From Hyphomicrobiales bacterium (lineage in GTDB: Bacteria > Pseudomonadota > Alphaproteobacteria > Rhizobiales > Rhizobiaceae), in assembly GCA_900472785.1 (NCBI GenBank), contig UCJH01000013.1, forward strand, positions 28,845 to 92,844: a DNA stretch of 64,000 nucleotides, given 5' to 3'. The position numbers were made by a program, and so were the translations under genes. The notes below the pieces were generated by a model. It was not told the DNA's origin and made no database searches. It worked only from the letters and a program-made list of their open reading frames with translations. Positions 1-64,000 of this stretch are shown piece after piece. Each line of letters opens with the position of its first letter. The first letter of the stretch is position 1.

Positions 1-100
1 TTGCGAAAAAAGCGGACTGGTTGCTGGCGTTTTTTAGGGGCGCGTCCGAAAGGCCATCCTACCGAGTTGACTTGCGAATGATGCTGGCTATAGTCGTAAT

Positions 101-111
101 TGGTATGACCA
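101..111. promoter_or_regulatory. Putative operator for the GntR regulator
   Basis: The 11 bp TGGT-ATG-ACCA is an inverted repeat that fits the TNGTNNNACNA pattern known for FadR-subfamily GntR operators. It lies 31 bp before the gntR start codon, so autoregulation is a natural reading. The rest of bases 1-142 shows no gene. The role is inferred from the motif and its position. Confidence 0.5.
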
Positions 112-142
112 CCTGTCCATTTGACCATTTTGATGAGGGATC

Positions 143-886
143 ATGTTCTCCGCCGTAGAATCCCGGCGCCTGTACCGTCAGGTGGCCGACCAGATGCGAA
201 GCCTGATCGCGCGGGGCGAACTTGCCGCCGGCTCCCGGCTGCCTGCGGAGCGAGAACTTGCGCAAATGCTTGGTGTTTCCCGGCCGACGATCCGCGAGGC
301 GTTGATCGTGCTCGAGGTTGAAGGTTTCATAGACATCCGCATGGGCTCCGGCATCTACGTCAATGCGCGCAAGCCGGTGCCTGCCGATCTCCCGCCGGAG
401 GACTTCGAGGGGCCGTTCGAACTGCTGCGCGCCCGCGCCGTCATCGAATGCGCTGTTGCCGAAGAAGCGGCCCGGCTGGCACGTCCCGAACACATTCGGG
501 GGCTTGACGACAATCTCACGCAGATGGCCGCGGCGCTGAACGACCGGCATCTGGCTCTGGCGCTTGATCGTGATTTCCACGTGATCGTCTCCGGCATCAT
601 CGCCAACGCCACCTTGAACCGGTTCGTCGGCAGCATCCATGACATGCGCATGACACCCTATTTCGAAAAACTGGCCAGCTATTTCGAGAACACCGAGACC
701 TGGAGGGCCGCGATGGAGGAGCATCGCGCCATCCGCGACGCCATTGCAGCTGCGGACCCAGCCGCCGCGCGCGCCGCCATGCGGGCACATCTCGACCAAT
801 CGCAATTGCGACTTTCGGAAAGCTTCGAGGAGAAGCCGGCCGGAAGCACGATACCGGCCGCGTGGAGTCGCGCCGGAGGAAACTAG
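143..886 (+). CDS. GntR/FadR-family transcriptional regulator of the sugar-acid operon
   Basis: A 247 aa DNA-binding regulator. Residues about 5-75 form the GntR winged helix (key stretch [22 protein letters not shown]), and the rest is an all-helical FCD effector domain, placing it in the FadR subfamily. The ATG has a GAGGGA-type ribosome site just upstream. It is the first gene of a same-strand run with a TRAP transporter, a dehydrogenase, uxuA and uxuB, so it is probably the UxuR/ExuR-like repressor that senses a hexuronate or its product. A GntR-type operator lies just upstream of it. The ligand cannot be read from sequence. Confidence 0.9.
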
Positions 887-923
887 AACGATCACCGAAC
901 GTCAACTTGGGAGGAGATACACG

Positions 924-1898
924 ATGAAATCCACACTGAAAATGCTGCTCGGCGCAACCGCCGTTGTTCTGGCCTCGGCTCTGGCCGCACAGGCCGAAAC
1001 GGTTTTGAAATGGGCCCATGTCTACGAAACCTCGGAACCGTTTCATACGGATTCCGTCTGGGCGGCCGAAGAGATCGGCAAACGGACGGAAGGACGCTAC
1101 AAGATCGATGTCTTTCCGGCATCGCAGCTCGGCAAGGAGGCCGATCTCAATCAGGGCCTGAAGCTCGGCACGGTCGACATCATCATTTCCGGTTCCAGCT
1201 TCGCGGCGCGCGAACACAAGCCGATCGGCGTCACCTACTTCCCCTACATCTTCCGCGACCCCAGCCATCTGATCGCCTATACAAAAAGCGATATCTTCAA
1301 GAAACTGGCGGCCGGCTATGAAGAAGCGTCGGGCAATCATATCACCGCGGTCAGCTACTACGGCACGCGCCACACGACCTCGAACAAGCCGATCGCAGCA
1401 TGCGCGGATATGCAGGGCCTGAAGATCCGCGTTCCCGACGTGCCGGCCTATCTCGCCATGCCGAGAGCCTGCGGCGCCAATACGACGCCGATCGCCTTTG
1501 CCGAAGTCTATCTCGCGCTTCAGAACGGCACGGTCGAGGCCCAGGAAAATCCGCTGACCACCATCGAGGCAAAGAAGTTCTACGAAGTCCAGAAGCATAT
1601 CGTGCTTACCGGCCATATCGTCGACCATCTGAACACGCTGATCTCGAAGACACTGTGGTCGAGCCTGTCGGATGCGGACAAGGCGATCTTCACCGAGGTC
1701 ATGCAGCAGGCGGCGGAACGCACCACCAAGACGATCGAGGAGCGCGAAAAAGCGCTGGTTGCCAGCTTCAAGGAAAAGGGACTGACCGTCACCGATGTCG
1801 ACAAGGCCGATTTCGAGAAGACCGTCATCGAGAAGGTGACGTTCGAGGAATTCGGCTACGACAAGCAGGATTGGGAAGCCATCCGCGCCATCAAGTGA
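924..1898 (+). CDS. dctP: TRAP transporter substrate-binding protein, DctP family
   Basis: A 324 aa periplasmic solute receptor. It starts with a Sec signal peptide (MKSTLKMLLGATAVVLASAL, cleavage after about AQA) and continues as a DctP fold. The conserved arginine region (LKIRVPDVPAYLAMPRA, about residues 160-176) normally binds the carboxylate of the ligand. The ATG at 924 follows GGAGGAGA. It is followed by dctQ and dctM, which complete the transporter, and by uxuA and uxuB, so a hexuronate or aldonate such as glucuronate, gulonate or mannonate is the likely substrate. The exact ligand is inferred. Confidence 0.92.
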   Translation: MKSTLKMLLGATAVVLASALAAQAETVLKWAHVYETSEPFHTDSVWAAEEIGKRTEGRYKIDVFPASQLGKEADLNQGLKLGTVDIIISGSSFAAREHKPIGVTYFPYIFRDPSHLIAYTKSDIFKKLAAGYEEASGNHITAVSYYGTRHTTSNKPIAACADMQGLKIRVPDVPAYLAMPRACGANTTPIAFAEVYLALQNGTVEAQENPLTTIEAKKFYEVQKHIVLTGHIVDHLNTLISKTLWSSLSDADKAIFTEVMQQAAERTTKTIEEREKALVASFKEKGLTVTDVDKADFEKTVIEKVTFEEFGYDKQDWEAIRAIK

Positions 1899-1960
1899 AC
1901 CGTCGTGCCGGTCGCCCGCAACGGTGGCCGGCATTCCTTTCTCCTGCGCCGGATGATCCC

Positions 1961-2533
1961 ATGCCACAAGAAATCCATACGCCCGTGACGCCGGAGGAGC
2001 TTGCCCACTCCTTCGAGGATGCGGCACCGACCGCCGACATTTCCAATTATGCCGTCGAGGACTGGGTTACGCTCGCGATCTTCTGGATCATGACGGGATG
2101 CGTGTTCCTGCAGTTCTTCACCCGCTATGTGCTCAACAATTCCTACGCCTGGACGGAGGAAATCGCCACGAACTGCCTGATCGGCGTGGTCTTCCTCGGA
2201 TCCGTGATGTGCGTTCGGCTGTCGCGGCATATCCAGGTGGATGTGCTCTATCATTATCTTCCCGCGCGCGTTGCCCGGGCGCTGGCCATCGGCGTCGACA
2301 TCGTCCGCATCGGCTTTTTCGTTTATGCCTGCTGGCTGATGTGGCGCTATGTGGCGATCGTCGCCGACGAGCGCATGGTGACCGTCGATCTGCCGCGCAA
2401 CATCGTATTCTACAGCGTGCTGGCCGGCTTCGTGCTGATGCTCGGCCGCTCCATCCAGGTCTTCATCGCCAACCAGCGCCGCGGCTATTCGGTTCTCGAA
2501 CGGCCTGAAGAATTCCAGAAGATCGAGGATTGA
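1961..2533 (+). CDS. dctQ: TRAP transporter small permease, DctQ family
   Basis: A 190 aa inner membrane protein with four predicted transmembrane helices after a roughly 40-residue cytoplasmic N-terminus. The hydrophobic pattern and the central WTEEIATNCLIG stretch are typical of DctQ. It pairs with DctM in the Na+- or H+-driven TRAP transporter. The start ATG at 1961 is chosen because the frame upstream of it overlaps dctP. It lies 62 bp after dctP and 3 bp before dctM, consistent with one transcript. Confidence 0.9.
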   Translation: MPQEIHTPVTPEELAHSFEDAAPTADISNYAVEDWVTLAIFWIMTGCVFLQFFTRYVLNNSYAWTEEIATNCLIGVVFLGSVMCVRLSRHIQVDVLYHYLPARVARALAIGVDIVRIGFFVYACWLMWRYVAIVADERMVTVDLPRNIVFYSVLAGFVLMLGRSIQVFIANQRRGYSVLERPEEFQKIED

Positions 2534-2536
2534 TCC

Positions 2537-3943
2537 ATGCTTTTGCTCGTTGGCGGTTTTCTTGTCCTGATGCTGATCGGCGTTCCCGTGGCCATCGCCA
2601 TGGCCGTTGCCTCGGTTCTCTATCTCATCTTTTACAACGTCGCTCCGGATATCATCGCCGCGCAGCGGATGATCGCCGGCGTCGAGAGCTTCCCGCTGCT
2701 GGCCGTTCCCTTCTTCATCCTGGCAGGAAACCTGATGAACTCGGCCGGCGTCACGGGCCGCATTTATTCCTTCGCCGTTGCCCTCGTCGGCTGGATGAAG
2801 GGCGGGCTTGCCCAGGTCAACATCATCGGATCGGTGATCTTCTCCGGCATGTCCGGCACGGCGCTCGCCGATGCTGCCGGTATCGGCACCATCGAGATCA
2901 AGGCGATGAAGGAACACGGCTATCCCGTGGAAGTGGCAGTCGGCGTCACGGCCGCATCGGCCACGCTTGGCCCCATCTTTCCGCCGTCCCTGCCTTTCGT
3001 GATCTACGGCATGATGGCCAATGTCTCGATCGGCGCGCTGTTCATGGCCGGCATCGTTCCCGGCGTTGTCATGACCGTGCTGATGATGCTGACGGTGGCG
3101 ATCTTCGCCTATCGTCACGGCTGGGGTTCGGACACGCCGTTTGAAATCAGGCGTCTTATGGCCGCCTCCGTCGAAATCCTGATCGTCCTGGCAGTGCCGT
3201 TGGCCATTTACCTTATGATGCTTGCCGGTCTTTCGCTGAATATCGCCGTCGGCATCGCCCTCGTCATCCTGATCGCCGTCGATTGGTATTTCGACTTTTC
3301 CGCCGTCATGGCGCTGATGACGCCGGTCATCCTGATCGGCGGCATGACGATGGGATGGTTCACACCGACCGAAGCGGCGGTGGCCGCCGTATTGTGGTCG
3401 CTGTTCCTCGGTCTCGTGCGATACCGGACCATGACGCTCTCCTCGCTTTCGCGCGCCACCTTCGACACGATCGAGACCACGGCCTCGGTGCTGTTCATCG
3501 TGACGGCCGCATCCATCTTCGCCTGGCTTCTAACCGTCAGCCAGGCGGCGCAGTTGCTGTCCGGCGCGATCCTGACGATCACCGACAACAAGTGGGTCTT
3601 CCTGATCCTGGTCAACCTGCTGATGCTGTTCGTCGGCTGCTTCCTCGATACGATTGCGGCGATCACCATCCTCGTTCCGATCCTCCTGCCGCTGGTCGTC
3701 CAGTTCGACATCGACCCGGTGCACTTCGGGTTGATCATGACCCTCAACCTGATGATAGGACTGCTGCATCCGCCGCTCGGCATGGTCCTGTTCGTGCTGT
3801 CGCGGGTGGCAAAGCTCTCCGTTGAGCGCACCACCATGGCCATCCTGCCGTGGCTCGTGCCGTTGTTCATCGCCCTGATCCTCATCACCTTCATTCCAGC
3901 CATCACGCTCTGGCTGCCGACCGAAGTGGGGCTGATCCGGTGA
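2537..3943 (+). CDS. dctM: TRAP transporter large permease, DctM family
   Basis: A 468 aa polytopic inner membrane protein with about twelve hydrophobic segments. DctM hallmarks include the VPFFILAGNLMNSAG and GMSGTALADAAGIG stretches in the first half and GCFLDTIAAITILVPIL in the second. It forms the translocation channel that takes substrate from the DctP homologue. The length is slightly above the usual 425-440 residues because of a longer central part around residues 200-260. The ATG at 2537 follows GAGGAT and comes 3 bp after the dctQ stop, indicating coupled translation. Confidence 0.92.
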   Translation: MLLLVGGFLVLMLIGVPVAIAMAVASVLYLIFYNVAPDIIAAQRMIAGVESFPLLAVPFFILAGNLMNSAGVTGRIYSFAVALVGWMKGGLAQVNIIGSVIFSGMSGTALADAAGIGTIEIKAMKEHGYPVEVAVGVTAASATLGPIFPPSLPFVIYGMMANVSIGALFMAGIVPGVVMTVLMMLTVAIFAYRHGWGSDTPFEIRRLMAASVEILIVLAVPLAIYLMMLAGLSLNIAVGIALVILIAVDWYFDFSAVMALMTPVILIGGMTMGWFTPTEAAVAAVLWSLFLGLVRYRTMTLSSLSRATFDTIETTASVLFIVTAASIFAWLLTVSQAAQLLSGAILTITDNKWVFLILVNLLMLFVGCFLDTIAAITILVPILLPLVVQFDIDPVHFGLIMTLNLMIGLLHPPLGMVLFVLSRVAKLSVERTTMAILPWLVPLFIALILITFIPAITLWLPTEVGLIR

Positions 3944-3951
3944 ACAGCCCT

Positions 3952-4995
3952 ATGCAAACGCGGCTTACACGGCTTCACGGCCGAAGCGATCTTCGACTGG
4001 AAATCGAAGGGGTCGCAGAGCCTGGCGAAGGTGAGGTCCTGTTGAAGATGGCCGTTGCCGGCATCTGCGGCTCCGACCTGCACTACTACCAGGACGGCGG
4101 CTTTGGCCCCGTCCGGGTGCGCGAGCCGATTATTCCCGGCCATGAAGCCGCCGGATATGTGTCGGCCCTCGGCCCCGGCGTGTCCGAAATTGCGATCGGC
4201 GACCTCGTTGCTGTCAATCCGAGCCAGCCCTGCGGCACCTGCCGGTTCTGCCGGGAGGGTCTGCCGATCCACTGTATGGCCATGCGGTTCATGGGCAGCG
4301 CCATGCGGCTACCGCACGAGCAGGGCATGTTCCGGGACTGGCTGGTGGTCCCGGCGCGACAATGCGTTTCGGCCGGAACACTGATAACACCCGGTGAGGC
4401 CGCGTGCGCAGAGCCTTTGGCGGTCTGCCTCCATGCGGTTTCGCAAGCCGGAGACCTCGAAGGAAAGGCCGTGCTCATCACTGGCGCAGGCCCGATCGGC
4501 GCCCTCGTCACCGCGGCCGTGCGGCATGCGGGCGCGGCATCCGTCATCGTCACCGATCTGGCAGATGCAGCCCTTCAAAGGGCCTTAGCCATGGGTGCGA
4601 CCGAGACGATCAATGTTCGCGATCAGCCCGAACGGCTGGCGGCGTTTGAAAAGGACAAGGGGCAGTTCGACGTCGTGTTCGAATGTTCCGCGGCCGAACC
4701 CGCGCTCCGCAGCGCGATCGCCACCGTCCGGCCGCGCGGGCTGATCGTGCAGGTCGGCGTGACCGGCGATATTACGCTCCCCCTGAACGCGATCGTCGGC
4801 AAGGAACTGCGGATGATCGGCTCCCAGCGGTTCGACGGCGAATTCGCGCTCGCGCTCGAACTGATCGCCGCCCGCCGCATCGATGTGCGGCCGATCATTT
4901 CCCATCGTTTTTCCATTGATGAGGTGGTTCAAGCCTTTGAGCAGGCCGGCGACCGCACGGCTGCCTGCAAGGTGCAACTGACCTTTCTTCCCTAA
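3952..4995 (+). CDS. Zinc-dependent alcohol dehydrogenase, L-idonate/L-gulonate 5-dehydrogenase type
   Basis: A 347 aa medium-chain dehydrogenase. The N-terminal GroES-like domain has the catalytic zinc motif CGSDLHYY and GHEAAG, and a structural zinc cluster CGTCRFCREGLPIHC. The Rossmann domain carries the nucleotide motif GAGPIGALV near residue 180. It is closest in layout to IdnD and RspB, which oxidise L-idonate or L-gulonate. Next to UxuA and UxuB the most sensible job is L-gulonate to D-fructuronate. The start may instead be GTG at 3940, which overlaps the dctM stop; ATG 3952 gives the standard length. Substrate is inferred. Confidence 0.82.
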   Translation: MQTRLTRLHGRSDLRLEIEGVAEPGEGEVLLKMAVAGICGSDLHYYQDGGFGPVRVREPIIPGHEAAGYVSALGPGVSEIAIGDLVAVNPSQPCGTCRFCREGLPIHCMAMRFMGSAMRLPHEQGMFRDWLVVPARQCVSAGTLITPGEAACAEPLAVCLHAVSQAGDLEGKAVLITGAGPIGALVTAAVRHAGAASVIVTDLADAALQRALAMGATETINVRDQPERLAAFEKDKGQFDVVFECSAAEPALRSAIATVRPRGLIVQVGVTGDITLPLNAIVGKELRMIGSQRFDGEFALALELIAARRIDVRPIISHRFSIDEVVQAFEQAGDRTAACKVQLTFLP

Positions 4996-5004
4996 GGAGT
5001 TTAC

Positions 5005-6201
5005 ATGCGACACACGTGGCGTTGGTTTGGCCCCGTCGATCGGGTCACCGTAGAGGATGCGGCCCAGGCGGGTGCGCTCGGGATCGTCAGTGCTTTGCAC
5101 CATATCCCAACTGGGGAGGTCTGGCCGGTCGAAGAAATCGCCAAACGGCAGGCGCAGGTGCGCGCCGGCGGTCTGCAGTGGGATGTCGTGGAGAGCGTTC
5201 CGGTCTCGGAGAGCATCAAGACCCAGACCGGCGACTGGCGCAACCACATTGCCAACTGGCAGGAAACCCTGCGACGGCTGTCCGCCGCCGGCACCCGGAC
5301 GGTCTGCTACAATTTCATGCCGGTCCTCGACTGGACCCGCACCGACCTGCGCTGGACGGCACGGCACGGGGCAAAAGCCATGCGCTTCGACCGCATCGAC
5401 TTCGTCGCTTTCGACGTTCATCTGCTGGAGCGGCCCGGCGCTGTGGATGACTACGATGCCGAAACTCTGGAACAGGCACGGCGCCGCTTCGGAGAAATGA
5501 GCGACGAGCGCAAGCTTTCGCTCTCGCGCAATATCGGCGCCGGTCTTCCCGGTTCGAACGAGGGCTACAGCCTGCCTCAGCTTCGCGAACACCTTCGAAC
5601 CTATGACGGGATCGACCGGACGAGGCTGCAACGCAATCTCGTCGACTTTCTTGCCGAGGTCACGCCGGTCGCCGAACAGGTTGGCATCAACATCTGCGCC
5701 CACCCGGACGATCCGCCATGGGCCTTGCTCGGGCTGCCGCGCGTGCTGTCGAAGGCGGAAGATTATGCCTTCATGCTGGACCAGGTGGACAGCCGGGCGA
5801 ACGGTGTCACCTTCTGTACCGGGTCGCTCGGCGCGCTGGCAGCCAACGACCTTCCGGCAATGGTGCGCCAGTTCGCATCGCGCATTCATTTCGTTCACCT
5901 GAGAAACGTGCGCCGCGAAGAGGACCGCACACCCTGCTCCTTCTACGAAGATGAACATCTGGAAGGCGGCACGGACATGGTCGCGGTGATCGCCGAACTG
6001 CTGAAGGAAGAAAAGCGCCGCCGGGATACCGGGCGTAACGACCATGAAATTCCCATGCGGCCGGACCACGGCCAGGAAATCCTCGACGACCTCACCCGCG
6101 GCGCCCAGCCGGGATACCCGGCGATCGGACGCCTGAAAGGGCTTGCCGAACTGCGAGGCATAGAGCGCGCCCTCTCCCATTCCGTCTACGGATTGTCCTG
6201 A
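5005..6201 (+). CDS. uxuA: Mannonate dehydratase
   Basis: A 398 aa enzyme converting D-mannonate to 2-keto-3-deoxy-D-gluconate in hexuronate catabolism. The N-terminus (MRHTWRWFGPVDRVTVEDA, then ALHHIPTGEVW) is characteristic of UxuA, as are CYNFMPVLDWTRTDL, ICAHPDDPPW and the late metal-site region HFVHLRN. Its length is close to the 394 aa E. coli protein. A strong AAGGAG site overlaps the stop codon of the preceding dehydrogenase gene. It is followed after 2 bp by uxuB, the enzyme for the previous step. Cytoplasmic, probably Mn2+-dependent as known for the family. Confidence 0.96.
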   Translation: MRHTWRWFGPVDRVTVEDAAQAGALGIVSALHHIPTGEVWPVEEIAKRQAQVRAGGLQWDVVESVPVSESIKTQTGDWRNHIANWQETLRRLSAAGTRTVCYNFMPVLDWTRTDLRWTARHGAKAMRFDRIDFVAFDVHLLERPGAVDDYDAETLEQARRRFGEMSDERKLSLSRNIGAGLPGSNEGYSLPQLREHLRTYDGIDRTRLQRNLVDFLAEVTPVAEQVGINICAHPDDPPWALLGLPRVLSKAEDYAFMLDQVDSRANGVTFCTGSLGALAANDLPAMVRQFASRIHFVHLRNVRREEDRTPCSFYEDEHLEGGTDMVAVIAELLKEEKRRRDTGRNDHEIPMRPDHGQEILDDLTRGAQPGYPAIGRLKGLAELRGIERALSHSVYGLS

Positions 6202-6203
6202 CC

Positions 6204-7622
6204 ATGAAACGCCTGTCCGCATCGACGTCGCTTCCCCCAAGCGTGCGCAAACCGAACTATCGTCGCGCCGGGCTGCAGCCGGGTATCGTCCATCTCGGTT
6301 TCGGCGCTTTCCACCGGGCGCATCAGGCCGTTTATACCGATGCGGCACTCGAAGCGGACTTCGCAAACTGGGGCATTATCGGCGTCAGCCTGAGGTCGAG
6401 CGACATGATCCACGATCTCAAGGCCCAGGATCATTTGTTTTCCGTGGCGAGCCGGGGTGCGGATGGAACGCAGATCAGGGTCGTGGGCTCCTTGGTGGGC
6501 GGGCTGTCGGCGAACGAGGAACGCGAGGAACTGCTTGCGCGTCTTGCCGATCCGGCGATCCGCATTGTTTCGATGACGGTGACGGAAAAAGCCTACGGCA
6601 TCGATCCCCACACCGGCGGCCTTGACCGTGCACATCCGGCCATCGCTCAGGACCTGGCGACCCCTCGGACGCCGGTGGGAGTGATCGGCGTCATCGTCGA
6701 AGGTCTGGCACGGCGGCATGCCGCCGGCATTCCACCCTTCACCGTGCTGTGCTGCGACAACCTGCCCAGCAACGGCCGCGTCCTGCGTCGGCTGGTAACG
6801 GAAATGGCGGCTATCCGGGACACGACACTGGCCGGCTGGATAGCGGAGCACGGCGCTTTCCCGTCCACGATGGTTGATCGCATCGTTCCGGCGGCCACAG
6901 AAGAGACGCGCAATCGGGCGATGGAATGCCTCGGCGTGGAGGATCGGCTGGCTCTCGACACCGAGCCCTTCCTGCAATGGGTGATCGAAGACGATTTCGT
7001 GTCCGGACGGCCGGCCTGGGAAGCCGGCGGAGCGCTGTTTGTCGATTCCGTCGAACCCTATGAAAAGATGAAGCTTCGCATGTTGAACGGCGCTCACTCG
7101 ATGATCGCCTATCTCGGGCAGATCAGGGGTCTCGAATATGTCCGCGACGTGATGGCCGTGTCGGAGTGCAGAGCCATGGTCGAGCGCTACATGCAGGCCG
7201 CCGCGCAGACCTTGGATCCGGTTCCCGGCATTGATCTCGATGCGTACCGGGAACAACTGCTTGCGCGTTTCGCCAACCCGACTATCGCCCACAAGACGCG
7301 CCAGATCGCTATGGATGGCAGCCAGAAGCTGCCTCAGCGAACCTTCTCGGCTGCCGTGGACGATCTGGCCACCGGCCGTGATGGCGAAGTCTTCGCCTAT
7401 GCAACGGCAGCTTGGATCGGCTATCTGCTTCGGGCCGTGGATCCGGACGACCCCCGCCGGGAAGAGCTAAAGGCTGCCGCCGCCGAGGTTACGAAAGGTG
7501 GCGATCCCGCCGCGATCCTCGCAGTGCCGGGATTGTTTCCGCAGCCCCTGTTGGAAAACGAAGGCTGGCTTGACCGTGTTCGGCAATCCCTTCATGAGAT
7601 CACCCGAATGGACGCACGATGA
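6204..7622 (+). CDS. uxuB: Mannitol dehydrogenase family protein, fructuronate reductase type
   Basis: A 472 aa long-chain polyol dehydrogenase. The N-terminal Rossmann part has IVHLGFGAFHRAHQAVYTD; the C-terminal mannitol-dehydrogenase domain has the catalytic region KMKLRMLNGAHSMIAYLG, with the conserved lysine and the N-x-x-H motif. In this context it most likely reduces D-fructuronate to D-mannonate with NADH (UxuB), feeding UxuA. Mannitol or tagaturonate dehydrogenases share the fold, so the exact substrate rests on neighbourhood. It starts 2 bp after uxuA and is the last gene of the operon; no clear terminator was seen in the 89 bp that follow. Confidence 0.88.
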   Translation: MKRLSASTSLPPSVRKPNYRRAGLQPGIVHLGFGAFHRAHQAVYTDAALEADFANWGIIGVSLRSSDMIHDLKAQDHLFSVASRGADGTQIRVVGSLVGGLSANEEREELLARLADPAIRIVSMTVTEKAYGIDPHTGGLDRAHPAIAQDLATPRTPVGVIGVIVEGLARRHAAGIPPFTVLCCDNLPSNGRVLRRLVTEMAAIRDTTLAGWIAEHGAFPSTMVDRIVPAATEETRNRAMECLGVEDRLALDTEPFLQWVIEDDFVSGRPAWEAGGALFVDSVEPYEKMKLRMLNGAHSMIAYLGQIRGLEYVRDVMAVSECRAMVERYMQAAAQTLDPVPGIDLDAYREQLLARFANPTIAHKTRQIAMDGSQKLPQRTFSAAVDDLATGRDGEVFAYATAAWIGYLLRAVDPDDPRREELKAAAAEVTKGGDPAAILAVPGLFPQPLLENEGWLDRVRQSLHEITRMDAR

Positions 7623-7711
7623 AAGCGGACAGACTGCAGAGCGGTGCCTCGGCGATGGTAGACCGATAACCGGTTCAGCCCGAGACAACCGAATGCCTTG
7701 AAAGTTCCAGC

Positions 7712-7963
7712 CTAAGCCAAGGCCCCCTGTGCCTGCCCGGCATAGGCTTCCTGCAATTCGAGCTGCACGGCCTGCATGAAGAGCCGTCCCTGGAAGGAAA
7801 TCTCGGCCTCGGCGACGCCGTTCGCCAGGAGCGCCGATCTCAGGGCCGCCATCTCCGACCGCCAGAAGCGATTGGCCTCTTCACCGTGGATAGTCTGGAG
7901 CGCTTCCGCGCAACGCTTTACGTCGGCAACGCGCCGATCTGCCGGAAATTGTACGAGTGTCAT
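7712..7963 (-). CDS. DUF6074 family protein
   Basis: An 83 aa soluble protein of the small rhizobial DUF6074 family, recognised by the pattern MTLVQFPADRRVADVKRCAE near the start and a middle part of the type ANRFWRSEMAALRSALLANG. No membrane segment or catalytic motif. The ATG follows GGAGAACC on the minus strand. Function unknown. It stands alone between the sugar-acid operon and a cupin gene. Confidence 0.75.
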   Translation of the reverse strand: MTLVQFPADRRVADVKRCAEALQTIHGEEANRFWRSEMAALRSALLANGVAEAEISFQGRLFMQAVQLELQEAYAGQAQGALA

Positions 7964-8097
7964 TGGTTCTCCAACCCACCTGTCGAATCACATGGGATGG
8001 TTCCACAATCGCCTCCAGTCCTTCACAAAAGTTAAACGCGCTGTCATTACCCGTCCGCATCCGAGGACGAGCAGTGCAATTGCGGAATTGCGCTGGT

Positions 8098-8493
8098 TCA
8101 GGCGCCGTATTCCGCATCCGTCACTTTCTCCAACCAGTCTACGGCCTTGCCGTCGAGCGCTTCCTGAATGGCAATATGCGTCATGGCCGTGGTCGGTGAT
8201 GCCCCATGCCAGTGCCGTTCCCCGGGCTCGAACCAGACGACATCTCCCGGACGGATTTCCTCTATCGGCCCGCCGTCGCGCTGAACCCGGCCGCAGCCTG
8301 CAGTGACGATCAGGATCTGGCCGAGAGGATGGGTATGCCAGGCCGTGCGTGCGCCGGGCTCGAAGGTAACCATGTTGCCGGCGGCGCGAGCCGGCTCGCG
8401 CACCGGGAACTGCGGATCGATACGCACCGTCCCGGTAAACCAGTCGGTCGGCCCCTTGCCCGATGGCTGTGAACCGCTTCTCTTGATCTCCAT
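8098..8493 (-). CDS. Cupin domain protein
   Basis: A 131 aa single-domain cupin. Motif 1 is [22 protein letters not shown] with the metal-binding histidines, and motif 2 is [18 protein letters not shown]. This arrangement is typical of small mono-cupins in the (R)-mandelonitrile-lyase-like and carboxymuconolactone-decarboxylase-associated group. The ATG has an AAGGAAA ribosome site. The reaction is not identifiable from sequence; a binding or detoxifying role is also possible. Confidence 0.85.
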
Positions 8494-8664
8494 GCGTCTT
8501 TCCTTTCTGAATTTGATTGCGGGATCAGCCCTTATCGGGGTGCCTTCGGGTCAGACCATTGCCTAATGATGCGCCGCCGAACCCGACGGTGTGCCGTGGC
8601 CGAGGGGAAGGTGGCCGAAAAACAGCAACGAGACCATTGTCGCCAATCATCCAGCTGTCGCCAG

Positions 8665-11600
8665 CTAGACATTGCGATCCGGCGACACGGCGGCTATGGC
8701 GGCGGCAAGGGTATTGCCGGAATAGGGCTTGACCACCAGCTGCACGCCCGGGCCGGGTTGGATGCCCTCGTGATCGCTGTGTCCGGTGGCGAAGATGACA
8801 GGCAGAGAGGGCGCAAAAGCCTTGGCGCGTTCGGCCAGCATGATGCCCGACATATCCGGCAGGCCGACATCGGTGACGAGAATGTCGATATTGCGTTCCG
8901 ACAGCACGGACAGCGCCGATTTCGCATCGGCCGCCTCAAGCACCGTGTGCCCGAGTTCCTCCAGAATATCGATGGTGCTTGCACGGATCAGCCAGTCGTC
9001 CTCGCAAACGAGAATGGTCTTGCCGGCGCCGGTTGCCGATGCGTCAGCGGCGGCGGCTACAATTCCGATTGCCGCCGGCTCCTCCACTTTAATTGCAGCC
9101 GCCTGTGGCCGGTGATCGTCGCTTGGCTTGTCCTCCGCCACGCTCTCCTCCTGTACCATCCTGGCGGCATCATCCTTCGCCAGCACATAGCGGATCTTAC
9201 GCGCCAGCGCCTCCCGGGTATAGGGTTTGCTCAAAAGCTCCACGCCCTCGTCGAGCCGACCGGAATGCACGATCGAGTTTTCGGTATAGCCGGACGTAAA
9301 CAGCACGCTGATGCCGGGCAGACGTTCCCGGGCCTTGCGTGCAAGCTCCGTGCTCTTCATCGGCCCGGGCATGACGACGTCTGTAAACAACAGATCGATC
9401 GCCAGACCGCTTTCGATGACCGTCAGGGCGCTCTGTGCATCCTTTGATTTCAGCACACGGTAACCCAGATCGCTCAGCAGCGCGACCACGGTTTCACGCA
9501 CCGCCTCGTCGTCCTCAGCTATCAGGATGGTTTCGCTGCCGCCGGTGATGGGACCAGTCTCGATATCGACAAGCCGGTCTTCCGATTGCGTCGATCGCGG
9601 CAGATAGAGCTTGATGGTGGTGCCCTGCCCCGGCTCGCTGTAGATATTGATGTGCCCGCCGGACTGCTTGACGAAACCATAGACCATGGACAGCCCAAGG
9701 CCTGTTCCCTTGCCTTCCGGCTTGGTCGTGAAGAACGGCTCGAACACCTGATCGAGAATGTCCGGCGACATGCCGGCGCCCGTGTCCGTTACTGCCAGGA
9801 TCACGTACTGGCCGGCCGTCACGTCGCTGTAGTTTGCTGCATACTTGTCGTCGAGAAAGGCATTCCCGGCCTCGATCGTCAGGCGGCCGGTGCCGTTCAT
9901 CGCATCGCGCGCATTGATCGCGAGGTTGAGGATGGCGTTTTCGACATTGCCCGGATCGATGAACGTGTTCCACAGCCCGCCGCCGACGATCGTCTCGACC
10001 TCGATCGCCTCGCCCAGCGCCCGACGCAGAATATCGTCCATGTTGCGCACGAGGCGGCCGACATTGACGACTTTGGGGGCAAGCGGCTGACGGCGGCCGA
10101 AGGCAAGCAGTTGCTGCGCAAGCTTGGACCCGCGGGCGACACCCGCCATCGCATTCTGCAGCCGCTGTTCAGCCCGCGCATTGCCGGCGAGATCACCGGA
10201 AAGAAGCTGCATGTTGCCGCTGATGACCTGCAGCAGATTGTTGAAGTCGTGGGCGACGCCGCCGGTCAGATTGCCGATCGATTCCATTTTCTGGCTCTGG
10301 CGCAACGCATCCTGCGTCTGCAGCAACTCCGCAGTGCGGACATCGACGCGCTCTTCCAGCGTCGCCGCCAGATCGGCGAGCGCGGCTTCCGCAACCTTCT
10401 GCCCCTCGATATCGGTGTTGGTGCCGATCCAGCGCTCGATTACGCCGGACGGGCAGCGGATCGGAACCGCGCGGGCGATATACCAGCGATAGACGCCATC
10501 GTGCCGCCGCAAGCGGAATTCGATCTCATAGGGCGTCCCCGTCTTGCACGCATCGCTCCAGGATTGGGCCGTCGCCGCGACATCGTCCGGATGCAGCATC
10601 GCGACCCAGCCTGAATCATCGAGCATCCCCGGCGATGCCCCGCTATAGGCATAGACGCGATCGTTGAACCAGTCGAGCCTGCCATCCGGGCTGGCTGTCC
10701 AGACATGATTTGGCATGGATTGCGCAAGCGAACGGAACCGCGCCTCGCTTTCGAGAATGGCCTTTTCCGTTAACTTGCGCGCTGAAATATCCACGAACAG
10801 GACGGCGAAACGATCGGGCCCTGCCTTGCGGGCGCGCGCTTCGAACCAGCGATCCGCCAGTGACGGAACATGGACTTCAAATTGCCGGGCCTCGCCGGTC
10901 TCCACCACGCTGGCATAGGTGGCGATCAGATCATCCGGAACACCGGGAACCACATCGTGGACGCTCCGGCCAACCGCCGTCGCCGCGGCAATCCCCGTCT
11001 GGTCTTCAAAGGCCGGGTTGATCTCCACGAAGATGAAATCGTCGACGATGCCATTGGCATTGCGCACAGTCTCACCGATAAAGAAACCCTCCTGCATCTG
11101 CTCGAACAGGCCTCGCCAGCGGGCTTCGCTTTCCTGAATGGCTGCTTCTGCCACCTTGCGCGCAGTGATGTCGAAGGCGATGCCGATAAAGCGCCGCTGG
11201 CCGCTTTCGGGGCTCGACACGACCTCCCCGCGCCGGGCGATCCAATGGGCCGCGCCCGTCTGGGGATCGATCCGTCGATACTCCGCATATTCCAGCGGAT
11301 TGGCCTGGGTCAGTTTCGTCGTACCGGCTGCGGCATGGTCGTCCGGGTGCAAAAGGCTCACAAGCAGTGCGTCCGTCACCTGAACGTCGGGCGCAAGCCC
11401 CCAAATACGCCGATACTCGTCGGAAACATCGAGACGGCCGGTTTCGGGATACCACTCGAAAGTGCCGATGCCGCCAGCCTCCTGGGCGATCCGGAGCCGC
11501 TGTTCGACCCGAACCCGTTCGGTGGTCTCCTTGACGATGGCCATGACCCCGGCAGGCTTGCCGCTCTCGTCAAGGATCGGGCTGTAATCGAGGTTGAGCC

Positions 11601-11994
11601 AGACATCTTCCGGAATGCCCTTGCGCTCCAGCACAAGATGCTGGTCGCGATAGGCGAGCGTGCCGCCAGCCAGCACGACCTTCACGACATTGTCGTTGAA
11701 ATCCGCGACCTCAGGCCATCCTTCGCGAACATTGCTGCCGAGCAGGCTCGGATGACGTCCACCGGCGAAACCGGCATAGGCGTCATTGTAGATCATGACG
11801 CCTTCCGGCCCCCACAGCAGGACGATCGGCACATTCGCCTGCAACACGGTGGCAACGATGATCTTGAGAGGCGCCGGCCAGCCGGTAGCCGTGCCAAGCG
11901 GCGTCTTGGCCCAATCGAACTGCCGGATGAGGGATGCCATCGGTCCGTTCGACGACAGAAAGGAGAAAGGCGAAGACGAGGCCGAGTTATGCAT
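8665..11994 (-). CDS. Multi-PAS hybrid sensor histidine kinase with two receiver domains
   Basis: A 1109 aa soluble hybrid kinase. It has four successive PAS domains (about residues 25-150, 155-280, 290-410 and 415-540, with HPDD-type PAS/PAC borders), a coiled-coil link, a HisKA domain with the phospho-acceptor in GGVAHDFNNLLQV (His near 582), a HATPase domain (DTGAGM, GTGLGLSMVYG), a first receiver (ILIAEDDEAVRETV, acceptor Asp in FTDVVMPG near 871) and a second receiver (ILVCEDDWLIRAS, Asp in VTDVGLPD near 1039). There are no transmembrane segments, so the signal is cytoplasmic. The start is taken at the ATG at 11994; the frame extends to 12036. No cognate regulator is adjacent. Confidence 0.9.
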   Translation of the reverse strand: MHNSASSSPFSFLSSNGPMASLIRQFDWAKTPLGTATGWPAPLKIIVATVLQANVPIVLLWGPEGVMIYNDAYAGFAGGRHPSLLGSNVREGWPEVADFNDNVVKVVLAGGTLAYRDQHLVLERKGIPEDVWLNLDYSPILDESGKPAGVMAIVKETTERVRVEQRLRIAQEAGGIGTFEWYPETGRLDVSDEYRRIWGLAPDVQVTDALLVSLLHPDDHAAAGTTKLTQANPLEYAEYRRIDPQTGAAHWIARRGEVVSSPESGQRRFIGIAFDITARKVAEAAIQESEARWRGLFEQMQEGFFIGETVRNANGIVDDFIFVEINPAFEDQTGIAAATAVGRSVHDVVPGVPDDLIATYASVVETGEARQFEVHVPSLADRWFEARARKAGPDRFAVLFVDISARKLTEKAILESEARFRSLAQSMPNHVWTASPDGRLDWFNDRVYAYSGASPGMLDDSGWVAMLHPDDVAATAQSWSDACKTGTPYEIEFRLRRHDGVYRWYIARAVPIRCPSGVIERWIGTNTDIEGQKVAEAALADLAATLEERVDVRTAELLQTQDALRQSQKMESIGNLTGGVAHDFNNLLQVISGNMQLLSGDLAGNARAEQRLQNAMAGVARGSKLAQQLLAFGRRQPLAPKVVNVGRLVRNMDDILRRALGEAIEVETIVGGGLWNTFIDPGNVENAILNLAINARDAMNGTGRLTIEAGNAFLDDKYAANYSDVTAGQYVILAVTDTGAGMSPDILDQVFEPFFTTKPEGKGTGLGLSMVYGFVKQSGGHINIYSEPGQGTTIKLYLPRSTQSEDRLVDIETGPITGGSETILIAEDDEAVRETVVALLSDLGYRVLKSKDAQSALTVIESGLAIDLLFTDVVMPGPMKSTELARKARERLPGISVLFTSGYTENSIVHSGRLDEGVELLSKPYTREALARKIRYVLAKDDAARMVQEESVAEDKPSDDHRPQAAAIKVEEPAAIGIVAAAADASATGAGKTILVCEDDWLIRASTIDILEELGHTVLEAADAKSALSVLSERNIDILVTDVGLPDMSGIMLAERAKAFAPSLPVIFATGHSDHEGIQPGPGVQLVVKPYSGNTLAAAIAAVSPDRNV

Positions 11995-12270
11995 TGAGAC
12001 CTGATGTCGGTGAGTGAGCGCCGACGCTCTTCTCAAGCAACGGCAGGGGCGCAGTCAATTTAGTCGGCTGGTCGACGGGTTTCCGGAAAGATCGGTTGAC
12101 GACGCCATATCCACCGCACGAACATAGAACGGGTAAGAACATCGGCAAGGGCCGATATCAAACAATTGCCACATCCGGACAAGCTTTTCAGAAAAGAAAG
12201 TCCCGTTTCATCCATGGCAAAATGTGTTATCTTTCCGGCCGCACTGGACCGAAACCGAGGAGAAACTGCG

Positions 12271-12489
12271 ATGCACTATAGTGTTCAGATTTTCACCTGG
12301 ACCCCGAAGCTTGGCGTTCATCAAGTGGGCTCCGCGATCGAGATCGATGCCATCAGTCCGAAGTTTGCAGCCGTTTCCCTGCTCGGAATGCCGCTGGAGG
12401 AGACCGGCAGTTCCAAGAACCTCGCCGTTCGTGTCTGGCAGGCTGAAGATGCCGACAAGGCTGACTGCAGCTGCTACTTCTACCATTAA
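12271..12489 (+). CDS. Small conserved-looking protein of unknown function
   Basis: A 72 aa protein beginning MHYSVQIFTWTPKLGVHQVG and ending DCSCYFYH, with two closely spaced cysteines near the C-terminus. It has a strong GAGGAGAAA ribosome site 6 bp before ATG 12271. No membrane segment and no recognised domain. It stands alone between the hybrid kinase and glgX. It is called a gene because of the ribosome site and rhizobial-looking codon use. Confidence 0.6.
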   Translation: MHYSVQIFTWTPKLGVHQVGSAIEIDAISPKFAAVSLLGMPLEETGSSKNLAVRVWQAEDADKADCSCYFYH

Positions 12490-12754
12490 GGCACTCTGCA
12501 CATCAAAGGCTGTATCCGATCCTGGACGTCAGCGGGCAACCGGCTGATGATGGTCGGTATCTGCCTTCCATTCATGCTGCGATAGCACCGTTAGTATGTC
12601 GTTGGCGGAAAGCCTCGCCTCAATTCGTTGAACCTTGGGAATACCCGCGGAACGTGTTTGCCGACTGCACTCACAAATAAATTCAAGCGCCTACGGAACA
12701 AAATGGCGCACTGCACAATTTAGCGGTTTGTGGGGCAACAGGGGATTTCCGACA

Positions 12755-14842
12755 TTGGACGTCAAGATCAATCAATATCGCGTTGAAGCAGGCACTTGGG
12801 AAAGCCTCGGTGCCAATCCGGATGCTGATGGCACGAATTTCGCGTTGTTCTCGGCGCATGCCGAGCGCGTCGAGCTTTGCCTCTTCGATGAAAGCGGAAC
12901 CATTGAAACGGCACGCATCGAGCTGCCCGAATTCACCAACGAAATCTGGCACGGATATGTGCCTGGGCTGAAGCCCGGCGCGCTTTACGGCTATCGCGTG
13001 CATGGCCCCTTCGATCCGGAAAACGGCCATCGCTTCAATGCGAACAAATTGCTGGTGGATCCCTATGCCCGCGAACTCGTCGGCGATGTGCAGTGGTCGC
13101 CTGCCCATTTCGGCTATGACGCCGACAGCGAGGAAAAGGATCTTTCCTTCAACGATGCCGACAGCGCGGCCGGCATGCCGAAATGCCGGGTCATCGACCC
13201 CTCGGCCCATGATTGGGGAAACGATCGTCGCCCGAACATTCCCTGGTCGAACACCATCTTCTACGAGACCCACGTCAAGGGTTTCAGCAAGCTTCATCCC
13301 GCCATCCCTGAAAACCTGAGGGGAACCTTCGAAGGCATGGGCCACGAGGCGATCGTCGGCTACATCAGGGATCTCGGCATCACATCCGTCGAACTGATGC
13401 CGATCCACGAATTTCCCGATGACGACTTTCTGCTGAAAAAGGGCCTGCGCAACTTCTGGGGCTACAACACGCTCGGTTTCTTCGCCCCTGCCCAGCGCTA
13501 CTACGGCCCGCGCGGCATCGCCGGCTTCCGCGACATGGTGCGCGCCTTCCACGACGCCGGCATCGAGGTCATTCTTGATGTGGTTTACAATCATACGGCC
13601 GAAGGCAACGAGATGGGGCCGACGCTGTCGTTCAAGGGTATCGACAACCTCTCCTACTATCGAACCCTGCCCGACAAGCACCGCTACTACATCAACGACA
13701 CCGGCACCGGAAACACCGTCAATACGTCGCATCCGCGTGTGCTGCAAATGGTTACGGATTCGCTGCGCTACTGGGTCGAGCATATGCATATCGACGGCTT
13801 CCGCTTCGATCTCGGCACCATCCTCGGCCGCGAGCCGGAAGGCTTCGACCAGCGCAGCGGCTTTTTCGACGCGGTCGGCCAGGATCCGCTCTTGTCAAAG
13901 GTGAAGCTGATCGGCGAGCCTTGGGATATCGGTCCCGGCGGCTATCAGGTCGGCGGCTTCCCGCCGGGTTGGGCGGAATGGAACGACAAATACCGCGACA
14001 AGATTCGCGACTACTGGAAGAACACGCCCGGTGTCGAGCCCGATCTCGCGGCACGCTTGCTCGGTTCCGGCGATATCTACGACCACCGCGGCCGCCGCCC
14101 GTGGTCGACCGTCAACTTCATCTCCGCCCATGACGGCTTCACGCTGAACGATCTCGTTTCGTACAACGACAAGCACAATGACGACAACGGCGAGGACAAC
14201 CGCGACGGCCACAGCGACAACCGCAGTTATAATTACGGCTTCGAGGGTCCGACCGATGATGCCGGCATAAACGCGGTGCGCGACCGGCAGAAGCGAAACC
14301 TGCTCGCCACGCTGTTTCTCTCGCATGGGACGCCGATGCTTCTGGCAGGCGACGAATTCGGCCGCAGCCAGATGGGCAACAACAACGGCTATTGCCAGGA
14401 CAGCGAGATCAGCTGGGTCCATTGGGAAGGAACGCCCGAAAGCGGCGAACACCTGAAGGAATTCACCCGCCGCCTGATTGCGCTACGCCACCAGCAGCCA
14501 TTGCTGCGGCGGGAAAGCTGGCGCGACGGCACCGTGATCAACTGGGTCAGCGCGGACGGAACGCCGCATGAAGGCAGGGATTGGGAGGCTAGCACCGACG
14601 CGGTTCTCGGCGTGCATCTGGTGCGGGAAGACCTCAAAGACGTCGATGGCCTCTGGTCCGATATTCTCATCCTCTTCAATCCGCAGGATGCCGCCGTCAC
14701 ATTCACCCTGCCTGCACCCGATGGTGTTTCCTGGCGCCTCGTGTTTACGACCACGGACGAGAACAAAGGCGATCTGGAGTTGGACGGCGGCGCGGTATTC
14801 GAACTTGAAGCCAGAAGCATGGCGCTGTTTCGACACGGCTGA
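12755..14842 (+). CDS. glgX: Glycogen debranching enzyme GlgX
   Basis: A 695 aa GH13 enzyme that hydrolyses alpha-1,6 branches of phosphorylase-limited glycogen. An N-terminal CBM48-like domain (GTNFALFSAHAERVELCLFD) precedes the barrel. Catalytic motifs are DVVYNHTAEG, FRFDLGTILG (nucleophile Asp near 351), GEPWDIGPGGYQVG (acid Glu near 388) and SAHDGFTLNDLVSYN (near 458). No ATG precedes the domain; TTG 12755 with AGGGGAT upstream is the best start, and another TTG at 12635 would add 40 residues of unlike composition. It is convergent with glgA and shares a terminator with it. glgB, glgC and glgP are not nearby. Confidence 0.93.
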   Translation: MDVKINQYRVEAGTWESLGANPDADGTNFALFSAHAERVELCLFDESGTIETARIELPEFTNEIWHGYVPGLKPGALYGYRVHGPFDPENGHRFNANKLLVDPYARELVGDVQWSPAHFGYDADSEEKDLSFNDADSAAGMPKCRVIDPSAHDWGNDRRPNIPWSNTIFYETHVKGFSKLHPAIPENLRGTFEGMGHEAIVGYIRDLGITSVELMPIHEFPDDDFLLKKGLRNFWGYNTLGFFAPAQRYYGPRGIAGFRDMVRAFHDAGIEVILDVVYNHTAEGNEMGPTLSFKGIDNLSYYRTLPDKHRYYINDTGTGNTVNTSHPRVLQMVTDSLRYWVEHMHIDGFRFDLGTILGREPEGFDQRSGFFDAVGQDPLLSKVKLIGEPWDIGPGGYQVGGFPPGWAEWNDKYRDKIRDYWKNTPGVEPDLAARLLGSGDIYDHRGRRPWSTVNFISAHDGFTLNDLVSYNDKHNDDNGEDNRDGHSDNRSYNYGFEGPTDDAGINAVRDRQKRNLLATLFLSHGTPMLLAGDEFGRSQMGNNNGYCQDSEISWVHWEGTPESGEHLKEFTRRLIALRHQQPLLRRESWRDGTVINWVSADGTPHEGRDWEASTDAVLGVHLVREDLKDVDGLWSDILILFNPQDAAVTFTLPAPDGVSWRLVFTTTDENKGDLELDGGAVFELEARSMALFRHG

Positions 14843-14866
14843 AACTGTCGGGCGTCAGAGACAAAC

Positions 14867-14894
14867 ATTGGCCCCGGCGACCGGCGGGGCCAAT
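14867..14894. terminator. Bidirectional terminator between glgX and glgA
   Basis: A perfect 10 bp stem (ATTGGCCCCG with CGGGGCCAAT) around an 8 nt loop lies between the two convergent stop codons. CTTTATT follows on the plus strand and TGTTTGTC on the minus strand, so it can serve both genes. Confidence 0.8.
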
Positions 14895-14896
14895 CT

Positions 14897-16375
14897 TTAT
14901 TCCGCTGCGTTGGCCTGTTGAACCGGCCGATACAGCCGGCCCGGAAGCAGACGCGCATAGAGCGCTGCATACTGCTCCGCGCTGCGTTCCCATGAGAAAT
15001 TTGCCTTCATGCCCTGGTTTTGCAGCCGCGCCCATTTCTTGGGATCGCTATAGGCCTGAAGCGCCCGACGAACGGCGAGACGCAGGTTCTCGGCGGTGGC
15101 GGGGTGAAACTGGAACCCCGTTGCGACGCGCGCGGAGATCGCCGCATCATTGGCGTCGATAATCGTTTCGGAGAGGCCGCCGGTGCGCGACACGACAGGG
15201 ACGCAGCCGTAGCGCAGAGCGTAGAGCTGGGTGAGACCGCAGGGCTCGAAACGCGACGGCTGGATGATCACATCGGCGCCACCATGAATGAGGTGGGCGG
15301 TGGCCTCATCGTAACCGATCCGCACGCCGATGCGGCCCGGATAACGCCCGGCAGTCGCAAGCAGCGAGACCTCGATATCCTCGTCGCCCTTGCCCAGAAT
15401 GATCAGCTTGCCACCGACCATGGCAATTTCCTCGGCAACGTCGGCCATCATGTCTCCCCCCTTCTGCCAGGTCAGGCGGCTGACCATGGCGAAGATCGGA
15501 CCCGGAGCATGGTCGAGCCGGAAGGCGTCGATCAGGTGCGCGCGGTTCGTGGCGCGCAACCGCATGCGCCGATAGTCGTATTTCTCAGGAAGATACGGGT
15601 CCGTGGCCGGGTTCCAGACATCCATGTCGATGCCGTTGACGATGCCCGTCAGCGCGCCCGGCCGGGCACTCAATGCCCCATCCAGGCCCATGCCGAGATC
15701 CGGCGAAACGATCTCGCGGGCATAGGTCGGGCTGACGGTTGTAATGGCCGTCGCTGTCTGGATGCCGCCCTTCAGATAGCTGACATAGCCGTAATATTCG
15801 AGGAAATCGGTCGACAGCGTCTTCTGCGGCAGGCCGATCTGCGAAACGACGGATGTCGGAAACTGACCCTGGAAAGCAAGATTGTGGATCGTCAGGACGC
15901 TCGGCACGTTCCGCGCATTGTCGGAATAGCGCATGTAGACCGAGGTCAGCGCCGTCTGCCAGTCATGGGTATGCACGAGGTCGGGGCGCCAGTCCGTCAC
16001 CAGACCGCCGGCGATCGCCGAGGCCACATAGGAGAGCACCGCAAAACGCTTCCAGTTGTCGGCAAAATCCCTACCGTCCTGATCGACATACGGCCCGCCC
16101 AAGCGATGATACAGAGACGGCGCGTCGAGGATCAGAAGATCTAGACCCTCATGTCGGCCCTCCAGCAGTTGTGCCGAAGACCCGAAAAGATCCGGAAAAT
16201 AATAGACCTGCCGCATCTCCTGCACGGTCGAAAGGATCTGCGGATAACCCGGGACCAGGGTTCGGATGGAAGCGCCGTAGCCGTTAAGAGCCTTGGGCAG
16301 GGAACCGGTCACATCGGCAAGGCCGCCGGTCTTGATCAAAGGAAAGATTTCGGAGGTTACCGAGAGTATTTTCAC
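14897..16375 (-). CDS. glgA: Glycogen synthase (ADP-glucose type)
   Basis: A 492 aa GT5 glycosyltransferase that adds glucose from ADP-glucose to glycogen. The N-terminus MKILSVTSEIFPLIKTGGLA contains the K-x-G-G ADP-glucose motif, followed by DVTGSLPKAL. The C-terminal Rossmann domain has the conserved PSRFEPCGLTQLYALRYG and RTGGLSETI. The start is GTG 16375 because it begins exactly where GlgA proteins begin; the frame continues upstream without similarity. The usual partners glgC, glgB and glgP are absent from the window. Confidence 0.94.
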   Translation of the reverse strand: MKILSVTSEIFPLIKTGGLADVTGSLPKALNGYGASIRTLVPGYPQILSTVQEMRQVYYFPDLFGSSAQLLEGRHEGLDLLILDAPSLYHRLGGPYVDQDGRDFADNWKRFAVLSYVASAIAGGLVTDWRPDLVHTHDWQTALTSVYMRYSDNARNVPSVLTIHNLAFQGQFPTSVVSQIGLPQKTLSTDFLEYYGYVSYLKGGIQTATAITTVSPTYAREIVSPDLGMGLDGALSARPGALTGIVNGIDMDVWNPATDPYLPEKYDYRRMRLRATNRAHLIDAFRLDHAPGPIFAMVSRLTWQKGGDMMADVAEEIAMVGGKLIILGKGDEDIEVSLLATAGRYPGRIGVRIGYDEATAHLIHGGADVIIQPSRFEPCGLTQLYALRYGCVPVVSRTGGLSETIIDANDAAISARVATGFQFHPATAENLRLAVRRALQAYSDPKKWARLQNQGMKANFSWERSAEQYAALYARLLPGRLYRPVQQANAAE

Positions 16376-16578
16376 GAAGCCCAGTTCCCTTATTGCCGCC
16401 AGAATCCTGTTGCGACGCACAAATCCCTATGCTGCGCTGCCGAATCGATGATGTGATAAACGCGCGGTCTTGTCCGCAGAAAAACGACCTGCGGTGTGAT
16501 AAAAATTCAACCGCCGAATTCGGGGGAGACATGAACGCCGGCAATGCCGGCGCTGTCCACTTCAACCTGAAAAGAAGC

Positions 16579-16812
16579 TCAGGACGCGGTCCTGCCGCGC
16601 TTTTTGGCGACGGCATCCACCGGTGCATCGTTCTTGACGATGCTGAACGGTGCCGGCGCGGGTTTCGCCGTTTCGTCGATGACAGCGTTCTGTTCGTTCA
16701 ATTCCCGAACCGCTTGCTCCCAATGCGAATATTCCCGCCCCTCGGGAAAGCCTTCGGCTTCCCAGATTTCGTAGGCGCGTTTTCTGATGAGGTCTTCGTC
16801 AGTGTCTGTCAT
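16579..16812 (-). CDS. DUF2934 family protein
   Basis: A 77 aa soluble protein with the DUF2934 signature in its first half: IRKRAYEIWEAEGFPEGRE followed by SHWEQAVREL. The tail is basic (KKRGRTAS). Function unknown, but the family is often found among stress-response genes. A perfect EcfG-type promoter lies 33 bp before its start codon, which makes general-stress control likely. Confidence 0.85.
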   Translation of the reverse strand: MTDTDEDLIRKRAYEIWEAEGFPEGREYSHWEQAVRELNEQNAVIDETAKPAPAPFSIVKNDAPVDAVAKKRGRTAS

Positions 16813-16844
16813 CTGCTTCTCCCTGGCACATCACATTTCACCAC

Positions 16845-16869
16845 AACGGCAATCTTACGCCTTGGTTCC
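16845..16869 (-). promoter_or_regulatory. EcfG-type promoter for the DUF2934 gene
   Basis: On the minus strand GGAAC (16869-16865), a 16 nt spacer and CGTT (16848-16845) match the alphaproteobacterial general-stress sigma consensus exactly. The gene starts 32 nt downstream. Confidence 0.75.
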
Positions 16870-17107
16870 GCTTCCGACGATCCTTAAATTTTCAACTTGC
16901 CATTCTTTTCCACCGTAACGGGAAAAGCATGATTTCCTTTGTCTTTTACGGGCAGGTTTGAATGCGGGGCTGGCGGTGGTCGCGTGCGGAGCCTATAAGT
17001 CGGGATGATTTCGCCAGCGGCCTGTTCCTGCGCAAACGAATCAGCATGGCGGACGGATGAGAGTATCCATCTGCCGAACCGACCTCCCATCAACGGAAGA
17101 GACAACC

Positions 17108-17344
17108 ATGGCCGCTGAAAAGTTTATCGTGCTGCCCTATCGCAAGGTCCGTGGCGGCCTGGCACCTGGCGAAATGCGTCAGGCGACCAGCGCAGCCGGT
17201 GCGGAGAAAATCGCGACGGCGATGTCCGGCCGCTTCCCAGGCGTCGCCGCCTATGCGGTACAGGTCGATGAAGAGACGGGTGACATGAGCAGTCCGCGTC
17301 TCTTGATCAAGTTTGGCGAAATCGCCGACCTGCCGTCCAGTTGA
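17108..17344 (+). CDS. Small hypothetical protein
   Basis: A 78 aa soluble protein (start MAAEKFIVLPYRKVRGGLAP). Its layout, with an N-terminal strand, a helix around MRQATSAAGAEKIATAMSG and strands around AAYAVQVDEETG, suggests a small alpha/beta fold. No named domain was recognised. ATG 17108 follows GAAGAGACA. It sits among general-stress genes but no EcfG promoter was found directly before it. Confidence 0.6.
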   Translation: MAAEKFIVLPYRKVRGGLAPGEMRQATSAAGAEKIATAMSGRFPGVAAYAVQVDEETGDMSSPRLLIKFGEIADLPSS

Positions 17345-17432
17345 TTGCGATCCAGCACCTCTTTTCAACCAATTTTCAAACGACACTTTGTGCGGCTTTT
17401 GGACAGCTTTCACGTGCTTTGGCGCATTTTCA

Positions 17433-17457
17433 GGAACCTTTGCCGGATATGGGCGTT
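17433..17457 (+). promoter_or_regulatory. EcfG-type promoter
   Basis: GGAAC (17433-17437), 16 nt spacer, CGTT (17454-17457), an exact match to the general-stress consensus. The next start codon in this direction is 64 bp on, at 17521. Confidence 0.75.
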
Positions 17458-17520
17458 TATCGGGCAGTTGCCTTCAAAACGTGCGGGCACATCAAACGCT
17501 CTGAAAAGGATGTGAAAGCC

Positions 17521-17970
17521 ATGAACCAACATCTTGACCCCAAGGGAAACCGCCCCGGAGATCCCGTCAACTGGCCCGCAGAACCGGCAACCACGCAGCG
17601 CGTGGACCCGCTTGCTGCGCAGCAGCCCCGCAATGAATACACCAACACGACCATCGAAACGCGTCGTGGGTTCAGCGGCTGGCCGGTATTGATCGTTCTG
17701 CTCGCCGGCTTGGTGCTGGCCCTGCTCGTCTGGCTGCCGTCTGGCACGACCGATACGTCGGATACGGCGACACAGCCTGCAACGACCGAACAGACCACCA
17801 CGCCGCCGGCTGGCGACACGGCAACGCCTGATACTGCAGTGACACCGACGCCGGAAGCAACGCCGGCCGTTCCGGACACGCAGCAGCAGACGCCTGCAAC
17901 CGGCGAAACGCAGCCGCAGACGGAAGGCGCAACGCCGAACACCAATACAAATACCAATACGACACCGTAA
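17521..17970 (+). CDS. Single-pass membrane protein with Thr/Pro-rich tail
   Basis: A 149 aa protein with a hydrophilic N-terminus (about 50 residues), one transmembrane helix (WPVLIVLLAGLVLALLVWLP, about 55-74), then a low-complexity periplasmic tail rich in Thr, Pro, Ala and Gln that ends in Asn-Thr repeats. No catalytic domain. The tail resembles cell-wall spanning linkers. A perfect EcfG promoter 64 bp upstream points to a role in the stressed envelope. Function unknown. Confidence 0.7.
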   Translation: MNQHLDPKGNRPGDPVNWPAEPATTQRVDPLAAQQPRNEYTNTTIETRRGFSGWPVLIVLLAGLVLALLVWLPSGTTDTSDTATQPATTEQTTTPPAGDTATPDTAVTPTPEATPAVPDTQQQTPATGETQPQTEGATPNTNTNTNTTP

Positions 17971-17991
17971 CCGCGGGCGTTTATTGGTAAT

Positions 17992-18035
17992 AGACCAGGA
18001 TGGCGGAGCAAAGGATTGCTCCGCCATCCTGGTCT
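17992..18035. terminator. Long perfect hairpin after the Thr/Pro-rich protein gene
   Basis: A 20 bp perfect inverted repeat (17992-18011 with 18016-18035) closes on the 4 nt loop AGGA. It follows the stop codon at 17970 by 21 bp. There is no clear T-run, so it may be a terminator of weak type or an RNA-stability or processing element. Confidence 0.55.
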
Positions 18036-18081
18036 GTACGGTTGTTGACAATAAAACTACCAAAGCCGCTGTCGATTCGAT

Positions 18082-18106
18082 TGAACCAAAGGGGCCTCCG
18101 GCCGTT
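18082..18106 (+). promoter_or_regulatory. Near-consensus EcfG-type promoter for the BON gene
   Basis: TGAAC (18082-18086), 16 nt spacer, CGTT (18103-18106). One mismatch from GGAAC-N16-CGTT. The BON-protein start codon lies 32 bp downstream. Confidence 0.6.
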
Positions 18107-18137
18107 TCTACCTCAGACAAAAACGTGAGGATACGAC

Positions 18138-18632
18138 ATGACCGAGAAAAGCCCCAGACCCACCAGCCGTGAAGAAGATTACCGGGACTACGAGGAGCGT
18201 GACCTGAAGGAGGGTTGGCCTTATGCTGACGGCGTCAGCGGCTCGGACACGACCGTGAAAAACCAATCCTACGGAGACACTGCCGAAAACTTCGACGAAA
18301 GCGGCAATCCCGGCTTTGAAACAAGTACCGATGCCGCGATCGACACCGCAGATGGCAGTGATCTGCTGGGCGAACACACGGAAGGCGACATCGATGATGA
18401 CGGCATTGCGGAGGCCGTTTCCGAAAAGCTCGAAAACAGTGAGGTCGAAACCGCAGGCCTGGATATAAAGGTCAGCGACGGCGTGGTCCAGTTGACGGGC
18501 TTCGTTGAAACGGCGGCGCATCGCCAGGTCGTGGAACAGCTGATCTATAGCGTTCCCGGCGTGGTCGGCATCCGCGACGATCTTACCTTGGCTGCGGCGG
18601 ACGGCAATATTCCTGCAGACTGGGATGAATGA
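18138..18632 (+). CDS. BON domain protein
   Basis: A 164 aa protein without signal peptide. Residues 1-90 are acidic and probably disordered (EEDYRDYEERDLKEG, many Asp and Glu); residues about 92-155 are one BON domain (IAEAVSEKLENSEV, VSDGVVQLTGFVET, VPGVVGIRDDLTL). BON domains bind membranes or other partners and occur in osmotic-stress proteins. A near-consensus EcfG promoter precedes it. No catalytic function is expected. Confidence 0.85.
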   Translation: MTEKSPRPTSREEDYRDYEERDLKEGWPYADGVSGSDTTVKNQSYGDTAENFDESGNPGFETSTDAAIDTADGSDLLGEHTEGDIDDDGIAEAVSEKLENSEVETAGLDIKVSDGVVQLTGFVETAAHRQVVEQLIYSVPGVVGIRDDLTLAAADGNIPADWDE

Positions 18633-18702
18633 CGAAAAGCGCACTCGAAAGCATGCAGGCGGCTTGAATATACAGCCGTCTGCGGGGCAAAGGGCATAGG
18701 CC

Positions 18703-19602
18703 ATGCGGCCAGCCGTTCAGGCAAACATGAGATCGAAAAACGGCAACCAAGACGGTCGGGACAGCAGCCGGCCGGGAAACTTCGTTGTCGGCCTGGGCCG
18801 CGGCATAGGCGGCGCCCTGCTCTTTGCGCTTCCAATGCAGATGACCATGGAAATGTGGGAGCTTGGCTCGACCATCGACCGCACCCGACTTTTCCTTTTG
18901 CTCGTTCTCGCGATCCCTCTCCTTGTCGGCATCGCGCATCGGATCGGATTCGAGAAAACATTCGGCTGGCGAGACGACATCCGCGACAGCATGATCGCCT
19001 ATGGGATCGGCATTCTGACCAGCGCGATCCTTCTGTCACTGTTCAGCCTTCTGACGCCCGACATGCCGGCGAGTGAGATCCTCGGCAAGATTGCGCTCCA
19101 GGCGGTACCGGCCAGCATCGGCGCGATGCTCGGGCGAAGCCAGCTCGGTCGCGGCGATGCGGACGACAGCGACGATCCCGATGCCGACGGTGACGGCGCT
19201 CCGGATGACAGGGGCTATGGCAGCGAGCTCTTCCTGATGGCCGTGGGCGCGCTTTTTCTCAGTCTCAACATGGCGCCGACCGAGGAGATGATCCTGATCT
19301 CCTACAAGATGACGTCCTTGCACGCCGTCGCGATGATCCTGCTGTCTATCGGCCTGATGCACGGCTTCGTCTACGCCGTCTCCTTCAAGGGCGGGCACGA
19401 GATTTCAGCCGACACACCCGGCTGGCATGCTTTGATCCGTTTCACCCTGCCCGGTTACATCATCGCGCTGGCCATCAGCCTTTATGCGCTCTGGACGTTC
19501 GGACGACTGGACGGGACGGGGCTGACACCGACGATAATGGCAATGATCGTGCTGGCCTTCCCAGGCGCGATTGGCGCGGCTGCCGCACGTTTGATTCTTT
19601 AG
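18703..19602 (+). CDS. TIGR02587-type integral membrane protein
   Basis: A 299 aa membrane protein with about seven hydrophobic segments. It fits the TIGR02587 family in its order: GLGRGIGGALLFALPMQMTMEMW, then FGWRDDIRDSMIAYGIGILT, then an acidic Asp-rich loop (DADDSDDPDADGDG) in mid-protein. It is followed after 9 bp by a TIGR02588-type gene, the pairing known for these families. Function unknown. The ATG at 18703 is used; ATG 18727 is possible. Confidence 0.82.
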   Translation: MRPAVQANMRSKNGNQDGRDSSRPGNFVVGLGRGIGGALLFALPMQMTMEMWELGSTIDRTRLFLLLVLAIPLLVGIAHRIGFEKTFGWRDDIRDSMIAYGIGILTSAILLSLFSLLTPDMPASEILGKIALQAVPASIGAMLGRSQLGRGDADDSDDPDADGDGAPDDRGYGSELFLMAVGALFLSLNMAPTEEMILISYKMTSLHAVAMILLSIGLMHGFVYAVSFKGGHEISADTPGWHALIRFTLPGYIIALAISLYALWTFGRLDGTGLTPTIMAMIVLAFPGAIGAAAARLIL

Positions 19603-19611
19603 AGGGAGACC

Positions 19612-20031
19612 ATGGCCCAGACAAACAAACAAGGGACGAAAACCAGGGTGGTCGATCGTGATGCCCACTGGATCGAATGGCTAACTGGCGCTGTCAGCGC
19701 GGCTCTCGTTGCCGGCATGATCGGCTGGATCGGCTATGAGGCAGCAACCGGTAGTGAAGGCCAGCCCGAGCTTTCGACGCGTATCGTTCACCAGGAAAAG
19801 ACCGGTGCCGGCTATCGGGTGACATTCCTGATTGAAAACGCCGGAAAGCGAACGGCTTCGGCCGTGGTCGTTCAAGGCGAGATCAAGGATGGTGATCGTG
19901 TTGTGGAAACATCTGAAGTGACCTTCGACTACGTTCCGGCCAATTCCAGCGCATCCGGCGCGCTGTTGTTTCGCTCCGATCCGGAAGCCGGCCGGCCCGA
20001 GATCAGGCCGGCCGGCTATAGCGATCCATAA
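19612..20031 (+). CDS. TIGR02588-type protein
   Basis: A 139 aa protein with a short basic N-terminus, one transmembrane helix (about 27-47, GAVSAALVAGMIGWIGYEAA) and a periplasmic beta-rich domain (YRVTFLIENAGKRTASAVVV, VETSEVTFDYVPANSSASG). It resembles TIGR02588 proteins, which occur beside TIGR02587 genes. An AGGGAG ribosome site precedes ATG 19612. The two are probably one complex in the inner membrane; the function is not known. Confidence 0.82.
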   Translation: MAQTNKQGTKTRVVDRDAHWIEWLTGAVSAALVAGMIGWIGYEAATGSEGQPELSTRIVHQEKTGAGYRVTFLIENAGKRTASAVVVQGEIKDGDRVVETSEVTFDYVPANSSASGALLFRSDPEAGRPEIRPAGYSDP

Positions 20032-20036
20032 GCTGA

Positions 20037-20339
20037 TCAGGCAGCCGACGGCTGGTCTCTGCCTTCGCCGATCGCCGATGACGCGTTCCAGAGGAACTGG
20101 CTTTCGTCCGCGTCTCCCTGCCGGGGAACCCAGAAACTGGCAAGCGGCATTGCAGCCGCCGTCTGCTCCCCTTGCGAGAGTATCCGTTGAACGGCAGTCC
20201 GCGCAGCGGCAAGCGAGGGAAACAAGGTGCCATCAAGGGCCCAGACACTATACTTTACAGCAACAAAACGCAGCATGACACCATCCGGCACCACTGCGCC
20301 TACGGCTTCGCCGCCAAAATCGACAACGTGTTTCTGCAT
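20037..20339 (-). CDS. Small hypothetical protein under general-stress control
   Basis: A 100 aa soluble protein (MQKHVVDFGGEAVGAVVPDG at the start). Its first half is beta-rich and includes LRFVAVKYSVWALDGTLFPS; the second half is helical. No named family was recognised. ATG 20339 is preceded by a GGGGGAG ribosome site. An exact EcfG promoter lies 94 bp upstream on the same strand. It converges with the TIGR02588 gene with only 5 bp between them. Confidence 0.65.
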   Translation of the reverse strand: MQKHVVDFGGEAVGAVVPDGVMLRFVAVKYSVWALDGTLFPSLAAARTAVQRILSQGEQTAAAMPLASFWVPRQGDADESQFLWNASSAIGEGRDQPSAA

Positions 20340-20432
20340 AGAAATACTCCCCCTGCCTTCGCACCGATCGGCAGGTTTTCTTCTGCGCGCATGGCACAGC
20401 AGACCGAACCCTCGCCTTTCAGACTGCGCAGA

Positions 20433-20457
20433 AACGCACGACCGAACGCTTGGTTCC
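20433..20457 (-). promoter_or_regulatory. EcfG-type promoter
   Basis: Minus strand GGAAC (20457-20453), 16 nt spacer, CGTT (20436-20433). Exact consensus, upstream of the gene starting at 20339. Confidence 0.75.
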
Positions 20458-20525
20458 CTCTCTTCTAGAAAAAAACGGCCGGGATGCGACGCGCATCGAT
20501 ATGGGTGAAGGAGACCTGCCAAAAT

Positions 20526-20560
20526 GAACGCAGGCTGAACATCCAGTTCAGCCTGCGTTC
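20526..20560. repeat. Perfect 15 bp inverted repeat
   Basis: Left arm 20526-20540 (GAACGCAGGCTGAAC) pairs perfectly with 20546-20560 around a 5 nt loop. It lies in the non-coding stretch between two divergent small genes (20339 minus, 20636 plus). It could be a protein-binding site or an RNA hairpin; there is no T-run. Confidence 0.6.
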
Positions 20561-20635
20561 CGATGCGATGGTGTTATCTGCGCCTGCGTCGAGAGGCCGG
20601 ACATCTCCGGCGGCGCGCGGGCGACGGGGCTTCAG

Positions 20636-20878
20636 GTGCAACACTATTTCTTCGATTTGTTCTTCGGCGACGAACAGATGGTCGATGACGAAGGCGTCGA
20701 TCATTTCGACGAGGGCTCGGCCGTCTATTATGGCCAGCGGATCGCCGACAGGATCGGCCGCGATGCGGATTACACCGCACTCAAGGTCCATGTGCGGTGC
20801 CCGGATGGCGCGCTTCTCGCCATCCTTGCAGCCTCAGCAGGACGTGGCCTCGAGCGCACGGCGCTGATCGGGCGGTAA
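20636..20878 (+). CDS. DUF6894 family protein
   Basis: An 80 aa protein matching the DUF6894 pattern: an opening MQHYFFDLFFGDEQMVDDEG, where a short beta strand is followed by an acidic turn and the word DEEG/DDEG, then a helix and a final strand LKVHVRCPDGALL. The start is GTG 20636 with a GGGGC sequence upstream. Function unknown; these proteins are common in rhizobial stress regions. Confidence 0.75.
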   Translation: MQHYFFDLFFGDEQMVDDEGVDHFDEGSAVYYGQRIADRIGRDADYTALKVHVRCPDGALLAILAASAGRGLERTALIGR

Positions 20879-20889
20879 AACCCGATCGG

Positions 20890-22143
20890 CTATGCGACAA
20901 ACCGATCCGGGCGAAACGGCTTGATGTCGATGACGGTCTTTTCCCCCGTCATTTTTTCGGCCAGCGCACGGCCGGTAACGGGTCCGAGCGTCATGCCGTG
21001 ATGGGCATGGCCGAAGGCAAACCACAGACCCTCGTGTCGCGGCGCCTTTCCTATGATCGGCATCATATCCGGCGTGCAGGGACGTGCGCCCATCCAAGGT
21101 TCGTCATCCCGGCGCTCCGCCAGCGGAAAGAATTCGCGAGCGACACGTTCGGCGCGGGTCAACTGCACCGGCGTCTTCGGCGCATCGCGGTTGGCGAATT
21201 CGGCACCCGTGGTCAGTCGCACGCCGCGCAGCATTGGCGCCAGGAAATATCCCTTTTCGGCATCCAGCACCCAGTTGTTGAGCGTTGCGCCTTCCTCGAC
21301 GCCGTAGTGCATATGATATCCGCGCTTGACGGCAAGCGGGAAGCGATAGCCGAGCTTTTTCGTCACCGTATCTGCCCATGGACCGAGCGCGACGACGACC
21401 TCCTTCGCCTCCAGCGGACCTTCCGGTGTCGCGACGCGCCAACCTGGACCTTCGAGGATATGCTCCAGCGTCGCGGCGTCGCCCGAAACGAGGCGCCCGC
21501 CAAGCGACTGGAAATAGATGAGATAGGCCTTGTTCAGGCTGTGAGGATCGCGGATTGACCAGGGATCGGTCCAACGCAGGCCACCGGAGAGTTCGACCTT
21601 GATCGACGGTTCCAGCACCTTCATCTCGGCGCTGGAAATCTTCTGGTGGTTGACGCCGAAGGTCGACGACAGCTTTTCCGCTTCCTTGTAGGCGGCATCG
21701 CGCTCTTTGTCGGAACGGAACACCTTCATCCAGCCATCCTTGCGGATCAGTTCTCCAGCGCCAGACGCATTGATCAGGTCGCTGTGTTCGGCGATCGAGT
21801 TTTCGATCAGCGGCGCATACATGGAGGCGATGTTCTGGTGCTGCGTGAAGCCGGAATTCCACCAGTAGCGGATGAGGAACGGCACGAGACCGGGCAAGGC
21901 GCGAATGTGATAATGCGCATCGATCGTGTTGTTCAGCGCATAGCGGAACAGCGCGCCGAAATCATGCGGGAAACCGTAGGGAAACACGCCTTCGCGCTGG
22001 ATGAGGCCGGCATTGCCGAACGATGTCTCCTCGCCGGCGCCGCGGCGATCGAGCAGTACGACCGACTTTCCGCGCCGTGCCAGATGAATGGCCGTCGAAA
22101 GGCCGACGATACCGGCACCCAGAACCACAACATCGGTCTTCAT
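20890..22143 (-). CDS. FAD-dependent D-amino acid dehydrogenase family oxidoreductase
   Basis: A 417 aa DAO/DadA-type flavoenzyme. The N-terminal FAD motif is VVVLGAGIVGLSTAIHLARR followed by an acidic residue-bearing strand; the middle has the SFGNAGLIQREGVFPYGFP substrate-side region, and the C-terminus carries WMGARPCTPDMMPIIGKAP and the closing GHAHHGMTLGPVTGR of this family. The likely reaction is oxidative deamination of D-amino acids with electrons passed to the respiratory chain. The substrate is inferred from family; no racemase is adjacent. Confidence 0.85.
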   Translation of the reverse strand: MKTDVVVLGAGIVGLSTAIHLARRGKSVVLLDRRGAGEETSFGNAGLIQREGVFPYGFPHDFGALFRYALNNTIDAHYHIRALPGLVPFLIRYWWNSGFTQHQNIASMYAPLIENSIAEHSDLINASGAGELIRKDGWMKVFRSDKERDAAYKEAEKLSSTFGVNHQKISSAEMKVLEPSIKVELSGGLRWTDPWSIRDPHSLNKAYLIYFQSLGGRLVSGDAATLEHILEGPGWRVATPEGPLEAKEVVVALGPWADTVTKKLGYRFPLAVKRGYHMHYGVEEGATLNNWVLDAEKGYFLAPMLRGVRLTTGAEFANRDAPKTPVQLTRAERVAREFFPLAERRDDEPWMGARPCTPDMMPIIGKAPRHEGLWFAFGHAHHGMTLGPVTGRALAEKMTGEKTVIDIKPFRPDRFVA

Positions 22144-22211
22144 TTTCTCGTCCCCATTTTCAGAAAGTCAGGTCTTAACAGTGCATACCGTGCGGATGGC
22201 CGCAAGCCGCA

Positions 22212-22712
22212 TCACTTCTTCAATCCGTTCATGATCCGCTCCAGATAGCCCAGCATCAGCGCCGACACGACGAAGGCGATGTGCATGATGGTCGCCCACA
22301 TCAGCTGTTCACTGGAATACTGCTTGGTGTTGAGAAATATCTGCAGCAGGTGGATCGAGGAAATCGCCACGATCGACGAGGCGACCTTGATCTTCAGGCT
22401 GCCGGAATCGAGCTTGCCGAGGAACGATACCTCGCCCTCCGCCTCGTCGAAACGGCTGACGAAATTCTCGTATCCGGAAATCATCACCATGACGATCAGA
22501 CTTGCCACCAGCGCCGCGTCGATCAACCCGAGCATGGCGAGGATCATCTGGGCATCGTCATAGACGAACACCATGCCGGCGACCTTGATGAACTTGTAGA
22601 GGAAAGAAACCCCGTAAAGCGCGAGCGCCGCCACCAGTCCAAGATAGAAAATCACCAGCAACCAGCGGCTCGAAAGGATGATCCGTTCGACGATGAGTTC
22701 CAGTGATTTCAT
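22212..22712 (-). CDS. UPF0114 (YqhA-like) membrane protein
   Basis: A 166 aa inner membrane protein with four hydrophobic segments, matching the UPF0114/TIGR00645 family: start MKSLELIVERIILSSRWLLV, a central MISGYENFVSRFD and the end KVASSIVAISSIHLLQIFLN. Function unknown. ATG 22712 is used since the frame upstream has no family similarity. Confidence 0.88.
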   Translation of the reverse strand: MKSLELIVERIILSSRWLLVIFYLGLVAALALYGVSFLYKFIKVAGMVFVYDDAQMILAMLGLIDAALVASLIVMVMISGYENFVSRFDEAEGEVSFLGKLDSGSLKIKVASSIVAISSIHLLQIFLNTKQYSSEQLMWATIMHIAFVVSALMLGYLERIMNGLKK

Positions 22713-22797
22713 AGGGAGGCTCCGGATGTTGCGTATGCGAGCATGAATATCCAAGCCGCCCCGTCGCGGCAAGTCGAAGCATCTTCCGCCACGCAAA

Positions 22798-22825
22798 AAG
22801 GGGCGGCAAATCAATGCCACCCCTT
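22798..22825 (-). terminator. Terminator of the DUF1328 gene
   Basis: An 11 bp stem (AAGGGGTGGCA with TGCCGCCCCTT on the minus strand, one G-T pair) followed by TTT. It begins 39 bp after the DUF1328 stop codon. Confidence 0.75.
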
Positions 22826-22863
22826 GGACAGTCAATCACCGCGGCCTAAGCCGTTTCGGGTGT

Positions 22864-23034
22864 TCAGGTCCTGCGCATCATGCCGGCAACCAGGGAGATA
22901 ACCAGGAAAGCCAGGAACAGGAAGAACAGGATCTGAGCGATACCTGCGGAAGCGCCGGCAATACCGCCGAAGCCGAGAACACCGGCAATGATGGCAACGA
23001 CCAGAAATACAAGAGCGTAATACAGCATGTTCAT
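22864..23034 (-). CDS. DUF1328 small membrane protein
   Basis: A 56 aa protein, almost entirely hydrophobic, with two transmembrane helices ([19 protein letters not shown] and [19 protein letters not shown]) separated by [10 protein letters not shown] and ending in MMRRT. This is the UPF0391/DUF1328 pattern (YtjA in enterobacteria). It has an AAGGAG site 4 bp before ATG 23034 and an exact EcfG promoter just upstream. Family members are stress-induced in rhizobia; the molecular role is not known. Confidence 0.88.
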
Positions 23035-23062
23035 TCTCCTTCACTCTTTAAACCTGACCATT

Positions 23063-23087
23063 AACGCGCCCGATACCCATTTGTTCC
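23063..23087 (-). promoter_or_regulatory. EcfG-type promoter for the DUF1328 gene
   Basis: Minus strand GGAAC (23087-23083), 16 nt spacer, CGTT (23066-23063). Exact consensus; the start codon is 28 nt downstream. Confidence 0.8.
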
Positions 23088-23196
23088 GACTTTAGACTTG
23101 GATAACGCTGAAACGCTCTCGACTGCAGGGAAAGATTTCATTAACCATACGCAGGAACTTTGCCCCGTTTTGACACGATGTAGTCACCAATTACGT

Positions 23197-23222
23197 GGAA
23201 CTATCGACAGCAACGATGCGTT
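23197..23222 (+). promoter_or_regulatory. EcfG-type promoter
   Basis: GGAAC (23197-23201), 17 nt spacer, CGTT (23219-23222). Exact consensus with the longer spacer, 32 nt before the start codon at 23255. Confidence 0.7.
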
Positions 23223-23254
23223 GTGTGGGCAAGTTGATAATGCGAGATAGTAAA

Positions 23255-23461
23255 ATGACCGTATCACCGTCGAACATCTGGAAATCCGCATCGGAAGTTC
23301 TGCGCGCGCCCGCGGGCCAGCGCGACAAGAACCTGCACATCGGCGGGACCTTGCGCGATCTCTACTTCAACGACGCCATGCCGAAGACCGAAGGTGAATT
23401 TGCAAAACTTCTGACGGAGTTGGAAGCAGCAGAGACCGGACGACCGCCACGCGGCGTCTGA
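23255..23461 (+). CDS. Small hypothetical stress-controlled protein
   Basis: A 68 aa soluble protein (start MTVSPSNIWKSASEVLRAPA). It is predicted to be mostly helical, with an acidic C-terminal helix around EFAKLLTELEAAE. No recognised domain. ATG 23255 fits the promoter position better than ATG 23240, which would leave only a very short leader. An intrinsic terminator follows. Function unknown. Confidence 0.65.
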   Translation: MTVSPSNIWKSASEVLRAPAGQRDKNLHIGGTLRDLYFNDAMPKTEGEFAKLLTELEAAETGRPPRGV

Positions 23462-23489
23462 CATTAAGATAATGAGGAAGATTGACGAG

Positions 23490-23513
23490 GGTCGCCGAGA
23501 GCGGCCTTTTTTT
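23490..23513 (+). terminator. Intrinsic terminator
   Basis: A 6 bp stem (GGTCGC with GCGGCC) and 5 nt loop followed by seven T. It ends the gene at 23255-23461. Confidence 0.75.
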
Positions 23514-23540
23514 GTTCCTATGGGTTCGTCCACGGCGCAC

Positions 23541-23570
23541 AAAAAAGCCGGCGGTTTTAAACGCCGGCTT
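23541..23570 (-). terminator. Terminator of the PRC-barrel gene
   Basis: A 9 bp stem (AAGCCGGCG with CGCCGGCTT) around TTTTAAAC-type loop. On the minus strand it is followed by TTTT, 23 bp after the PRC-barrel stop codon. Confidence 0.8.
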
Positions 23571-23592
23571 GTCATTGAAGTTCGTCGCCCGG

Positions 23593-24579
23593 TCATTTTG
23601 CCGGAGATGACAGGATTATACCCTGGCTGTTTGCGGCATAGCTGTCCTTGTCATAGGCGGGCTGTTTTTCCAGTTGCTCCTTCGTGAAGGGCGAATAAAT
23701 CGTCATGGCCCCGCCGGCATCCGCCATCACCTGAACGCTTTGCGCACTGATGGCCACCGGTTTCGCGCCGACGCCAAGGAAGCCGCCGACATCGATCACA
23801 TAGGCTTCAAACTTTCCGTCCTTGCTCAAGATCACGTCGCCGATGGTCCCGATTTCCGTGTCATCGGCGACTTTAACTTCAGTACCGATCAATTTCTCGG
23901 CGCTAAGCAGGGAGGGATCGACCGGCTGCAGTTCCGGTGCCGGCACGGCTGCGGTCGTCCCCTTGTCAACCTCCAGGGTTTCCGGATCGACGTCCGGATC
24001 CGTCATGTGCGGCGTGGTGCCGATTGCCGGAATGGTTGTTTCCGCAGTTTCGGGCTCCGCCTTGGCAGGCGCTACGGGAACGGCTTCCGTCGATTGCTTG
24101 GCAGATGCCGCGGCATCGTCTTCGGGCACAGTGGCCGCCACGCCGTCCATGATCGGGGCACGGTCGAATTGCGGCGCCGCCTGTAGTTCCTCCTTGGTTG
24201 CGGAGACGACAATGATCCGCTCGCCATCCTTGTCAGAGAGCGAAACCCGATCGAAATTCACCGCAACGTCCTTTTCGCCAATGCCCAGGAAACCACCGAC
24301 GCCGATGACCAGCGCCTCCGCGCCGCCTGCCGCATTGATGACGACATCGTTCACATCGCCGATGGCCTCACCTTCCTCGTCGGCTCCGGTATAGACCGTT
24401 TTCCCAATCACCGACGAGGCCAGGATCTGCTCTGGCGCAGACGCAAAATACCCGACGGAATCGGTCTTTTCGGCACCGGTGGGCGCGGCGATATCGGCAG
24501 TTCCCGTGGTCTGCTGGGCCATGGCACCGGTCGTCAGGATGGCGGCGAGCGCGGTCGTGGCAAAGAGTGTGCGGATCAT
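23593..24579 (-). CDS. Exported protein with two PRC-barrel domains
   Basis: A 328 aa protein with a signal peptide (MIRTLFATTALAAILTTGAM, cleavage after about AMA). Two PRC-barrel domains follow, at about residues 52-120 (IGKTVYTGADEEGEAIGDVN, VIGVGGFLGIGEKDVAV) and 228-300 (IGTEVKVADDTEIGTIGDVI, VIDVGGFLGVGAKPVAI), joined by a Pro/Ala/Glu-rich linker. The repeated VGGFLG words show internal duplication. Such proteins are common in the periplasm of rhizobia under stress. An exact EcfG promoter lies 83 bp upstream. No enzymatic role is expected. Confidence 0.88.
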   Translation of the reverse strand: MIRTLFATTALAAILTTGAMAQQTTGTADIAAPTGAEKTDSVGYFASAPEQILASSVIGKTVYTGADEEGEAIGDVNDVVINAAGGAEALVIGVGGFLGIGEKDVAVNFDRVSLSDKDGERIIVVSATKEELQAAPQFDRAPIMDGVAATVPEDDAAASAKQSTEAVPVAPAKAEPETAETTIPAIGTTPHMTDPDVDPETLEVDKGTTAAVPAPELQPVDPSLLSAEKLIGTEVKVADDTEIGTIGDVILSKDGKFEAYVIDVGGFLGVGAKPVAISAQSVQVMADAGGAMTIYSPFTKEQLEKQPAYDKDSYAANSQGIILSSPAK

Positions 24580-24661
24580 TTGTCGTCTCCTTCAAGCAAA
24601 GCGGTATCAAAGGCTGGATTGGATATGTTGGGCACGGAGGTGCCGCCTTCGACAGCAGCCA

Positions 24662-24686
24662 AACGATGCTCACGGGTGTTTGTTCC
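24662..24686 (-). promoter_or_regulatory. EcfG-type promoter for the PRC-barrel gene
   Basis: Minus strand GGAAC (24686-24682), 16 nt spacer, CGTT (24665-24662). Exact consensus. Confidence 0.75.
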
Positions 24687-24742
24687 GAAATTCGGCACAG
24701 ACGATGCCGCCAACACAGGGTGGCAGCACAGAAGCGAAATGC

Positions 24743-24783
24743 ATTCGAGGACTGAAATCGCCTCTCGATTTCAGTCCTCGAAT
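24743..24783. terminator. Perfect 18 bp hairpin after the small lipoprotein gene
   Basis: Arms 24743-24760 and 24766-24783 are perfectly complementary around CCTCT. It sits 15 bp past the stop of the minus-strand gene at 24798, where a terminator is expected, though the T-run is poor. Confidence 0.6.
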
Positions 24784-24797
24784 ATCTCATGCTTCCA

Positions 24798-25127
24798 TCA
24801 ATTGCTGAGGACCGTCGGGCGCGAACCCTTCGCAGCAACCAGAACCGGCATCTCTATATCGTCATCGGTGACGGAGACATCGAGCTCTCCTGCCGGGGTG
24901 ATCTCCCAACTGATCGTCGCATCTTCCAAGAAGAGAGCGGGATCGACAGGGGCGCATTTTCCATAGGTTACCTTGAACCGCTCTCTGACACTGTCGACCG
25001 CGGGGCGCAGCAAAGCCTGGCACTCCTCGACGGTTTCAAAACCAACGGATGGCGCCGCAATTTCGCGGCAGTCCACATTTGCCGAACTGCACCCGACCAA
25101 CATCATGATTGCTGCAATATGTTCCAT
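24798..25127 (-). CDS. Small putative lipoprotein
   Basis: A 109 aa protein whose start, MEHIAAIMMLVGCSSANVDC, contains a lipobox-like LVGC with Cys13, but lacks the usual basic n-region, so export is uncertain. The rest is mixed alpha/beta with Cys residues at VDCREI, EECQALL and YGKCAPV that could form disulfides. ATG 25127 follows AGGGAG. An exact EcfG promoter lies 38 bp upstream and is divergent from that of the DUF3309 gene. No known family. Confidence 0.65.
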   Translation of the reverse strand: MEHIAAIMMLVGCSSANVDCREIAAPSVGFETVEECQALLRPAVDSVRERFKVTYGKCAPVDPALFLEDATISWEITPAGELDVSVTDDDIEMPVLVAAKGSRPTVLSN

Positions 25128-25164
25128 CCTCGTGCTCCCTGCACAATGAATACCTTGTGAAGCA

Positions 25165-25189
25165 AACGGCGATGCAGAGTGGAAGTTCC
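25165..25189 (-). promoter_or_regulatory. EcfG-type promoter, left member of a divergent pair
   Basis: Minus strand GGAAC (25189-25185), 16 nt spacer, CGTT (25168-25165). Exact consensus, for the lipoprotein gene starting at 25127. Confidence 0.75.
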
Positions 25190-25213
25190 CCAAGGGACCG
25201 GAATCTTTTCAAT

Positions 25214-25238
25214 GGAACAAATTTAAGGAAGCCGCGTT
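25214..25238 (+). promoter_or_regulatory. EcfG-type promoter, right member of a divergent pair
   Basis: GGAAC (25214-25218), 16 nt spacer, CGTT (25235-25238). Exact consensus, 59 bp before the DUF3309 start. The two -35 elements of the pair are 24 bp apart. Confidence 0.78.
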
Positions 25239-25296
25239 TTACAGCCGGTAATAGTCGGACCAACACGGTCACGGACAACATCGTAAGGAAACGCCC

Positions 25297-25452
25297 ATGC
25301 TCGGTACAATTCTGCTGATCGTCTTGATACTTCTTCTCATCGGAGCGCTTCCGAATTGGGGACACAGCCGGAATTGGGGTTATGGACCATCCGGCGGCCT
25401 TGGCCTTGTTGTCGTCATCCTGCTCATCCTTGTTCTGATGGGCCGCATCTGA
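25297..25452 (+). CDS. DUF3309 small membrane protein
   Basis: A 51 aa protein with two short hydrophobic helices (MLGTILLIVLILLLIGALPN and GGLGLVVVILLILVLMGRI) joined by a Trp/Gly/Asn-rich turn (WGHSRNWGYGPSGG). This is the DUF3309 pattern. It is the first gene after an EcfG promoter and is probably co-transcribed with the glycine-zipper gene 57 bp downstream. Function unknown. Confidence 0.85.
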   Translation: MLGTILLIVLILLLIGALPNWGHSRNWGYGPSGGLGLVVVILLILVLMGRI

Positions 25453-25509
25453 TCCGCTTGCTTGTTACGTGCCTGATAACCATCAAAGAGACCTGAAGAG
25501 GAAATCCCC

Positions 25510-25758
25510 ATGAAGAAGATAATGCTCGCAATCGCGCTGATCCTCCCGCTTGCGGCCTGCTCGGAAACCGAGCGCGGCGCCGGCATCGGTGCGGCGTCCG
25601 GCGCCATCATCGGCGGCGTTGCAACGGGGAACGTGCGCGGTGCGGCGGTCGGCGCTGCAGTGGGCGGTGTTGCTGGGGCACTGATCGGCCGCGCCAACGA
25701 GCCGGGCCGCTGCTACTACCGCGACCGCTACGGTCGTCGCTACGTCGACGCTTGCTAA
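25510..25758 (+). CDS. Glycine-zipper lipoprotein
   Basis: An 82 aa outer-membrane-type lipoprotein. The signal MKKIMLAIALILPLAAC ends in the lipobox LAAC (Cys17). Residues 23-60 are a glycine zipper (GAGIGAASGAIIGGVATGN, then VGAAVGGVAGALIG) that can insert in membranes, and the tail is rich in Tyr and Arg (RCYYRDRYGRRYVDAC). It resembles the SlyB/OsmB-like small lipoproteins. It lies downstream of DUF3309 in the same stress-controlled unit and ends at a strong terminator. Confidence 0.85.
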   Translation: MKKIMLAIALILPLAACSETERGAGIGAASGAIIGGVATGNVRGAAVGAAVGGVAGALIGRANEPGRCYYRDRYGRRYVDAC

Positions 25759-25776
25759 TTGCATTTGTCGCCAACG

Positions 25777-25803
25777 AAAAAACGGGCCACGGCCCGTTTT
25801 TTT
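25777..25803 (+). terminator. Intrinsic terminator of the DUF3309 operon
   Basis: An A-run, then CGGGC-CACG-GCCCG, then seven T. Symmetric, so it may also work for nepR on the other strand. Confidence 0.85.
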
Positions 25804-25840
25804 GTGTCTTTTCAGTTTTTGAAAGCAGTTTCCGACGGAG

Positions 25841-26041
25841 CTAGGCCTCTGGGTCACCAAGCTTTTCAGCCTGATCGAGCCGCTCGAGAAGATCGAGGAA
25901 TACATCGGGGATGGGCTGCTGCTCGACCGAACTGTAGAGCGCCTTCAATTTTGACGCGATCTGCGAGTGGGACTCAAATGTGCCATTCGGGCGGCTGCGC
26001 ATCCCTGCGGATTTGCCCGGTTTCTCCGGTGTTCCACTCAT
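25841..26041 (-). CDS. nepR: NepR-type anti-sigma factor
   Basis: A 66 aa anti-sigma factor. The core IASKLKALYSSVEQQPIPDV followed by FLDLLERLDQAE holds the two helices and the PIPDxFxxLLxxL signature of NepR. NepR binds EcfG under normal conditions and is removed by phosphorylated PhyR. phyR is divergent, 179 bp away, which is the usual arrangement. The usual next gene, ecfG, is missing: after this stop codon comes the terminator of the opposite gene. Confidence 0.9.
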   Translation of the reverse strand: MSGTPEKPGKSAGMRSRPNGTFESHSQIASKLKALYSSVEQQPIPDVFLDLLERLDQAEKLGDPEA

Positions 26042-26220
26042 TGAAGATATTCACTCCCACACGAACGAGCCGTCTCGACTTGCAACGATGCCACTTTGCA
26101 GTTCCTTTCCCTCGAAACTTCCAATATGCGGTAAAACATGGTCAAACCGCTGATAAGTGTCGACTCGGAACGCCTCTAAGATCCTCACATACGATAATAT
26201 CATACTAAAGGAAGTCCCCT

Positions 26221-27024
26221 ATGTCACTTTCGATGCGGATTGCTGCCCACCTTCCCTATCTGCGCCGCTTTTCCCGTGCCGTTACCGGTTCGCAGGCATC
26301 CGGCGATGCTTATGTTGCGGCGGTACTCGAAGCTCTGATCGCCAATATCAGTCTCTTTCCGAAAGGGTCGAACGACAGGGTCAACCTGTTCCAGCTCTTC
26401 TGCTCGCTCTTTGACGGCATCAAGATCGATCTTCCGGAAACGACGTCGCCTTTCGGCTGGGAAAAGCGCGCCGCGGACAATCTTGCCGTCATCGCACCGG
26501 CAGCACGCAAAGCCTTCCTGCTTGTTGCTGTCGAAGGATTTTCCACGGACGAAGCGGCAGAGGTACTGCAGATTTCTGAAGAAGCGCTTTCAGCCCTGCT
26601 GGCTGATGCATCGGAAGATATTTCCGGACAGGTCGCGACCGACATCCTGATTATCGAAGACGAACCGCTGATCGCGATGGATATCGAAGACATGGTGAAA
26701 AGCCTCGGTCACAACGTGACCGGCATTGCCCGCACCCACAAGGAAGCCATCGACCTTTTCCGCCGGACGCCGCCGAAAATGATACTTGCCGATATCCAGC
26801 TTGCCGACGGCAGCTCCGGTATTGACGCGGTCAACGAGATCCTCGCAACGGCGACCATTCCGGTCATCTTCATCACGGCTTTCCCAGAGCGGTTGCTGAC
26901 AGGCGAAAAGCCCGAACCGGCCTTCCTCGTCACGAAACCTTTCAACCCGGACATGGTCAAGGCCCTGATCAGCCAGGCATTGTTCTTCGACGAACACGCC
27001 CGCTCGCCAGCCAACTCAGGCTGA
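26221..27024 (+). CDS. phyR: PhyR, general stress response anti-anti-sigma regulator
   Basis: A 267 aa response regulator. Residues 1-130 form the sigma-like domain (SDAYVAAVLEALI-type helices, AVEGFSTDEAAEVLQISEEA corresponding to the sigma4 helix-turn-helix), and residues about 140-260 are a receiver with IIEDEPLIAMDIE and acceptor Asp191 in MILADIQLADG. Phosphorylation opens the protein so that the sigma-like part captures NepR. The ATG follows AAAGGAAG. The upstream DNA has GGAAC at 26167 but no CGTT at the right distance. Confidence 0.95.
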   Translation: MSLSMRIAAHLPYLRRFSRAVTGSQASGDAYVAAVLEALIANISLFPKGSNDRVNLFQLFCSLFDGIKIDLPETTSPFGWEKRAADNLAVIAPAARKAFLLVAVEGFSTDEAAEVLQISEEALSALLADASEDISGQVATDILIIEDEPLIAMDIEDMVKSLGHNVTGIARTHKEAIDLFRRTPPKMILADIQLADGSSGIDAVNEILATATIPVIFITAFPERLLTGEKPEPAFLVTKPFNPDMVKALISQALFFDEHARSPANSG

Positions 27025-27026
27025 CA

Positions 27027-28274
27027 TCAACCGATCGGCGACGGACGATCCAGGGCAAAGGCATCGAACCAGCTTTCGCGCTGGCCGCCACACAAGGCGG
27101 CCAGGATTCGTGACGCCATGAAGCTGAATGTGATGCCGTTGCCGCCATAACCATAGGCCGCCAGCATACGGGGATATCCGGGCACCTCTCCGATCAGCGG
27201 CAAACCGTCTTCTGTTTCGCCGAAAGCGCCGGACCAGGAATAGGCGATGGTCGGGTCAGCGGCCGGCCATAGGCGGCGGAGGCTATCAATCAGAAACGCC
27301 TCCTTTTCGGGCGATTTGGCGTCTCGCGCCGCCGGATCGACCGTCTCGTCGTCTCCGCCGCCGATGATGATGCGACCGTCCCGCGTTGTCCGGGCGTAGA
27401 GATAACTCTCCGATGCCTCCCAGATCAGCTCGCCGCCAGGCCAGAGATTTTCATCTCTCTGCGGCTCCGTCGCGATGGCCCAGCTGGATGCCGTGCTGTG
27501 CAACGCGCTACCGACGAAATCCGGCATGACATAGCCGGTGGCAAGGATCACATGGCGCGCCTCGATTACAAAGGCTCCATCCGTTTCCACGACCACCGCA
27601 TTGGACGAGGCATGGTAAGCCGTTGCCATCGCATCGATCAGTTTGGCCCCCTGCCCGATCGCCGTTTTCAGCAATCCCCAGGATAGCAAGAGCGGATCGG
27701 CATCCGCCGAACCCGGCGACAGGATGGCTGCGGCACGGTCGATCCCGAAATTCGACAGCAAATCTCGATGCTGGAGAAACTGTCCGGGTAGCCCTGCTCT
27801 TTGACGCAGATCATATTCGGCCAGAAGCTCCGAACTGCTGCCGTCATCGGAGGTGATATAGAGCGTCGAGCGCGGGCGGTAGAGACAAGGTATTTGCAAG
27901 GACTGCACCAGGCCGGTCAATCCCTGTACCGCAGCCAGGCTGCGCCGATAGATGGAAGCTGCCTGATCGAAGCCGTAGTAGTTGGTCAGCTCGGCGAGCG
28001 GGCAATCGATCTCCCATTGCAGCATCGCCGTGCTTGCCGTGGTGCTGCCCAATCCCGGCTGCTCCCGATCGACAACGCACACATCCATCCCAAGAGCGGC
28101 GAGGTGCTGGGCCGCCAGAGAGCCGGTGATGCCGCCACCGACAATCAGCACATCGGTCTTGATGCTTTCGGTGAGACGTCCGCGATGCGGATGTGCTGCG
28201 GCGCCACCCCAGGGCGACATACCGCCGCGAAGATCCTTCTGTCCGGTCAGGTCCGGATCGAGCGATGATGACAT
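27027..28274 (-). CDS. FAD-dependent oxidoreductase (DAO family)
   Basis: A 415 aa flavoenzyme. After a 35-residue hydrophilic lead comes the FAD motif TDVLIVGGGITGSLAAQHLA, then the STTASTAMLQWEIDCPLAEL region, and late motifs YSWSGAFGETEDGLPLIGEV and YGYGGNGITFSFMAS. It belongs to the glycine/D-amino acid oxidase-like group (YurR/OrdL-like). It is the second gene after an EcfG promoter, 60 bp behind the AI-2E family gene, and converges with phyR with a 2 bp gap. The substrate is unknown; a link to stress is inferred from operon position. Confidence 0.85.
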   Translation of the reverse strand: MSSSLDPDLTGQKDLRGGMSPWGGAAAHPHRGRLTESIKTDVLIVGGGITGSLAAQHLAALGMDVCVVDREQPGLGSTTASTAMLQWEIDCPLAELTNYYGFDQAASIYRRSLAAVQGLTGLVQSLQIPCLYRPRSTLYITSDDGSSSELLAEYDLRQRAGLPGQFLQHRDLLSNFGIDRAAAILSPGSADADPLLLSWGLLKTAIGQGAKLIDAMATAYHASSNAVVVETDGAFVIEARHVILATGYVMPDFVGSALHSTASSWAIATEPQRDENLWPGGELIWEASESYLYARTTRDGRIIIGGGDDETVDPAARDAKSPEKEAFLIDSLRRLWPAADPTIAYSWSGAFGETEDGLPLIGEVPGYPRMLAAYGYGGNGITFSFMASRILAALCGGQRESWFDAFALDRPSPIG

Positions 28275-28334
28275 GATGTTTCCTGTATGCTGATCGAGCA
28301 GCGGTCGGTTGCAACGCCGGGCGGCGCGGTCGAG

Positions 28335-29567
28335 CTAGGCGGGAAGATGACGTTCCGGCGGATGCGTGCGCACCTCGTCGAAAATCGTCATGGCGATCAA
28401 CGACATCGGCAGTGCCAGCATGGCGCCGACGGCGCCCCACATCCATGTCCAGAAAATGATCGCAAGGAAGATGAGGAAGGGGTTGATTTCAAGCCTGTGG
28501 CCAAGGATGGACGGCGTTACCAGATTTTCCATAACGAGATGCAGAAGGAAAAATCCAAGTGCCGGCGCAAGCGCAAGCAGGAGCGCATCATGCGTCATCA
28601 GGCCTGCAACCATCAATGCGAGCGTCATGACGGTGACGCCGACATAGGGGATGAAGCTTGAGATAAATGCGAACAGCCCCCAGAGCGGCGCCATGCCGAG
28701 CCCGCCGACAAACGCGATGACGGCCGTGATGGCGCCGAGCACGATATAAATCAGGCTCGCCGTCGAGAAATAGAACCCCATGGAATTTTCAATGGCATTC
28801 ATGATGCGGATCGCCGTCAGGCGGCGCTCGCGGGTCGCAAAGCCCATGATAATCGTCTTGCGCAGTTGCGCGCGCCCGACGAGAAACAGGCCGAGCGCCG
28901 CCAGAAAGATCAACGTCTGGATGAGGGCGGGCGTCAGGCCCGAGGCAACGAGGCCGAGCATCGCGCCGGCATTCTGCATTGCCATGTCCGCAACCGCTTT
29001 CTCGTCCGCGCCGGCAAGCGCCGACCTTAGCCAATCGAACCGCTCGACAAAGGGAAGAACACGCTCGACGGTGCGCTCAAGAATCTTCGGAGCCTCGCCG
29101 GCGAGTTGGGACATGGGTTCAACCAGGGCGTTGATCAGCAGGAAAAGGCCGACAACGAAGACCACCCCAAGCAGGAGACCACCGAGCACCGGAGGGAGCC
29201 CGAATTTTGCCAGTCGATCCGCGGCAAGACCCAGCACCATGCCGACGACGATCGCCAGCGTGATCGGCATGAGGATTGCCTCCATCATGTAGATGACGGC
29301 CGACGCGATGACGATGAAGATGCCGACGATGCTCCAGGCGACCACCAGATCGAGCGAATCGCGTGGGTTGACCACCGGATAGGCGGCTTCCACGGCCGCT
29401 TCCTCTGCCTCGCGAATATGCTTGCGCTTGCGATGAATGGCTTGTTCCGGCACTGCAGCGCCCATGTCGATGCCCCTGTTCCCCAACCATCGTTTTGCCG
29501 ACTGGACGGCCCGGTAACGACGCATGACACCGGGCGAAAAGAGGAAGCGATCACCGCTTATGAGCAT
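28335..29567 (-). CDS. AI-2E family membrane transporter
   Basis: A 410 aa membrane protein of the AI-2E (PerM/YdiK) family. About eight transmembrane segments: two early (LVVAWSIVGIFIVIASAVIY and the next), then an amphipathic soluble part (about 130-210), then the conserved membrane half including AFISSFIPYVGVTVMTLALM and FWTWMWGAVGAMLALPMSL. The substrate is unknown; the family name does not prove autoinducer transport. The start at 29567 fits the exact EcfG promoter 23 bp upstream; ATG 29465 is an alternative. Confidence 0.85.
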   Translation of the reverse strand: MLISGDRFLFSPGVMRRYRAVQSAKRWLGNRGIDMGAAVPEQAIHRKRKHIREAEEAAVEAAYPVVNPRDSLDLVVAWSIVGIFIVIASAVIYMMEAILMPITLAIVVGMVLGLAADRLAKFGLPPVLGGLLLGVVFVVGLFLLINALVEPMSQLAGEAPKILERTVERVLPFVERFDWLRSALAGADEKAVADMAMQNAGAMLGLVASGLTPALIQTLIFLAALGLFLVGRAQLRKTIIMGFATRERRLTAIRIMNAIENSMGFYFSTASLIYIVLGAITAVIAFVGGLGMAPLWGLFAFISSFIPYVGVTVMTLALMVAGLMTHDALLLALAPALGFFLLHLVMENLVTPSILGHRLEINPFLIFLAIIFWTWMWGAVGAMLALPMSLIAMTIFDEVRTHPPERHLPA

Positions 29568-29589
29568 TGTCTTCTGTTCGCGCCACAGG

Positions 29590-29614
29590 AACGCAGGAGC
29601 CTGTCAAAGGTTCC
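29590..29614 (-). promoter_or_regulatory. EcfG-type promoter for the AI-2E and FAD oxidoreductase genes
   Basis: Minus strand GGAAC (29614-29610), 16 nt spacer, CGTT (29593-29590). Exact consensus. The 279 bp between 29568 and 29846 show nothing else supported. Confidence 0.75.
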
Positions 29615-29846
29615 CTTAGCTGCCGGGCGGGTCCGGAACAAAGGGCGATACGGAACGTTTTCCATGGGTCGACGTGATGCTCGCCCCCATTGAGCCAGAC
29701 ACGATCGATGCGCATCCGGACGATGCGATTGGCCGATGGAATGCGACCCCGGAACGGAGGAACCATCAATTCGGCCGACAGGCATTTCGAATGACGGCTT
29801 TTCGAACAGAGCGGGCAACCATGACGGTTGCCCGTCTGCAGATCGC

Positions 29847-30902
29847 TCAATCCGAAAACAGCATCTCGACATGCGTGCCCGAGTCCGACTTGTCGTCATA
29901 CACCAGCGAACAGCCCATCGTGCTTGCCATGGCCGATATGATCCGGCTGCCAAGACCTGTTCCTGTGGCCGGGCCGGCTGGATCGAAACCACGACCGTCA
30001 TCCTCCACCCGCAGCCTGATCTTGCACCCATGCCTGGAAAGACGCACCCGAATTTCACCGGGCTCTCCTGCCCTGTAAGCGTATTTGAAAGCATTGGTCA
30101 CGAGTTCGCTGACGATCAGGCCGAGCGTCACAACCTTGTCTGTCGACAGGTGTACGCGTTCCGCATGCAGGACGAGGGTGTGCGGGCGCATATCGTCACG
30201 CATCGAAGACTGCAGCTCTTCCAGAAGACTGCCGAGGTAAGCATCGACCTGCACGGAGCCGACCTGATTGTTGACATAGAGATGACGGTGCACATTCCCG
30301 ATCGCGTTGATGCGGGCCTGTGTCTCCTGCAAGGCCTGGATGGCGACCGGGTCCGTTACCAGAGATACCTGCATCCGGATCAATGCCGCCGCCAGCCCAA
30401 GGCTGTTGCCGACACGATGGTTGACCTCGCGCAGCAGCAATTCGGCGCGATCCCTTTCCTGTCGGACCTGTTCCTGGGCAAGCTCGGTTTCGTGCCGGAA
30501 GCGCGCCCGTTCCAGCGCCTGGTTCAACGCAGCCGCCAGCAACTCAAAGAAATCCGTGGAAACGTTCTTCGTCACATAGTCGTCGGCACCGCACTTCAAC
30601 GCCTGCACGGCAATGCTCATGTCGCCTGCACCGGTTACATAGACGACCGGGGGATGGTCCGGTCGCTTGAGAATTTCCGGCAAGATATCGAGACCGGTTT
30701 CACCGAGCAGGTAGTGATCAAGCGCGATCGCGTCGATTTCACCGCCGGCCAACAGCGCCAGCCCCGTCATCCCGTCGAGCACCGTAACGACTTCGAAGCC
30801 CAGGCGGCCGAGATTTTTCTTGAGCAGAATGCCCAAGGTCTCATCGTCGTCGATGTAAAGAATTCGGTTGCCGCTTTTCGGCGCCGCCAGCCCGGATGAC
30901 AT
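29847..30902 (-). CDS. Receiver-HisKA_2 histidine kinase
   Basis: A 351 aa soluble kinase. Residues 12-130 are a receiver (ILYIDDDETLGILLKKNLG, acceptor Asp62 in AIALDHYLLGE); then a coiled coil; then an H-box LLREVNHRVGNSLGLAAALI with His162 followed by an HATPase part (SELVTNAFKYAY, DDGRGFDPAGPATGTGLGS). The HRxxN form of the H-box places it in the HisKA_2/HWE group, the class that signals to PhyR in several alphaproteobacteria. It overlaps the previous gene by 1 bp, so the three-gene signalling operon is translationally coupled. A role upstream of PhyR is inferred. Confidence 0.88.
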   Translation of the reverse strand: MSSGLAAPKSGNRILYIDDDETLGILLKKNLGRLGFEVVTVLDGMTGLALLAGGEIDAIALDHYLLGETGLDILPEILKRPDHPPVVYVTGAGDMSIAVQALKCGADDYVTKNVSTDFFELLAAALNQALERARFRHETELAQEQVRQERDRAELLLREVNHRVGNSLGLAAALIRMQVSLVTDPVAIQALQETQARINAIGNVHRHLYVNNQVGSVQVDAYLGSLLEELQSSMRDDMRPHTLVLHAERVHLSTDKVVTLGLIVSELVTNAFKYAYRAGEPGEIRVRLSRHGCKIRLRVEDDGRGFDPAGPATGTGLGSRIISAMASTMGCSLVYDDKSDSGTHVEMLFSD

Positions 30903-31348
30903 TACTTGGCCTCCGGGACGGCCATGACCGACAAAAACAGACCAAGTTGCTGGATGGCGTTGACGAACTTCTCATACTGCATGGGCTTGGGCACATAGAC
31001 ATTTGCCCCGAGATCATAACAGCGGTGGACTTCCCGCGGATCATCGGTCGTCGTCAGGATGATGACCATGGTCCGTTTCAGATGGGCGCTGTCGCGCATC
31101 CGGGCGAGAATATCCATGCCCGTCATGTCCGGCAGGTTGAGATCCAGAAGCACCAGCAAGGTTTTTCCGACATGCTCGCTGCCGGTCCCATCCGCGCCGA
31201 GCAAAAAGGCCAACGCTTCGGTCCCGTTGACGAAAGCAACGATTTCATTCGTTACCCCGGCCCGGCGGATATTCTTTTCGATCAGTCTGGCATGCCCCTC
31301 ATCGTCTTCGATCATCACGATCTTTACGGGCCTTGCAGTGTTGATCAT
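30902..31348 (-). CDS. Single-domain response regulator (Rcp1-like)
   Basis: A 148 aa receiver without output domain. Motifs are VMIEDDEGHARLIEKNIRRA, the acceptor Asp in LLVLLDLNLPDMTG, the TTTDDPREV switch region and the lysine in VYVPKPMQ. The layout is that of Rcp1-type receivers that accept phosphate from phytochrome-like or CHASE3 kinases. ATG 31348 overlaps the kinase stop by 4 bp (ATGA). It probably shuttles phosphate between the CHASE3 kinase and the HisKA_2 kinase. Confidence 0.88.
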   Translation of the reverse strand: MINTARPVKIVMIEDDEGHARLIEKNIRRAGVTNEIVAFVNGTEALAFLLGADGTGSEHVGKTLLVLLDLNLPDMTGMDILARMRDSAHLKRTMVIILTTTDDPREVHRCYDLGANVYVPKPMQYEKFVNAIQQLGLFLSVMAVPEAK

Positions 31349-32838
31349 TGCTCTCCCCACTTCTTTGCGCGGCGCAGATCCGCAGCGAACGTGACATAGA
31401 AAGACGTCCCCTCACCCAGAACGGAGCTTACGGAGACATCTCCGCCCAATCGCCGGACAAGCGCCCGGACATGAGCAAGCCCGATTCCCTCACCCGGCCT
31501 GTCCTGTCGACCGGATCGCCTGAAAAGCTCAAAGATTCGTTCGTTATCCTGGCTTGCTATGCCCCGGCCATTGTCACGCACGGTCACCGTCACATCCTCC
31601 CCGACGACCTCACCAAACACCTCTATGAGGGGGCTACGCGAAGGATCGGCATATTTGATTGCATTGTCCAGCAGGTTTCCGAAAATCTGCTGCAAGGCCA
31701 GCCGGTCGGATACGACTGTCGGAAGGTCGGGGGAGATCGTCACGACCGCATTGCCGCCATCCAGACGATGCTGGAGCGTGGCAGCAGACTCGGCCACGAG
31801 CTTCGAAAGCTCAAGCGTTTCCGCTTGCAAGTGCCGATTTCCGGCCCTGGCGAGCTTGAGGATTTCGTTGATCAGGTCGTCCATTCGCTTCATGGACGAG
31901 CGAATAAAGCGCAGTGCCTCCGGGACATCCTCCTGTACGGCCTCGCGCGCTGCCTTGGCGGTGGGATCGTCCGGCAGCGGATTGGCTTCCAGATAGTCGG
32001 CGAATTGGCCGGACGCCCGTTCCAGTTCGGCCGTGAAACCCATAATATTGACCAGCGGTGCGCGCAGATCGTGCCCGACGATATAGGCGTAGCTCTGCAG
32101 CTCCCGATTGGCCCTTTCCAGAAACCGCGTTCGCTCGCGCACTTTCTGCTCCAGCGTCTCGTTCTGAAGCTCAAGGGCATCGCCCGCCTTTTCCAGCTGA
32201 CGGGAGTGCGAAAAAATCAGGGCGACCGCGCCGCCAACGAGAAAAACGAGCAGGATTGCTCCGCCGGTGATTGAGATCAACAGAAGCCGCGTAGCCTGGG
32301 TAAGTGCAGACAAACGCACGAAACCGGTATTGTCGGTTATGGCGTCGATCCGGACAAGGATCTGGCGGATTTCTTCCATGGCTTGCCGGCCCTGGTCGCT
32401 CTCGACAAGAGCCAGCGCATCGCCGGCTTTTCCCAGCCGCTTTAGCTCGACGGTATCACGCAGTTCGACAAGCTTCGTCTTGATCAATGTGTCGAGCCGG
32501 TTGATCGTGACGGGGCTCAGGGCAATAGACTGAAAATCAGGCAGAAGACTGCGAAAATGCAGAGGTATCAGGGCTTCTGCGCGCTTGAAAGGCGCGAGAT
32601 ACCGCTTTTCGGCCGTCAGCAGATATCCGCGCTGACTGGTTTCGGCATCCTGAACCAGACTGAAAAGCCGCATGACCCGGCTGTTCAGGCGCGCCGCATC
32701 GAGCGCCTCGTTGGCATTGCGGCTGGTCAAATTTGCAAAGTGAAGAGATGAAAGAACCAGGGCAAGAAGCAGTATCGCTCCCGCAAACAGAAACAGTGGT
32801 ACCGATCTGAAAATGATCGACTTCCTGTTCATTGTCAT
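31345..32838 (-). CDS. CHASE3-domain sensor histidine kinase
   Basis: A 497 aa inner membrane kinase. A first transmembrane helix (VPLFLFAGAILLLALVLSSL, about 13-32), a CHASE3 sensor in the periplasm (RLFSLVQDAETSQRGYLLTA, about 40-185), a second helix (LLISITGGAILLVFLVGGAV), a coiled coil, HisKA with YIVGHDLRAPLVNIMGFT (His near 265) and HATPase (DNAIKYADP, DNGRGI, GEGIGLAHVRALVRRLGG). It heads the operon with the receiver and the HisKA_2 kinase. No EcfG promoter was found upstream. The signal is unknown. Confidence 0.9.
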   Translation of the reverse strand: MTMNRKSIIFRSVPLFLFAGAILLLALVLSSLHFANLTSRNANEALDAARLNSRVMRLFSLVQDAETSQRGYLLTAEKRYLAPFKRAEALIPLHFRSLLPDFQSIALSPVTINRLDTLIKTKLVELRDTVELKRLGKAGDALALVESDQGRQAMEEIRQILVRIDAITDNTGFVRLSALTQATRLLLISITGGAILLVFLVGGAVALIFSHSRQLEKAGDALELQNETLEQKVRERTRFLERANRELQSYAYIVGHDLRAPLVNIMGFTAELERASGQFADYLEANPLPDDPTAKAAREAVQEDVPEALRFIRSSMKRMDDLINEILKLARAGNRHLQAETLELSKLVAESAATLQHRLDGGNAVVTISPDLPTVVSDRLALQQIFGNLLDNAIKYADPSRSPLIEVFGEVVGEDVTVTVRDNGRGIASQDNERIFELFRRSGRQDRPGEGIGLAHVRALVRRLGGDVSVSSVLGEGTSFYVTFAADLRRAKKWGEQ

Positions 32839-33084
32839 GAGCTCAAGAACATGACGGACGGAGTGCTCCCCCGGATCCTGACATGTCGCCGGATCACCAC
32901 GCTAAGCAATCCTGTTCGGGGCAAAAAATCAACCCTGCATAGATGCCGAGCGTAAAACTTTAAACCCGCGGGTGATGGGCGTTTTGTACCGGCAGTGGCG
33001 GGAGTTTTGAAAGAAAAGTCCGGAGTTGTTGGAATAAGCCGCAAACTCCGGAGCATCGTCGCGTCCTCGTCTTGCTGGAGCGCT

Positions 33085-33255
33085 TTAATAGCGCTCCGGC
33101 GGAAAGACATGCAGCGTAAGCGAAAACAGACCAAGTCCAAGCAAAACAACCATCAGCGTATGAGCAACGTCATCCGAGGTGGCAGGCAGGATTCCAAGGC
33201 CGATGATCGCACCGAAAAACAGGAACAGACAGACTCTGGGAAACCAGTACAACAT
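33085..33255 (-). CDS. Small two-helix membrane protein under general-stress control
   Basis: A 56 aa hydrophobic protein (MLYWFPRVCLFLFFGAIIGL at the start, then a short polar turn PATSDDVAH and a second helix TLMVVLLGLGLFSLTLHVF). It resembles DUF1328 in size and topology but not in sequence. ATG 33255 has an AAGGAA site. An exact EcfG promoter is 37 bp upstream and overlaps the divergent one for the next gene. Function unknown. Confidence 0.7.
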   Translation of the reverse strand: MLYWFPRVCLFLFFGAIIGLGILPATSDDVAHTLMVVLLGLGLFSLTLHVFPPERY

Positions 33256-33291
33256 GGGGGTGTTCCTTGCGATGTGTTGAGACTGCCCATT

Positions 33292-33316
33292 AACGCGGGA
33301 ACCAGGGATTGGTTCC
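33292..33316 (-). promoter_or_regulatory. EcfG-type promoter, interleaved with a divergent one
   Basis: Minus strand GGAAC (33316-33312), 16 nt spacer, CGTT (33295-33292). Exact consensus, for the small membrane protein at 33255. It overlaps the plus-strand promoter 33298-33323. Confidence 0.75.
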
Positions 33317-33323
33317 AACCGTT
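33298..33323 (+). promoter_or_regulatory. EcfG-type promoter, interleaved with a divergent one
   Basis: GGAAC (33298-33302), 17 nt spacer, CGTT (33320-33323). Exact consensus with 17 nt spacer, 89 bp before ATG 33412. Confidence 0.7.
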
Positions 33324-33411
33324 GAGAGACAGAAAAACATCTCCGAATGGAAACTTTTTCAATGATCCAATCGTGTATCGCGACGTAAGTTTACCTGCCA
33401 CCAGGGAGACG

Positions 33412-33798
33412 ATGATGAAGACGACAGCATTTGCATTGTTCGGAACGTTGATTGCCGGAATTTCCGCGGCGCAGGCGAGCCAATTGCAGGAGGCCGACAT
33501 TCGCAGCATGATCATCGGGCGCACGATATATTTGGCAGCGCCGATGGGCGGTGAATTTCCGCTCAATTACAAGCCCTCCGGAGAGGTCGACGGCAACGGC
33601 AAGGCTGTCGGTCTCGGAAAGTTCATCCAGCCGACGGACAGCGGCCGATGGTGGATTCAGGCAAACAAGCTCTGCCAGCAGTTCAAGGTCTGGTACGACG
33701 GATCGAAAATGTGCTTCGAGTTGACTGAGAACGGGCCGAACAGCGTCAAATGGGTCCGTGACAATGGCGACAGCGGAATTGCGCGGATCGGGAACTGA
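33412..33798 (+). CDS. Exported hypothetical protein
   Basis: A 128 aa periplasmic protein. Signal peptide MMKTTAFALFGTLIAGISAA, cleavage after about AQA, then a compact domain with IRSMIIGRTIYLAAPMGGEF, FIQPTDSGRWWIQANKLCQQ and a second Cys in KMCFELTEN, suggesting one disulfide. The Trp-rich middle resembles DUF995-type rhizobial exported proteins, but this is not certain. GGGAG precedes the ATG. It is driven by an EcfG promoter and ends at a strong terminator. Confidence 0.75.
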   Translation: MMKTTAFALFGTLIAGISAAQASQLQEADIRSMIIGRTIYLAAPMGGEFPLNYKPSGEVDGNGKAVGLGKFIQPTDSGRWWIQANKLCQQFKVWYDGSKMCFELTENGPNSVKWVRDNGDSGIARIGN

Positions 33799-33811
33799 GG
33801 CCGACAAAGGT

Positions 33812-33837
33812 GAAACCCGGCGCAAACGCCGGGTTTC
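33812..33837. terminator. Terminator between the exported protein gene and ridA
   Basis: A perfect 11 bp stem (GAAACCCGGCG with CGCCGGGTTTC) and 4 nt loop CAAA, between two convergent genes. Confidence 0.85.
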
Positions 33838-33845
33838 CTTAGCGA

Positions 33846-34190
33846 TCAAAGCGCGGCGATAACGATCACTTCGACAAGATACTCCGGGGTTGCCAGCTTG
33901 GCTTCGCCGGTGGCGCGGGCGGGCGTATTGCCCTGCGAGGCCCAGGCATCCCAGACAGCATTCATCTTTGGGAAATCGACCATGTCGGCCAGCCAGACGG
34001 TTGCCGACAGGATTTTCGTCTTGTCCGTACCGGCCAGTGCCAGAAGGCGGTCGACCGAAGCCAGAGCCTGCTTGGTCTGCTCGGCGACATCCGAGCCGGC
34101 CTCACCGACCTGGCCTGCCAGATAGACGGTATCGTTGTGAATGACGGCCTGGCTCATGCGCGGGCCGGTCTCAAAGCGTTTGATACTCAT
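33846..34190 (-). CDS. RidA family protein
   Basis: A 114 aa member of the YjgF/YER057c/UK114 family. RidA hallmarks are the N-terminal VIHNDTVYLAGQVGE and the C-terminal ARATGEAKLATPEYLVEVIV, which includes the arginine and glutamate that bind the imine substrate. The family hydrolyses reactive enamine/imine intermediates from amino acid metabolism. ATG 34190 has a GAGGA site; longer frames upstream lack similarity. Cytoplasmic trimer as known for the family. Confidence 0.9.
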   Translation of the reverse strand: MSIKRFETGPRMSQAVIHNDTVYLAGQVGEAGSDVAEQTKQALASVDRLLALAGTDKTKILSATVWLADMVDFPKMNAVWDAWASQGNTPARATGEAKLATPEYLVEVIVIAAL

Positions 34191-34283
34191 GGAATGATCC
34201 TCATCAGAATTGCGGATCGCCGCGAAGGGCGTGCCTGCGCGCTTTATCGCAGTTTCAAACAAAGGGGAACCGGTTTGGTTCGG

Positions 34284-35657
34284 TCAAGCGGCCGACGGTT
34301 CGTCCGGCGGGGGAAAATCGAGCCGAACCCGTGTTCCCGCGCCGCCGTCGCTTTCCAGGCTGAGCACCGCTCCGTGCAGCCCTGCAATCCGCTCGACGAT
34401 TTTCAGACCGACACCCAGCGCATCCGAACTCTTGATCCGCCCGCTTTCGAGCACGCGGCCTGACGCCAGACCAAAGCCCGGGCCGTCGTCGATGACATTC
34501 AGTGTTCGCCCCGGTCCGGTCCTGACAACGATATGCGTTCCCTTCGGCGTATGCCGGACCGCATTTTCCACAAGGTTCCGGATGGTATTTTCGATCAGGG
34601 ACGGCACGGCATAGACCGGGCTTATCCCTTCGTCGTCGAATTCCAGAGTATGCCCGTTTGCAAAGACGAAAGGCGCAAGCGCTGCGACGCTGTCATTGGC
34701 CAGATCGCCGAGTGAAACCGTCCGGAACGACCTGCTGTCGACGACATCGAGCTTGGCGAGCGCCGTCAGCTGTTCGAGCATATGGGTCAGCGCATCAAGA
34801 TCCTTTTCCGCCTTTCGCGCCCTTTCGCCTTCGATCCGCTCCAGCTCCATACGCACGATGGCGACCGGCGTGCGGATTTCATGGGCGATGGCCGTCGAGA
34901 AAATCTTCTGTGCCTGGATGAGGTCGGCGACCCGTCCGAGCACGCGGTTGACGGCATTGGCGAAATTGGCGATCTCGCGCGGCATTCCCTCCGTCGGCAA
35001 GGGTTCCAGCGCAGCACGCGGATCGATCCGGTCCGCAGCCTGGGCGGCAGCGACGACAGGCTTCAGGGCCGCCCAGACGGAAAGGATCGTTGCTCCCGCC
35101 ACAAGCCCGAACATCAGCGGCATGGGAATGATCAGATGGTCTCGAAGCTCGTGAAAAAGCACGTTGTAGACGAAGCCGTGCGGATCTTTCAGCACGGCAA
35201 GCTCGACGAAGACCTCCTGACCCGAGACGTTGAAAGACCGCCCTCCGGTGACGCTGACCGGCTTTCCCGGCGCGATATCCCGCTGCCAGAAGGTCGGAGG
35301 ATTGATTTCGACCGGGAAGAAATGCGTCTGACAGGCGGCCTCGCAGCTTGAGAAAAGCACCTGTCCTTCGGCCGTGCGAACCCGCAGATAGATGTCGCCG
35401 ACCGTTTCGTCTTTGCGCATCACATAGCGCTCGATCATCTCCGGGCTCATCACGAAGGTCAGCTTGCCATCCGCGACCTTGATGCCCTGCGCCAACGTCT
35501 CGGTTTCCTGCGCCACAAGGAAGCGCCCGAGCTCGCTTTCGTCCGACCAGTATTCGATCAGGACGATTCCGAATTCCAGAAGCATCGCCAGCACCGTGAA
35601 GGCAACGATGCGCCAGGAGACGAGGCCGATCAGGGAGCGGTTCTGCCCGCGCGTCAT
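34284..35657 (-). CDS. Two-component sensor histidine kinase
   Basis: A 457 aa inner membrane kinase. First transmembrane helix about 10-28, periplasmic sensor about 30-165 with two Cys (SSCEAACQTHFFP), second helix about 175-195 (IPMPLMFGLVAGATILSVWA), a HAMP-like link, HisKA with FSTAIAHEIRTPVAIVRMEL (His near 259) and HATPase with NLVENAVRHTP and DDGPGFG. It overlaps its regulator by 4 bp (ATGA), so the pair is translated together. The signal is not identifiable. Confidence 0.92.
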   Translation of the reverse strand: MTRGQNRSLIGLVSWRIVAFTVLAMLLEFGIVLIEYWSDESELGRFLVAQETETLAQGIKVADGKLTFVMSPEMIERYVMRKDETVGDIYLRVRTAEGQVLFSSCEAACQTHFFPVEINPPTFWQRDIAPGKPVSVTGGRSFNVSGQEVFVELAVLKDPHGFVYNVLFHELRDHLIIPMPLMFGLVAGATILSVWAALKPVVAAAQAADRIDPRAALEPLPTEGMPREIANFANAVNRVLGRVADLIQAQKIFSTAIAHEIRTPVAIVRMELERIEGERARKAEKDLDALTHMLEQLTALAKLDVVDSRSFRTVSLGDLANDSVAALAPFVFANGHTLEFDDEGISPVYAVPSLIENTIRNLVENAVRHTPKGTHIVVRTGPGRTLNVIDDGPGFGLASGRVLESGRIKSSDALGVGLKIVERIAGLHGAVLSLESDGGAGTRVRLDFPPPDEPSAA

Positions 35658-36328
35658 GCCAGCCCCTGCACCATGTATCCGACGCCGCGGACGGTCACCA
35701 GATCGATACCGGTTTCGAAGGGCTGCAGCTTCTTGCGCAGCCGCGACACCGCAAGCTCCAGCGCGTTGTGGCTGACTTCCTCGCCAAATTCCGAAAGCGT
35801 TTGCTCCAACTTACGCTTCTGCACCACACGGCCCGCGTCGCGCATCAGAATTTCGATGAGCGCCCTCTCCCGCGGGGCAAGCGCCACGGCAACGCCCCCG
35901 CAGGAAATTTCCGTGGTCGCGGGATCGTATCGCAGGTTCCCGGCTTCGAGCACCGGCTGCAGGGCGGTGGGGCTGCGCCGCAGCATTGCCCGGCAGCGAG
36001 CCAGGAATTCCTTGTGATGAAACGGCTTGACAAGATAATCGTCGGCGCCGGCGTCCAGCCCCTCGATGCGCTCCTCGATCGATCCCCGCGCGGTCAGGAT
36101 CAAAACCGGCAGATCCTTGTACTCCCGCCGGATCGTTCGCAGCAGGTCGATGCCGTTGCCGTCGGGCAGGCCAAGATCGAGCAGCACCAGATCATGCTCC
36201 CGGGCAGCCAAGACGACCTCCGCATCGGCGATTGTCGTCACCGCGTCCAGCCGCCAGCCCGCCTCGCGAACCGTCTCGCCGAGCAGTTCGACAAGGCGGG
36301 CACTATCCTCGACCAGCAAAAGACGCAT
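35654..36328 (-). CDS. OmpR-family response regulator
   Basis: A 224 aa regulator. Receiver at 1-115 (LLLVEDSARLVELLGETVRE, acceptor Asp51 in DLVLLDLGLPDGNG, Lys in YLVKPFH); winged helix at about 125-220 (LAPRERALIEILMRDAGRVV, AVSRLRKKLQPF, VRGVGYMV). The closest general type is QseB/PmrA/TctD. ATG 36328 is chosen because the receiver begins there. It lies directly behind the dpp operon on the same strand but 139 bp away, so regulation of that transporter is possible but unproven. Confidence 0.92.
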   Translation of the reverse strand: MRLLLVEDSARLVELLGETVREAGWRLDAVTTIADAEVVLAAREHDLVLLDLGLPDGNGIDLLRTIRREYKDLPVLILTARGSIEERIEGLDAGADDYLVKPFHHKEFLARCRAMLRRSPTALQPVLEAGNLRYDPATTEISCGGVAVALAPRERALIEILMRDAGRVVQKRKLEQTLSEFGEEVSHNALELAVSRLRKKLQPFETGIDLVTVRGVGYMVQGLA

Positions 36329-36467
36329 GATGTTTTCCCGAAACGCCCCGGATACGACTGCATAATTTCTCAAACCGGTATCGATTCAAGGCTGCAGAAT
36401 TCAAGCTTACATCATCTGCGCTTGGCTAGGCACCAGTCCCGGCGAGCAAACGCGCCGCATCCGACCA

Positions 36468-37295
36468 TCAAGCGGCATTCTTGCGCGCAAGCCGCGCCTT
36501 AATGCTGTCGATGTCGGCACGCGGCGTCGCAGCAAACAGCGTCTGGGTATAGCTATGCTGCGGATTGCTGAAGACATCCTCCCGCGTGCCATACTCCACG
36601 GCCTCGCCGTAATACATGACCATCACGTCATCGGCGATGTAGCGCACCACCGACAGGTCATGGCTGATGAAGACATAGGTCAGCTGGAATTCGTCCTGCA
36701 GGTCGGCGAGTAGGTTAAGCACCTGCGCCTGAACCGACAGGTCGAGCGCCGAGACCGGTTCGTCGAGGACCAAAAGGCGCGGATTGAGCATCAGGGCCCG
36801 GGCGATGGCGATGCGCTGGCGCTGGCCTCCGGAAAACATGTGCGGATAGCGACCATAGTGCTTTTCCTCGAGCCCGACCTTCTTCAGCATGGCCATGGCC
36901 TTGTCGCGCCGGTCGTCCGCCTTCATGCTGGTGTTGATGATCAGCGGCTCGGTGAGGATGTCGCCGATCTTCTTGCGCGGGTTGAGTGTTCCATAAGGGT
37001 TCTGGAACACGATCTGCACCTTCTGGCGCATTTCCGGTGTCAGCTTTTCCCGGGCAATATCGACCTTTTGCCCGTCTATCAGCATGTCGCCGGAAGTTGC
37101 CGGGTCGATCATGGTGACAATGCGGGCAAGCGTGGATTTTCCACAGCCACTTTCGCCGACAATGGCAAGCGTCTTGCCTTGCTCGACGGAGAAACTCACA
37201 CCCTTGACGGCATGGACGGTCTTGCCTTTTTTCAGCAGGCTGCCGGGAATGTAGTAGTCGCGGACGAGATTTCGGGCTTCGAGAACAGGCGTCAT
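36468..37295 (-). CDS. dppF: Dipeptide ABC transporter ATP-binding protein DppF
   Basis: A 275 aa ATPase with Walker A GESGCGKSTLARIV, Q-loop QNPYGTLNPRK, signature FSGGQRQRIAIARAL and Walker B LLVLDEPVSALD. The C-terminal oligopeptide-transporter extension is short, and no iron-sulfur cysteine cluster is visible. It overlaps dppD by 4 bp and ends the five-gene operon. Confidence 0.92.
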   Translation of the reverse strand: MTPVLEARNLVRDYYIPGSLLKKGKTVHAVKGVSFSVEQGKTLAIVGESGCGKSTLARIVTMIDPATSGDMLIDGQKVDIAREKLTPEMRQKVQIVFQNPYGTLNPRKKIGDILTEPLIINTSMKADDRRDKAMAMLKKVGLEEKHYGRYPHMFSGGQRQRIAIARALMLNPRLLVLDEPVSALDLSVQAQVLNLLADLQDEFQLTYVFISHDLSVVRYIADDVMVMYYGEAVEYGTREDVFSNPQHSYTQTLFAATPRADIDSIKARLARKNAA

Positions 37296-38149
37296 CGAAC
37301 GGCTCCTGCAAATATCTGGTCGTCACTGAGGAATTCGGCGATCGTCGGCAGGCGATCTCCGGTGGCGTTGTCCGGGAGCGCCGAGAGAAGCGCGCGCGTG
37401 TAGGTGCTCTTCGGGGACTCGAACAGCGATAGCACGTCGGCCTCCTCGATCTTGCGGCCCTTGTACTGGACGATGACCCGGTCGGCAGTTTCGGCCACCA
37501 CGCCCATATTGTGAGTGATGATGATCAGCCCCATGCCATGCTCGGCCTGAAGCCGCATCAACAGATCGAGAATCTGCTTCTGGATGGTCACGTCGAGCGC
37601 CGTCGTCGGCTCGTCGGCGATCAGGAGCTTCGGATTGCAGGAGAGCGCAATCGCGATCATGACGCGCTGGCACTGGCCACCCGACATCTGGTGCGGGAAA
37701 TGCCCCAGCCGTTCGGCCGGATTGGGGATGCCGACCAGTTCGAACAGTTCGATGGCACGTGCCCGGCGCGCCGCCTTGCTCAAGCCCAGATGGATGCGCA
37801 GCACCTCCTCGATCTGGAAGCCGACTGTAAAGCACGGGTTGAGGCTGGCGATCGGCTCCTGAAAGATCATGGCGATATCCTTGCCGACGATCTTGCGCCG
37901 ATTCGACGCCGACAGGCCGAGCAGATCGATGCCGTTGAACTGCAGTCTGTCTGCGGTGACCTTCGCCGTCCAGGGCAACAGGCCCATGGCGGCCAGCATG
38001 GAGACCGACTTGCCGGAACCGGATTCACCGACGATGGCAAGAACTTCGCCGGCATTGACTTTCATCGAGACGCCATCGACGGCACGAAACGGGCCGGCCG
38101 CGGTCTGGAATTCGACAACGAGATTTTCGACTTCGAAAAGGGACATCAT
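37292..38149 (-). CDS. dppD: Dipeptide ABC transporter ATP-binding protein DppD
   Basis: A 285 aa ATPase with Walker A GESGSGKSVSMLAAMGLLP, Q-loop QEPIASLNPCFTVGFQ, signature MSGGQCQRVMIAIAL and Walker B LLIADEPTTALDVTIQ. The signature has CQR in place of the usual RQR. It pairs with DppF under the DppBC permease. The two ATG at 38149 and 38146 overlap the dppC stop; 38149 gives the ATGA coupling seen across the operon. Confidence 0.92.
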   Translation of the reverse strand: MMSLFEVENLVVEFQTAAGPFRAVDGVSMKVNAGEVLAIVGESGSGKSVSMLAAMGLLPWTAKVTADRLQFNGIDLLGLSASNRRKIVGKDIAMIFQEPIASLNPCFTVGFQIEEVLRIHLGLSKAARRARAIELFELVGIPNPAERLGHFPHQMSGGQCQRVMIAIALSCNPKLLIADEPTTALDVTIQKQILDLLMRLQAEHGMGLIIITHNMGVVAETADRVIVQYKGRKIEEADVLSLFESPKSTYTRALLSALPDNATGDRLPTIAEFLSDDQIFAGAVR

Positions 38150-39054
38150 GACCTCTTCAACTTGGGGTCAAGCGCATCGCGCAGGCCGTCGCCCATCAGG
38201 TTGATGGCAAGGACGGTGATGAGAATGGCAAGGCCGGGGAAGGTCACGACCCACCAGGCGCGCTGGATGAATTCGCGCGCTTCGGCAAGCATCGTGCCCC
38301 ATTCCGGTGTCGGCGGCTGGGCGCCCATGCCGAGGAAGCCGAGAGCGGCCGCGTCCAGGATCGCCGCCGAGAAGGCGAGCGTTGCCTGAACGATCAGCGG
38401 CGCAAGGCAGTTCGGCAGGATGGTCAGGAACATCAGTCGCAGCGTGCCGGCACCGGCAACCCTGGAGGCGATGACATAATCCTTGGTGCGCTCGGACATC
38501 ACGGCGGCGCGCGTCAGGCGCACGAAATGCGGCAGATTGACGAGCGAGATCGCGATCATCGCATTCACCAGACCCGGACCGAGGACAGCCACCAGCACCA
38601 GGGCCAGAAGCAGCGACGGGAAGGCCAGGATGATGTCCATCACCCGCATGATGATCGTATCGGTGCGGCCACGGAAATAACCGGCGACCAGGCCGACGAG
38701 CACGCCGGAAATGACCGACAGCGTGACGACGACGAGACCGATGAACAGCGAGAAACGGGCGCCGTAGATCAGCCGGGAGAGGATATCTCGGCCGACGGCA
38801 TCGGTGCCGAGCAGGTAGGTCCACTGCCCGCCTGCCGACAGTGCCGGGGGCAGCAGGAGGACGTCGCGGTTCTGGATGCTCGGGCTATGCGGCGTCACCA
38901 GTGGTGCGAAGACGGCCAGCACCAGGATGATCACGAAGATCACCAGGCCGATGACCGCACCCTTGTTGCGCGAGAAATAGAACCAGAACTCGGACAGGCC
39001 GGATGGTGGAGCGGTCCCGGACGGAGGAACGGAGTTTGTATCGACAACAGCCAT
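38146..39054 (-). CDS. dppC: Dipeptide ABC transporter permease DppC
   Basis: A 302 aa permease with six transmembrane helices and the binding-protein-dependent transport motif around AAALGFLGMGAQPPTPEWGTML, the EAA-type loop that contacts the ATPases. The N-terminal OppC-N region (FSRNKGAVIGLVIFVIILVL) is present. ATG 39054 has a GAGGAGG site. It follows dppB by 10 bp. Confidence 0.92.
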   Translation of the reverse strand: MAVVDTNSVPPSGTAPPSGLSEFWFYFSRNKGAVIGLVIFVIILVLAVFAPLVTPHSPSIQNRDVLLLPPALSAGGQWTYLLGTDAVGRDILSRLIYGARFSLFIGLVVVTLSVISGVLVGLVAGYFRGRTDTIIMRVMDIILAFPSLLLALVLVAVLGPGLVNAMIAISLVNLPHFVRLTRAAVMSERTKDYVIASRVAGAGTLRLMFLTILPNCLAPLIVQATLAFSAAILDAAALGFLGMGAQPPTPEWGTMLAEAREFIQRAWWVVTFPGLAILITVLAINLMGDGLRDALDPKLKRS

Positions 39055-39064
39055 GGGAACCTCC

Positions 39065-40069
39065 TCAGTGCCGGATGCGTGGGTTGATGAAGCCGTAGAG
39101 CACATCAACGATGAGGTTCACGATCATGATCACGGCAGCGATTAGCATCAGCCCGCCCTGGACGACCTGATAGTCGCGCTTGAAGACGGAATCGACCATC
39201 CACTTGCCGATGCCCGGCCAGGAGAAGATCGTCTCGGTCAGGATCGCGCCCGCCAACAGCACGCCGACCTGCAGGCCGATGGTGGTGACAACCGGGATCA
39301 GCGCATTGCGCAGAGCATGCACGCCGATGACCCGGAATGGCGACAGGCCCTTGGAACGAGCGGTGCGCACGTAATCTTCACCGAGCACTTCCAGCATGGC
39401 CGAGCGCGTCTGGCGGGCGATGACGGCAAGGGGGATCGTCGCCAGCACGATGGTCGGTAGGATCAGGTAGGTGACCGCCGACTTGAAGGCGCCTGCCTGC
39501 CCCGAGATGAGGCTGTCGATCAACATGAAGCCGGTGACCTGCGGGAAGAAATACATCAGCGAGATGCGCCCCGAGACGGGCGTCCAGCCGAGATAGCCGG
39601 AAAAGAAGATGACGAGGAGCAGGCCCCACCAGAAGATCGGCATGGAATAACCGACCAGTGCGGTCCCCATCAGCGTCTGGTCGAGCCATGTGCCGCGCTT
39701 GACGGCAGCCAGGACGCCCGCCGGAACGCCAAGGGCGACGGCTAGGATAATGGCACAGAGCGACAGTTCGACGGTGGCCGGGAACAACTGCAGGAAGTCG
39801 TCGAGAACGGCACGCTTGGTGACGATCGAGCTTCCGAAGTCGCCGTGCAGCAAATTCACCAGATAATCGAAATATTGAATGTAAATGGGGCGGTCGAGGC
39901 CAAGATCGGTCATGATCTGGGCATGGCGCTCCGGCGACATCACACGTTCGCCCGACATCAGCATGACCGGATCACCGGGCAGCAGGCGGATGAATGAGAA
40001 TGCGATGATGGAGACCCCGATGAAGGTGGGGATCAGGACGGCCAGCCGTCCAAAAATAAAGCGCAACAT
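39065..40069 (-). CDS. dppB: Dipeptide ABC transporter permease DppB
   Basis: A 334 aa permease with six transmembrane helices. DppB motifs are RLLPGDPVMLMSGERVMSPE near the start and the EAA-type loop EVLGEDYVRTARSKGLSPFR. It is separated from dppA by a stem-loop and from dppC by 10 bp. Together the two permeases bring di- and tripeptides, and in related bacteria also 5-aminolevulinate or haem, into the cell. Confidence 0.92.
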   Translation of the reverse strand: MLRFIFGRLAVLIPTFIGVSIIAFSFIRLLPGDPVMLMSGERVMSPERHAQIMTDLGLDRPIYIQYFDYLVNLLHGDFGSSIVTKRAVLDDFLQLFPATVELSLCAIILAVALGVPAGVLAAVKRGTWLDQTLMGTALVGYSMPIFWWGLLLVIFFSGYLGWTPVSGRISLMYFFPQVTGFMLIDSLISGQAGAFKSAVTYLILPTIVLATIPLAVIARQTRSAMLEVLGEDYVRTARSKGLSPFRVIGVHALRNALIPVVTTIGLQVGVLLAGAILTETIFSWPGIGKWMVDSVFKRDYQVVQGGLMLIAAVIMIVNLIVDVLYGFINPRIRH

Positions 40070-40088
40070 GGGCGTTTAGTCCTAAAAA

Positions 40089-40117
40089 CCGGCGGCCCGA
40101 AACATTCGAGCCGCCGG
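40089..40117 (-). terminator. Stem-loop between dppA and dppB
   Basis: An 8 bp GC-rich stem (CCGGCGGC with GCCGCCGG) and 13 nt loop, followed on the minus strand by TTTTT. Lying between the binding-protein gene and the permease genes, it likely causes partial termination or protects the dppA message, as known for many ABC operons. Confidence 0.7.
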
Positions 40118-40157
40118 GATTACCGCCGCGGACGCGGCAAACGTGGTTTATAACCTA

Positions 40158-41753
40158 TTACTCAGCGATATCCACGCCGTTGAAGCGGTGAATGCCGAGT
40201 GGATCCATGACGAAGCCCGAGACCTTCTTGTTGATCGGAACGAAGACCAGGGAATGGTCGAGGGTGTTCCAAGGCGCTTCCTTCTTGAAGATGACCTGAG
40301 CCTCTTCATAGAACTTCGTGCGCTCCGCGACATCGGCGGTTGCCTTTGCCTTGGTCATCAGATCGTCGAACTCCTTGTTGCACCACTGAGCGCGGTTGTT
40401 GCCGCCGACAGCGTCGCAACCAAGCAGGGTGTCGAGGAAATTGTCCGGATCGCCATTGTCGCCGGTCCAGCCGAGGATGGCCGCACCGTCGCGGTCCTTG
40501 GCGGACGAGAGCTTCAGATATTCGGCCCATTCGTAGGAGACGATTTCGACGGTGACGCCGATGGCTGCGAGGTCGGCCTGCATCAGTTCGGCGGCACGGC
40601 GAGCATTCAGCATGTATGGACGGGCAACCGGCATCGCCCAGATCTTCATCTTGAGATCCTTGACGCCAGCCTCTTCGAGCATCTTCTTGGCCGCTTCCGG
40701 ATCGTACTTGTCGTCTTCAACAGCGTTGTTGTAGGACCACATCGTCGGCGGGATCGGGTTCTTGGCAACCGTTGCGGCACCCTGGAACACGGCATCGACG
40801 ATGGCCTGCTTGTTGACGGCCATGTTGAGAGCCTTGCGGACCTCAGCCTTGTCGAACGGCGCAACCAGCGTGTTGTAGGCGAGGTAGGAGACGTTCAGGC
40901 CTTCCTGTTCGAGAATCGTCAGGTTTTCGTCCTTCTTCAGCTCGGCAACGTCGGCTGCGTTCGGATAAGCCATGACGTGGCACTCGCCGGCCTTCAGCTT
41001 CTGAGCGCGGATTGCGGCATCGGTGGTGATGGCGAAGACGAGGTCGTCGATCTTTTCCTTGCCGGCCCAGTAGTCCGGGTTGGCCTTGTAGCGGATCGCA
41101 GCGTCCGTCTGGTAGGCGACGAAGGTGAAGGGACCGGTGCCGAGCGGCTGCTGGTTCAGAAGTTCCATCTTGCCGTCGGCTGCCAGCTTGTCGGCATATT
41201 CCTTCGACATGATCGAAGCGAAGTCCATGCCGAGGTTTGCCAGGAACGGTGCTTCGGCGCGCTTCAGCTTGAACTTGACCGTCAGGTCATCGACCTTGGT
41301 GATCGAATCGATCAGCTCGGGGAAGCCCATGCCCGAGAAATATTCCCAGGAAGCGCCAGCAACGTACTTGTTCCAGGGATTGTCGGCCTTGTACTGGCGC
41401 TCGAACGAGAAGATGACGTCGTCGGCGTTCAGTTCTCGAGTCGGGGTGAAATACTCGGTGGTCTGGAACTTGACGCCCGGACGCAGCTTGAATGTGTATT
41501 CGGTACCGTCGTCGGAAACCGTGTAGCTTTCAGCAAGGCCCGGCTCCAGTTCCGTACCGCCATGCTTAAATTCAAAGAGACGGTTGTAGACGGTGCGCGA
41601 CGATGCGTCGAACGTCTGGCCACCCGTGTAGAGGCCCGGGTCGAAACCCTCCGGCGACGCTTCCGAGCAGTATACCAATGTCTTGGACCATGCAGAACCG
41701 GCCATCAATGTGGCAATCGCGGTGGCTGCAAGGAGAGTGGTGAGCTTTTTCAT
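40158..41753 (-). CDS. dppA: Periplasmic dipeptide-binding protein DppA
   Basis: A 531 aa SBP family 5 protein. Signal peptide MKKLTTLLAATAIATLMAGS, cleavage after about AWS, then a mature start KTLVYCSEASPEGFDPGLYT that is typical of DppA. The family signature lies around YNRLFEFKHGGTELEPGLAE. It delivers peptides to DppBCDF. ATG 41753 is the signal-peptide start; the frame upstream lacks similarity. First gene of the operon. Confidence 0.94.
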   Translation of the reverse strand: MKKLTTLLAATAIATLMAGSAWSKTLVYCSEASPEGFDPGLYTGGQTFDASSRTVYNRLFEFKHGGTELEPGLAESYTVSDDGTEYTFKLRPGVKFQTTEYFTPTRELNADDVIFSFERQYKADNPWNKYVAGASWEYFSGMGFPELIDSITKVDDLTVKFKLKRAEAPFLANLGMDFASIMSKEYADKLAADGKMELLNQQPLGTGPFTFVAYQTDAAIRYKANPDYWAGKEKIDDLVFAITTDAAIRAQKLKAGECHVMAYPNAADVAELKKDENLTILEQEGLNVSYLAYNTLVAPFDKAEVRKALNMAVNKQAIVDAVFQGAATVAKNPIPPTMWSYNNAVEDDKYDPEAAKKMLEEAGVKDLKMKIWAMPVARPYMLNARRAAELMQADLAAIGVTVEIVSYEWAEYLKLSSAKDRDGAAILGWTGDNGDPDNFLDTLLGCDAVGGNNRAQWCNKEFDDLMTKAKATADVAERTKFYEEAQVIFKKEAPWNTLDHSLVFVPINKKVSGFVMDPLGIHRFNGVDIAE

Positions 41754-42249
41754 GAGCTTGCTTCCCAGTTTTGTTCTTGTTCTCATAATTTTCTGACGCA
41801 GGATGCCGTTGCTTCCGGTCAAGGCCGGATGGAACGACATTTAACCCGGCAATGCAATAAGCGTCTTCGATAATTTGTCCAATTGGAAAATTCTTCCAGA
41901 TGCGACGGATCAGGCTCTGTCCACGCCTTTTACCGTAAACGAAAAAGCGCCGCATCCGAATCACGCTTGGCGGGCAAAAAAAGTCAATCCCAAATTGCAC
42001 GGATGGCGAAGAGCGCCGGCAAATGCGATAACCACTTTGCGGGGCGGGGAGGACTGTTCTGTTTTCGGTGACCAGGCGGGGATACTGAAAGCATATTGAG
42101 GCAGTCCTCCCTCCCGCCGGCCAAATAGCGCGCCACGGCAGACGATTGCCAAATTCCCGAACCCGAATTTAAGTTCTCAAAACAGTTGCTTATAGCGATA
42201 CACACGCTAAACTGGTTGCGCGGGGACTCAATGGGGGGACGGCCGCATC
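41754..42249. other. Divergent intergenic region between dppA and the LuxR gene
   Basis: No gene is supported in these 496 bases. They must hold the promoters of dppA (minus) and the LuxR gene (plus). A 10 bp inverted repeat GGGAGGACTG (42047-42056) and CAGTCCTCCC (42102-42111) is separated by 45 bp. No lux-box-like palindrome or EcfG promoter was seen. Confidence 0.5.
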
Positions 42250-42960
42250 GTGGCAACTCTTCTAAAAAACCATCGGCGATACGACATCGGCAACGATTTG
42301 GAGAAAGCTCTCAATCGCGTTGATTTCTTCCGCATATTTCATACGATGTCGCTTCGCTTCGGGTTCGATCATTTCGGCATCCTGCAACTTGGAAATGAAA
42401 ACGACGCCTGCATGCTGTCGAATCGCCTGACGTTGCACGATCTGCCGTCCGGGCTGGCCGAAGAATACGACAAGCGCCACCGCTTCGGTGATTCGCTGGT
42501 CTACAAGAGCCTGCACGCCTCTTCCATCTCCTCTGTCTGGAAAGCGGACGACCCGCATCTGGGAAATGGCAGCAATCTTCTGGCGCAACTGGGTTTCGAT
42601 CTTTTGCTGTGTGTTCCCGTCAGCGGCATCAACGGCGCTCGCTACGCGGTTCTGTTTCTCGGCGACAGCGACGATATCGAACGCCAGGAACATTTCGAGC
42701 TTTGCTATGATGCCATCGCCGCTTTCGACTATTTTTATCGGCTGGTGCTTTCCAACAAGGCAGGGCTGGGTCTGACGCCGCGGGAGACCGAAATTCTGCG
42801 CTGGATTTCCCATGGCAAGACGGCAAGCGAAATTGCGTTGATCGTCTCGGTGTCAGAGCATACCATAAACTCCCATACCGCGACGATTTTGAAGAAGCTG
42901 GACGTCGTCAACCGAACTCAGATGGTGGCCAAAGCCATACGCGAACAGATCATACAATAG
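42250..42960 (+). CDS. LuxR-family regulator with autoinducer-binding domain
   Basis: A 236 aa regulator. Residues about 20-165 form an autoinducer-binding domain and residues 170-232 the LuxR/GerE helix-turn-helix (LTPRETEILRWISHGKTASE, VSEHTINSHTATILKKLDVV). In the ligand pocket the Tyr (EEYDKRH), Asp (FGDSL) and a Trp (SVWKADD) of TraR-like proteins are found, but the Trp four residues before the Tyr is Leu. No luxI-type synthase is in the window, so it is a LuxR solo. The start is GTG 42250. The ligand is unknown. Confidence 0.88.
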   Translation: MATLLKNHRRYDIGNDLEKALNRVDFFRIFHTMSLRFGFDHFGILQLGNENDACMLSNRLTLHDLPSGLAEEYDKRHRFGDSLVYKSLHASSISSVWKADDPHLGNGSNLLAQLGFDLLLCVPVSGINGARYAVLFLGDSDDIERQEHFELCYDAIAAFDYFYRLVLSNKAGLGLTPRETEILRWISHGKTASEIALIVSVSEHTINSHTATILKKLDVVNRTQMVAKAIREQIIQ

Positions 42961-43120
42961 GATCAAGAGCGTGGTGCGGGCCGCTATATGGCGCAAGCTT
43001 CCCTCGTCCGGTCCATGCGCAGATTTCAAGGCTCGGCAGACCAGCGCCAGTCTGACACCAGTAAAAGCATGCCTCTATCCGTCTCGTCCGTCACCTCAAT
43101 GAGAAAACGCCAGAATCGCC

Positions 43121-43510
43121 ATGACAAAGACAATTCACATATTGCTCGTTGATGATGACCCGGCGGAGAACGTCATTATGCGGGCGCTGATGAAGAAGGT
43201 CACGAGCGCCAGAATAGAACTGCATTATCGTGAAACGATCGACGATGCGCTCGAATTCATCCGCGCCGGCAATGCGGTCAACATGGTGCTGATGGACAAC
43301 AGGCTGCAGCCGCAGGCGGACTTCCGCGAAACCGTGCCGGCCATGCGCCAGCAAGGCTTCATCGGCCCCATCGGTGTGATCTCGTCATCCGTGGCCGATC
43401 CGTATTTTCAGAAGTTCGAGGAATACGGCGCCGATTTCCGCATAGACAAATCGGAACTCGACCCGACGGCAATCGAATTCATCCTGCGGGAATACGTTAC
43501 GAAAGAGTGA
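43121..43510 (+). CDS. Single-domain response regulator
   Basis: A 129 aa stand-alone receiver. Motifs are ILLVDDDPAENVIMRALMKK with the acidic pocket, acceptor Asp59 in VNMVLMDNRLQPQ, the SSS switch region of GVISSSVADPY and the Lys in RIDKSELDP. No output domain. It has no kinase neighbour; the rirA gene converges with it. It may take part in a phosphorelay or act through protein contacts. Confidence 0.85.
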   Translation: MTKTIHILLVDDDPAENVIMRALMKKVTSARIELHYRETIDDALEFIRAGNAVNMVLMDNRLQPQADFRETVPAMRQQGFIGPIGVISSSVADPYFQKFEEYGADFRIDKSELDPTAIEFILREYVTKE

Positions 43511-43553
43511 CGTCGGCTTTGCAGACGGTCTTCACTGCAGATGGCGAATCCTC

Positions 43554-44015
43554 TCAGGCCGCGGTCTGGGGACGATGCGTTGCTTCAAGACCCAGCAGGA
43601 AATTGATCTGCGGGCGCGCCTTGACCAGATCATCGATCGAATATTGCTGCAACACTTCGAAGAACGCGTTGAGCGCCTTGCGGAGCGCCGAATTCAGGCC
43701 GCAGCTATCCACCAGCGGACAATCGATCTCGCCCGCCTCGAAACATTCCGCCATCGCGAAGCTGTCCTCAGTCACCTTGACAATATCGAAGAGGCTGATC
43801 TGCGATGCGGGCTTGGGAAGGCGAACGCCGCCGTTGCGGCCACGCACCGTTTCGACCAGGCCGGCCTTGTTCAGAGGCTGCAGGATCTTGAACAGAAACA
43901 ACTCCGATACGCCATAGGCCTTTGCGATCTCCGGAATTCGGCTGAGGTGCCCGTCATTGGCCGCACAATACATCAGCATGCGGACTGCGTAGTTCGTTTG
44001 CTTCGTCAGGCGCAT
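43554..44015 (-). CDS. rirA: Iron-responsive Rrf2-family regulator RirA
   Basis: A 153 aa iron-sulfur repressor. The N-terminal winged helix (MRLTKQTNYAVRMLMYCAAN, IPEIAKAYGVSELFLFKILQ, GRNGGVRL) is nearly that of known rhizobial RirA. Three cysteines, Cys91, Cys99 and Cys105, are in the order that binds the [4Fe-4S] cluster. With iron present RirA represses uptake genes. ATG 44015 is preferred to GTG 44018. It is divergent from a ferric-iron binding protein gene, and a palindrome of the Irr type lies 55 bp upstream. Confidence 0.95.
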   Translation of the reverse strand: MRLTKQTNYAVRMLMYCAANDGHLSRIPEIAKAYGVSELFLFKILQPLNKAGLVETVRGRNGGVRLPKPASQISLFDIVKVTEDSFAMAECFEAGEIDCPLVDSCGLNSALRKALNAFFEVLQQYSIDDLVKARPQINFLLGLEATHRPQTAA

Positions 44016-44069
44016 CACTTACTCCGGGAGATTCGAAACGGCACTTATCCCATATAAGGCGGAATGCAG

Positions 44070-44086
44070 TTTGGAACAATTCCAAA
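44070..44086. promoter_or_regulatory. Irr ICE-like palindrome between rirA and the iron-binding protein gene
   Basis: TTTGGAA-CAA-TTCCAAA is a perfect 7 bp inverted repeat with a 3 nt centre. It differs from the Irr box TTTAGAA-N3-TTCTAAA by one symmetric base. It lies 55 bp before rirA and 111 bp before the divergent gene. Confidence 0.55.
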
Positions 44087-44196
44087 AAAGCAGAAAATCA
44101 AGTTGACGTGAACTTGATCAGGTTGCGGCTTGACTGTCCAGCACCGCTTCGGCAAAAGGTGAGCCTATTAGTTAAGTTAAATGTAGGGAGAACCAC

Positions 44197-45240
44197 ATGT
44201 CGTTCAAGATGAACGCGCTTGCCGCACTCACCGTCACAACCGCCCTGGGCGGCTTTACGGTACCGGCGCTCGCCGATGGGGAAGTCAACATCTACTCCTA
44301 TCGCCAGCCGGAGTTGATCCAGCCGCTGCTCGACGCCTTCACCAAGGAAACCGGCATCGCTACCAATGTGCTCTTCCTCGACAAGGGCCTTGTCGAGCGC
44401 ATCCAGGCCGAAGGCGCCAATTCGCCTGCCGACCTGATCCTGACCGTGGACATCAGCCGCCTGACCGAAGCCAAGGATGCCGGGGTAACGCAGCCGGTCG
44501 CCGATGAGATCATCAACAAGGACATCCCTGCCCAATACCGCGACCCGGACGGCAACTGGTTCGGCCTGACGACGCGCGGCCGCGTGGTTTATGCGTCCAA
44601 GGACCGTGTATCGCAGACGGAAATCACCTATGAGGAACTGGCCGATCCGAAATGGAAGGGCAAGATCTGCACCCGCGACGGGCAGCACTCCTACAATATC
44701 GGACTTTTCGCATCGATGATCGCACATCATGGCGAAGCGGAAACCGAAAAGTGGTTGACCGGCCTGAAAAACAACCTCGCCCGCAAGCCTGACGGCGGCG
44801 ACCGCGATCAGGCGAAGGCTATCTTTGCCGGAGAATGCGATATTGCGCTCGGCAACAGCTATTATGTCGGCCTGATGCTGACAAACGAGAAAGAGCCGGA
44901 ACAGAAGGAATGGGCCGGCGCCATCAAGGTCATGTTCCCCAATGCTGCGGATCGCGGCACCCATGTCAACATTTCCGGCATGGCGCTGGCCAAGAATGCG
45001 CCGAACAAGGACAACGCCATCAAGCTGATGGAATTCCTGTCGGAAGGCAAAGCCCAGAAGATTTATGCCGAGCAGGTGTTCGAATATCCGGTCAAGCCGG
45101 GCGAAGAACCATCGGCGGTCGTCAAGGGCTTCGGTCCGATAAAGCCGGATGCTCTGCCGCTCGCCGACATCGCGGCCAACCGCAAGAAGGCGTCCGAGCT
45201 GGTCGATAAAGTCGGCTACAACGACGGCGCCGAAATGTAA
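44197..45240 (+). CDS. fbpA: Ferric iron ABC transporter substrate-binding protein
   Basis: A 347 aa periplasmic receptor of the FbpA/FutA family. Signal peptide MSFKMNALAALTVTTALGGF, cleavage after about ALA, then EVNIYSYRQPELIQPLLDAF typical of Fe3+ receptors. The tyrosines that bind iron in the family fit the region LGNSYYVGLM near residue 225. ATG 44197 follows AGGGAG. The permease (fbpB) and ATPase (fbpC) are not next to it; a terminator follows. Its position next to rirA suggests iron control. Confidence 0.92.
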   Translation: MSFKMNALAALTVTTALGGFTVPALADGEVNIYSYRQPELIQPLLDAFTKETGIATNVLFLDKGLVERIQAEGANSPADLILTVDISRLTEAKDAGVTQPVADEIINKDIPAQYRDPDGNWFGLTTRGRVVYASKDRVSQTEITYEELADPKWKGKICTRDGQHSYNIGLFASMIAHHGEAETEKWLTGLKNNLARKPDGGDRDQAKAIFAGECDIALGNSYYVGLMLTNEKEPEQKEWAGAIKVMFPNAADRGTHVNISGMALAKNAPNKDNAIKLMEFLSEGKAQKIYAEQVFEYPVKPGEEPSAVVKGFGPIKPDALPLADIAANRKKASELVDKVGYNDGAEM

Positions 45241-45263
45241 GCATCAATTGGATGTTAAATACG

Positions 45264-45300
45264 AAGGCAGCCCTCCCCGGAGTGGCTGCCTTTCGTGTTT
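45264..45300 (+). terminator. Terminator of fbpA
   Basis: A perfect 9 bp stem (AAGGCAGCC, 45264-45272, with GGCTGCCTT, 45284-45292) followed by TCGTGTTTT. Confidence 0.8.
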
Positions 45301-45843
45301 TCAAGGTTGGCTCAAGCCGTTCCATTTCGCGCGCATCAACGCGTACCACACTTCGCCATACGCGCTCCCAGGCATGGGATCGGGAAGGTCGACGGAAACC
45401 GTGCGGACGTAGGTCATGCCGATTTTTTCCATCACCCGGCGCGAGGCGTGGTTCACCGCCATCGTGCATGCCGCGATCGTATCGTAGCCACCGCTTGAAA
45501 ATCCCCAGTTGACCAGGGCCAAGGCCCCTTCAGAGGCGAACCCCTGCCCCCATTCCGTCCGTCGCAGGCGATATCCGAGCTCGGCCGACTTTTCGTTCTC
45601 CGGCCAGAGGCAGAACCATCCGACGAATGCAACATTGCTTGTACGAAACGCCGTCCAGACATGAGGTTCCGTGCCTCGGGGCATAAGAAATGTCGCGTTC
45701 GGGTCGCCCTCCTCCTGATCGACGGCGTGTCCGCCATTCAGAAAGCGCATCACCTGCGGGTCACGCTCGAGATCGATGAAATCAGCACGATCGCTGGGGC
45801 GACAGGGGCGGAGCATCAGTCGCTTCGTCTGCAAAAGGATCAT
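45301..45843 (-). CDS. GNAT family N-acetyltransferase (RimJ/RimL type)
   Basis: A 180 aa acetyltransferase. It opens TKRLMLRPCRPSDRADFIDL, the pattern of the RimJ/RimL-like group, and has the acetyl-CoA region RLRRTEWGQGFASEGALAL with the later N-x-x-S element VNHASRRVMEKIGM. The acceptor (protein N-terminus or a small amine) cannot be told. ATG 45843 is the start where similarity begins. Confidence 0.88.
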   Translation of the reverse strand: MILLQTKRLMLRPCRPSDRADFIDLERDPQVMRFLNGGHAVDQEEGDPNATFLMPRGTEPHVWTAFRTSNVAFVGWFCLWPENEKSAELGYRLRRTEWGQGFASEGALALVNWGFSSGGYDTIAACTMAVNHASRRVMEKIGMTYVRTVSVDLPDPMPGSAYGEVWYALMRAKWNGLSQP

Positions 45844-45907
45844 GGCCGAACATCCCCTTGCCCTGGCGGGATGGACCTGATCCAGGCCTTGACGCCAGTG
45901 CCGCTTA

Positions 45908-46975
45908 TCAGTTCTGCCGCTTTGCCCGCAGCGCGGATTCGTAATCCAGTATCGCTTTCCTGCGCTCCGGCGTGCCGGGATGGGTCGACAGCATGTTGGT
46001 GCCGGAACGGTCTCCCAGCTTGTTTTCGAGCAGGACGAAGAAGCGGGCGATCGCGGTCGCATCAAAACCTGCCTTCGACATGAGTTCGACCGAGTGACGA
46101 TCGGCCGCCTCTTCCGCTGAACGTGAATAGGACAAGGCGAGAAGTCCGCCCCCCTGGACCAGAAGGTCCTCGACGCTTGATCCGACATCGCCGGCAATCA
46201 TCATGATCAGCCCGGCCATGCCTGCCGCCCGGTAGATTTGGCGCAGGCTATGCTCCAGCTCGACATGGCCGATCTCATGGGCAAGCACGCCGATGATCAT
46301 CTCGTCGTCGCCATCGGCCAGTTCGACCAGTTCATCGGTCAGAACCAGCGTTCCATCCGGCAACGCAAAGGCATTCGGCCCGATGGCGCCCCCTGCCCTG
46401 AAATTCAGACTGTAGCCCGCAGCGCCGCGTGTCGAAAGGGCCGCGATTTTGGCAAAGCCGGCTGAAATTTCGCGCTGCTTTCCGGCATCGAGCCTGGAGG
46501 GGCTCAGCATGGTCCGGTCCATGGTCTCCAGCGTGCTGACCGACATGATTTTCGGCACCACCGGCGGCGTCACGGCGACCGCCACTTCGACCAGAACAGG
46601 CAGGGCATATCTGTAGACCAGCCCGGCCATCAGAAACGTTGCGACCACCAGCACAATCAACCGCGGATGGAACCGCTCAAGCTTGTGAACCAAACCCGTG
46701 GCGCGCCGGCCCGAGCGGGCGAGCAGCCGATCGATCGCATCGTTGTCCGTGGTTTCGAAAAGTGAACCATCTGCAAAATCGATGCGCCGCGGGATCGAGC
46801 CGACCCGCGGCGAAATCTGGACTCCGGCCAGACCGCCGCTGGCGAGGATTTCGCCAGAGGGCACCCGCTCCACCGCAAGGCCGGTGGATGTTTCGGTCAG
46901 ACGAGCGACCACGGACAGGCTGGAATTAGCCGGATGCCACTCGCCACTGGCGACGATTTGGCCGTCAGAAGCCAA
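45908..46975 (-). CDS. M48 family zinc metalloprotease with N-terminal DUF7092-like domain
   Basis: A 355 aa membrane-bound protease. N-terminal DUF7092-like beta domain (about 8-90), one transmembrane helix (LIVLVVATFLMAGLVYRYAL, about 105-125), then the M48 domain with the zinc motif HEIGH near 233 and the third-ligand region SAEEAADRHSVELM. The active site faces the periplasm. The start is TTG 46975, which has AAGGA upstream and overlaps the DUF898 stop by 11 bp; ATG 47056 would overlap by 92 bp. BepA/YcaL-like quality control is a fair guess. Confidence 0.85.
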   Translation of the reverse strand: MASDGQIVASGEWHPANSSLSVVARLTETSTGLAVERVPSGEILASGGLAGVQISPRVGSIPRRIDFADGSLFETTDNDAIDRLLARSGRRATGLVHKLERFHPRLIVLVVATFLMAGLVYRYALPVLVEVAVAVTPPVVPKIMSVSTLETMDRTMLSPSRLDAGKQREISAGFAKIAALSTRGAAGYSLNFRAGGAIGPNAFALPDGTLVLTDELVELADGDDEMIIGVLAHEIGHVELEHSLRQIYRAAGMAGLIMMIAGDVGSSVEDLLVQGGGLLALSYSRSAEEAADRHSVELMSKAGFDATAIARFFVLLENKLGDRSGTNMLSTHPGTPERRKAILDYESALRAKRQN

Positions 46976-48056
46976 AATCGAATCCTTCGAAGTCCATGAA
47001 CTCAGCGCCAACAGCCGACCCGTCCTTCTGGACGATGGCAAATACCTCGCCGACATCGCCGGAGAATCGCACCGCCGTATGCGTATTTACATAACGCGCC
47101 ATGCGCACCGCAGCCCAGGGCCGCATCAGGCCGAGTGTCAGAAGCGTGACGAGCACATTGGTGAGTGTCACCCAGACATAACCGAACCGGGACAGATCGC
47201 TTTTCAGCGAATGTTTTCCGTCGAACACCGTGGAGGACCAGGCGACGTTGCGCAAACCGGCGTGATAGACGAGAGCCGCGATCCCGAAGGACAGCAAAAC
47301 CACCAGGTAACCGATAACGCCCATCACGATCATCGGCACCTGCAGTTCCGGCGGGATTCCCTGCGGGTTATCAATGACCGCGAACACGATCGACATGTTG
47401 ATAAACACCACAAAACCGATGATCAACAGGCCAAGCAGGATGATCAATGCCGACAGGAACCAGGTCTTGTAGATCGCGCCCAATCCCGGATCGGTCGTGA
47501 AAGCCTTGGTGCCGTAGCGCATGTTGTTGCCGATATAGCGATACGTCCACCGGCTGGCGAGCGGCGTCAGGATGCCGAGGGTCAGCACCGCCAGCACCGG
47601 GCCGACGAGAAACGCAAGAAACGCTCCGCCCACGCCGCCGACGAAATTGAACCGGACATTGCGATAGCTGGTGACCCGGGCGCTGAAGCGCAGGCCGCGC
47701 ATGACCAGCCAGGGAAGAAGCACGAGGATGAGCGCCGCCAGCGCGATGCCGACCAGCGGCACGATGGTGAGCAGGACATTGTAGATGATCAGGTAGCCGA
47801 AAACGATAATGCGGCCGATCAGAATCTGCATACCCTTGGCGTGATATTCGAATCCGCGCCCGAGCAGGACCGTATTGCCGTAAAAATAGCGGTTACGGCG
47901 GACTTTGGCCCAGGCGGAATAGATGCCGACGGTGATGATCGTCAGCAGGATATTGACGATCCAGATGCCGAAATATTCCTTGCCGCTTCCCGTGAAGGAC
48001 AGGCGATGCCAGTCTTCGGATGCCGCGGGCAAGGGCGCACTCTCGTTTATGGCCAT
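46965..48056 (-). CDS. DUF898 (YjgN-like) membrane protein
   Basis: A 363 aa inner membrane protein with about eight transmembrane helices. The DUF898 signature is near the start (FTGSGKEYFGIWIVNILLTI, then AWAKVRRNRYFYGNTVLLG). Function unknown. It is translationally coupled to the M48 protease gene, a pairing often seen in proteobacteria. GGGGGG-type ribosome site before ATG 48056. Confidence 0.88.
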   Translation of the reverse strand: MAINESAPLPAASEDWHRLSFTGSGKEYFGIWIVNILLTIITVGIYSAWAKVRRNRYFYGNTVLLGRGFEYHAKGMQILIGRIIVFGYLIIYNVLLTIVPLVGIALAALILVLLPWLVMRGLRFSARVTSYRNVRFNFVGGVGGAFLAFLVGPVLAVLTLGILTPLASRWTYRYIGNNMRYGTKAFTTDPGLGAIYKTWFLSALIILLGLLIIGFVVFINMSIVFAVIDNPQGIPPELQVPMIVMGVIGYLVVLLSFGIAALVYHAGLRNVAWSSTVFDGKHSLKSDLSRFGYVWVTLTNVLVTLLTLGLMRPWAAVRMARYVNTHTAVRFSGDVGEVFAIVQKDGSAVGAEFMDFEGFDFGF

Positions 48057-48199
48057 GATTTCCCCCCAGATTTTTCAGTCGATACAGTCAAGAACGGCCG
48101 ACGCTTCCCCGATATTCTGCCGTTGGTTGAAAACTCTTAATCGCGCTGAACCCAAGGTCAAGGGACAGAATCCGCTTCCCTGCAGCCAGAAACAAGAAA

Positions 48200-48219
48200 G
48201 GGCCTCCCGAAGGAGGCCC
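48200..48219 (-). terminator. Terminator of mmsA
   Basis: On the minus strand an 8 bp stem GGGCCTCC/GGAGGCCC closes on a TTCG tetraloop and is followed by TTTCTTGTTT. It begins 29 bp after the mmsA stop. Confidence 0.88.
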
Positions 48220-48248
48220 AGATCGAAAATATGGCGGTATCGTCAAGC

Positions 48249-49745
<1,497 letters not shown>

Positions 49746-49868
49746 GGTGATCCTCCTGATCTTGATTATGGATGGAGTGTCGCACTACAATATGCACAAA
49801 TCAACGCGCGATAATCAGGAACCGTTGTGCAGAAATTGATGTCCCGCATTTCAAATTTGGAGATTTGG

Positions 49869-50186
49869 ATGATCATCAAGGTAGAAAAAGTCGTGAGAAT
49901 GGCGGAACTGGAGATCGAGCCGACGCACATTTCGGCCTACACAGCGCTGCTTGCGGAGGAAATCGAAGCCTCGGTCGCAAACGAAGCGGGCGTTCTCATG
50001 CTGCATGCTGTGACAATCAAAGGCAATCCTGGTCAAGTTCGCATTCTTGAAGTCTATGCCAGCCGTGAAGCGTACGATGCCCATCTCAAGACGACGCATT
50101 TCCTCAGGTACAAAGCCGCGACGGCGGACATGGTGAAGTCGCTTCATCTTCTTGAACTTGATCCTATCGTCATGCGCGCGAAATGA
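49869..50186 (+). CDS. YgiN-like antibiotic biosynthesis monooxygenase domain protein
   Basis: A 105 aa dimeric ferredoxin-like protein of the ABM family. Motifs are ISAYTALLAEEIEASVANEA, EAGVLMLHAV and YASREAYDAHLKTTHFLRYK, which match putative quinol monooxygenases. ATG 49869 follows TTTGGAG. It is followed after 10 bp by a LysR gene and is divergent from mmsA. The real substrate is unknown. Confidence 0.85.
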   Translation: MIIKVEKVVRMAELEIEPTHISAYTALLAEEIEASVANEAGVLMLHAVTIKGNPGQVRILEVYASREAYDAHLKTTHFLRYKAATADMVKSLHLLELDPIVMRAK

Positions 50187-50196
50187 GGAAGGCCGG

Positions 50197-51078
50197 ATGA
50201 ACTGGGATGACGTCCGCATGTTCCTCGCGGTTGCCCGCACCGGCCAGATTCTCGCCGCCTCGAAGCGGCTCGGCCTCAACCATGCGACGCTCAGCCGGCG
50301 CGTGACGGCACTGGAGGAATCGCTGAAAACCCGGCTTCTGATCCGCCGCACGAACGGATGCGACCTGACGGCAGAGGGCGAGATTTTCCTCAATGCCGCC
50401 GAGCGCATGGAAACCGAGATGCTGGCGGCACAGTCACAGATCGGCCGTATCGACACGGCGATTGCCGGAACCGTGCGCATCGGCGCACCGGACGGATTTG
50501 GCGTCTCCTTCCTGAGCTCGCGGCTCGGCCGGCTGACGGCGCGCTATCCCGAACTGCGCATCCAGCTCGTCCCGGTTCCACGATCGTTTTCGCTGTCGCA
50601 GCGCGAGGCAGATATCGCGATCACGCTGGAACGGCCCGAGCAGGGACGGCTGATCTCCTCGAAACTGACGGACTACACACTCGGCCTCTATGCGTCGCAA
50701 GACTATCTTGCGGATCAGGGGACGCCGGGTGCCATCGAGGATCTGAAGAGCCATAGGCGGATCGGCTATGTCGAGGACCTGATCTTCACGGCCTCGCTGA
50801 ATTTTACGGCGGAAATCATGCGCAGCTGGGATGCGGCCTTCGAGATATCGAGCGCCACGGGCCAGACGGAAGCCGTGCGGTCCGGCGCCGGGATCGGCAT
50901 CCTGCACAACTACATTGCGCGGCAGTATCCCGAACTCGTCCGGATCCTGCCGGACACGATGATCAAGCGGGCCTACTGGACCACTTACCACGAAAGCGCC
51001 CGCGATCTCCTGCGGGTGCGCACCGTCGCGGACTTCCTGCAGGAGCTGGTGGCAGCAGAACACCGGATCTTTCTCTGA
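50197..51078 (+). CDS. LysR-family transcriptional regulator
   Basis: A 293 aa regulator. The N-terminal helix-turn-helix is MFLAVARTGQILAASKRLGL then NHATLSRRVTALEESLKTRL; the C-terminal half is a substrate-binding-like effector domain. ATG 50197 has a GGAAGG site. Co-transcribed with the ABM gene and divergent from mmsA, so control of mmsA is likely. It converges with bcsN, with 12 bp between them. Confidence 0.92.
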   Translation: MNWDDVRMFLAVARTGQILAASKRLGLNHATLSRRVTALEESLKTRLLIRRTNGCDLTAEGEIFLNAAERMETEMLAAQSQIGRIDTAIAGTVRIGAPDGFGVSFLSSRLGRLTARYPELRIQLVPVPRSFSLSQREADIAITLERPEQGRLISSKLTDYTLGLYASQDYLADQGTPGAIEDLKSHRRIGYVEDLIFTASLNFTAEIMRSWDAAFEISSATGQTEAVRSGAGIGILHNYIARQYPELVRILPDTMIKRAYWTTYHESARDLLRVRTVADFLQELVAAEHRIFL

Positions 51079-51090
51079 TCCGTGATGCGG

Positions 51091-52104
51091 TTATTTGCCC
51101 GTGGCAACCGCACTCGGCAGTGGGATGAGAGAAGGCTTGGCGATCTGCGTTTCCGCAGGCACCGCGTCCGCCGCGTCTTCGGCCGGCAAGGGTTGCGCAA
51201 CGGCGGCTCCAATCATGGTCTGCTTGCCGGCCTCCGCGGCGGCGGCACCGGGCAATGGAATTTTGACCGGGTTCTTGATGTCACCATCCTCCGCCGCGAC
51301 CGATTCCTGTATATCCTCCACGACCAAAGGGCTTGCTAAGCGGCGAACGCGTTTGCGCTGCGTTTCCGGCTGCGCGGCAATCGCGGCCTGCTGCGTGACG
51401 GGTTGCATGACCGGAACGGGCGAAACAGCGGCGATACCCTGATCTTGTGCGTTGCGCAGCGCGTCCAGCGTCCGCGCGGACACCGGTTTCAACCGCAGGC
51501 CGTTCATCAGGCCGACGAGTTGCTCGACGGATGCCGATGACGCACAATAGCGCAGGCGTATCTTGGCTGCGTATCCGGAATGGCCAATCGCGGTGAAGCC
51601 GGCACCATCACGGGAGCCGGCGTTCCGCACAAGCTGCCAAGCATAGATGCAGCTGCCGCCCTTGCCGGTTGCGCCGGACGCATAACCGAACGATCCATAG
51701 GCATTATCGGCGATGACCGGGCTGATCGTCATGCCTACACCCGGAAGAGCCGTCGCGATCTCAGCTCGCAATTCGCCCTCGGACGGCGCACGTGAAAAAC
51801 CTTTTTCGCTGCCGGGCGGGCCGACAGTGACGACCAGGGTGTTTTCGCGGGGGAGGTCCGTTGCGTTGCCATAGATGATCGTCTGCTGCGCGTAGTTTCT
51901 GCGCGTCGTCTGGCGCACCGCCATTGCTGGGTTTCCGACCACCGGAATGGTGCCCAGCGCAAGCTCCGGCGAAACCGAACTTGCCAAGGCCGGCGCACCC
52001 TTCGGTGTGTCACGCGTCAGGGATGACGTCTGCAGGAAGGGGTCATCGACGGAGTTGCAGCCCGTCAGGACGAGCGGCACCAGCCACAACAGCGCGCGGT
52101 TCAA
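51091..52104 (-). CDS. bcsN: Cellulose biosynthesis protein BcsN
   Basis: A 337 aa lipoprotein. Signal MNRALLWLVPLVLTGCNSVD with lipobox LTGC (Cys16). BcsN-type features are the central INDVVTVG-like region NTLVVTVGPPGSEKGFSRAP, GGSCIYAWQLV with a Cys, and RLRYCASSASVEQLVGLMNG, plus a Pro/Ala-rich tail. The start is TTG 52104 with an AAGGAA site, overlapping the TPR gene stop by 3 bp. BcsN is restricted to alphaproteobacterial cellulose operons; its role is not known. Confidence 0.85.
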   Translation of the reverse strand: MNRALLWLVPLVLTGCNSVDDPFLQTSSLTRDTPKGAPALASSVSPELALGTIPVVGNPAMAVRQTTRRNYAQQTIIYGNATDLPRENTLVVTVGPPGSEKGFSRAPSEGELRAEIATALPGVGMTISPVIADNAYGSFGYASGATGKGGSCIYAWQLVRNAGSRDGAGFTAIGHSGYAAKIRLRYCASSASVEQLVGLMNGLRLKPVSARTLDALRNAQDQGIAAVSPVPVMQPVTQQAAIAAQPETQRKRVRRLASPLVVEDIQESVAAEDGDIKNPVKIPLPGAAAAEAGKQTMIGAAVAQPLPAEDAADAVPAETQIAKPSLIPLPSAVATGK

Positions 52105-54206
52105 TGCCGTGTTCCTTCCACGCGCGAAGCCTCGATGAGCCCGCGCCGCGACGCCGCATCGTTCAGATGATCGTTGAGCCGCTGGAACACTTGCTTGGCC
52201 ATGCCCTTGTTTCCGAGATGATAGTAGGACCAGCCGCGCAGCTGGCTAAGATCGGCCGGTTCGGCGACCAGCGTTGCCCGCGTGTTCAGCGCGTCGAGCG
52301 CGTTCTGGTATTGCGCCTGGTCGAAGGCGGAGCGTGCGCGCTGGACATAGATTTCGGCACGCACTTCCCGATCTCGCTCCGCCGTCATCGGGTAAGCGCG
52401 CAGGATCGCGTCGGCATCGTCGGTCAGCTTGCCGCGCAGCAAGGTGAGCGCGGTGCCGTAGGCCGCGTCGGCCTGCGCCTGCCCGCCCGCCGTCATCGCC
52501 TCGGCGAAGGAAGCACGGGCTTCGGAAAGCCGGCTCAGGCCGAGATAGCACCAGCCGCCGATCAGAAACGCATTCGACGTCATCTGGCCACGGGCACGCA
52601 GGTCGCTCAGGTCGCTGATGCAGGCGCTGTAGCGCTTGGCCTGGAAGTTGCGGAAATAGTTGGCCTGGATCGCGCCGCGCGGCTTGATGACCGCCGCCGC
52701 TGCCTTCTTGCCCCTCGGCGCCGGGGCCACTTTGATCTCAGCCCAGATTTCCGGATAGACGTCCTTGTACTTGCTCTGGAGGTCGGCGAAGTCCTGCTTC
52801 TGCGAAAGACGCATCATCGAGAGCGCAAGGCCCTTGACCCGGGCGGGAGCAACCTTCCAGTCGACCGACTTGCCGAACCAGGCGGCGGCCGCCTCATACT
52901 GCTTGGAATTATAGGCATACCAGGCAAGGATTTCGGCGTGATCGGCATTCAGCGTCTGCAGGATTGTCGTCGAATAGGAGGCGACGATCTTTTCATCGAT
53001 GGCAGCCGTATCCGGCTTGGCGAAGCGCAACGACAGCGCATTCAACAGGAATTCCGGATCGCCGGAAAGATCCTGTAGATGCGTTGCGGCAACCTGATAG
53101 GCTTCTTCCTGGAGATTCTGTGCTGCCAGACTGAGATACAGCCCTTTGGCATTGCTGGCGTCGGGTTTCAGCTCCAGCGCCTTTTGGAACCAGGGGGCAC
53201 TGACCGCCGGCTGCTTGATCTTCAGGTAATACCAGCCGAGCAGACCCATATCGCCGGCATTCGCCTTCGTCTGGGTAGCCAGTTTCAGCGGTTCGAGATC
53301 GGTATCCGCCAACGGTTCGCTGCGCTTCTCATCGGCGTTGAAATCAGCCACGGTCTTGCGCAAAAGATCGAAGGCGACCGGCTGCAAAGCGGCCTGCATC
53401 GCCGGCGTTACCGCAAGCTTGGCCATCACGGCCTGAACTTCGGACGCCGGAAAATCGCGGATCGCCTTCTGCAACGTCGTGACCAGTGCCGCATCCGGCA
53501 GACGCTTGTCCCCTTCCCGAAGCAGAATGCCGCGATAAACATTGGCGAGCGGCTCGCGCATGCCGGTTTCGGCGTAAGCATCGATCAACAGCCAGAGCAG
53601 GTCGATTTCGCCCTCGACCGAGGGATCGATGACGCTGCCCGCCTGGATCACCCCGGTCCAGTTCTTGGCCGCCGCCGCTTCCGTCATCAGGACACGCTGC
53701 TTCTTGGTAGCCAGCTTCTCGCTGAAATCGGTGGTCGGCGCCCAGTCCGGCGCCGCGCTCTTCAGCCGGATGATCTCGGCATCGATGCCGGTGAAATCGT
53801 TTTTCTGGTAGAGCTTCCAGAGCAATGTTTCATCAGCACTGCGCGCCGTCTGCGGCTGGTAGAGATCCTGCGGCATTTCAAAGCCCGGATATTTCAGCCG
53901 CAGCCGCGCACTCTCTGCGGCGACGCGATCGTCCTGCTTCTGCTCTGCATAATAATAGAGTGCTGCAAGCTCGACGGCATCCGGCGCCGGCTGGGAAACG
54001 GTGACGGCCGGCTGTTCTGCGGTTGCGGCGGCCTGCGGCTCGCCCACCAACCCGTCGTTCGAGACCGCCCCGGTCATTGCGTCGTCCACAAGGCGAAACG
54101 ATCCTCCCGCTTGGGTCAGGAGAGCGGCCGAATCCTGCGCGAGGCCATAAACCGGCAGCAGCATGCAGGATGCGGCAAGCAGGGCGAAAAAACGTTTGCT
54201 GATCAT
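52101..54206 (-). CDS. TPR-repeat periplasmic cellulose synthesis protein (BcsK/BcsC-like)
   Basis: A 701 aa protein with signal peptide MISKRFFALLAASCMLLPVY, cleavage after about GLA, and many helical TPR-like repeats (for example YYLKIKQPAVSAPWFQKALE and YNSKQYEAAAAWFGKSVDWK). There is no C-terminal beta barrel, so it is not a full BcsC. It resembles the TPR protein called BcsK in Agrobacterium-type operons. It overlaps bcsB by 4 bp and bcsN by 3 bp. It may guide the nascent glucan through the periplasm. Confidence 0.8.
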   Translation of the reverse strand: MISKRFFALLAASCMLLPVYGLAQDSAALLTQAGGSFRLVDDAMTGAVSNDGLVGEPQAAATAEQPAVTVSQPAPDAVELAALYYYAEQKQDDRVAAESARLRLKYPGFEMPQDLYQPQTARSADETLLWKLYQKNDFTGIDAEIIRLKSAAPDWAPTTDFSEKLATKKQRVLMTEAAAAKNWTGVIQAGSVIDPSVEGEIDLLWLLIDAYAETGMREPLANVYRGILLREGDKRLPDAALVTTLQKAIRDFPASEVQAVMAKLAVTPAMQAALQPVAFDLLRKTVADFNADEKRSEPLADTDLEPLKLATQTKANAGDMGLLGWYYLKIKQPAVSAPWFQKALELKPDASNAKGLYLSLAAQNLQEEAYQVAATHLQDLSGDPEFLLNALSLRFAKPDTAAIDEKIVASYSTTILQTLNADHAEILAWYAYNSKQYEAAAAWFGKSVDWKVAPARVKGLALSMMRLSQKQDFADLQSKYKDVYPEIWAEIKVAPAPRGKKAAAAVIKPRGAIQANYFRNFQAKRYSACISDLSDLRARGQMTSNAFLIGGWCYLGLSRLSEARASFAEAMTAGGQAQADAAYGTALTLLRGKLTDDADAILRAYPMTAERDREVRAEIYVQRARSAFDQAQYQNALDALNTRATLVAEPADLSQLRGWSYYHLGNKGMAKQVFQRLNDHLNDAASRRGLIEASRVEGTRH

Positions 54207-56578
54207 TGATCGGACCTCACACCCTTGCGCGGAACGGCACGGCCGAGCCACACGCCAAAGACGCCCATCGAGGCAACGATGAGCAGGACGTAGAACTGGA
54301 AATTATCGGAGAACCACGCCGCGGCGAGGCGACGGATATTGGCCGGGCTCTTGTCTGTCATCCCCGCGATGAAATGTGTGCCGGCCGGCATGGTGTTCAC
54401 TGAAAGGCTTGCCGTTTCGATTTCGGCCGAGCCGCCATCGAGGGTGCCCCAGACCCCCGGTTCGACGAGACGCCGGACGCCGAGCGCGATGTCGCGCGGC
54501 GAGCGGGCGTGGAGCACGGTCCAGGTCGCGCTGCCTTCCGGCGAGGGTATCTGCGACAGGGTCAGCAGCGACTGGTCCGGCTTCAGCGCCAGCGTCTTGC
54601 CTGCACCATCATCATAATTGAGCCATTGGGCAAACCGGGCGCCACCAGCCGTGAACCAGCTGCCGATGCGGGCATTCCAGGACAGTGCGTTGGGTTGCGT
54701 CGTCGATTTCTTGAAAGCATCGAGAAGCGCGCCGGCATCGTCCGAACCTGATCCGGCGGTTGTAGCCTGCAACATGGCGTCATCGGAAATCGCTGCCGTC
54801 TTGAAGGGGTCAGTGCCCGAAGGCAGCGCGGTTGCCTCTTCGGCAAACCCGCTCGGTGGAAACTCGCTTTTGCCGGCAGCACCGAGTTCGGCGAATGCCT
54901 TCTCGGTGGTGATGACGAGGGCATTGCGACCTTCCGTCGGCGTCGCCGCACTCAGGCGAATATTGGCATTCAGCGGATTGCGGGCGGAAAGCGCCAGCCG
55001 CGACAGCATGGTCAGCGCCGCGCCGACGGATTGCCCGTCGGGACGTTCAACGAAGATGTCGAACGGCTTGCCATCCGCATAGGGGTAGGCATTGCCAACC
55101 AATGCGGCGATATCCGGCAAACGGCCGATGCGCGCCAGTGCCGGCACGGCGATCTCGGTGTTTTTCAAAAGAATGAAGCGCGGCTTGGCATCGTTGCGGG
55201 CTTCCGGCGCACAGGCATCGTCGGCCTCCATCGGCAGTTCCGCCAGGAGCTCGACCTTGTTTTCACCCGGATGAAAGGCCCGCAGCGGCAGCTCGATCAG
55301 CTTGCCTTCGAACTGTTCGCCTTGCGTGTTGCGGAACGGATAGCTGGTCACGACCTTGTCGTTGACGCGAACCAGAAGCTGCGCGGTGCGCTTCAGGCCC
55401 GGCGACGTCGCCGCATACAGGCGGACGCCGATCGTGTCGTAGTCGGCCGGATAGAAGTCGGCGGGCATCACCATGTCGAAGTCGGTGCGTGACAGCCGGC
55501 CGGAGAAGACGCGCGTCTCGTAGCCGGTCTCACTCAGCTGGTAGCGGCTGGAGGCGTCCGCGAAGATCGTGCCGGTCCCGGTCGCGAAGATGCCGCTGTC
55601 GAGACTTTCCTTCAAAGGCCCGCGAATGGCGGCCAGCAGCTGGCTGCTGATTTCGGCCCGGGTTGCGCCGCGCAGACTGACGGCGGCGCGGCCCTTTTCC
55701 CGGCCATCCGCGATCGACAGCCCGTAGGGAATGGCGGTCGCCACCGAGGCCACGCCGAGCTGCGCACGTGTCTTGTCGGTGGAAACATAGAGATCGATGC
55801 CGGGACCGATGCCGGGCTTGTCACCGACGCTGACGGAGAGATCGTCGCGGTTTAGAAACAACGCGAGCGTCTGCAGCACGGGTGCTGCATCGTTCAGCAT
55901 TTCGGCCGTTGCCGTCTGCGGCAGGATCATCCGGATATCGGTGACGCCGGCATCGTTGCGCGCGACGGTCAACACATCGTCGAAGAAGTTGAAGCCGTCC
56001 GATTTCGCGGCGACGAAGCCGCTCGCCTTCGGATCGAGTTCGCTCCAGAGTTCGTAGGTCGCCTCCAGAGAACAATCGACACGGTGGAACTGGCGGGCAC
56101 GCAAGGTCACTTCGTTGCGCCCGGCCCTCAGAAGCGCGCCAGCGATCTTGATCTGCTCCGGCTTGAAATCATTGGGCGACGCGATGCGGAATGTGCCGAC
56201 CGACTTGCCGTTGACGGCGACATCCATCACCGACGTATCCGGCAGGACGGACACGGCATTGCGATAGGGAAGCGACAGGCTGCCGCCGAGCGCTACCTGG
56301 TCTGCCGAGAGGTTGAATGTGAAACGCCCGACATCGTCTTCGCCGGCGAGGCGATAATTCGACGACGACTGCTCGAAGGGCACAAGGCCGTCGAGCTTGT
56401 TTTCCTCGGGCCCCGCGGGGGCCAAGCGTGTCGACAGAATGGTTTCGCTCGCAGCGGGCTGTGCGCGGGTAATGGCCGGCGCTGCCTCAAGCAGGCTCTG
56501 GGCGGAAAGCGGCAACGCCTGCGTCATCAGGGCGGCAAGCGACAGGCCCACGGTCTTGACGCTGAGGGACTTAACCAT
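54203..56578 (-). CDS. bcsB: Cellulose synthase regulatory subunit BcsB
   Basis: A 791 aa periplasmic subunit with a signal peptide (MVKSLSVKTVGLSLAALMTQ, cleavage after about LSA) and a C-terminal anchor helix (FQFYVLLIVASMGVFGVWLG, close to the end). Carbohydrate-binding and flavodoxin-like domains alternate, seen as VALGGSLSLPYRNAVSVLPD, DFYPADYDTIGVRLYAATSP and HSPRDIALGVRRL-type regions. It docks on BcsA at the inner membrane. ATG 56578 overlaps the bcsA stop by 8 bp. Confidence 0.93.
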   Translation of the reverse strand: MVKSLSVKTVGLSLAALMTQALPLSAQSLLEAAPAITRAQPAASETILSTRLAPAGPEENKLDGLVPFEQSSSNYRLAGEDDVGRFTFNLSADQVALGGSLSLPYRNAVSVLPDTSVMDVAVNGKSVGTFRIASPNDFKPEQIKIAGALLRAGRNEVTLRARQFHRVDCSLEATYELWSELDPKASGFVAAKSDGFNFFDDVLTVARNDAGVTDIRMILPQTATAEMLNDAAPVLQTLALFLNRDDLSVSVGDKPGIGPGIDLYVSTDKTRAQLGVASVATAIPYGLSIADGREKGRAAVSLRGATRAEISSQLLAAIRGPLKESLDSGIFATGTGTIFADASSRYQLSETGYETRVFSGRLSRTDFDMVMPADFYPADYDTIGVRLYAATSPGLKRTAQLLVRVNDKVVTSYPFRNTQGEQFEGKLIELPLRAFHPGENKVELLAELPMEADDACAPEARNDAKPRFILLKNTEIAVPALARIGRLPDIAALVGNAYPYADGKPFDIFVERPDGQSVGAALTMLSRLALSARNPLNANIRLSAATPTEGRNALVITTEKAFAELGAAGKSEFPPSGFAEEATALPSGTDPFKTAAISDDAMLQATTAGSGSDDAGALLDAFKKSTTQPNALSWNARIGSWFTAGGARFAQWLNYDDGAGKTLALKPDQSLLTLSQIPSPEGSATWTVLHARSPRDIALGVRRLVEPGVWGTLDGGSAEIETASLSVNTMPAGTHFIAGMTDKSPANIRRLAAAWFSDNFQFYVLLIVASMGVFGVWLGRAVPRKGVRSDQ

Positions 56579-58883
56579 AGAGCTGTGTTCCTGTGTGAAC
56601 GGGGCCGGCATGAGCAGGGCTTGCGTAAACCGGGCCTGCATTGACCACGACGGCCGCATCGGTGGTCTTTGCCGAAAGACCGACGGGCACCACCTTGTTG
56701 TCGTTGAGAACCATCGGCGCATCCTCGAAGGAATGAGCGACGCTTTCGCGGATGAGGCCGGCGCTGTAGCGGATGGCGCGCAACGATTCCGTCAGGCTCC
56801 AGAGGGCAAAGCGGCTGGTGCCCCAGAAGAAATTACGGCGTATCTGGCGACGGACGAGGCGATCCTGAAGCACCGACTGATCGGAATACATCAGCTCCGC
56901 AATCGCCATGAAGGTTTCCGGCGTCCGCTCGGCGAAGGCAAAGCCGAAGATGGCGGTCTTGTCCAAAGTTCGGCGCGAGCGGTAGACGACGTTGAACGTG
57001 ATCGTCTGGCCGCCGCGGCGAACCTCGACCTGCGCCCGCGTCGGGTTGGCAAGATCCATCTTCGGCTCCGGATCAACGAATTCGATCGACACGCCACCGC
57101 TCGAGGCATCCTGGATGATGACGGTATAGACGGCATCGGCGATGCGCAGCAAAGCGTGGCGCTTGACCGGCAGGCGCTGGTTGCGGCGCAGCTCGCGACG
57201 CTCGGCAATGGCTCCGAGGGCCGCCCCGGCAAGACCGAGGTTGATCAGGTTCCACATGGCGACGATGAGCAGCAGTTCGCTGGCGACCGGCTCGGTCAGC
57301 ACGCGATATCCCGAATACAGCGCTGCGGCGAGCAGCAGGAAGAAGATCGCGAAGTAAGGCTTTGCCAGCGGCGAGAGCTTGCTCTGATCGAGCGTTTGAC
57401 CCTTGGCCGTGACGTTGAAGGTCGGCTTGCGGGGATTGCGCACGACGCTGACGATGCTGCCGAACAGGAACACGGCCTGGACATATTCGTAGAGTTCGGA
57501 AATCCACGGCCAGCGGACCCGGCCGTAGAGATAGCTCTGCATCGCAAACGAGCTGACGAGATAGGTCACGGCGTAGGAGGCGAACTCGAGGATGTTGGCC
57601 TTGTAGATCTCGAGCGAGAAGAAAATGTAGAGCAGCGGCGAGAACATGAAGGCCAGCCGCGACAGCGGAAACAGCCAGAAGGTGTTGATGCCGGCATAGC
57701 AGAGGCGCTGCGGGAAAGAGAGACCCTTGGCGAGGAACGGACGGTTCAGCAGCAGGATCTGCAGCATGCCCTGGCACCAGCGGGCGCGCTGGCCGATGAA
57801 GGAGACGAAGGTTTCCGGCTGCAGGCCGGCGATCAGCGGCTTGTCGATATAGACGCTGTTCCAGCCCTGGCAGTGCAACGAAAGCGCTGTTTCGCAATCC
57901 TCGGTGATCGACTGGCCGGAAAAGCCATCGACGGTTTCAAGCGCCGACCGGCGAAGAACGGCCGCCGAACCGCAGAAGAACGAAGCGTTCCACTTGTCGA
58001 GCCCGCGCTGCAGGATCGAGTAGAACATCTCGTTTTCGGACGGCATACGGGCAAAGGTCTGGAGGTTTTTTTCCAGCGGATCGGGATTGAGAAAATAGTG
58101 CGGCGTCTGGACGAGGAAGAGCTTTTCGTCCTCGCGGAAGAACCCGACCGTCTCGCGCAGGAAGTCACGCACCGGGGCATGGTCGGCATCGAACACGACA
58201 ACCAGATCGCCCCTAGATATCTTCAGGCCTTCGTTGAGGTTGCCGGCCTTGGCGTGATCGTTCTTTTCCCGGGCATGGTATTGCACGCCCATGGCTTCGC
58301 AGAGCGCCTTCAGCTGATCGTGGCGACGGTTCGCGGCGACCGAGACATGCGGGTTCTTGTTGTTGCGCTTGGCATCCGTGCCGCCGTCATCCAGCAAATA
58401 GATATTCAGCTTGTCCTTAGGATAGGCCATCGACTTGGCGGCGGCCAGCGTCACCGCCAGCAGTTCGGCGTCCTCGTTGTAGCTCGGAATGAACACGTCG
58501 ACCGTCGGCAGGTCGGCATTGGCGCCGATATCCGGCGTCTTGCGCTTGATCGGATCGACGACCATGAAAAAGCTGATCGCCAGCATGCAGAGGCAATACA
58601 TCTCCGCGAGGTAAAGCAGGAAACCCGGAATGAAATTGAGCGGCTCGGATATGCTCGGCAGCGTCTCGGTCGTCCGCCAGAATCCGTAGCGCAGCGCGAT
58701 GATCGCGGCGAACACGAAGGTCACCAGCCTGAACGTGCTGTTGTCCGGGCGCGTCATGCCGATAAACATGACACCGAGGACAGCGAAGCTCAGCATCAGC
58801 TGTGCCTGCAGGCTCATCGGCAGAAGGATAAGAGTCAAGCCAACAGCGCCGGCTGGAATCGCCAGAAATTTACCGCACCTCAT
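56571..58883 (-). CDS. bcsA: Cellulose synthase catalytic subunit BcsA
   Basis: A 770 aa inner membrane GT2 synthase. N-terminal helices, then the catalytic domain with DVFIPSYNEDAEL, the DxD motif VVFDADHAPV (about 231), TED in SITEDCETALSL (about 328) and QRARW in QRARWCQGML (about 364), then more helices and a C-terminal PilZ domain at about 555-660 with RRNQRLPVKR and DASSGGVSIEF for c-di-GMP. UDP-glucose is polymerised to cellulose and pushed across the membrane. The start is ATG 58883. First gene of the operon, activated by c-di-GMP as known for the family. Confidence 0.95.
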   Translation of the reverse strand: MRCGKFLAIPAGAVGLTLILLPMSLQAQLMLSFAVLGVMFIGMTRPDNSTFRLVTFVFAAIIALRYGFWRTTETLPSISEPLNFIPGFLLYLAEMYCLCMLAISFFMVVDPIKRKTPDIGANADLPTVDVFIPSYNEDAELLAVTLAAAKSMAYPKDKLNIYLLDDGGTDAKRNNKNPHVSVAANRRHDQLKALCEAMGVQYHAREKNDHAKAGNLNEGLKISRGDLVVVFDADHAPVRDFLRETVGFFREDEKLFLVQTPHYFLNPDPLEKNLQTFARMPSENEMFYSILQRGLDKWNASFFCGSAAVLRRSALETVDGFSGQSITEDCETALSLHCQGWNSVYIDKPLIAGLQPETFVSFIGQRARWCQGMLQILLLNRPFLAKGLSFPQRLCYAGINTFWLFPLSRLAFMFSPLLYIFFSLEIYKANILEFASYAVTYLVSSFAMQSYLYGRVRWPWISELYEYVQAVFLFGSIVSVVRNPRKPTFNVTAKGQTLDQSKLSPLAKPYFAIFFLLLAAALYSGYRVLTEPVASELLLIVAMWNLINLGLAGAALGAIAERRELRRNQRLPVKRHALLRIADAVYTVIIQDASSGGVSIEFVDPEPKMDLANPTRAQVEVRRGGQTITFNVVYRSRRTLDKTAIFGFAFAERTPETFMAIAELMYSDQSVLQDRLVRRQIRRNFFWGTSRFALWSLTESLRAIRYSAGLIRESVAHSFEDAPMVLNDNKVVPVGLSAKTTDAAVVVNAGPVYASPAHAGPVHTGTQLYG

Positions 58884-59019
58884 GTGCACCCTAACCCCAT
58901 CGTCATTTCAGCTGCGCATCATGCGCGCCGGTCCAGTCATCGGACGGGCTGACCCTATGGCGGAAAGGGTCAATAGAGTCCTAATGAAGCAGGAGCGGCC
59001 TGAAAGGAGACAGAACGAG

Positions 59020-59036
59020 GTAAACACGGCGTTTAC
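59020..59036. promoter_or_regulatory. Palindrome upstream of bcsA
   Basis: GTAAAC-ACGGC-GTTTAC, a 6 bp perfect inverted repeat with 5 nt centre, 137 bp before the bcsA start. It may be a regulator site; the cognate protein is unknown. Confidence 0.3.
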
Positions 59037-59109
59037 GGCGTGTCTCAAGATCTCACGACATCAGGTGCCGGAAGCAAAGTCCGGCAGGAAAACGGGATTT
59101 TTGAGAGAA

Positions 59110-59186
59110 TGGTACGGTTGGGTGGTCTCGAACCACCGACCTCAGGATCCACAATCCTGCGCTCTAACCAACTGAGCTACAACCGC
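59110..59186 (-). tRNA. tRNA-His (GTG)
   Basis: A 77 nt tRNA on the minus strand. Anticodon stem CAGGA/TCCTG encloses the loop TTGTGGA with anticodon GTG. The T-loop GGTTCGAGACC and D-stem GCTC/GAGC are intact, and CCA is encoded. The acceptor stem runs GCGGTTG with CAACCGT, discriminator A73. There is no G at -1 (the base is T), in keeping with the known loss of G-1 in this alphaproteobacterial group. No gene was found between it and bcsA (226 bp). Confidence 0.95.
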
Positions 59187-59316
59187 ACAAACAACGCGCC
59201 CTTAAGGAGGGCCGCTTTCCGGGTCAAATACGGGCAGTCCGTCTTTTTTGCAAGTCCCAACTTGCGACTTCCCGCGAAAAAACGGGATATGGCAGGGCAG
59301 GCATAAAAATCGGGTA

Positions 59317-59344
59317 TAAAAAAACCGGGCGGTCACCCACCCGG
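59317..59344 (-). terminator. Terminator of the phasin gene
   Basis: On the minus strand CCGGGTG/CGCCCGG (one G-T pair) followed by eight T or near-T. It starts 51 bp after the phasin stop. Confidence 0.8.
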
Positions 59345-59395
59345 CTCATCGGATCAAGATCCGTCGCACGCCCTTGCGGCATGTCGATCGGTGGA

Positions 59396-59845
59396 TCAGG
59401 CCTTCTTGAAGCTGGACAGAGCCTTTTCAGTGGCGTCCTTGCCCGGCTTGGTGACGTTCTCGGCAACCTTTCTGGTTGCTTCCTGCATCGCCTTGGCCTG
59501 TTCCATGGCCAGTTCAGCCTGCTTGCGGATGAACGCGGTCTGCAGTTCGAAAAGTTCAGAAACCGACTTCACGCCGAGCAGCGCTTCCATGTGCGAAAGC
59601 GAATTTTCCGCATTGGTGCGCAGGGCGTCGATCGCCTTGAGGCCGAGTTCGACGGTGCCGGACTGCGCGCTTTCCAGCGTCGCTTCGACGGTCTTCGTCG
59701 CGTCTTCGGCGGCGGTCTTCATCTTGGCATAGGCTTCCTTCGACTGCACGGCGCCCTTTTCGGCAAACTCGCGCAGGCTGTCGGTAACCTTTGCCGGATC
59801 GAAAGAGGTCAGCGAAAATACGTCATCGTTCTTCTTGGTAGCCAT
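59396..59845 (-). CDS. Phasin family protein
   Basis: A 149 aa helical protein of the phasin-2 family. Features are FSLTSFDPAKVTDSLREFAE at the start, long amphipathic helices rich in Ala, Glu and Lys (AEDATKTVEATLESAQSGTV, AELAMEQAKAMQEATRKVAE) and a Lys-rich end. Phasins coat polyhydroxyalkanoate granules. The polymer synthase genes are not in the window. The CAGGAG site precedes ATG 59845. Two direct repeats lie in its upstream region. Confidence 0.9.
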   Translation of the reverse strand: MATKKNDDVFSLTSFDPAKVTDSLREFAEKGAVQSKEAYAKMKTAAEDATKTVEATLESAQSGTVELGLKAIDALRTNAENSLSHMEALLGVKSVSELFELQTAFIRKQAELAMEQAKAMQEATRKVAENVTKPGKDATEKALSSFKKA

Positions 59846-59915
59846 GATCAGCGCTCCTGTTTTCGGGCCCTCTTGGAGGCACCCTGTTGATGGTGCTTAT
59901 CATATACAAGAAATT

Positions 59916-59945
59916 ATTGTGCATTGCAACATAATTGTGCATCGC
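59916..59945. repeat. Direct repeat pair upstream of the phasin gene
   Basis: ATTGTGCATTGC (59916-59927) and ATTGTGCATCGC (59934-59945) match at 11 of 12 bases with an 18 bp period, in an AT-rich stretch 70-100 bp before the phasin start. A regulator such as PhaR could bind here; this is a guess. Confidence 0.4.
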
Positions 59946-60039
59946 ATATATTTTATAGGCGATTGCCATATTAACCTTTCGTCACGAAAGGCAAGGACCA
60001 ATCGGATGGCGTGCTGGACCCTGGCCGAAGCGCCGGTTA

Positions 60040-60055
60040 TTAATAGACCGTTAAC
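60040..60055 (+). promoter_or_regulatory. CtrA-binding box
   Basis: TTAA-TAGACCG-TTAAC matches the CtrA consensus TTAA-N7-TTAA(C) exactly. It ends 37 bp before the start of the PdhS-like kinase. Confidence 0.65.
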
Positions 60056-60092
60056 AATCACGTCATGATGACGTTTGCCTGCAGGTCCGTTC

Positions 60093-64000
<3,908 letters not shown>

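Follow-up and report, generated by a model that had tools for sequence, protein, structure and literature searches.

The 64-kb window analysed here (the whole stretch of 64,000 nucleotides) carries, between positions 16845 and 33323, what we are highly confident is a real, conserved island of EcfG-type sites, lying around a nepR-phyR pair that has no ecfG beside it. Our account as a whole, which we consider likely, is that a block of EcfG targets surrounds a PhyR-NepR pair devoid of its own sigma factor, and that the product of orf68, a 68-aa NepR-like open reading frame within the block, damps the response.

An exact search of the whole window for GGAAC-N16/17-CGTT recovered 12 sites, every one inside 16845-33323, leaving the other 47.5 kb without any. 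Shuffled versions of the window (n = 100) contained a mean of 1.02 exact sites and a maximum of 3, which bears out the sequence-only reading both in its expectation of about one exact site per 64 kb and in its claim that the density is far above chance. That reading had counted 11 exact sites and one with a mismatch; the mismatched site at 18082 was recovered, and the exact total had to be raised to 12. A motif scan of the genome (5.38 Mb), proposed as a check, gave a divided answer: the plain motif was found 152 times compared to 107 for the reversed motif, a modest excess only, whereas a stricter motif (H then W after GGAAC) was found 84 times compared to 31 and was concentrated in the island. 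Specifically, 12 of these 84 sites fall in the 16.5-kb island, for which the remaining 72 predict 0.22, bearing in mind that the region was picked after the fact. Same-genus loci (n = 24) contained 212 sites vs. 8 for the reversed motif, and control stretches (n = 20, 20 kb each) 7 vs. 14. A genome-wide scan statistic was computed for two of five named relatives: in G014, 11 of 54 strict (C1) sites lie within 17 kb (maximum of 5 in 5000 random draws), and in G015 the cluster comprises 4 strict sites only (random P = 0.026). Chance clustering is ruled out by the shuffles, the reversed-motif counts, the control stretches and the footprints. That a different ECF sigma factor acts at the sites, or that they reflect chance, is very improbable: the genome does contain 21 ECF-like region-4 matches (EcfG and the PhyRs counted) and a high background of the plain motif, but ten of the sites are too dense and too well conserved to be due to chance, and an exact EcfG site also lies upstream of phyR in 59 of 64 loci in which phyR adjoins ecfG. 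The latter is the known EcfG autoregulation site.

Conservation was assessed in 25 same-genus loci, the window included, and in orthologues outside the genus. Ten of the 12 exact sites recur at short, fixed distances before orthologous genes; those at 29635(+) and 33298(+) mostly do not. At the left edge, a DUF2934 gene (16579-16812, -; 2.6e-13) starts 32 bp downstream of the site 16845..16869 (-). Of 6 further genus stretches, 2 carry this gene, in each case preceded at approximately 32 bp by an exact site. The site 17433..17457 (+), whose downstream gene (17521-17970, +; 63 bp away) encodes a single-TM protein of no known family, is exact in 19/19 genus and 6/6 other orthologues. The variant site 18082..18106 (+), TGAAC-N16-CGTT, lies about 30 bp before the ATG of a BON-domain gene (18138-18632, +); among 22 genus orthologues, 20 have TGAAC, one has CGAAC and one has no site. 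The site 20433..20457 (-), 93 bp before a gene for a 100-aa protein (20037-20339, -), is exact in 18/21 genus orthologues. Further along, 23063..23087 (-) precedes by 28 bp a DUF1328 gene (22864-23034, -), followed by a UPF0114 gene (22212-22835, -; both by Pfam), and is exact in 23/24 genus and 14/16 other orthologues, whereas 23197..23222 (+), 32 bp before orf68 (23255-23461, +), is invariant (24/24 genus and 7/7 other orthologues, that is, 31/31 loci).

The remaining sites follow the same pattern, with two exceptions. Those at 24662..24686 (-), 82 bp before a PRC-barrel gene (23593-24579, -), and at 25165..25189 (-), 37 bp before a gene for a 109-aa protein (24798-25127, -), are exact in 19/22 genus and 1/1 other orthologues and in 20/20 genus and 11/14 other orthologues, respectively. 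A DUF3309 gene (25297-25452, +), with a glycine-zipper gene (25510-25758, +) after it, starts 58 bp downstream of 25214..25238 (+), a site that is exact in 24/24 genus and 9/10 other orthologues. Only 22 bp separate 29590..29614 (-) from an AI-2E-family transporter gene (28335-29567, -); this site is exact in 15/25 genus orthologues and has at most one mismatch in 24/25. On the right, 33292..33316 (-), 36 bp before a gene for a 56-aa membrane protein (33085-33255, -), is exact in 23/23 genus and 8/8 other orthologues. It overlaps, on the opposite strand, the exact site 33298..33323 (+), which precedes a gene for a 127-aa protein (33415-33798, +), is exact, among 11 genus orthologues, in the window's own alone, and is probably not a conserved promoter. 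The exact site 29635..29659 (+) has no convincing gene downstream, the sequence that follows on the plus strand being antisense to the kinase gene at 29847-30902; a plus-strand partner is found at this position in 3 of 25 loci, the window counted, and the site is likely spurious or the origin of an antisense RNA. Conservation thus gives no support for a real promoter at either 29635(+) or 33298(+). The proposed orientation toward the next gene, close to its start codon, holds for 11 exact sites and for 18082 (22-93 bp); 29635(+) is the one exact site that has no such gene. Not all same-genus loci are equally complete, as L110 has 2 sites only and lacks the left half, and L119 has 5 sites. With this qualification, the earlier proposal of an EcfG-type island around nepR and phyR is upheld by density, orientation, fixed distances and conservation over the 25 same-genus loci, and we infer that EcfG uses the island promoters.

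The assignments of nepR and phyR also stand, both being above the Pfam cut-off: nepR2 (25841..26041, -) encodes an anti-sigma factor (NepR, 1.9e-15), and phyR2 (26221..27024, +) a protein with a sigma-like domain and a receiver (PhyR_sigma2, 1e-24; PhyR_sigma-like, 2.1e-18; Response_reg). This is the second such pair of the genome and is without ecfG, which is located on another contig (C139) together with phyR1-nepR1. The 41 phyR2 genes form one PhyR clade, to which Ensifer and Sinorhizobium sp. loci also belong, and none of the 41 has an adjacent ecfG, although some of the Shinella stretches break off 2-3 kb from the gene. No exact EcfG site was found before phyR2 or before nepR2 in any of the 41 loci (0/41 each). 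Some EcfG input to phyR2 is nevertheless possible, because in S. meliloti the rsiB2 5' UTR probe went up on rpoE2 overexpression, although the coding region did not (PMC3616915, in its available text). The retention of an ecfG-less second PhyR-NepR pair in several Rhizobiaceae genera would be explained by its place amid likely EcfG targets that are conserved as a block.

Several of the island target genes lie beside phyR-nepR-ecfG in genomes with a single PhyR, whereas in two-PhyR genomes they lie with the ecfG-less pair instead. At 45 other ecfG loci, the DUF1328 gene is near phyR-nepR-ecfG in 36, the gene for the 109-aa protein in 18 and the PRC-barrel gene in 9. Such recurrence, together with the abundance of unknowns in EcfG regulons, would also fit ordinary co-location, whereby targets became gathered near the regulators of the general stress response (GSR) by descent and the likeness of orf68 to NepR has no functional meaning. 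We consider this unlikely, given that an orf68 profile built without any NepR, when compared to all frames of the genome, retrieves NepR genes, that all 17 of the 17 weaker matches inspected were true NepRs, and that orf68 keeps the L-R-x-x-Y and LL-x-x-L core.

The unannotated orf68, which has no Pfam or NCBIfam name, had been placed among the unknowns; profile comparison identifies it as NepR-like. Compared to the NepR alignment, the orf68 profile reached a probability of 97.1% (6.9e-11, hhalign), with shuffles at no more than 2.9% and nine other island families at no more than 0.4%; homology to the two-helix core of NepR (PF18557) is thus what the profile comparisons indicate. Individual sequences are less telling: 11 of 28 family members match Pfam NepR weakly (best E 0.012), 4 of 28 match Spore_III_AB (best 0.0021), and the window member is below the PF18557 cut-off and without any match. 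The E-x-x-P linker between the NepR helices, whose P45 occurs in all of 32 NepRs and whose E42 in nearly all, is not conserved in orf68. A search of PDB sequences gave no significant match; tagged GCN4 fusions (E 0.06) came ahead of NepR, which had E 0.28 and 0.41. The AlphaFold model is weak (pLDDT 65.5) and Foldseek found nothing with it, so that structure does not prove orf68 to be a NepR; the NepR2 model is likewise weak (pLDDT 69.9). Both models have two helices at matching places, which, at such low confidence, lends weak support to kinship. Taking these comparisons together, orf68 is very probably homologous to NepR.

We infer partner switching at the island along the following lines. 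NepR proteins would sequester EcfG, whose gene is located elsewhere beside phyR1-nepR1. Under stress, PhyR1 or PhyR2 would be phosphorylated and capture NepR, and the freed EcfG would turn on the approximately ten conserved island promoters, most of which serve small proteins of the membrane or envelope. Neither phyR2 nor nepR2 would be part of the EcfG loop, and EcfG-induced orf68 would most likely bind PhyR (or EcfG) and so damp the response. Whether orf68 acts as a feedback brake at all is, in our estimate, an even proposition; the likeliest form of such a role, by analogy with Sphingomonas NepR2, would be that of an EcfG-induced protein acting on PhyR. It could instead be a true anti-sigma factor whose partner is not PhyR but EcfG or a different ECF sigma factor, in plain NepR-type negative feedback. 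The two-helix core shared with NepR, the invariant EcfG-type promoter and the binding of RpoE2 by both S. meliloti RsiA proteins (PMC4814048) are consistent with this alternative, which we nonetheless find improbable, as the proline linker is lost and, of the two EcfG-driven NepR paralogues in the literature, each seems to have PhyR but not EcfG as its partner, although the S. melonis proteins were too unstable for the test to give a clear outcome. Somewhat short of an even chance, then, orf68 may be a third, dedicated NepR-like GSR regulator of Rhizobiaceae, that is, an EcfG-induced, PhyR-binding brake beside the ecfG-less pair. If so, the sensing pair, the brake and a large target block travel together while the sigma factor is encoded elsewhere. 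The analysis also points to a small, unannotated protein that probably restrains the alphaproteobacterial stress response, the negative-regulation layer of which is called little known (PMC4814048, in its available text).

Two kinases are encoded nearby. The protein encoded at 29847..30902 (-) combines a receiver with a histidine kinase in which the HRXXN motif of the HisKA_2 domain (3.1e-18) is present as HRVGN; its best NCBIfam match is PhyK (3.4e-28), at 98.5 bits far below the cut-off of 750. It is a candidate kinase for PhyR2, but with an orthologue at only 7 of 25 genus loci, a role as conserved, fixed partner of the island is ruled out. Adjacent to it, 30902..32838 (-) encodes a single-domain response regulator and a CHASE3 histidine kinase (Pfam).

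Neither the island nor orf68 was found described in a search of open-access papers; a different NepR-like ORF that also lacks annotation, located opposite SMb21687, is on record (PMC6180224, in its available text). The window resembles the canonical phyR/nepR-ecfG locus in its divergent phyR and nepR and nearby EcfG-type promoters, but it lacks ecfG, and neither phyR2 nor nepR2 is preceded by an exact EcfG site. Sphingopyxis granuli TFA likewise has a second nepR-phyR pair, nepR1-phyR1, away from ecfG, but both of its phyR genes are listed as directly GSR-regulated in the available text (PMC7083833), whereas phyR2 in the window has no exact site. In S. meliloti, rsiA2/rsiB2 is a second NepR/PhyR pair of RpoE2 that is likewise separate from the sigma gene, and the island pair is probably orthologous to it. 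The gene rsiA2, described as an orphan for an anti-sigma factor, is not under RpoE2 control, and, unlike for the window, the available text of these sources makes no mention of a promoter island or a third NepR-like gene (PMC3616915, PMC6180224, PMC4814048). In M. extorquens AM1, according to the available text, the NepR paralogue META2p0735 has a stress-induced EcfG-type promoter, binds PhyR and on overexpression lowers stress resistance (PMC4814048), although it belongs to another lineage and gene context than orf68. S. melonis Fr1 NepR2 is, like orf68, small and NepR-like, and is itself EcfG-controlled; as far as the available text goes, it binds PhyR and damps the GSR, for which it requires L31 and F35 (PMC6599016). 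Its gene (number 1448) adjoins ecfG (1447), whereas orf68 accompanies an ecfG-less pair, and orf68 has L33-R34-x-x-Y37 at the place matching L31/F35.

An exact search of the window for GGAAC-N16/17-CGTT returned 12 exact sites, every one inside 16845-33323, compared with a mean of 1.02 and a maximum of 3 exact sites in shuffled windows, and the density is thus far above chance, as the sequence-only reading had claimed. That reading had counted eleven exact sites and one with a single mismatch; the variant at 18082 stands, and the exact count is 12. A correctly oriented start codon lies 22-93 bp downstream of 11 of the 12 exact sites and of the TGAAC variant at 18082, which upholds the orientation and short spacing described earlier. 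The sole exact site without a correctly placed start codon (of the 12 examined) is 29635-29659 (+), which is aimed antisense into a kinase gene, has a partner in 3 of 25 loci, and may reflect an antisense RNA or chance. In the source genome (5.38 Mb in 149 contigs, the window being C55:28845-92844), there are 152 copies of the plain motif vs. 107 of the reversed motif, and 84 vs. 31 for a stricter motif (H then W after GGAAC), 12 of the 84 lying in the island. A second mini-cluster in this genome (C46, 14281-14920) has three exact sites on one strand within 640 bp, 20-32 bp upstream of small ORFs of 61, 83 and 127 aa.

Families assigned by Pfam comprise NepR (25841-26041), PhyR (26221-27024), DUF2934, BON, DUF2391, UPF0114, DUF1328, PRC, DUF3309, glycine zipper, an AI-2E-family transporter, a receiver-HisKA_2 kinase, a response regulator and a CHASE3 kinase; a TIGR02588 gene lies at 19612-20031, and several genes under island sites match no family. 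The glgX-glgA-DUF2934 order beside the island (12635-16812) is shared with the two nearest relatives (L262 and L263) and was not found in the other four of the stretches examined. A tRNA-His gene is at 59110-59186 on the minus strand.

Footprints, defined as exact sites within 220 bp upstream of an orthologue, were counted in the genus and then in other genera: TM-protein gene, 19/19 and 6/6; 100-aa gene, 18/21 and 0/1; DUF1328, 23/24 and 14/16; orf68 (a 68-aa ORF at 23255-23461, +), 24/24 and 7/7; PRC, 19/22 and 1/1; 109-aa gene, 20/20 and 11/14; DUF3309, 24/24 and 9/10; 56-aa gene, 23/23 and 8/8; AI-2E transporter, 15/25 and 2/8. The reversed motif gave no exact site in the same orthologue sets, save for DUF1328 in other genera (4/16). 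The DUF2934 gene was found in 2 of 6 extra stretches, with an exact site upstream in both. At the BON gene (18082-18106), TGAAC rather than GGAAC is kept in 20 of 22 genus orthologues, and the mismatch noted earlier is therefore a conserved variant rather than decay, a predicted non-consensus -35 element. An overlapping pair of exact sites, one per strand, occupies 33292-33323, with the -35 of each inside the spacer of the other; conservation is limited to the minus-strand site.

The 20-kb stretches around phyR2 (the phyR of the window) from 24 of 25 same-genus genomes, among which near-copies occur (e.g., L106/L107), contained 212 exact sites vs. 8 reversed. As a control, 20 arbitrary 20-kb stretches from five relatives contained 7 (0 to 4 each) vs. 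14 reversed, and stretches around phyR1-nepR1-ecfG (n = 11) contained 2-4 each. Across 25 loci, window included, 188 of 224 sites precede orthologues of window genes, and the remainder are mostly at further recurring positions, about -2160(+) and -2600(-) relative to phyR2, adjoining genes missing from the window. One locus (L119) has 5 exact sites; another (L110) has 2, the left half of the island being missing and phyR2-nepR2 retained. The promoter island is real and conserved; that its promoters are used is predicted from the motif.

The source genome has two NepR copies, one in the window and one at C139:23597-23701; because the latter, the other PhyR (C139:22601-23392) and the best region-4 sigma match (C139:24052, after this NepR) all sit on C139, the window pair is a second pair that lacks ecfG. 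PhyR matches were found in 25 of 25 same-genus genomes searched, full-length with 77-91% identity to the window PhyR in 24; the other (78% complete) has the window type in pieces only. In a tree of 105 different PhyR sequences, a branch supported 99/94 splits 41 without adjacent ecfG from 64 with it. Exact EcfG sites lie upstream of phyR in 59 of the 64 vs. 0 of the 41, and upstream of nepR in 19 of the 64 vs. 0 of the 41. By its promoter sequences, the phyR2-nepR2 pair appears to stand outside the EcfG loop. This agrees with S. meliloti rsiA2, described in passages of PMC4814048 and PMC3616915 as not RpoE2-regulated, whereas the rise of an rsiB2 5' UTR probe upon rpoE2 overexpression, mentioned in a passage of PMC3616915, counts against it.

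We further counted neighbours at 41 phyR2 loci, 19 phyR1-clade loci (two-PhyR genomes, the second PhyR demonstrated for 15 of 19) and 45 other ecfG-adjacent loci, some stretches being short. The respective numbers of loci with the gene near phyR are 40, 0 and 36 (DUF1328), 34, 0 and 18 (109-aa gene) and 23, 0 and 9 (PRC). A single PhyR was found in 12 of 12 tested genomes of the last group, and at least two in 5 of 5 tested genomes with phyR2 or phyR1-clade loci. On a simple reading, the grouping of these targets is old, and lineages with two PhyRs kept it beside the ecfG-less pair, the direction of change being unrooted. The island is of a known kind in an unusual setting, and probably includes one new regulator.

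This candidate is orf68, which matches no named family in Pfam or NCBIfam. Its alignment (28 sequences) conserves H-I-G-x-T-L-R-D-L-Y and LL-x-x-L-x-x-x-E, and hhalign against 32 NepRs gave 97.1% (6.9e-11, 57 columns), compared with at most 2.9% for 60 column-shuffled versions and at most 0.4% for nine other island families. The profile found 13 full-length relatives and 45 weaker matches in 199 Rhizobiaceae genomes; among the 45, all 17 inspected loci are NepR next to phyR and ecfG, and 7 more are at or adjoin a NepR or PhyR located in the searches above. An exact EcfG site precedes the gene in each of the 13 full-length relatives. The 8 newly fetched ones have nepR and a PhyR 74-82% identical to PhyR2 within 7 kb and no adjacent ecfG. 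In one of their stretches (L258), a fragment resembling ecfG lies at a distance of about 14 kb. The family scores below the Pfam NepR cut-off, Spore_III_AB is the better single Pfam match for 4 of 28 members, the linker proline of NepR is lost, and structure models are poor.

Under the proposed mechanism, EcfG would switch on orf68, whose protein would bind PhyR and damp the response; all protein interactions proposed here are predicted. We put the chances that orf68 is such an EcfG-induced brake at about even, the main rival being that it acts as a plain anti-sigma factor. The brake is favoured by published EcfG-driven, PhyR-binding paralogues and by two orf68 residues in matching places. According to a passage of PMC4814048, M. 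extorquens META2p0735 is an EcfG-driven NepR paralogue that binds PhyR and damps the response; S. melonis NepR2, according to a passage of PMC6599016, does the same and requires L31 and F35, the places of which are occupied in orf68 by L33 and Y37.
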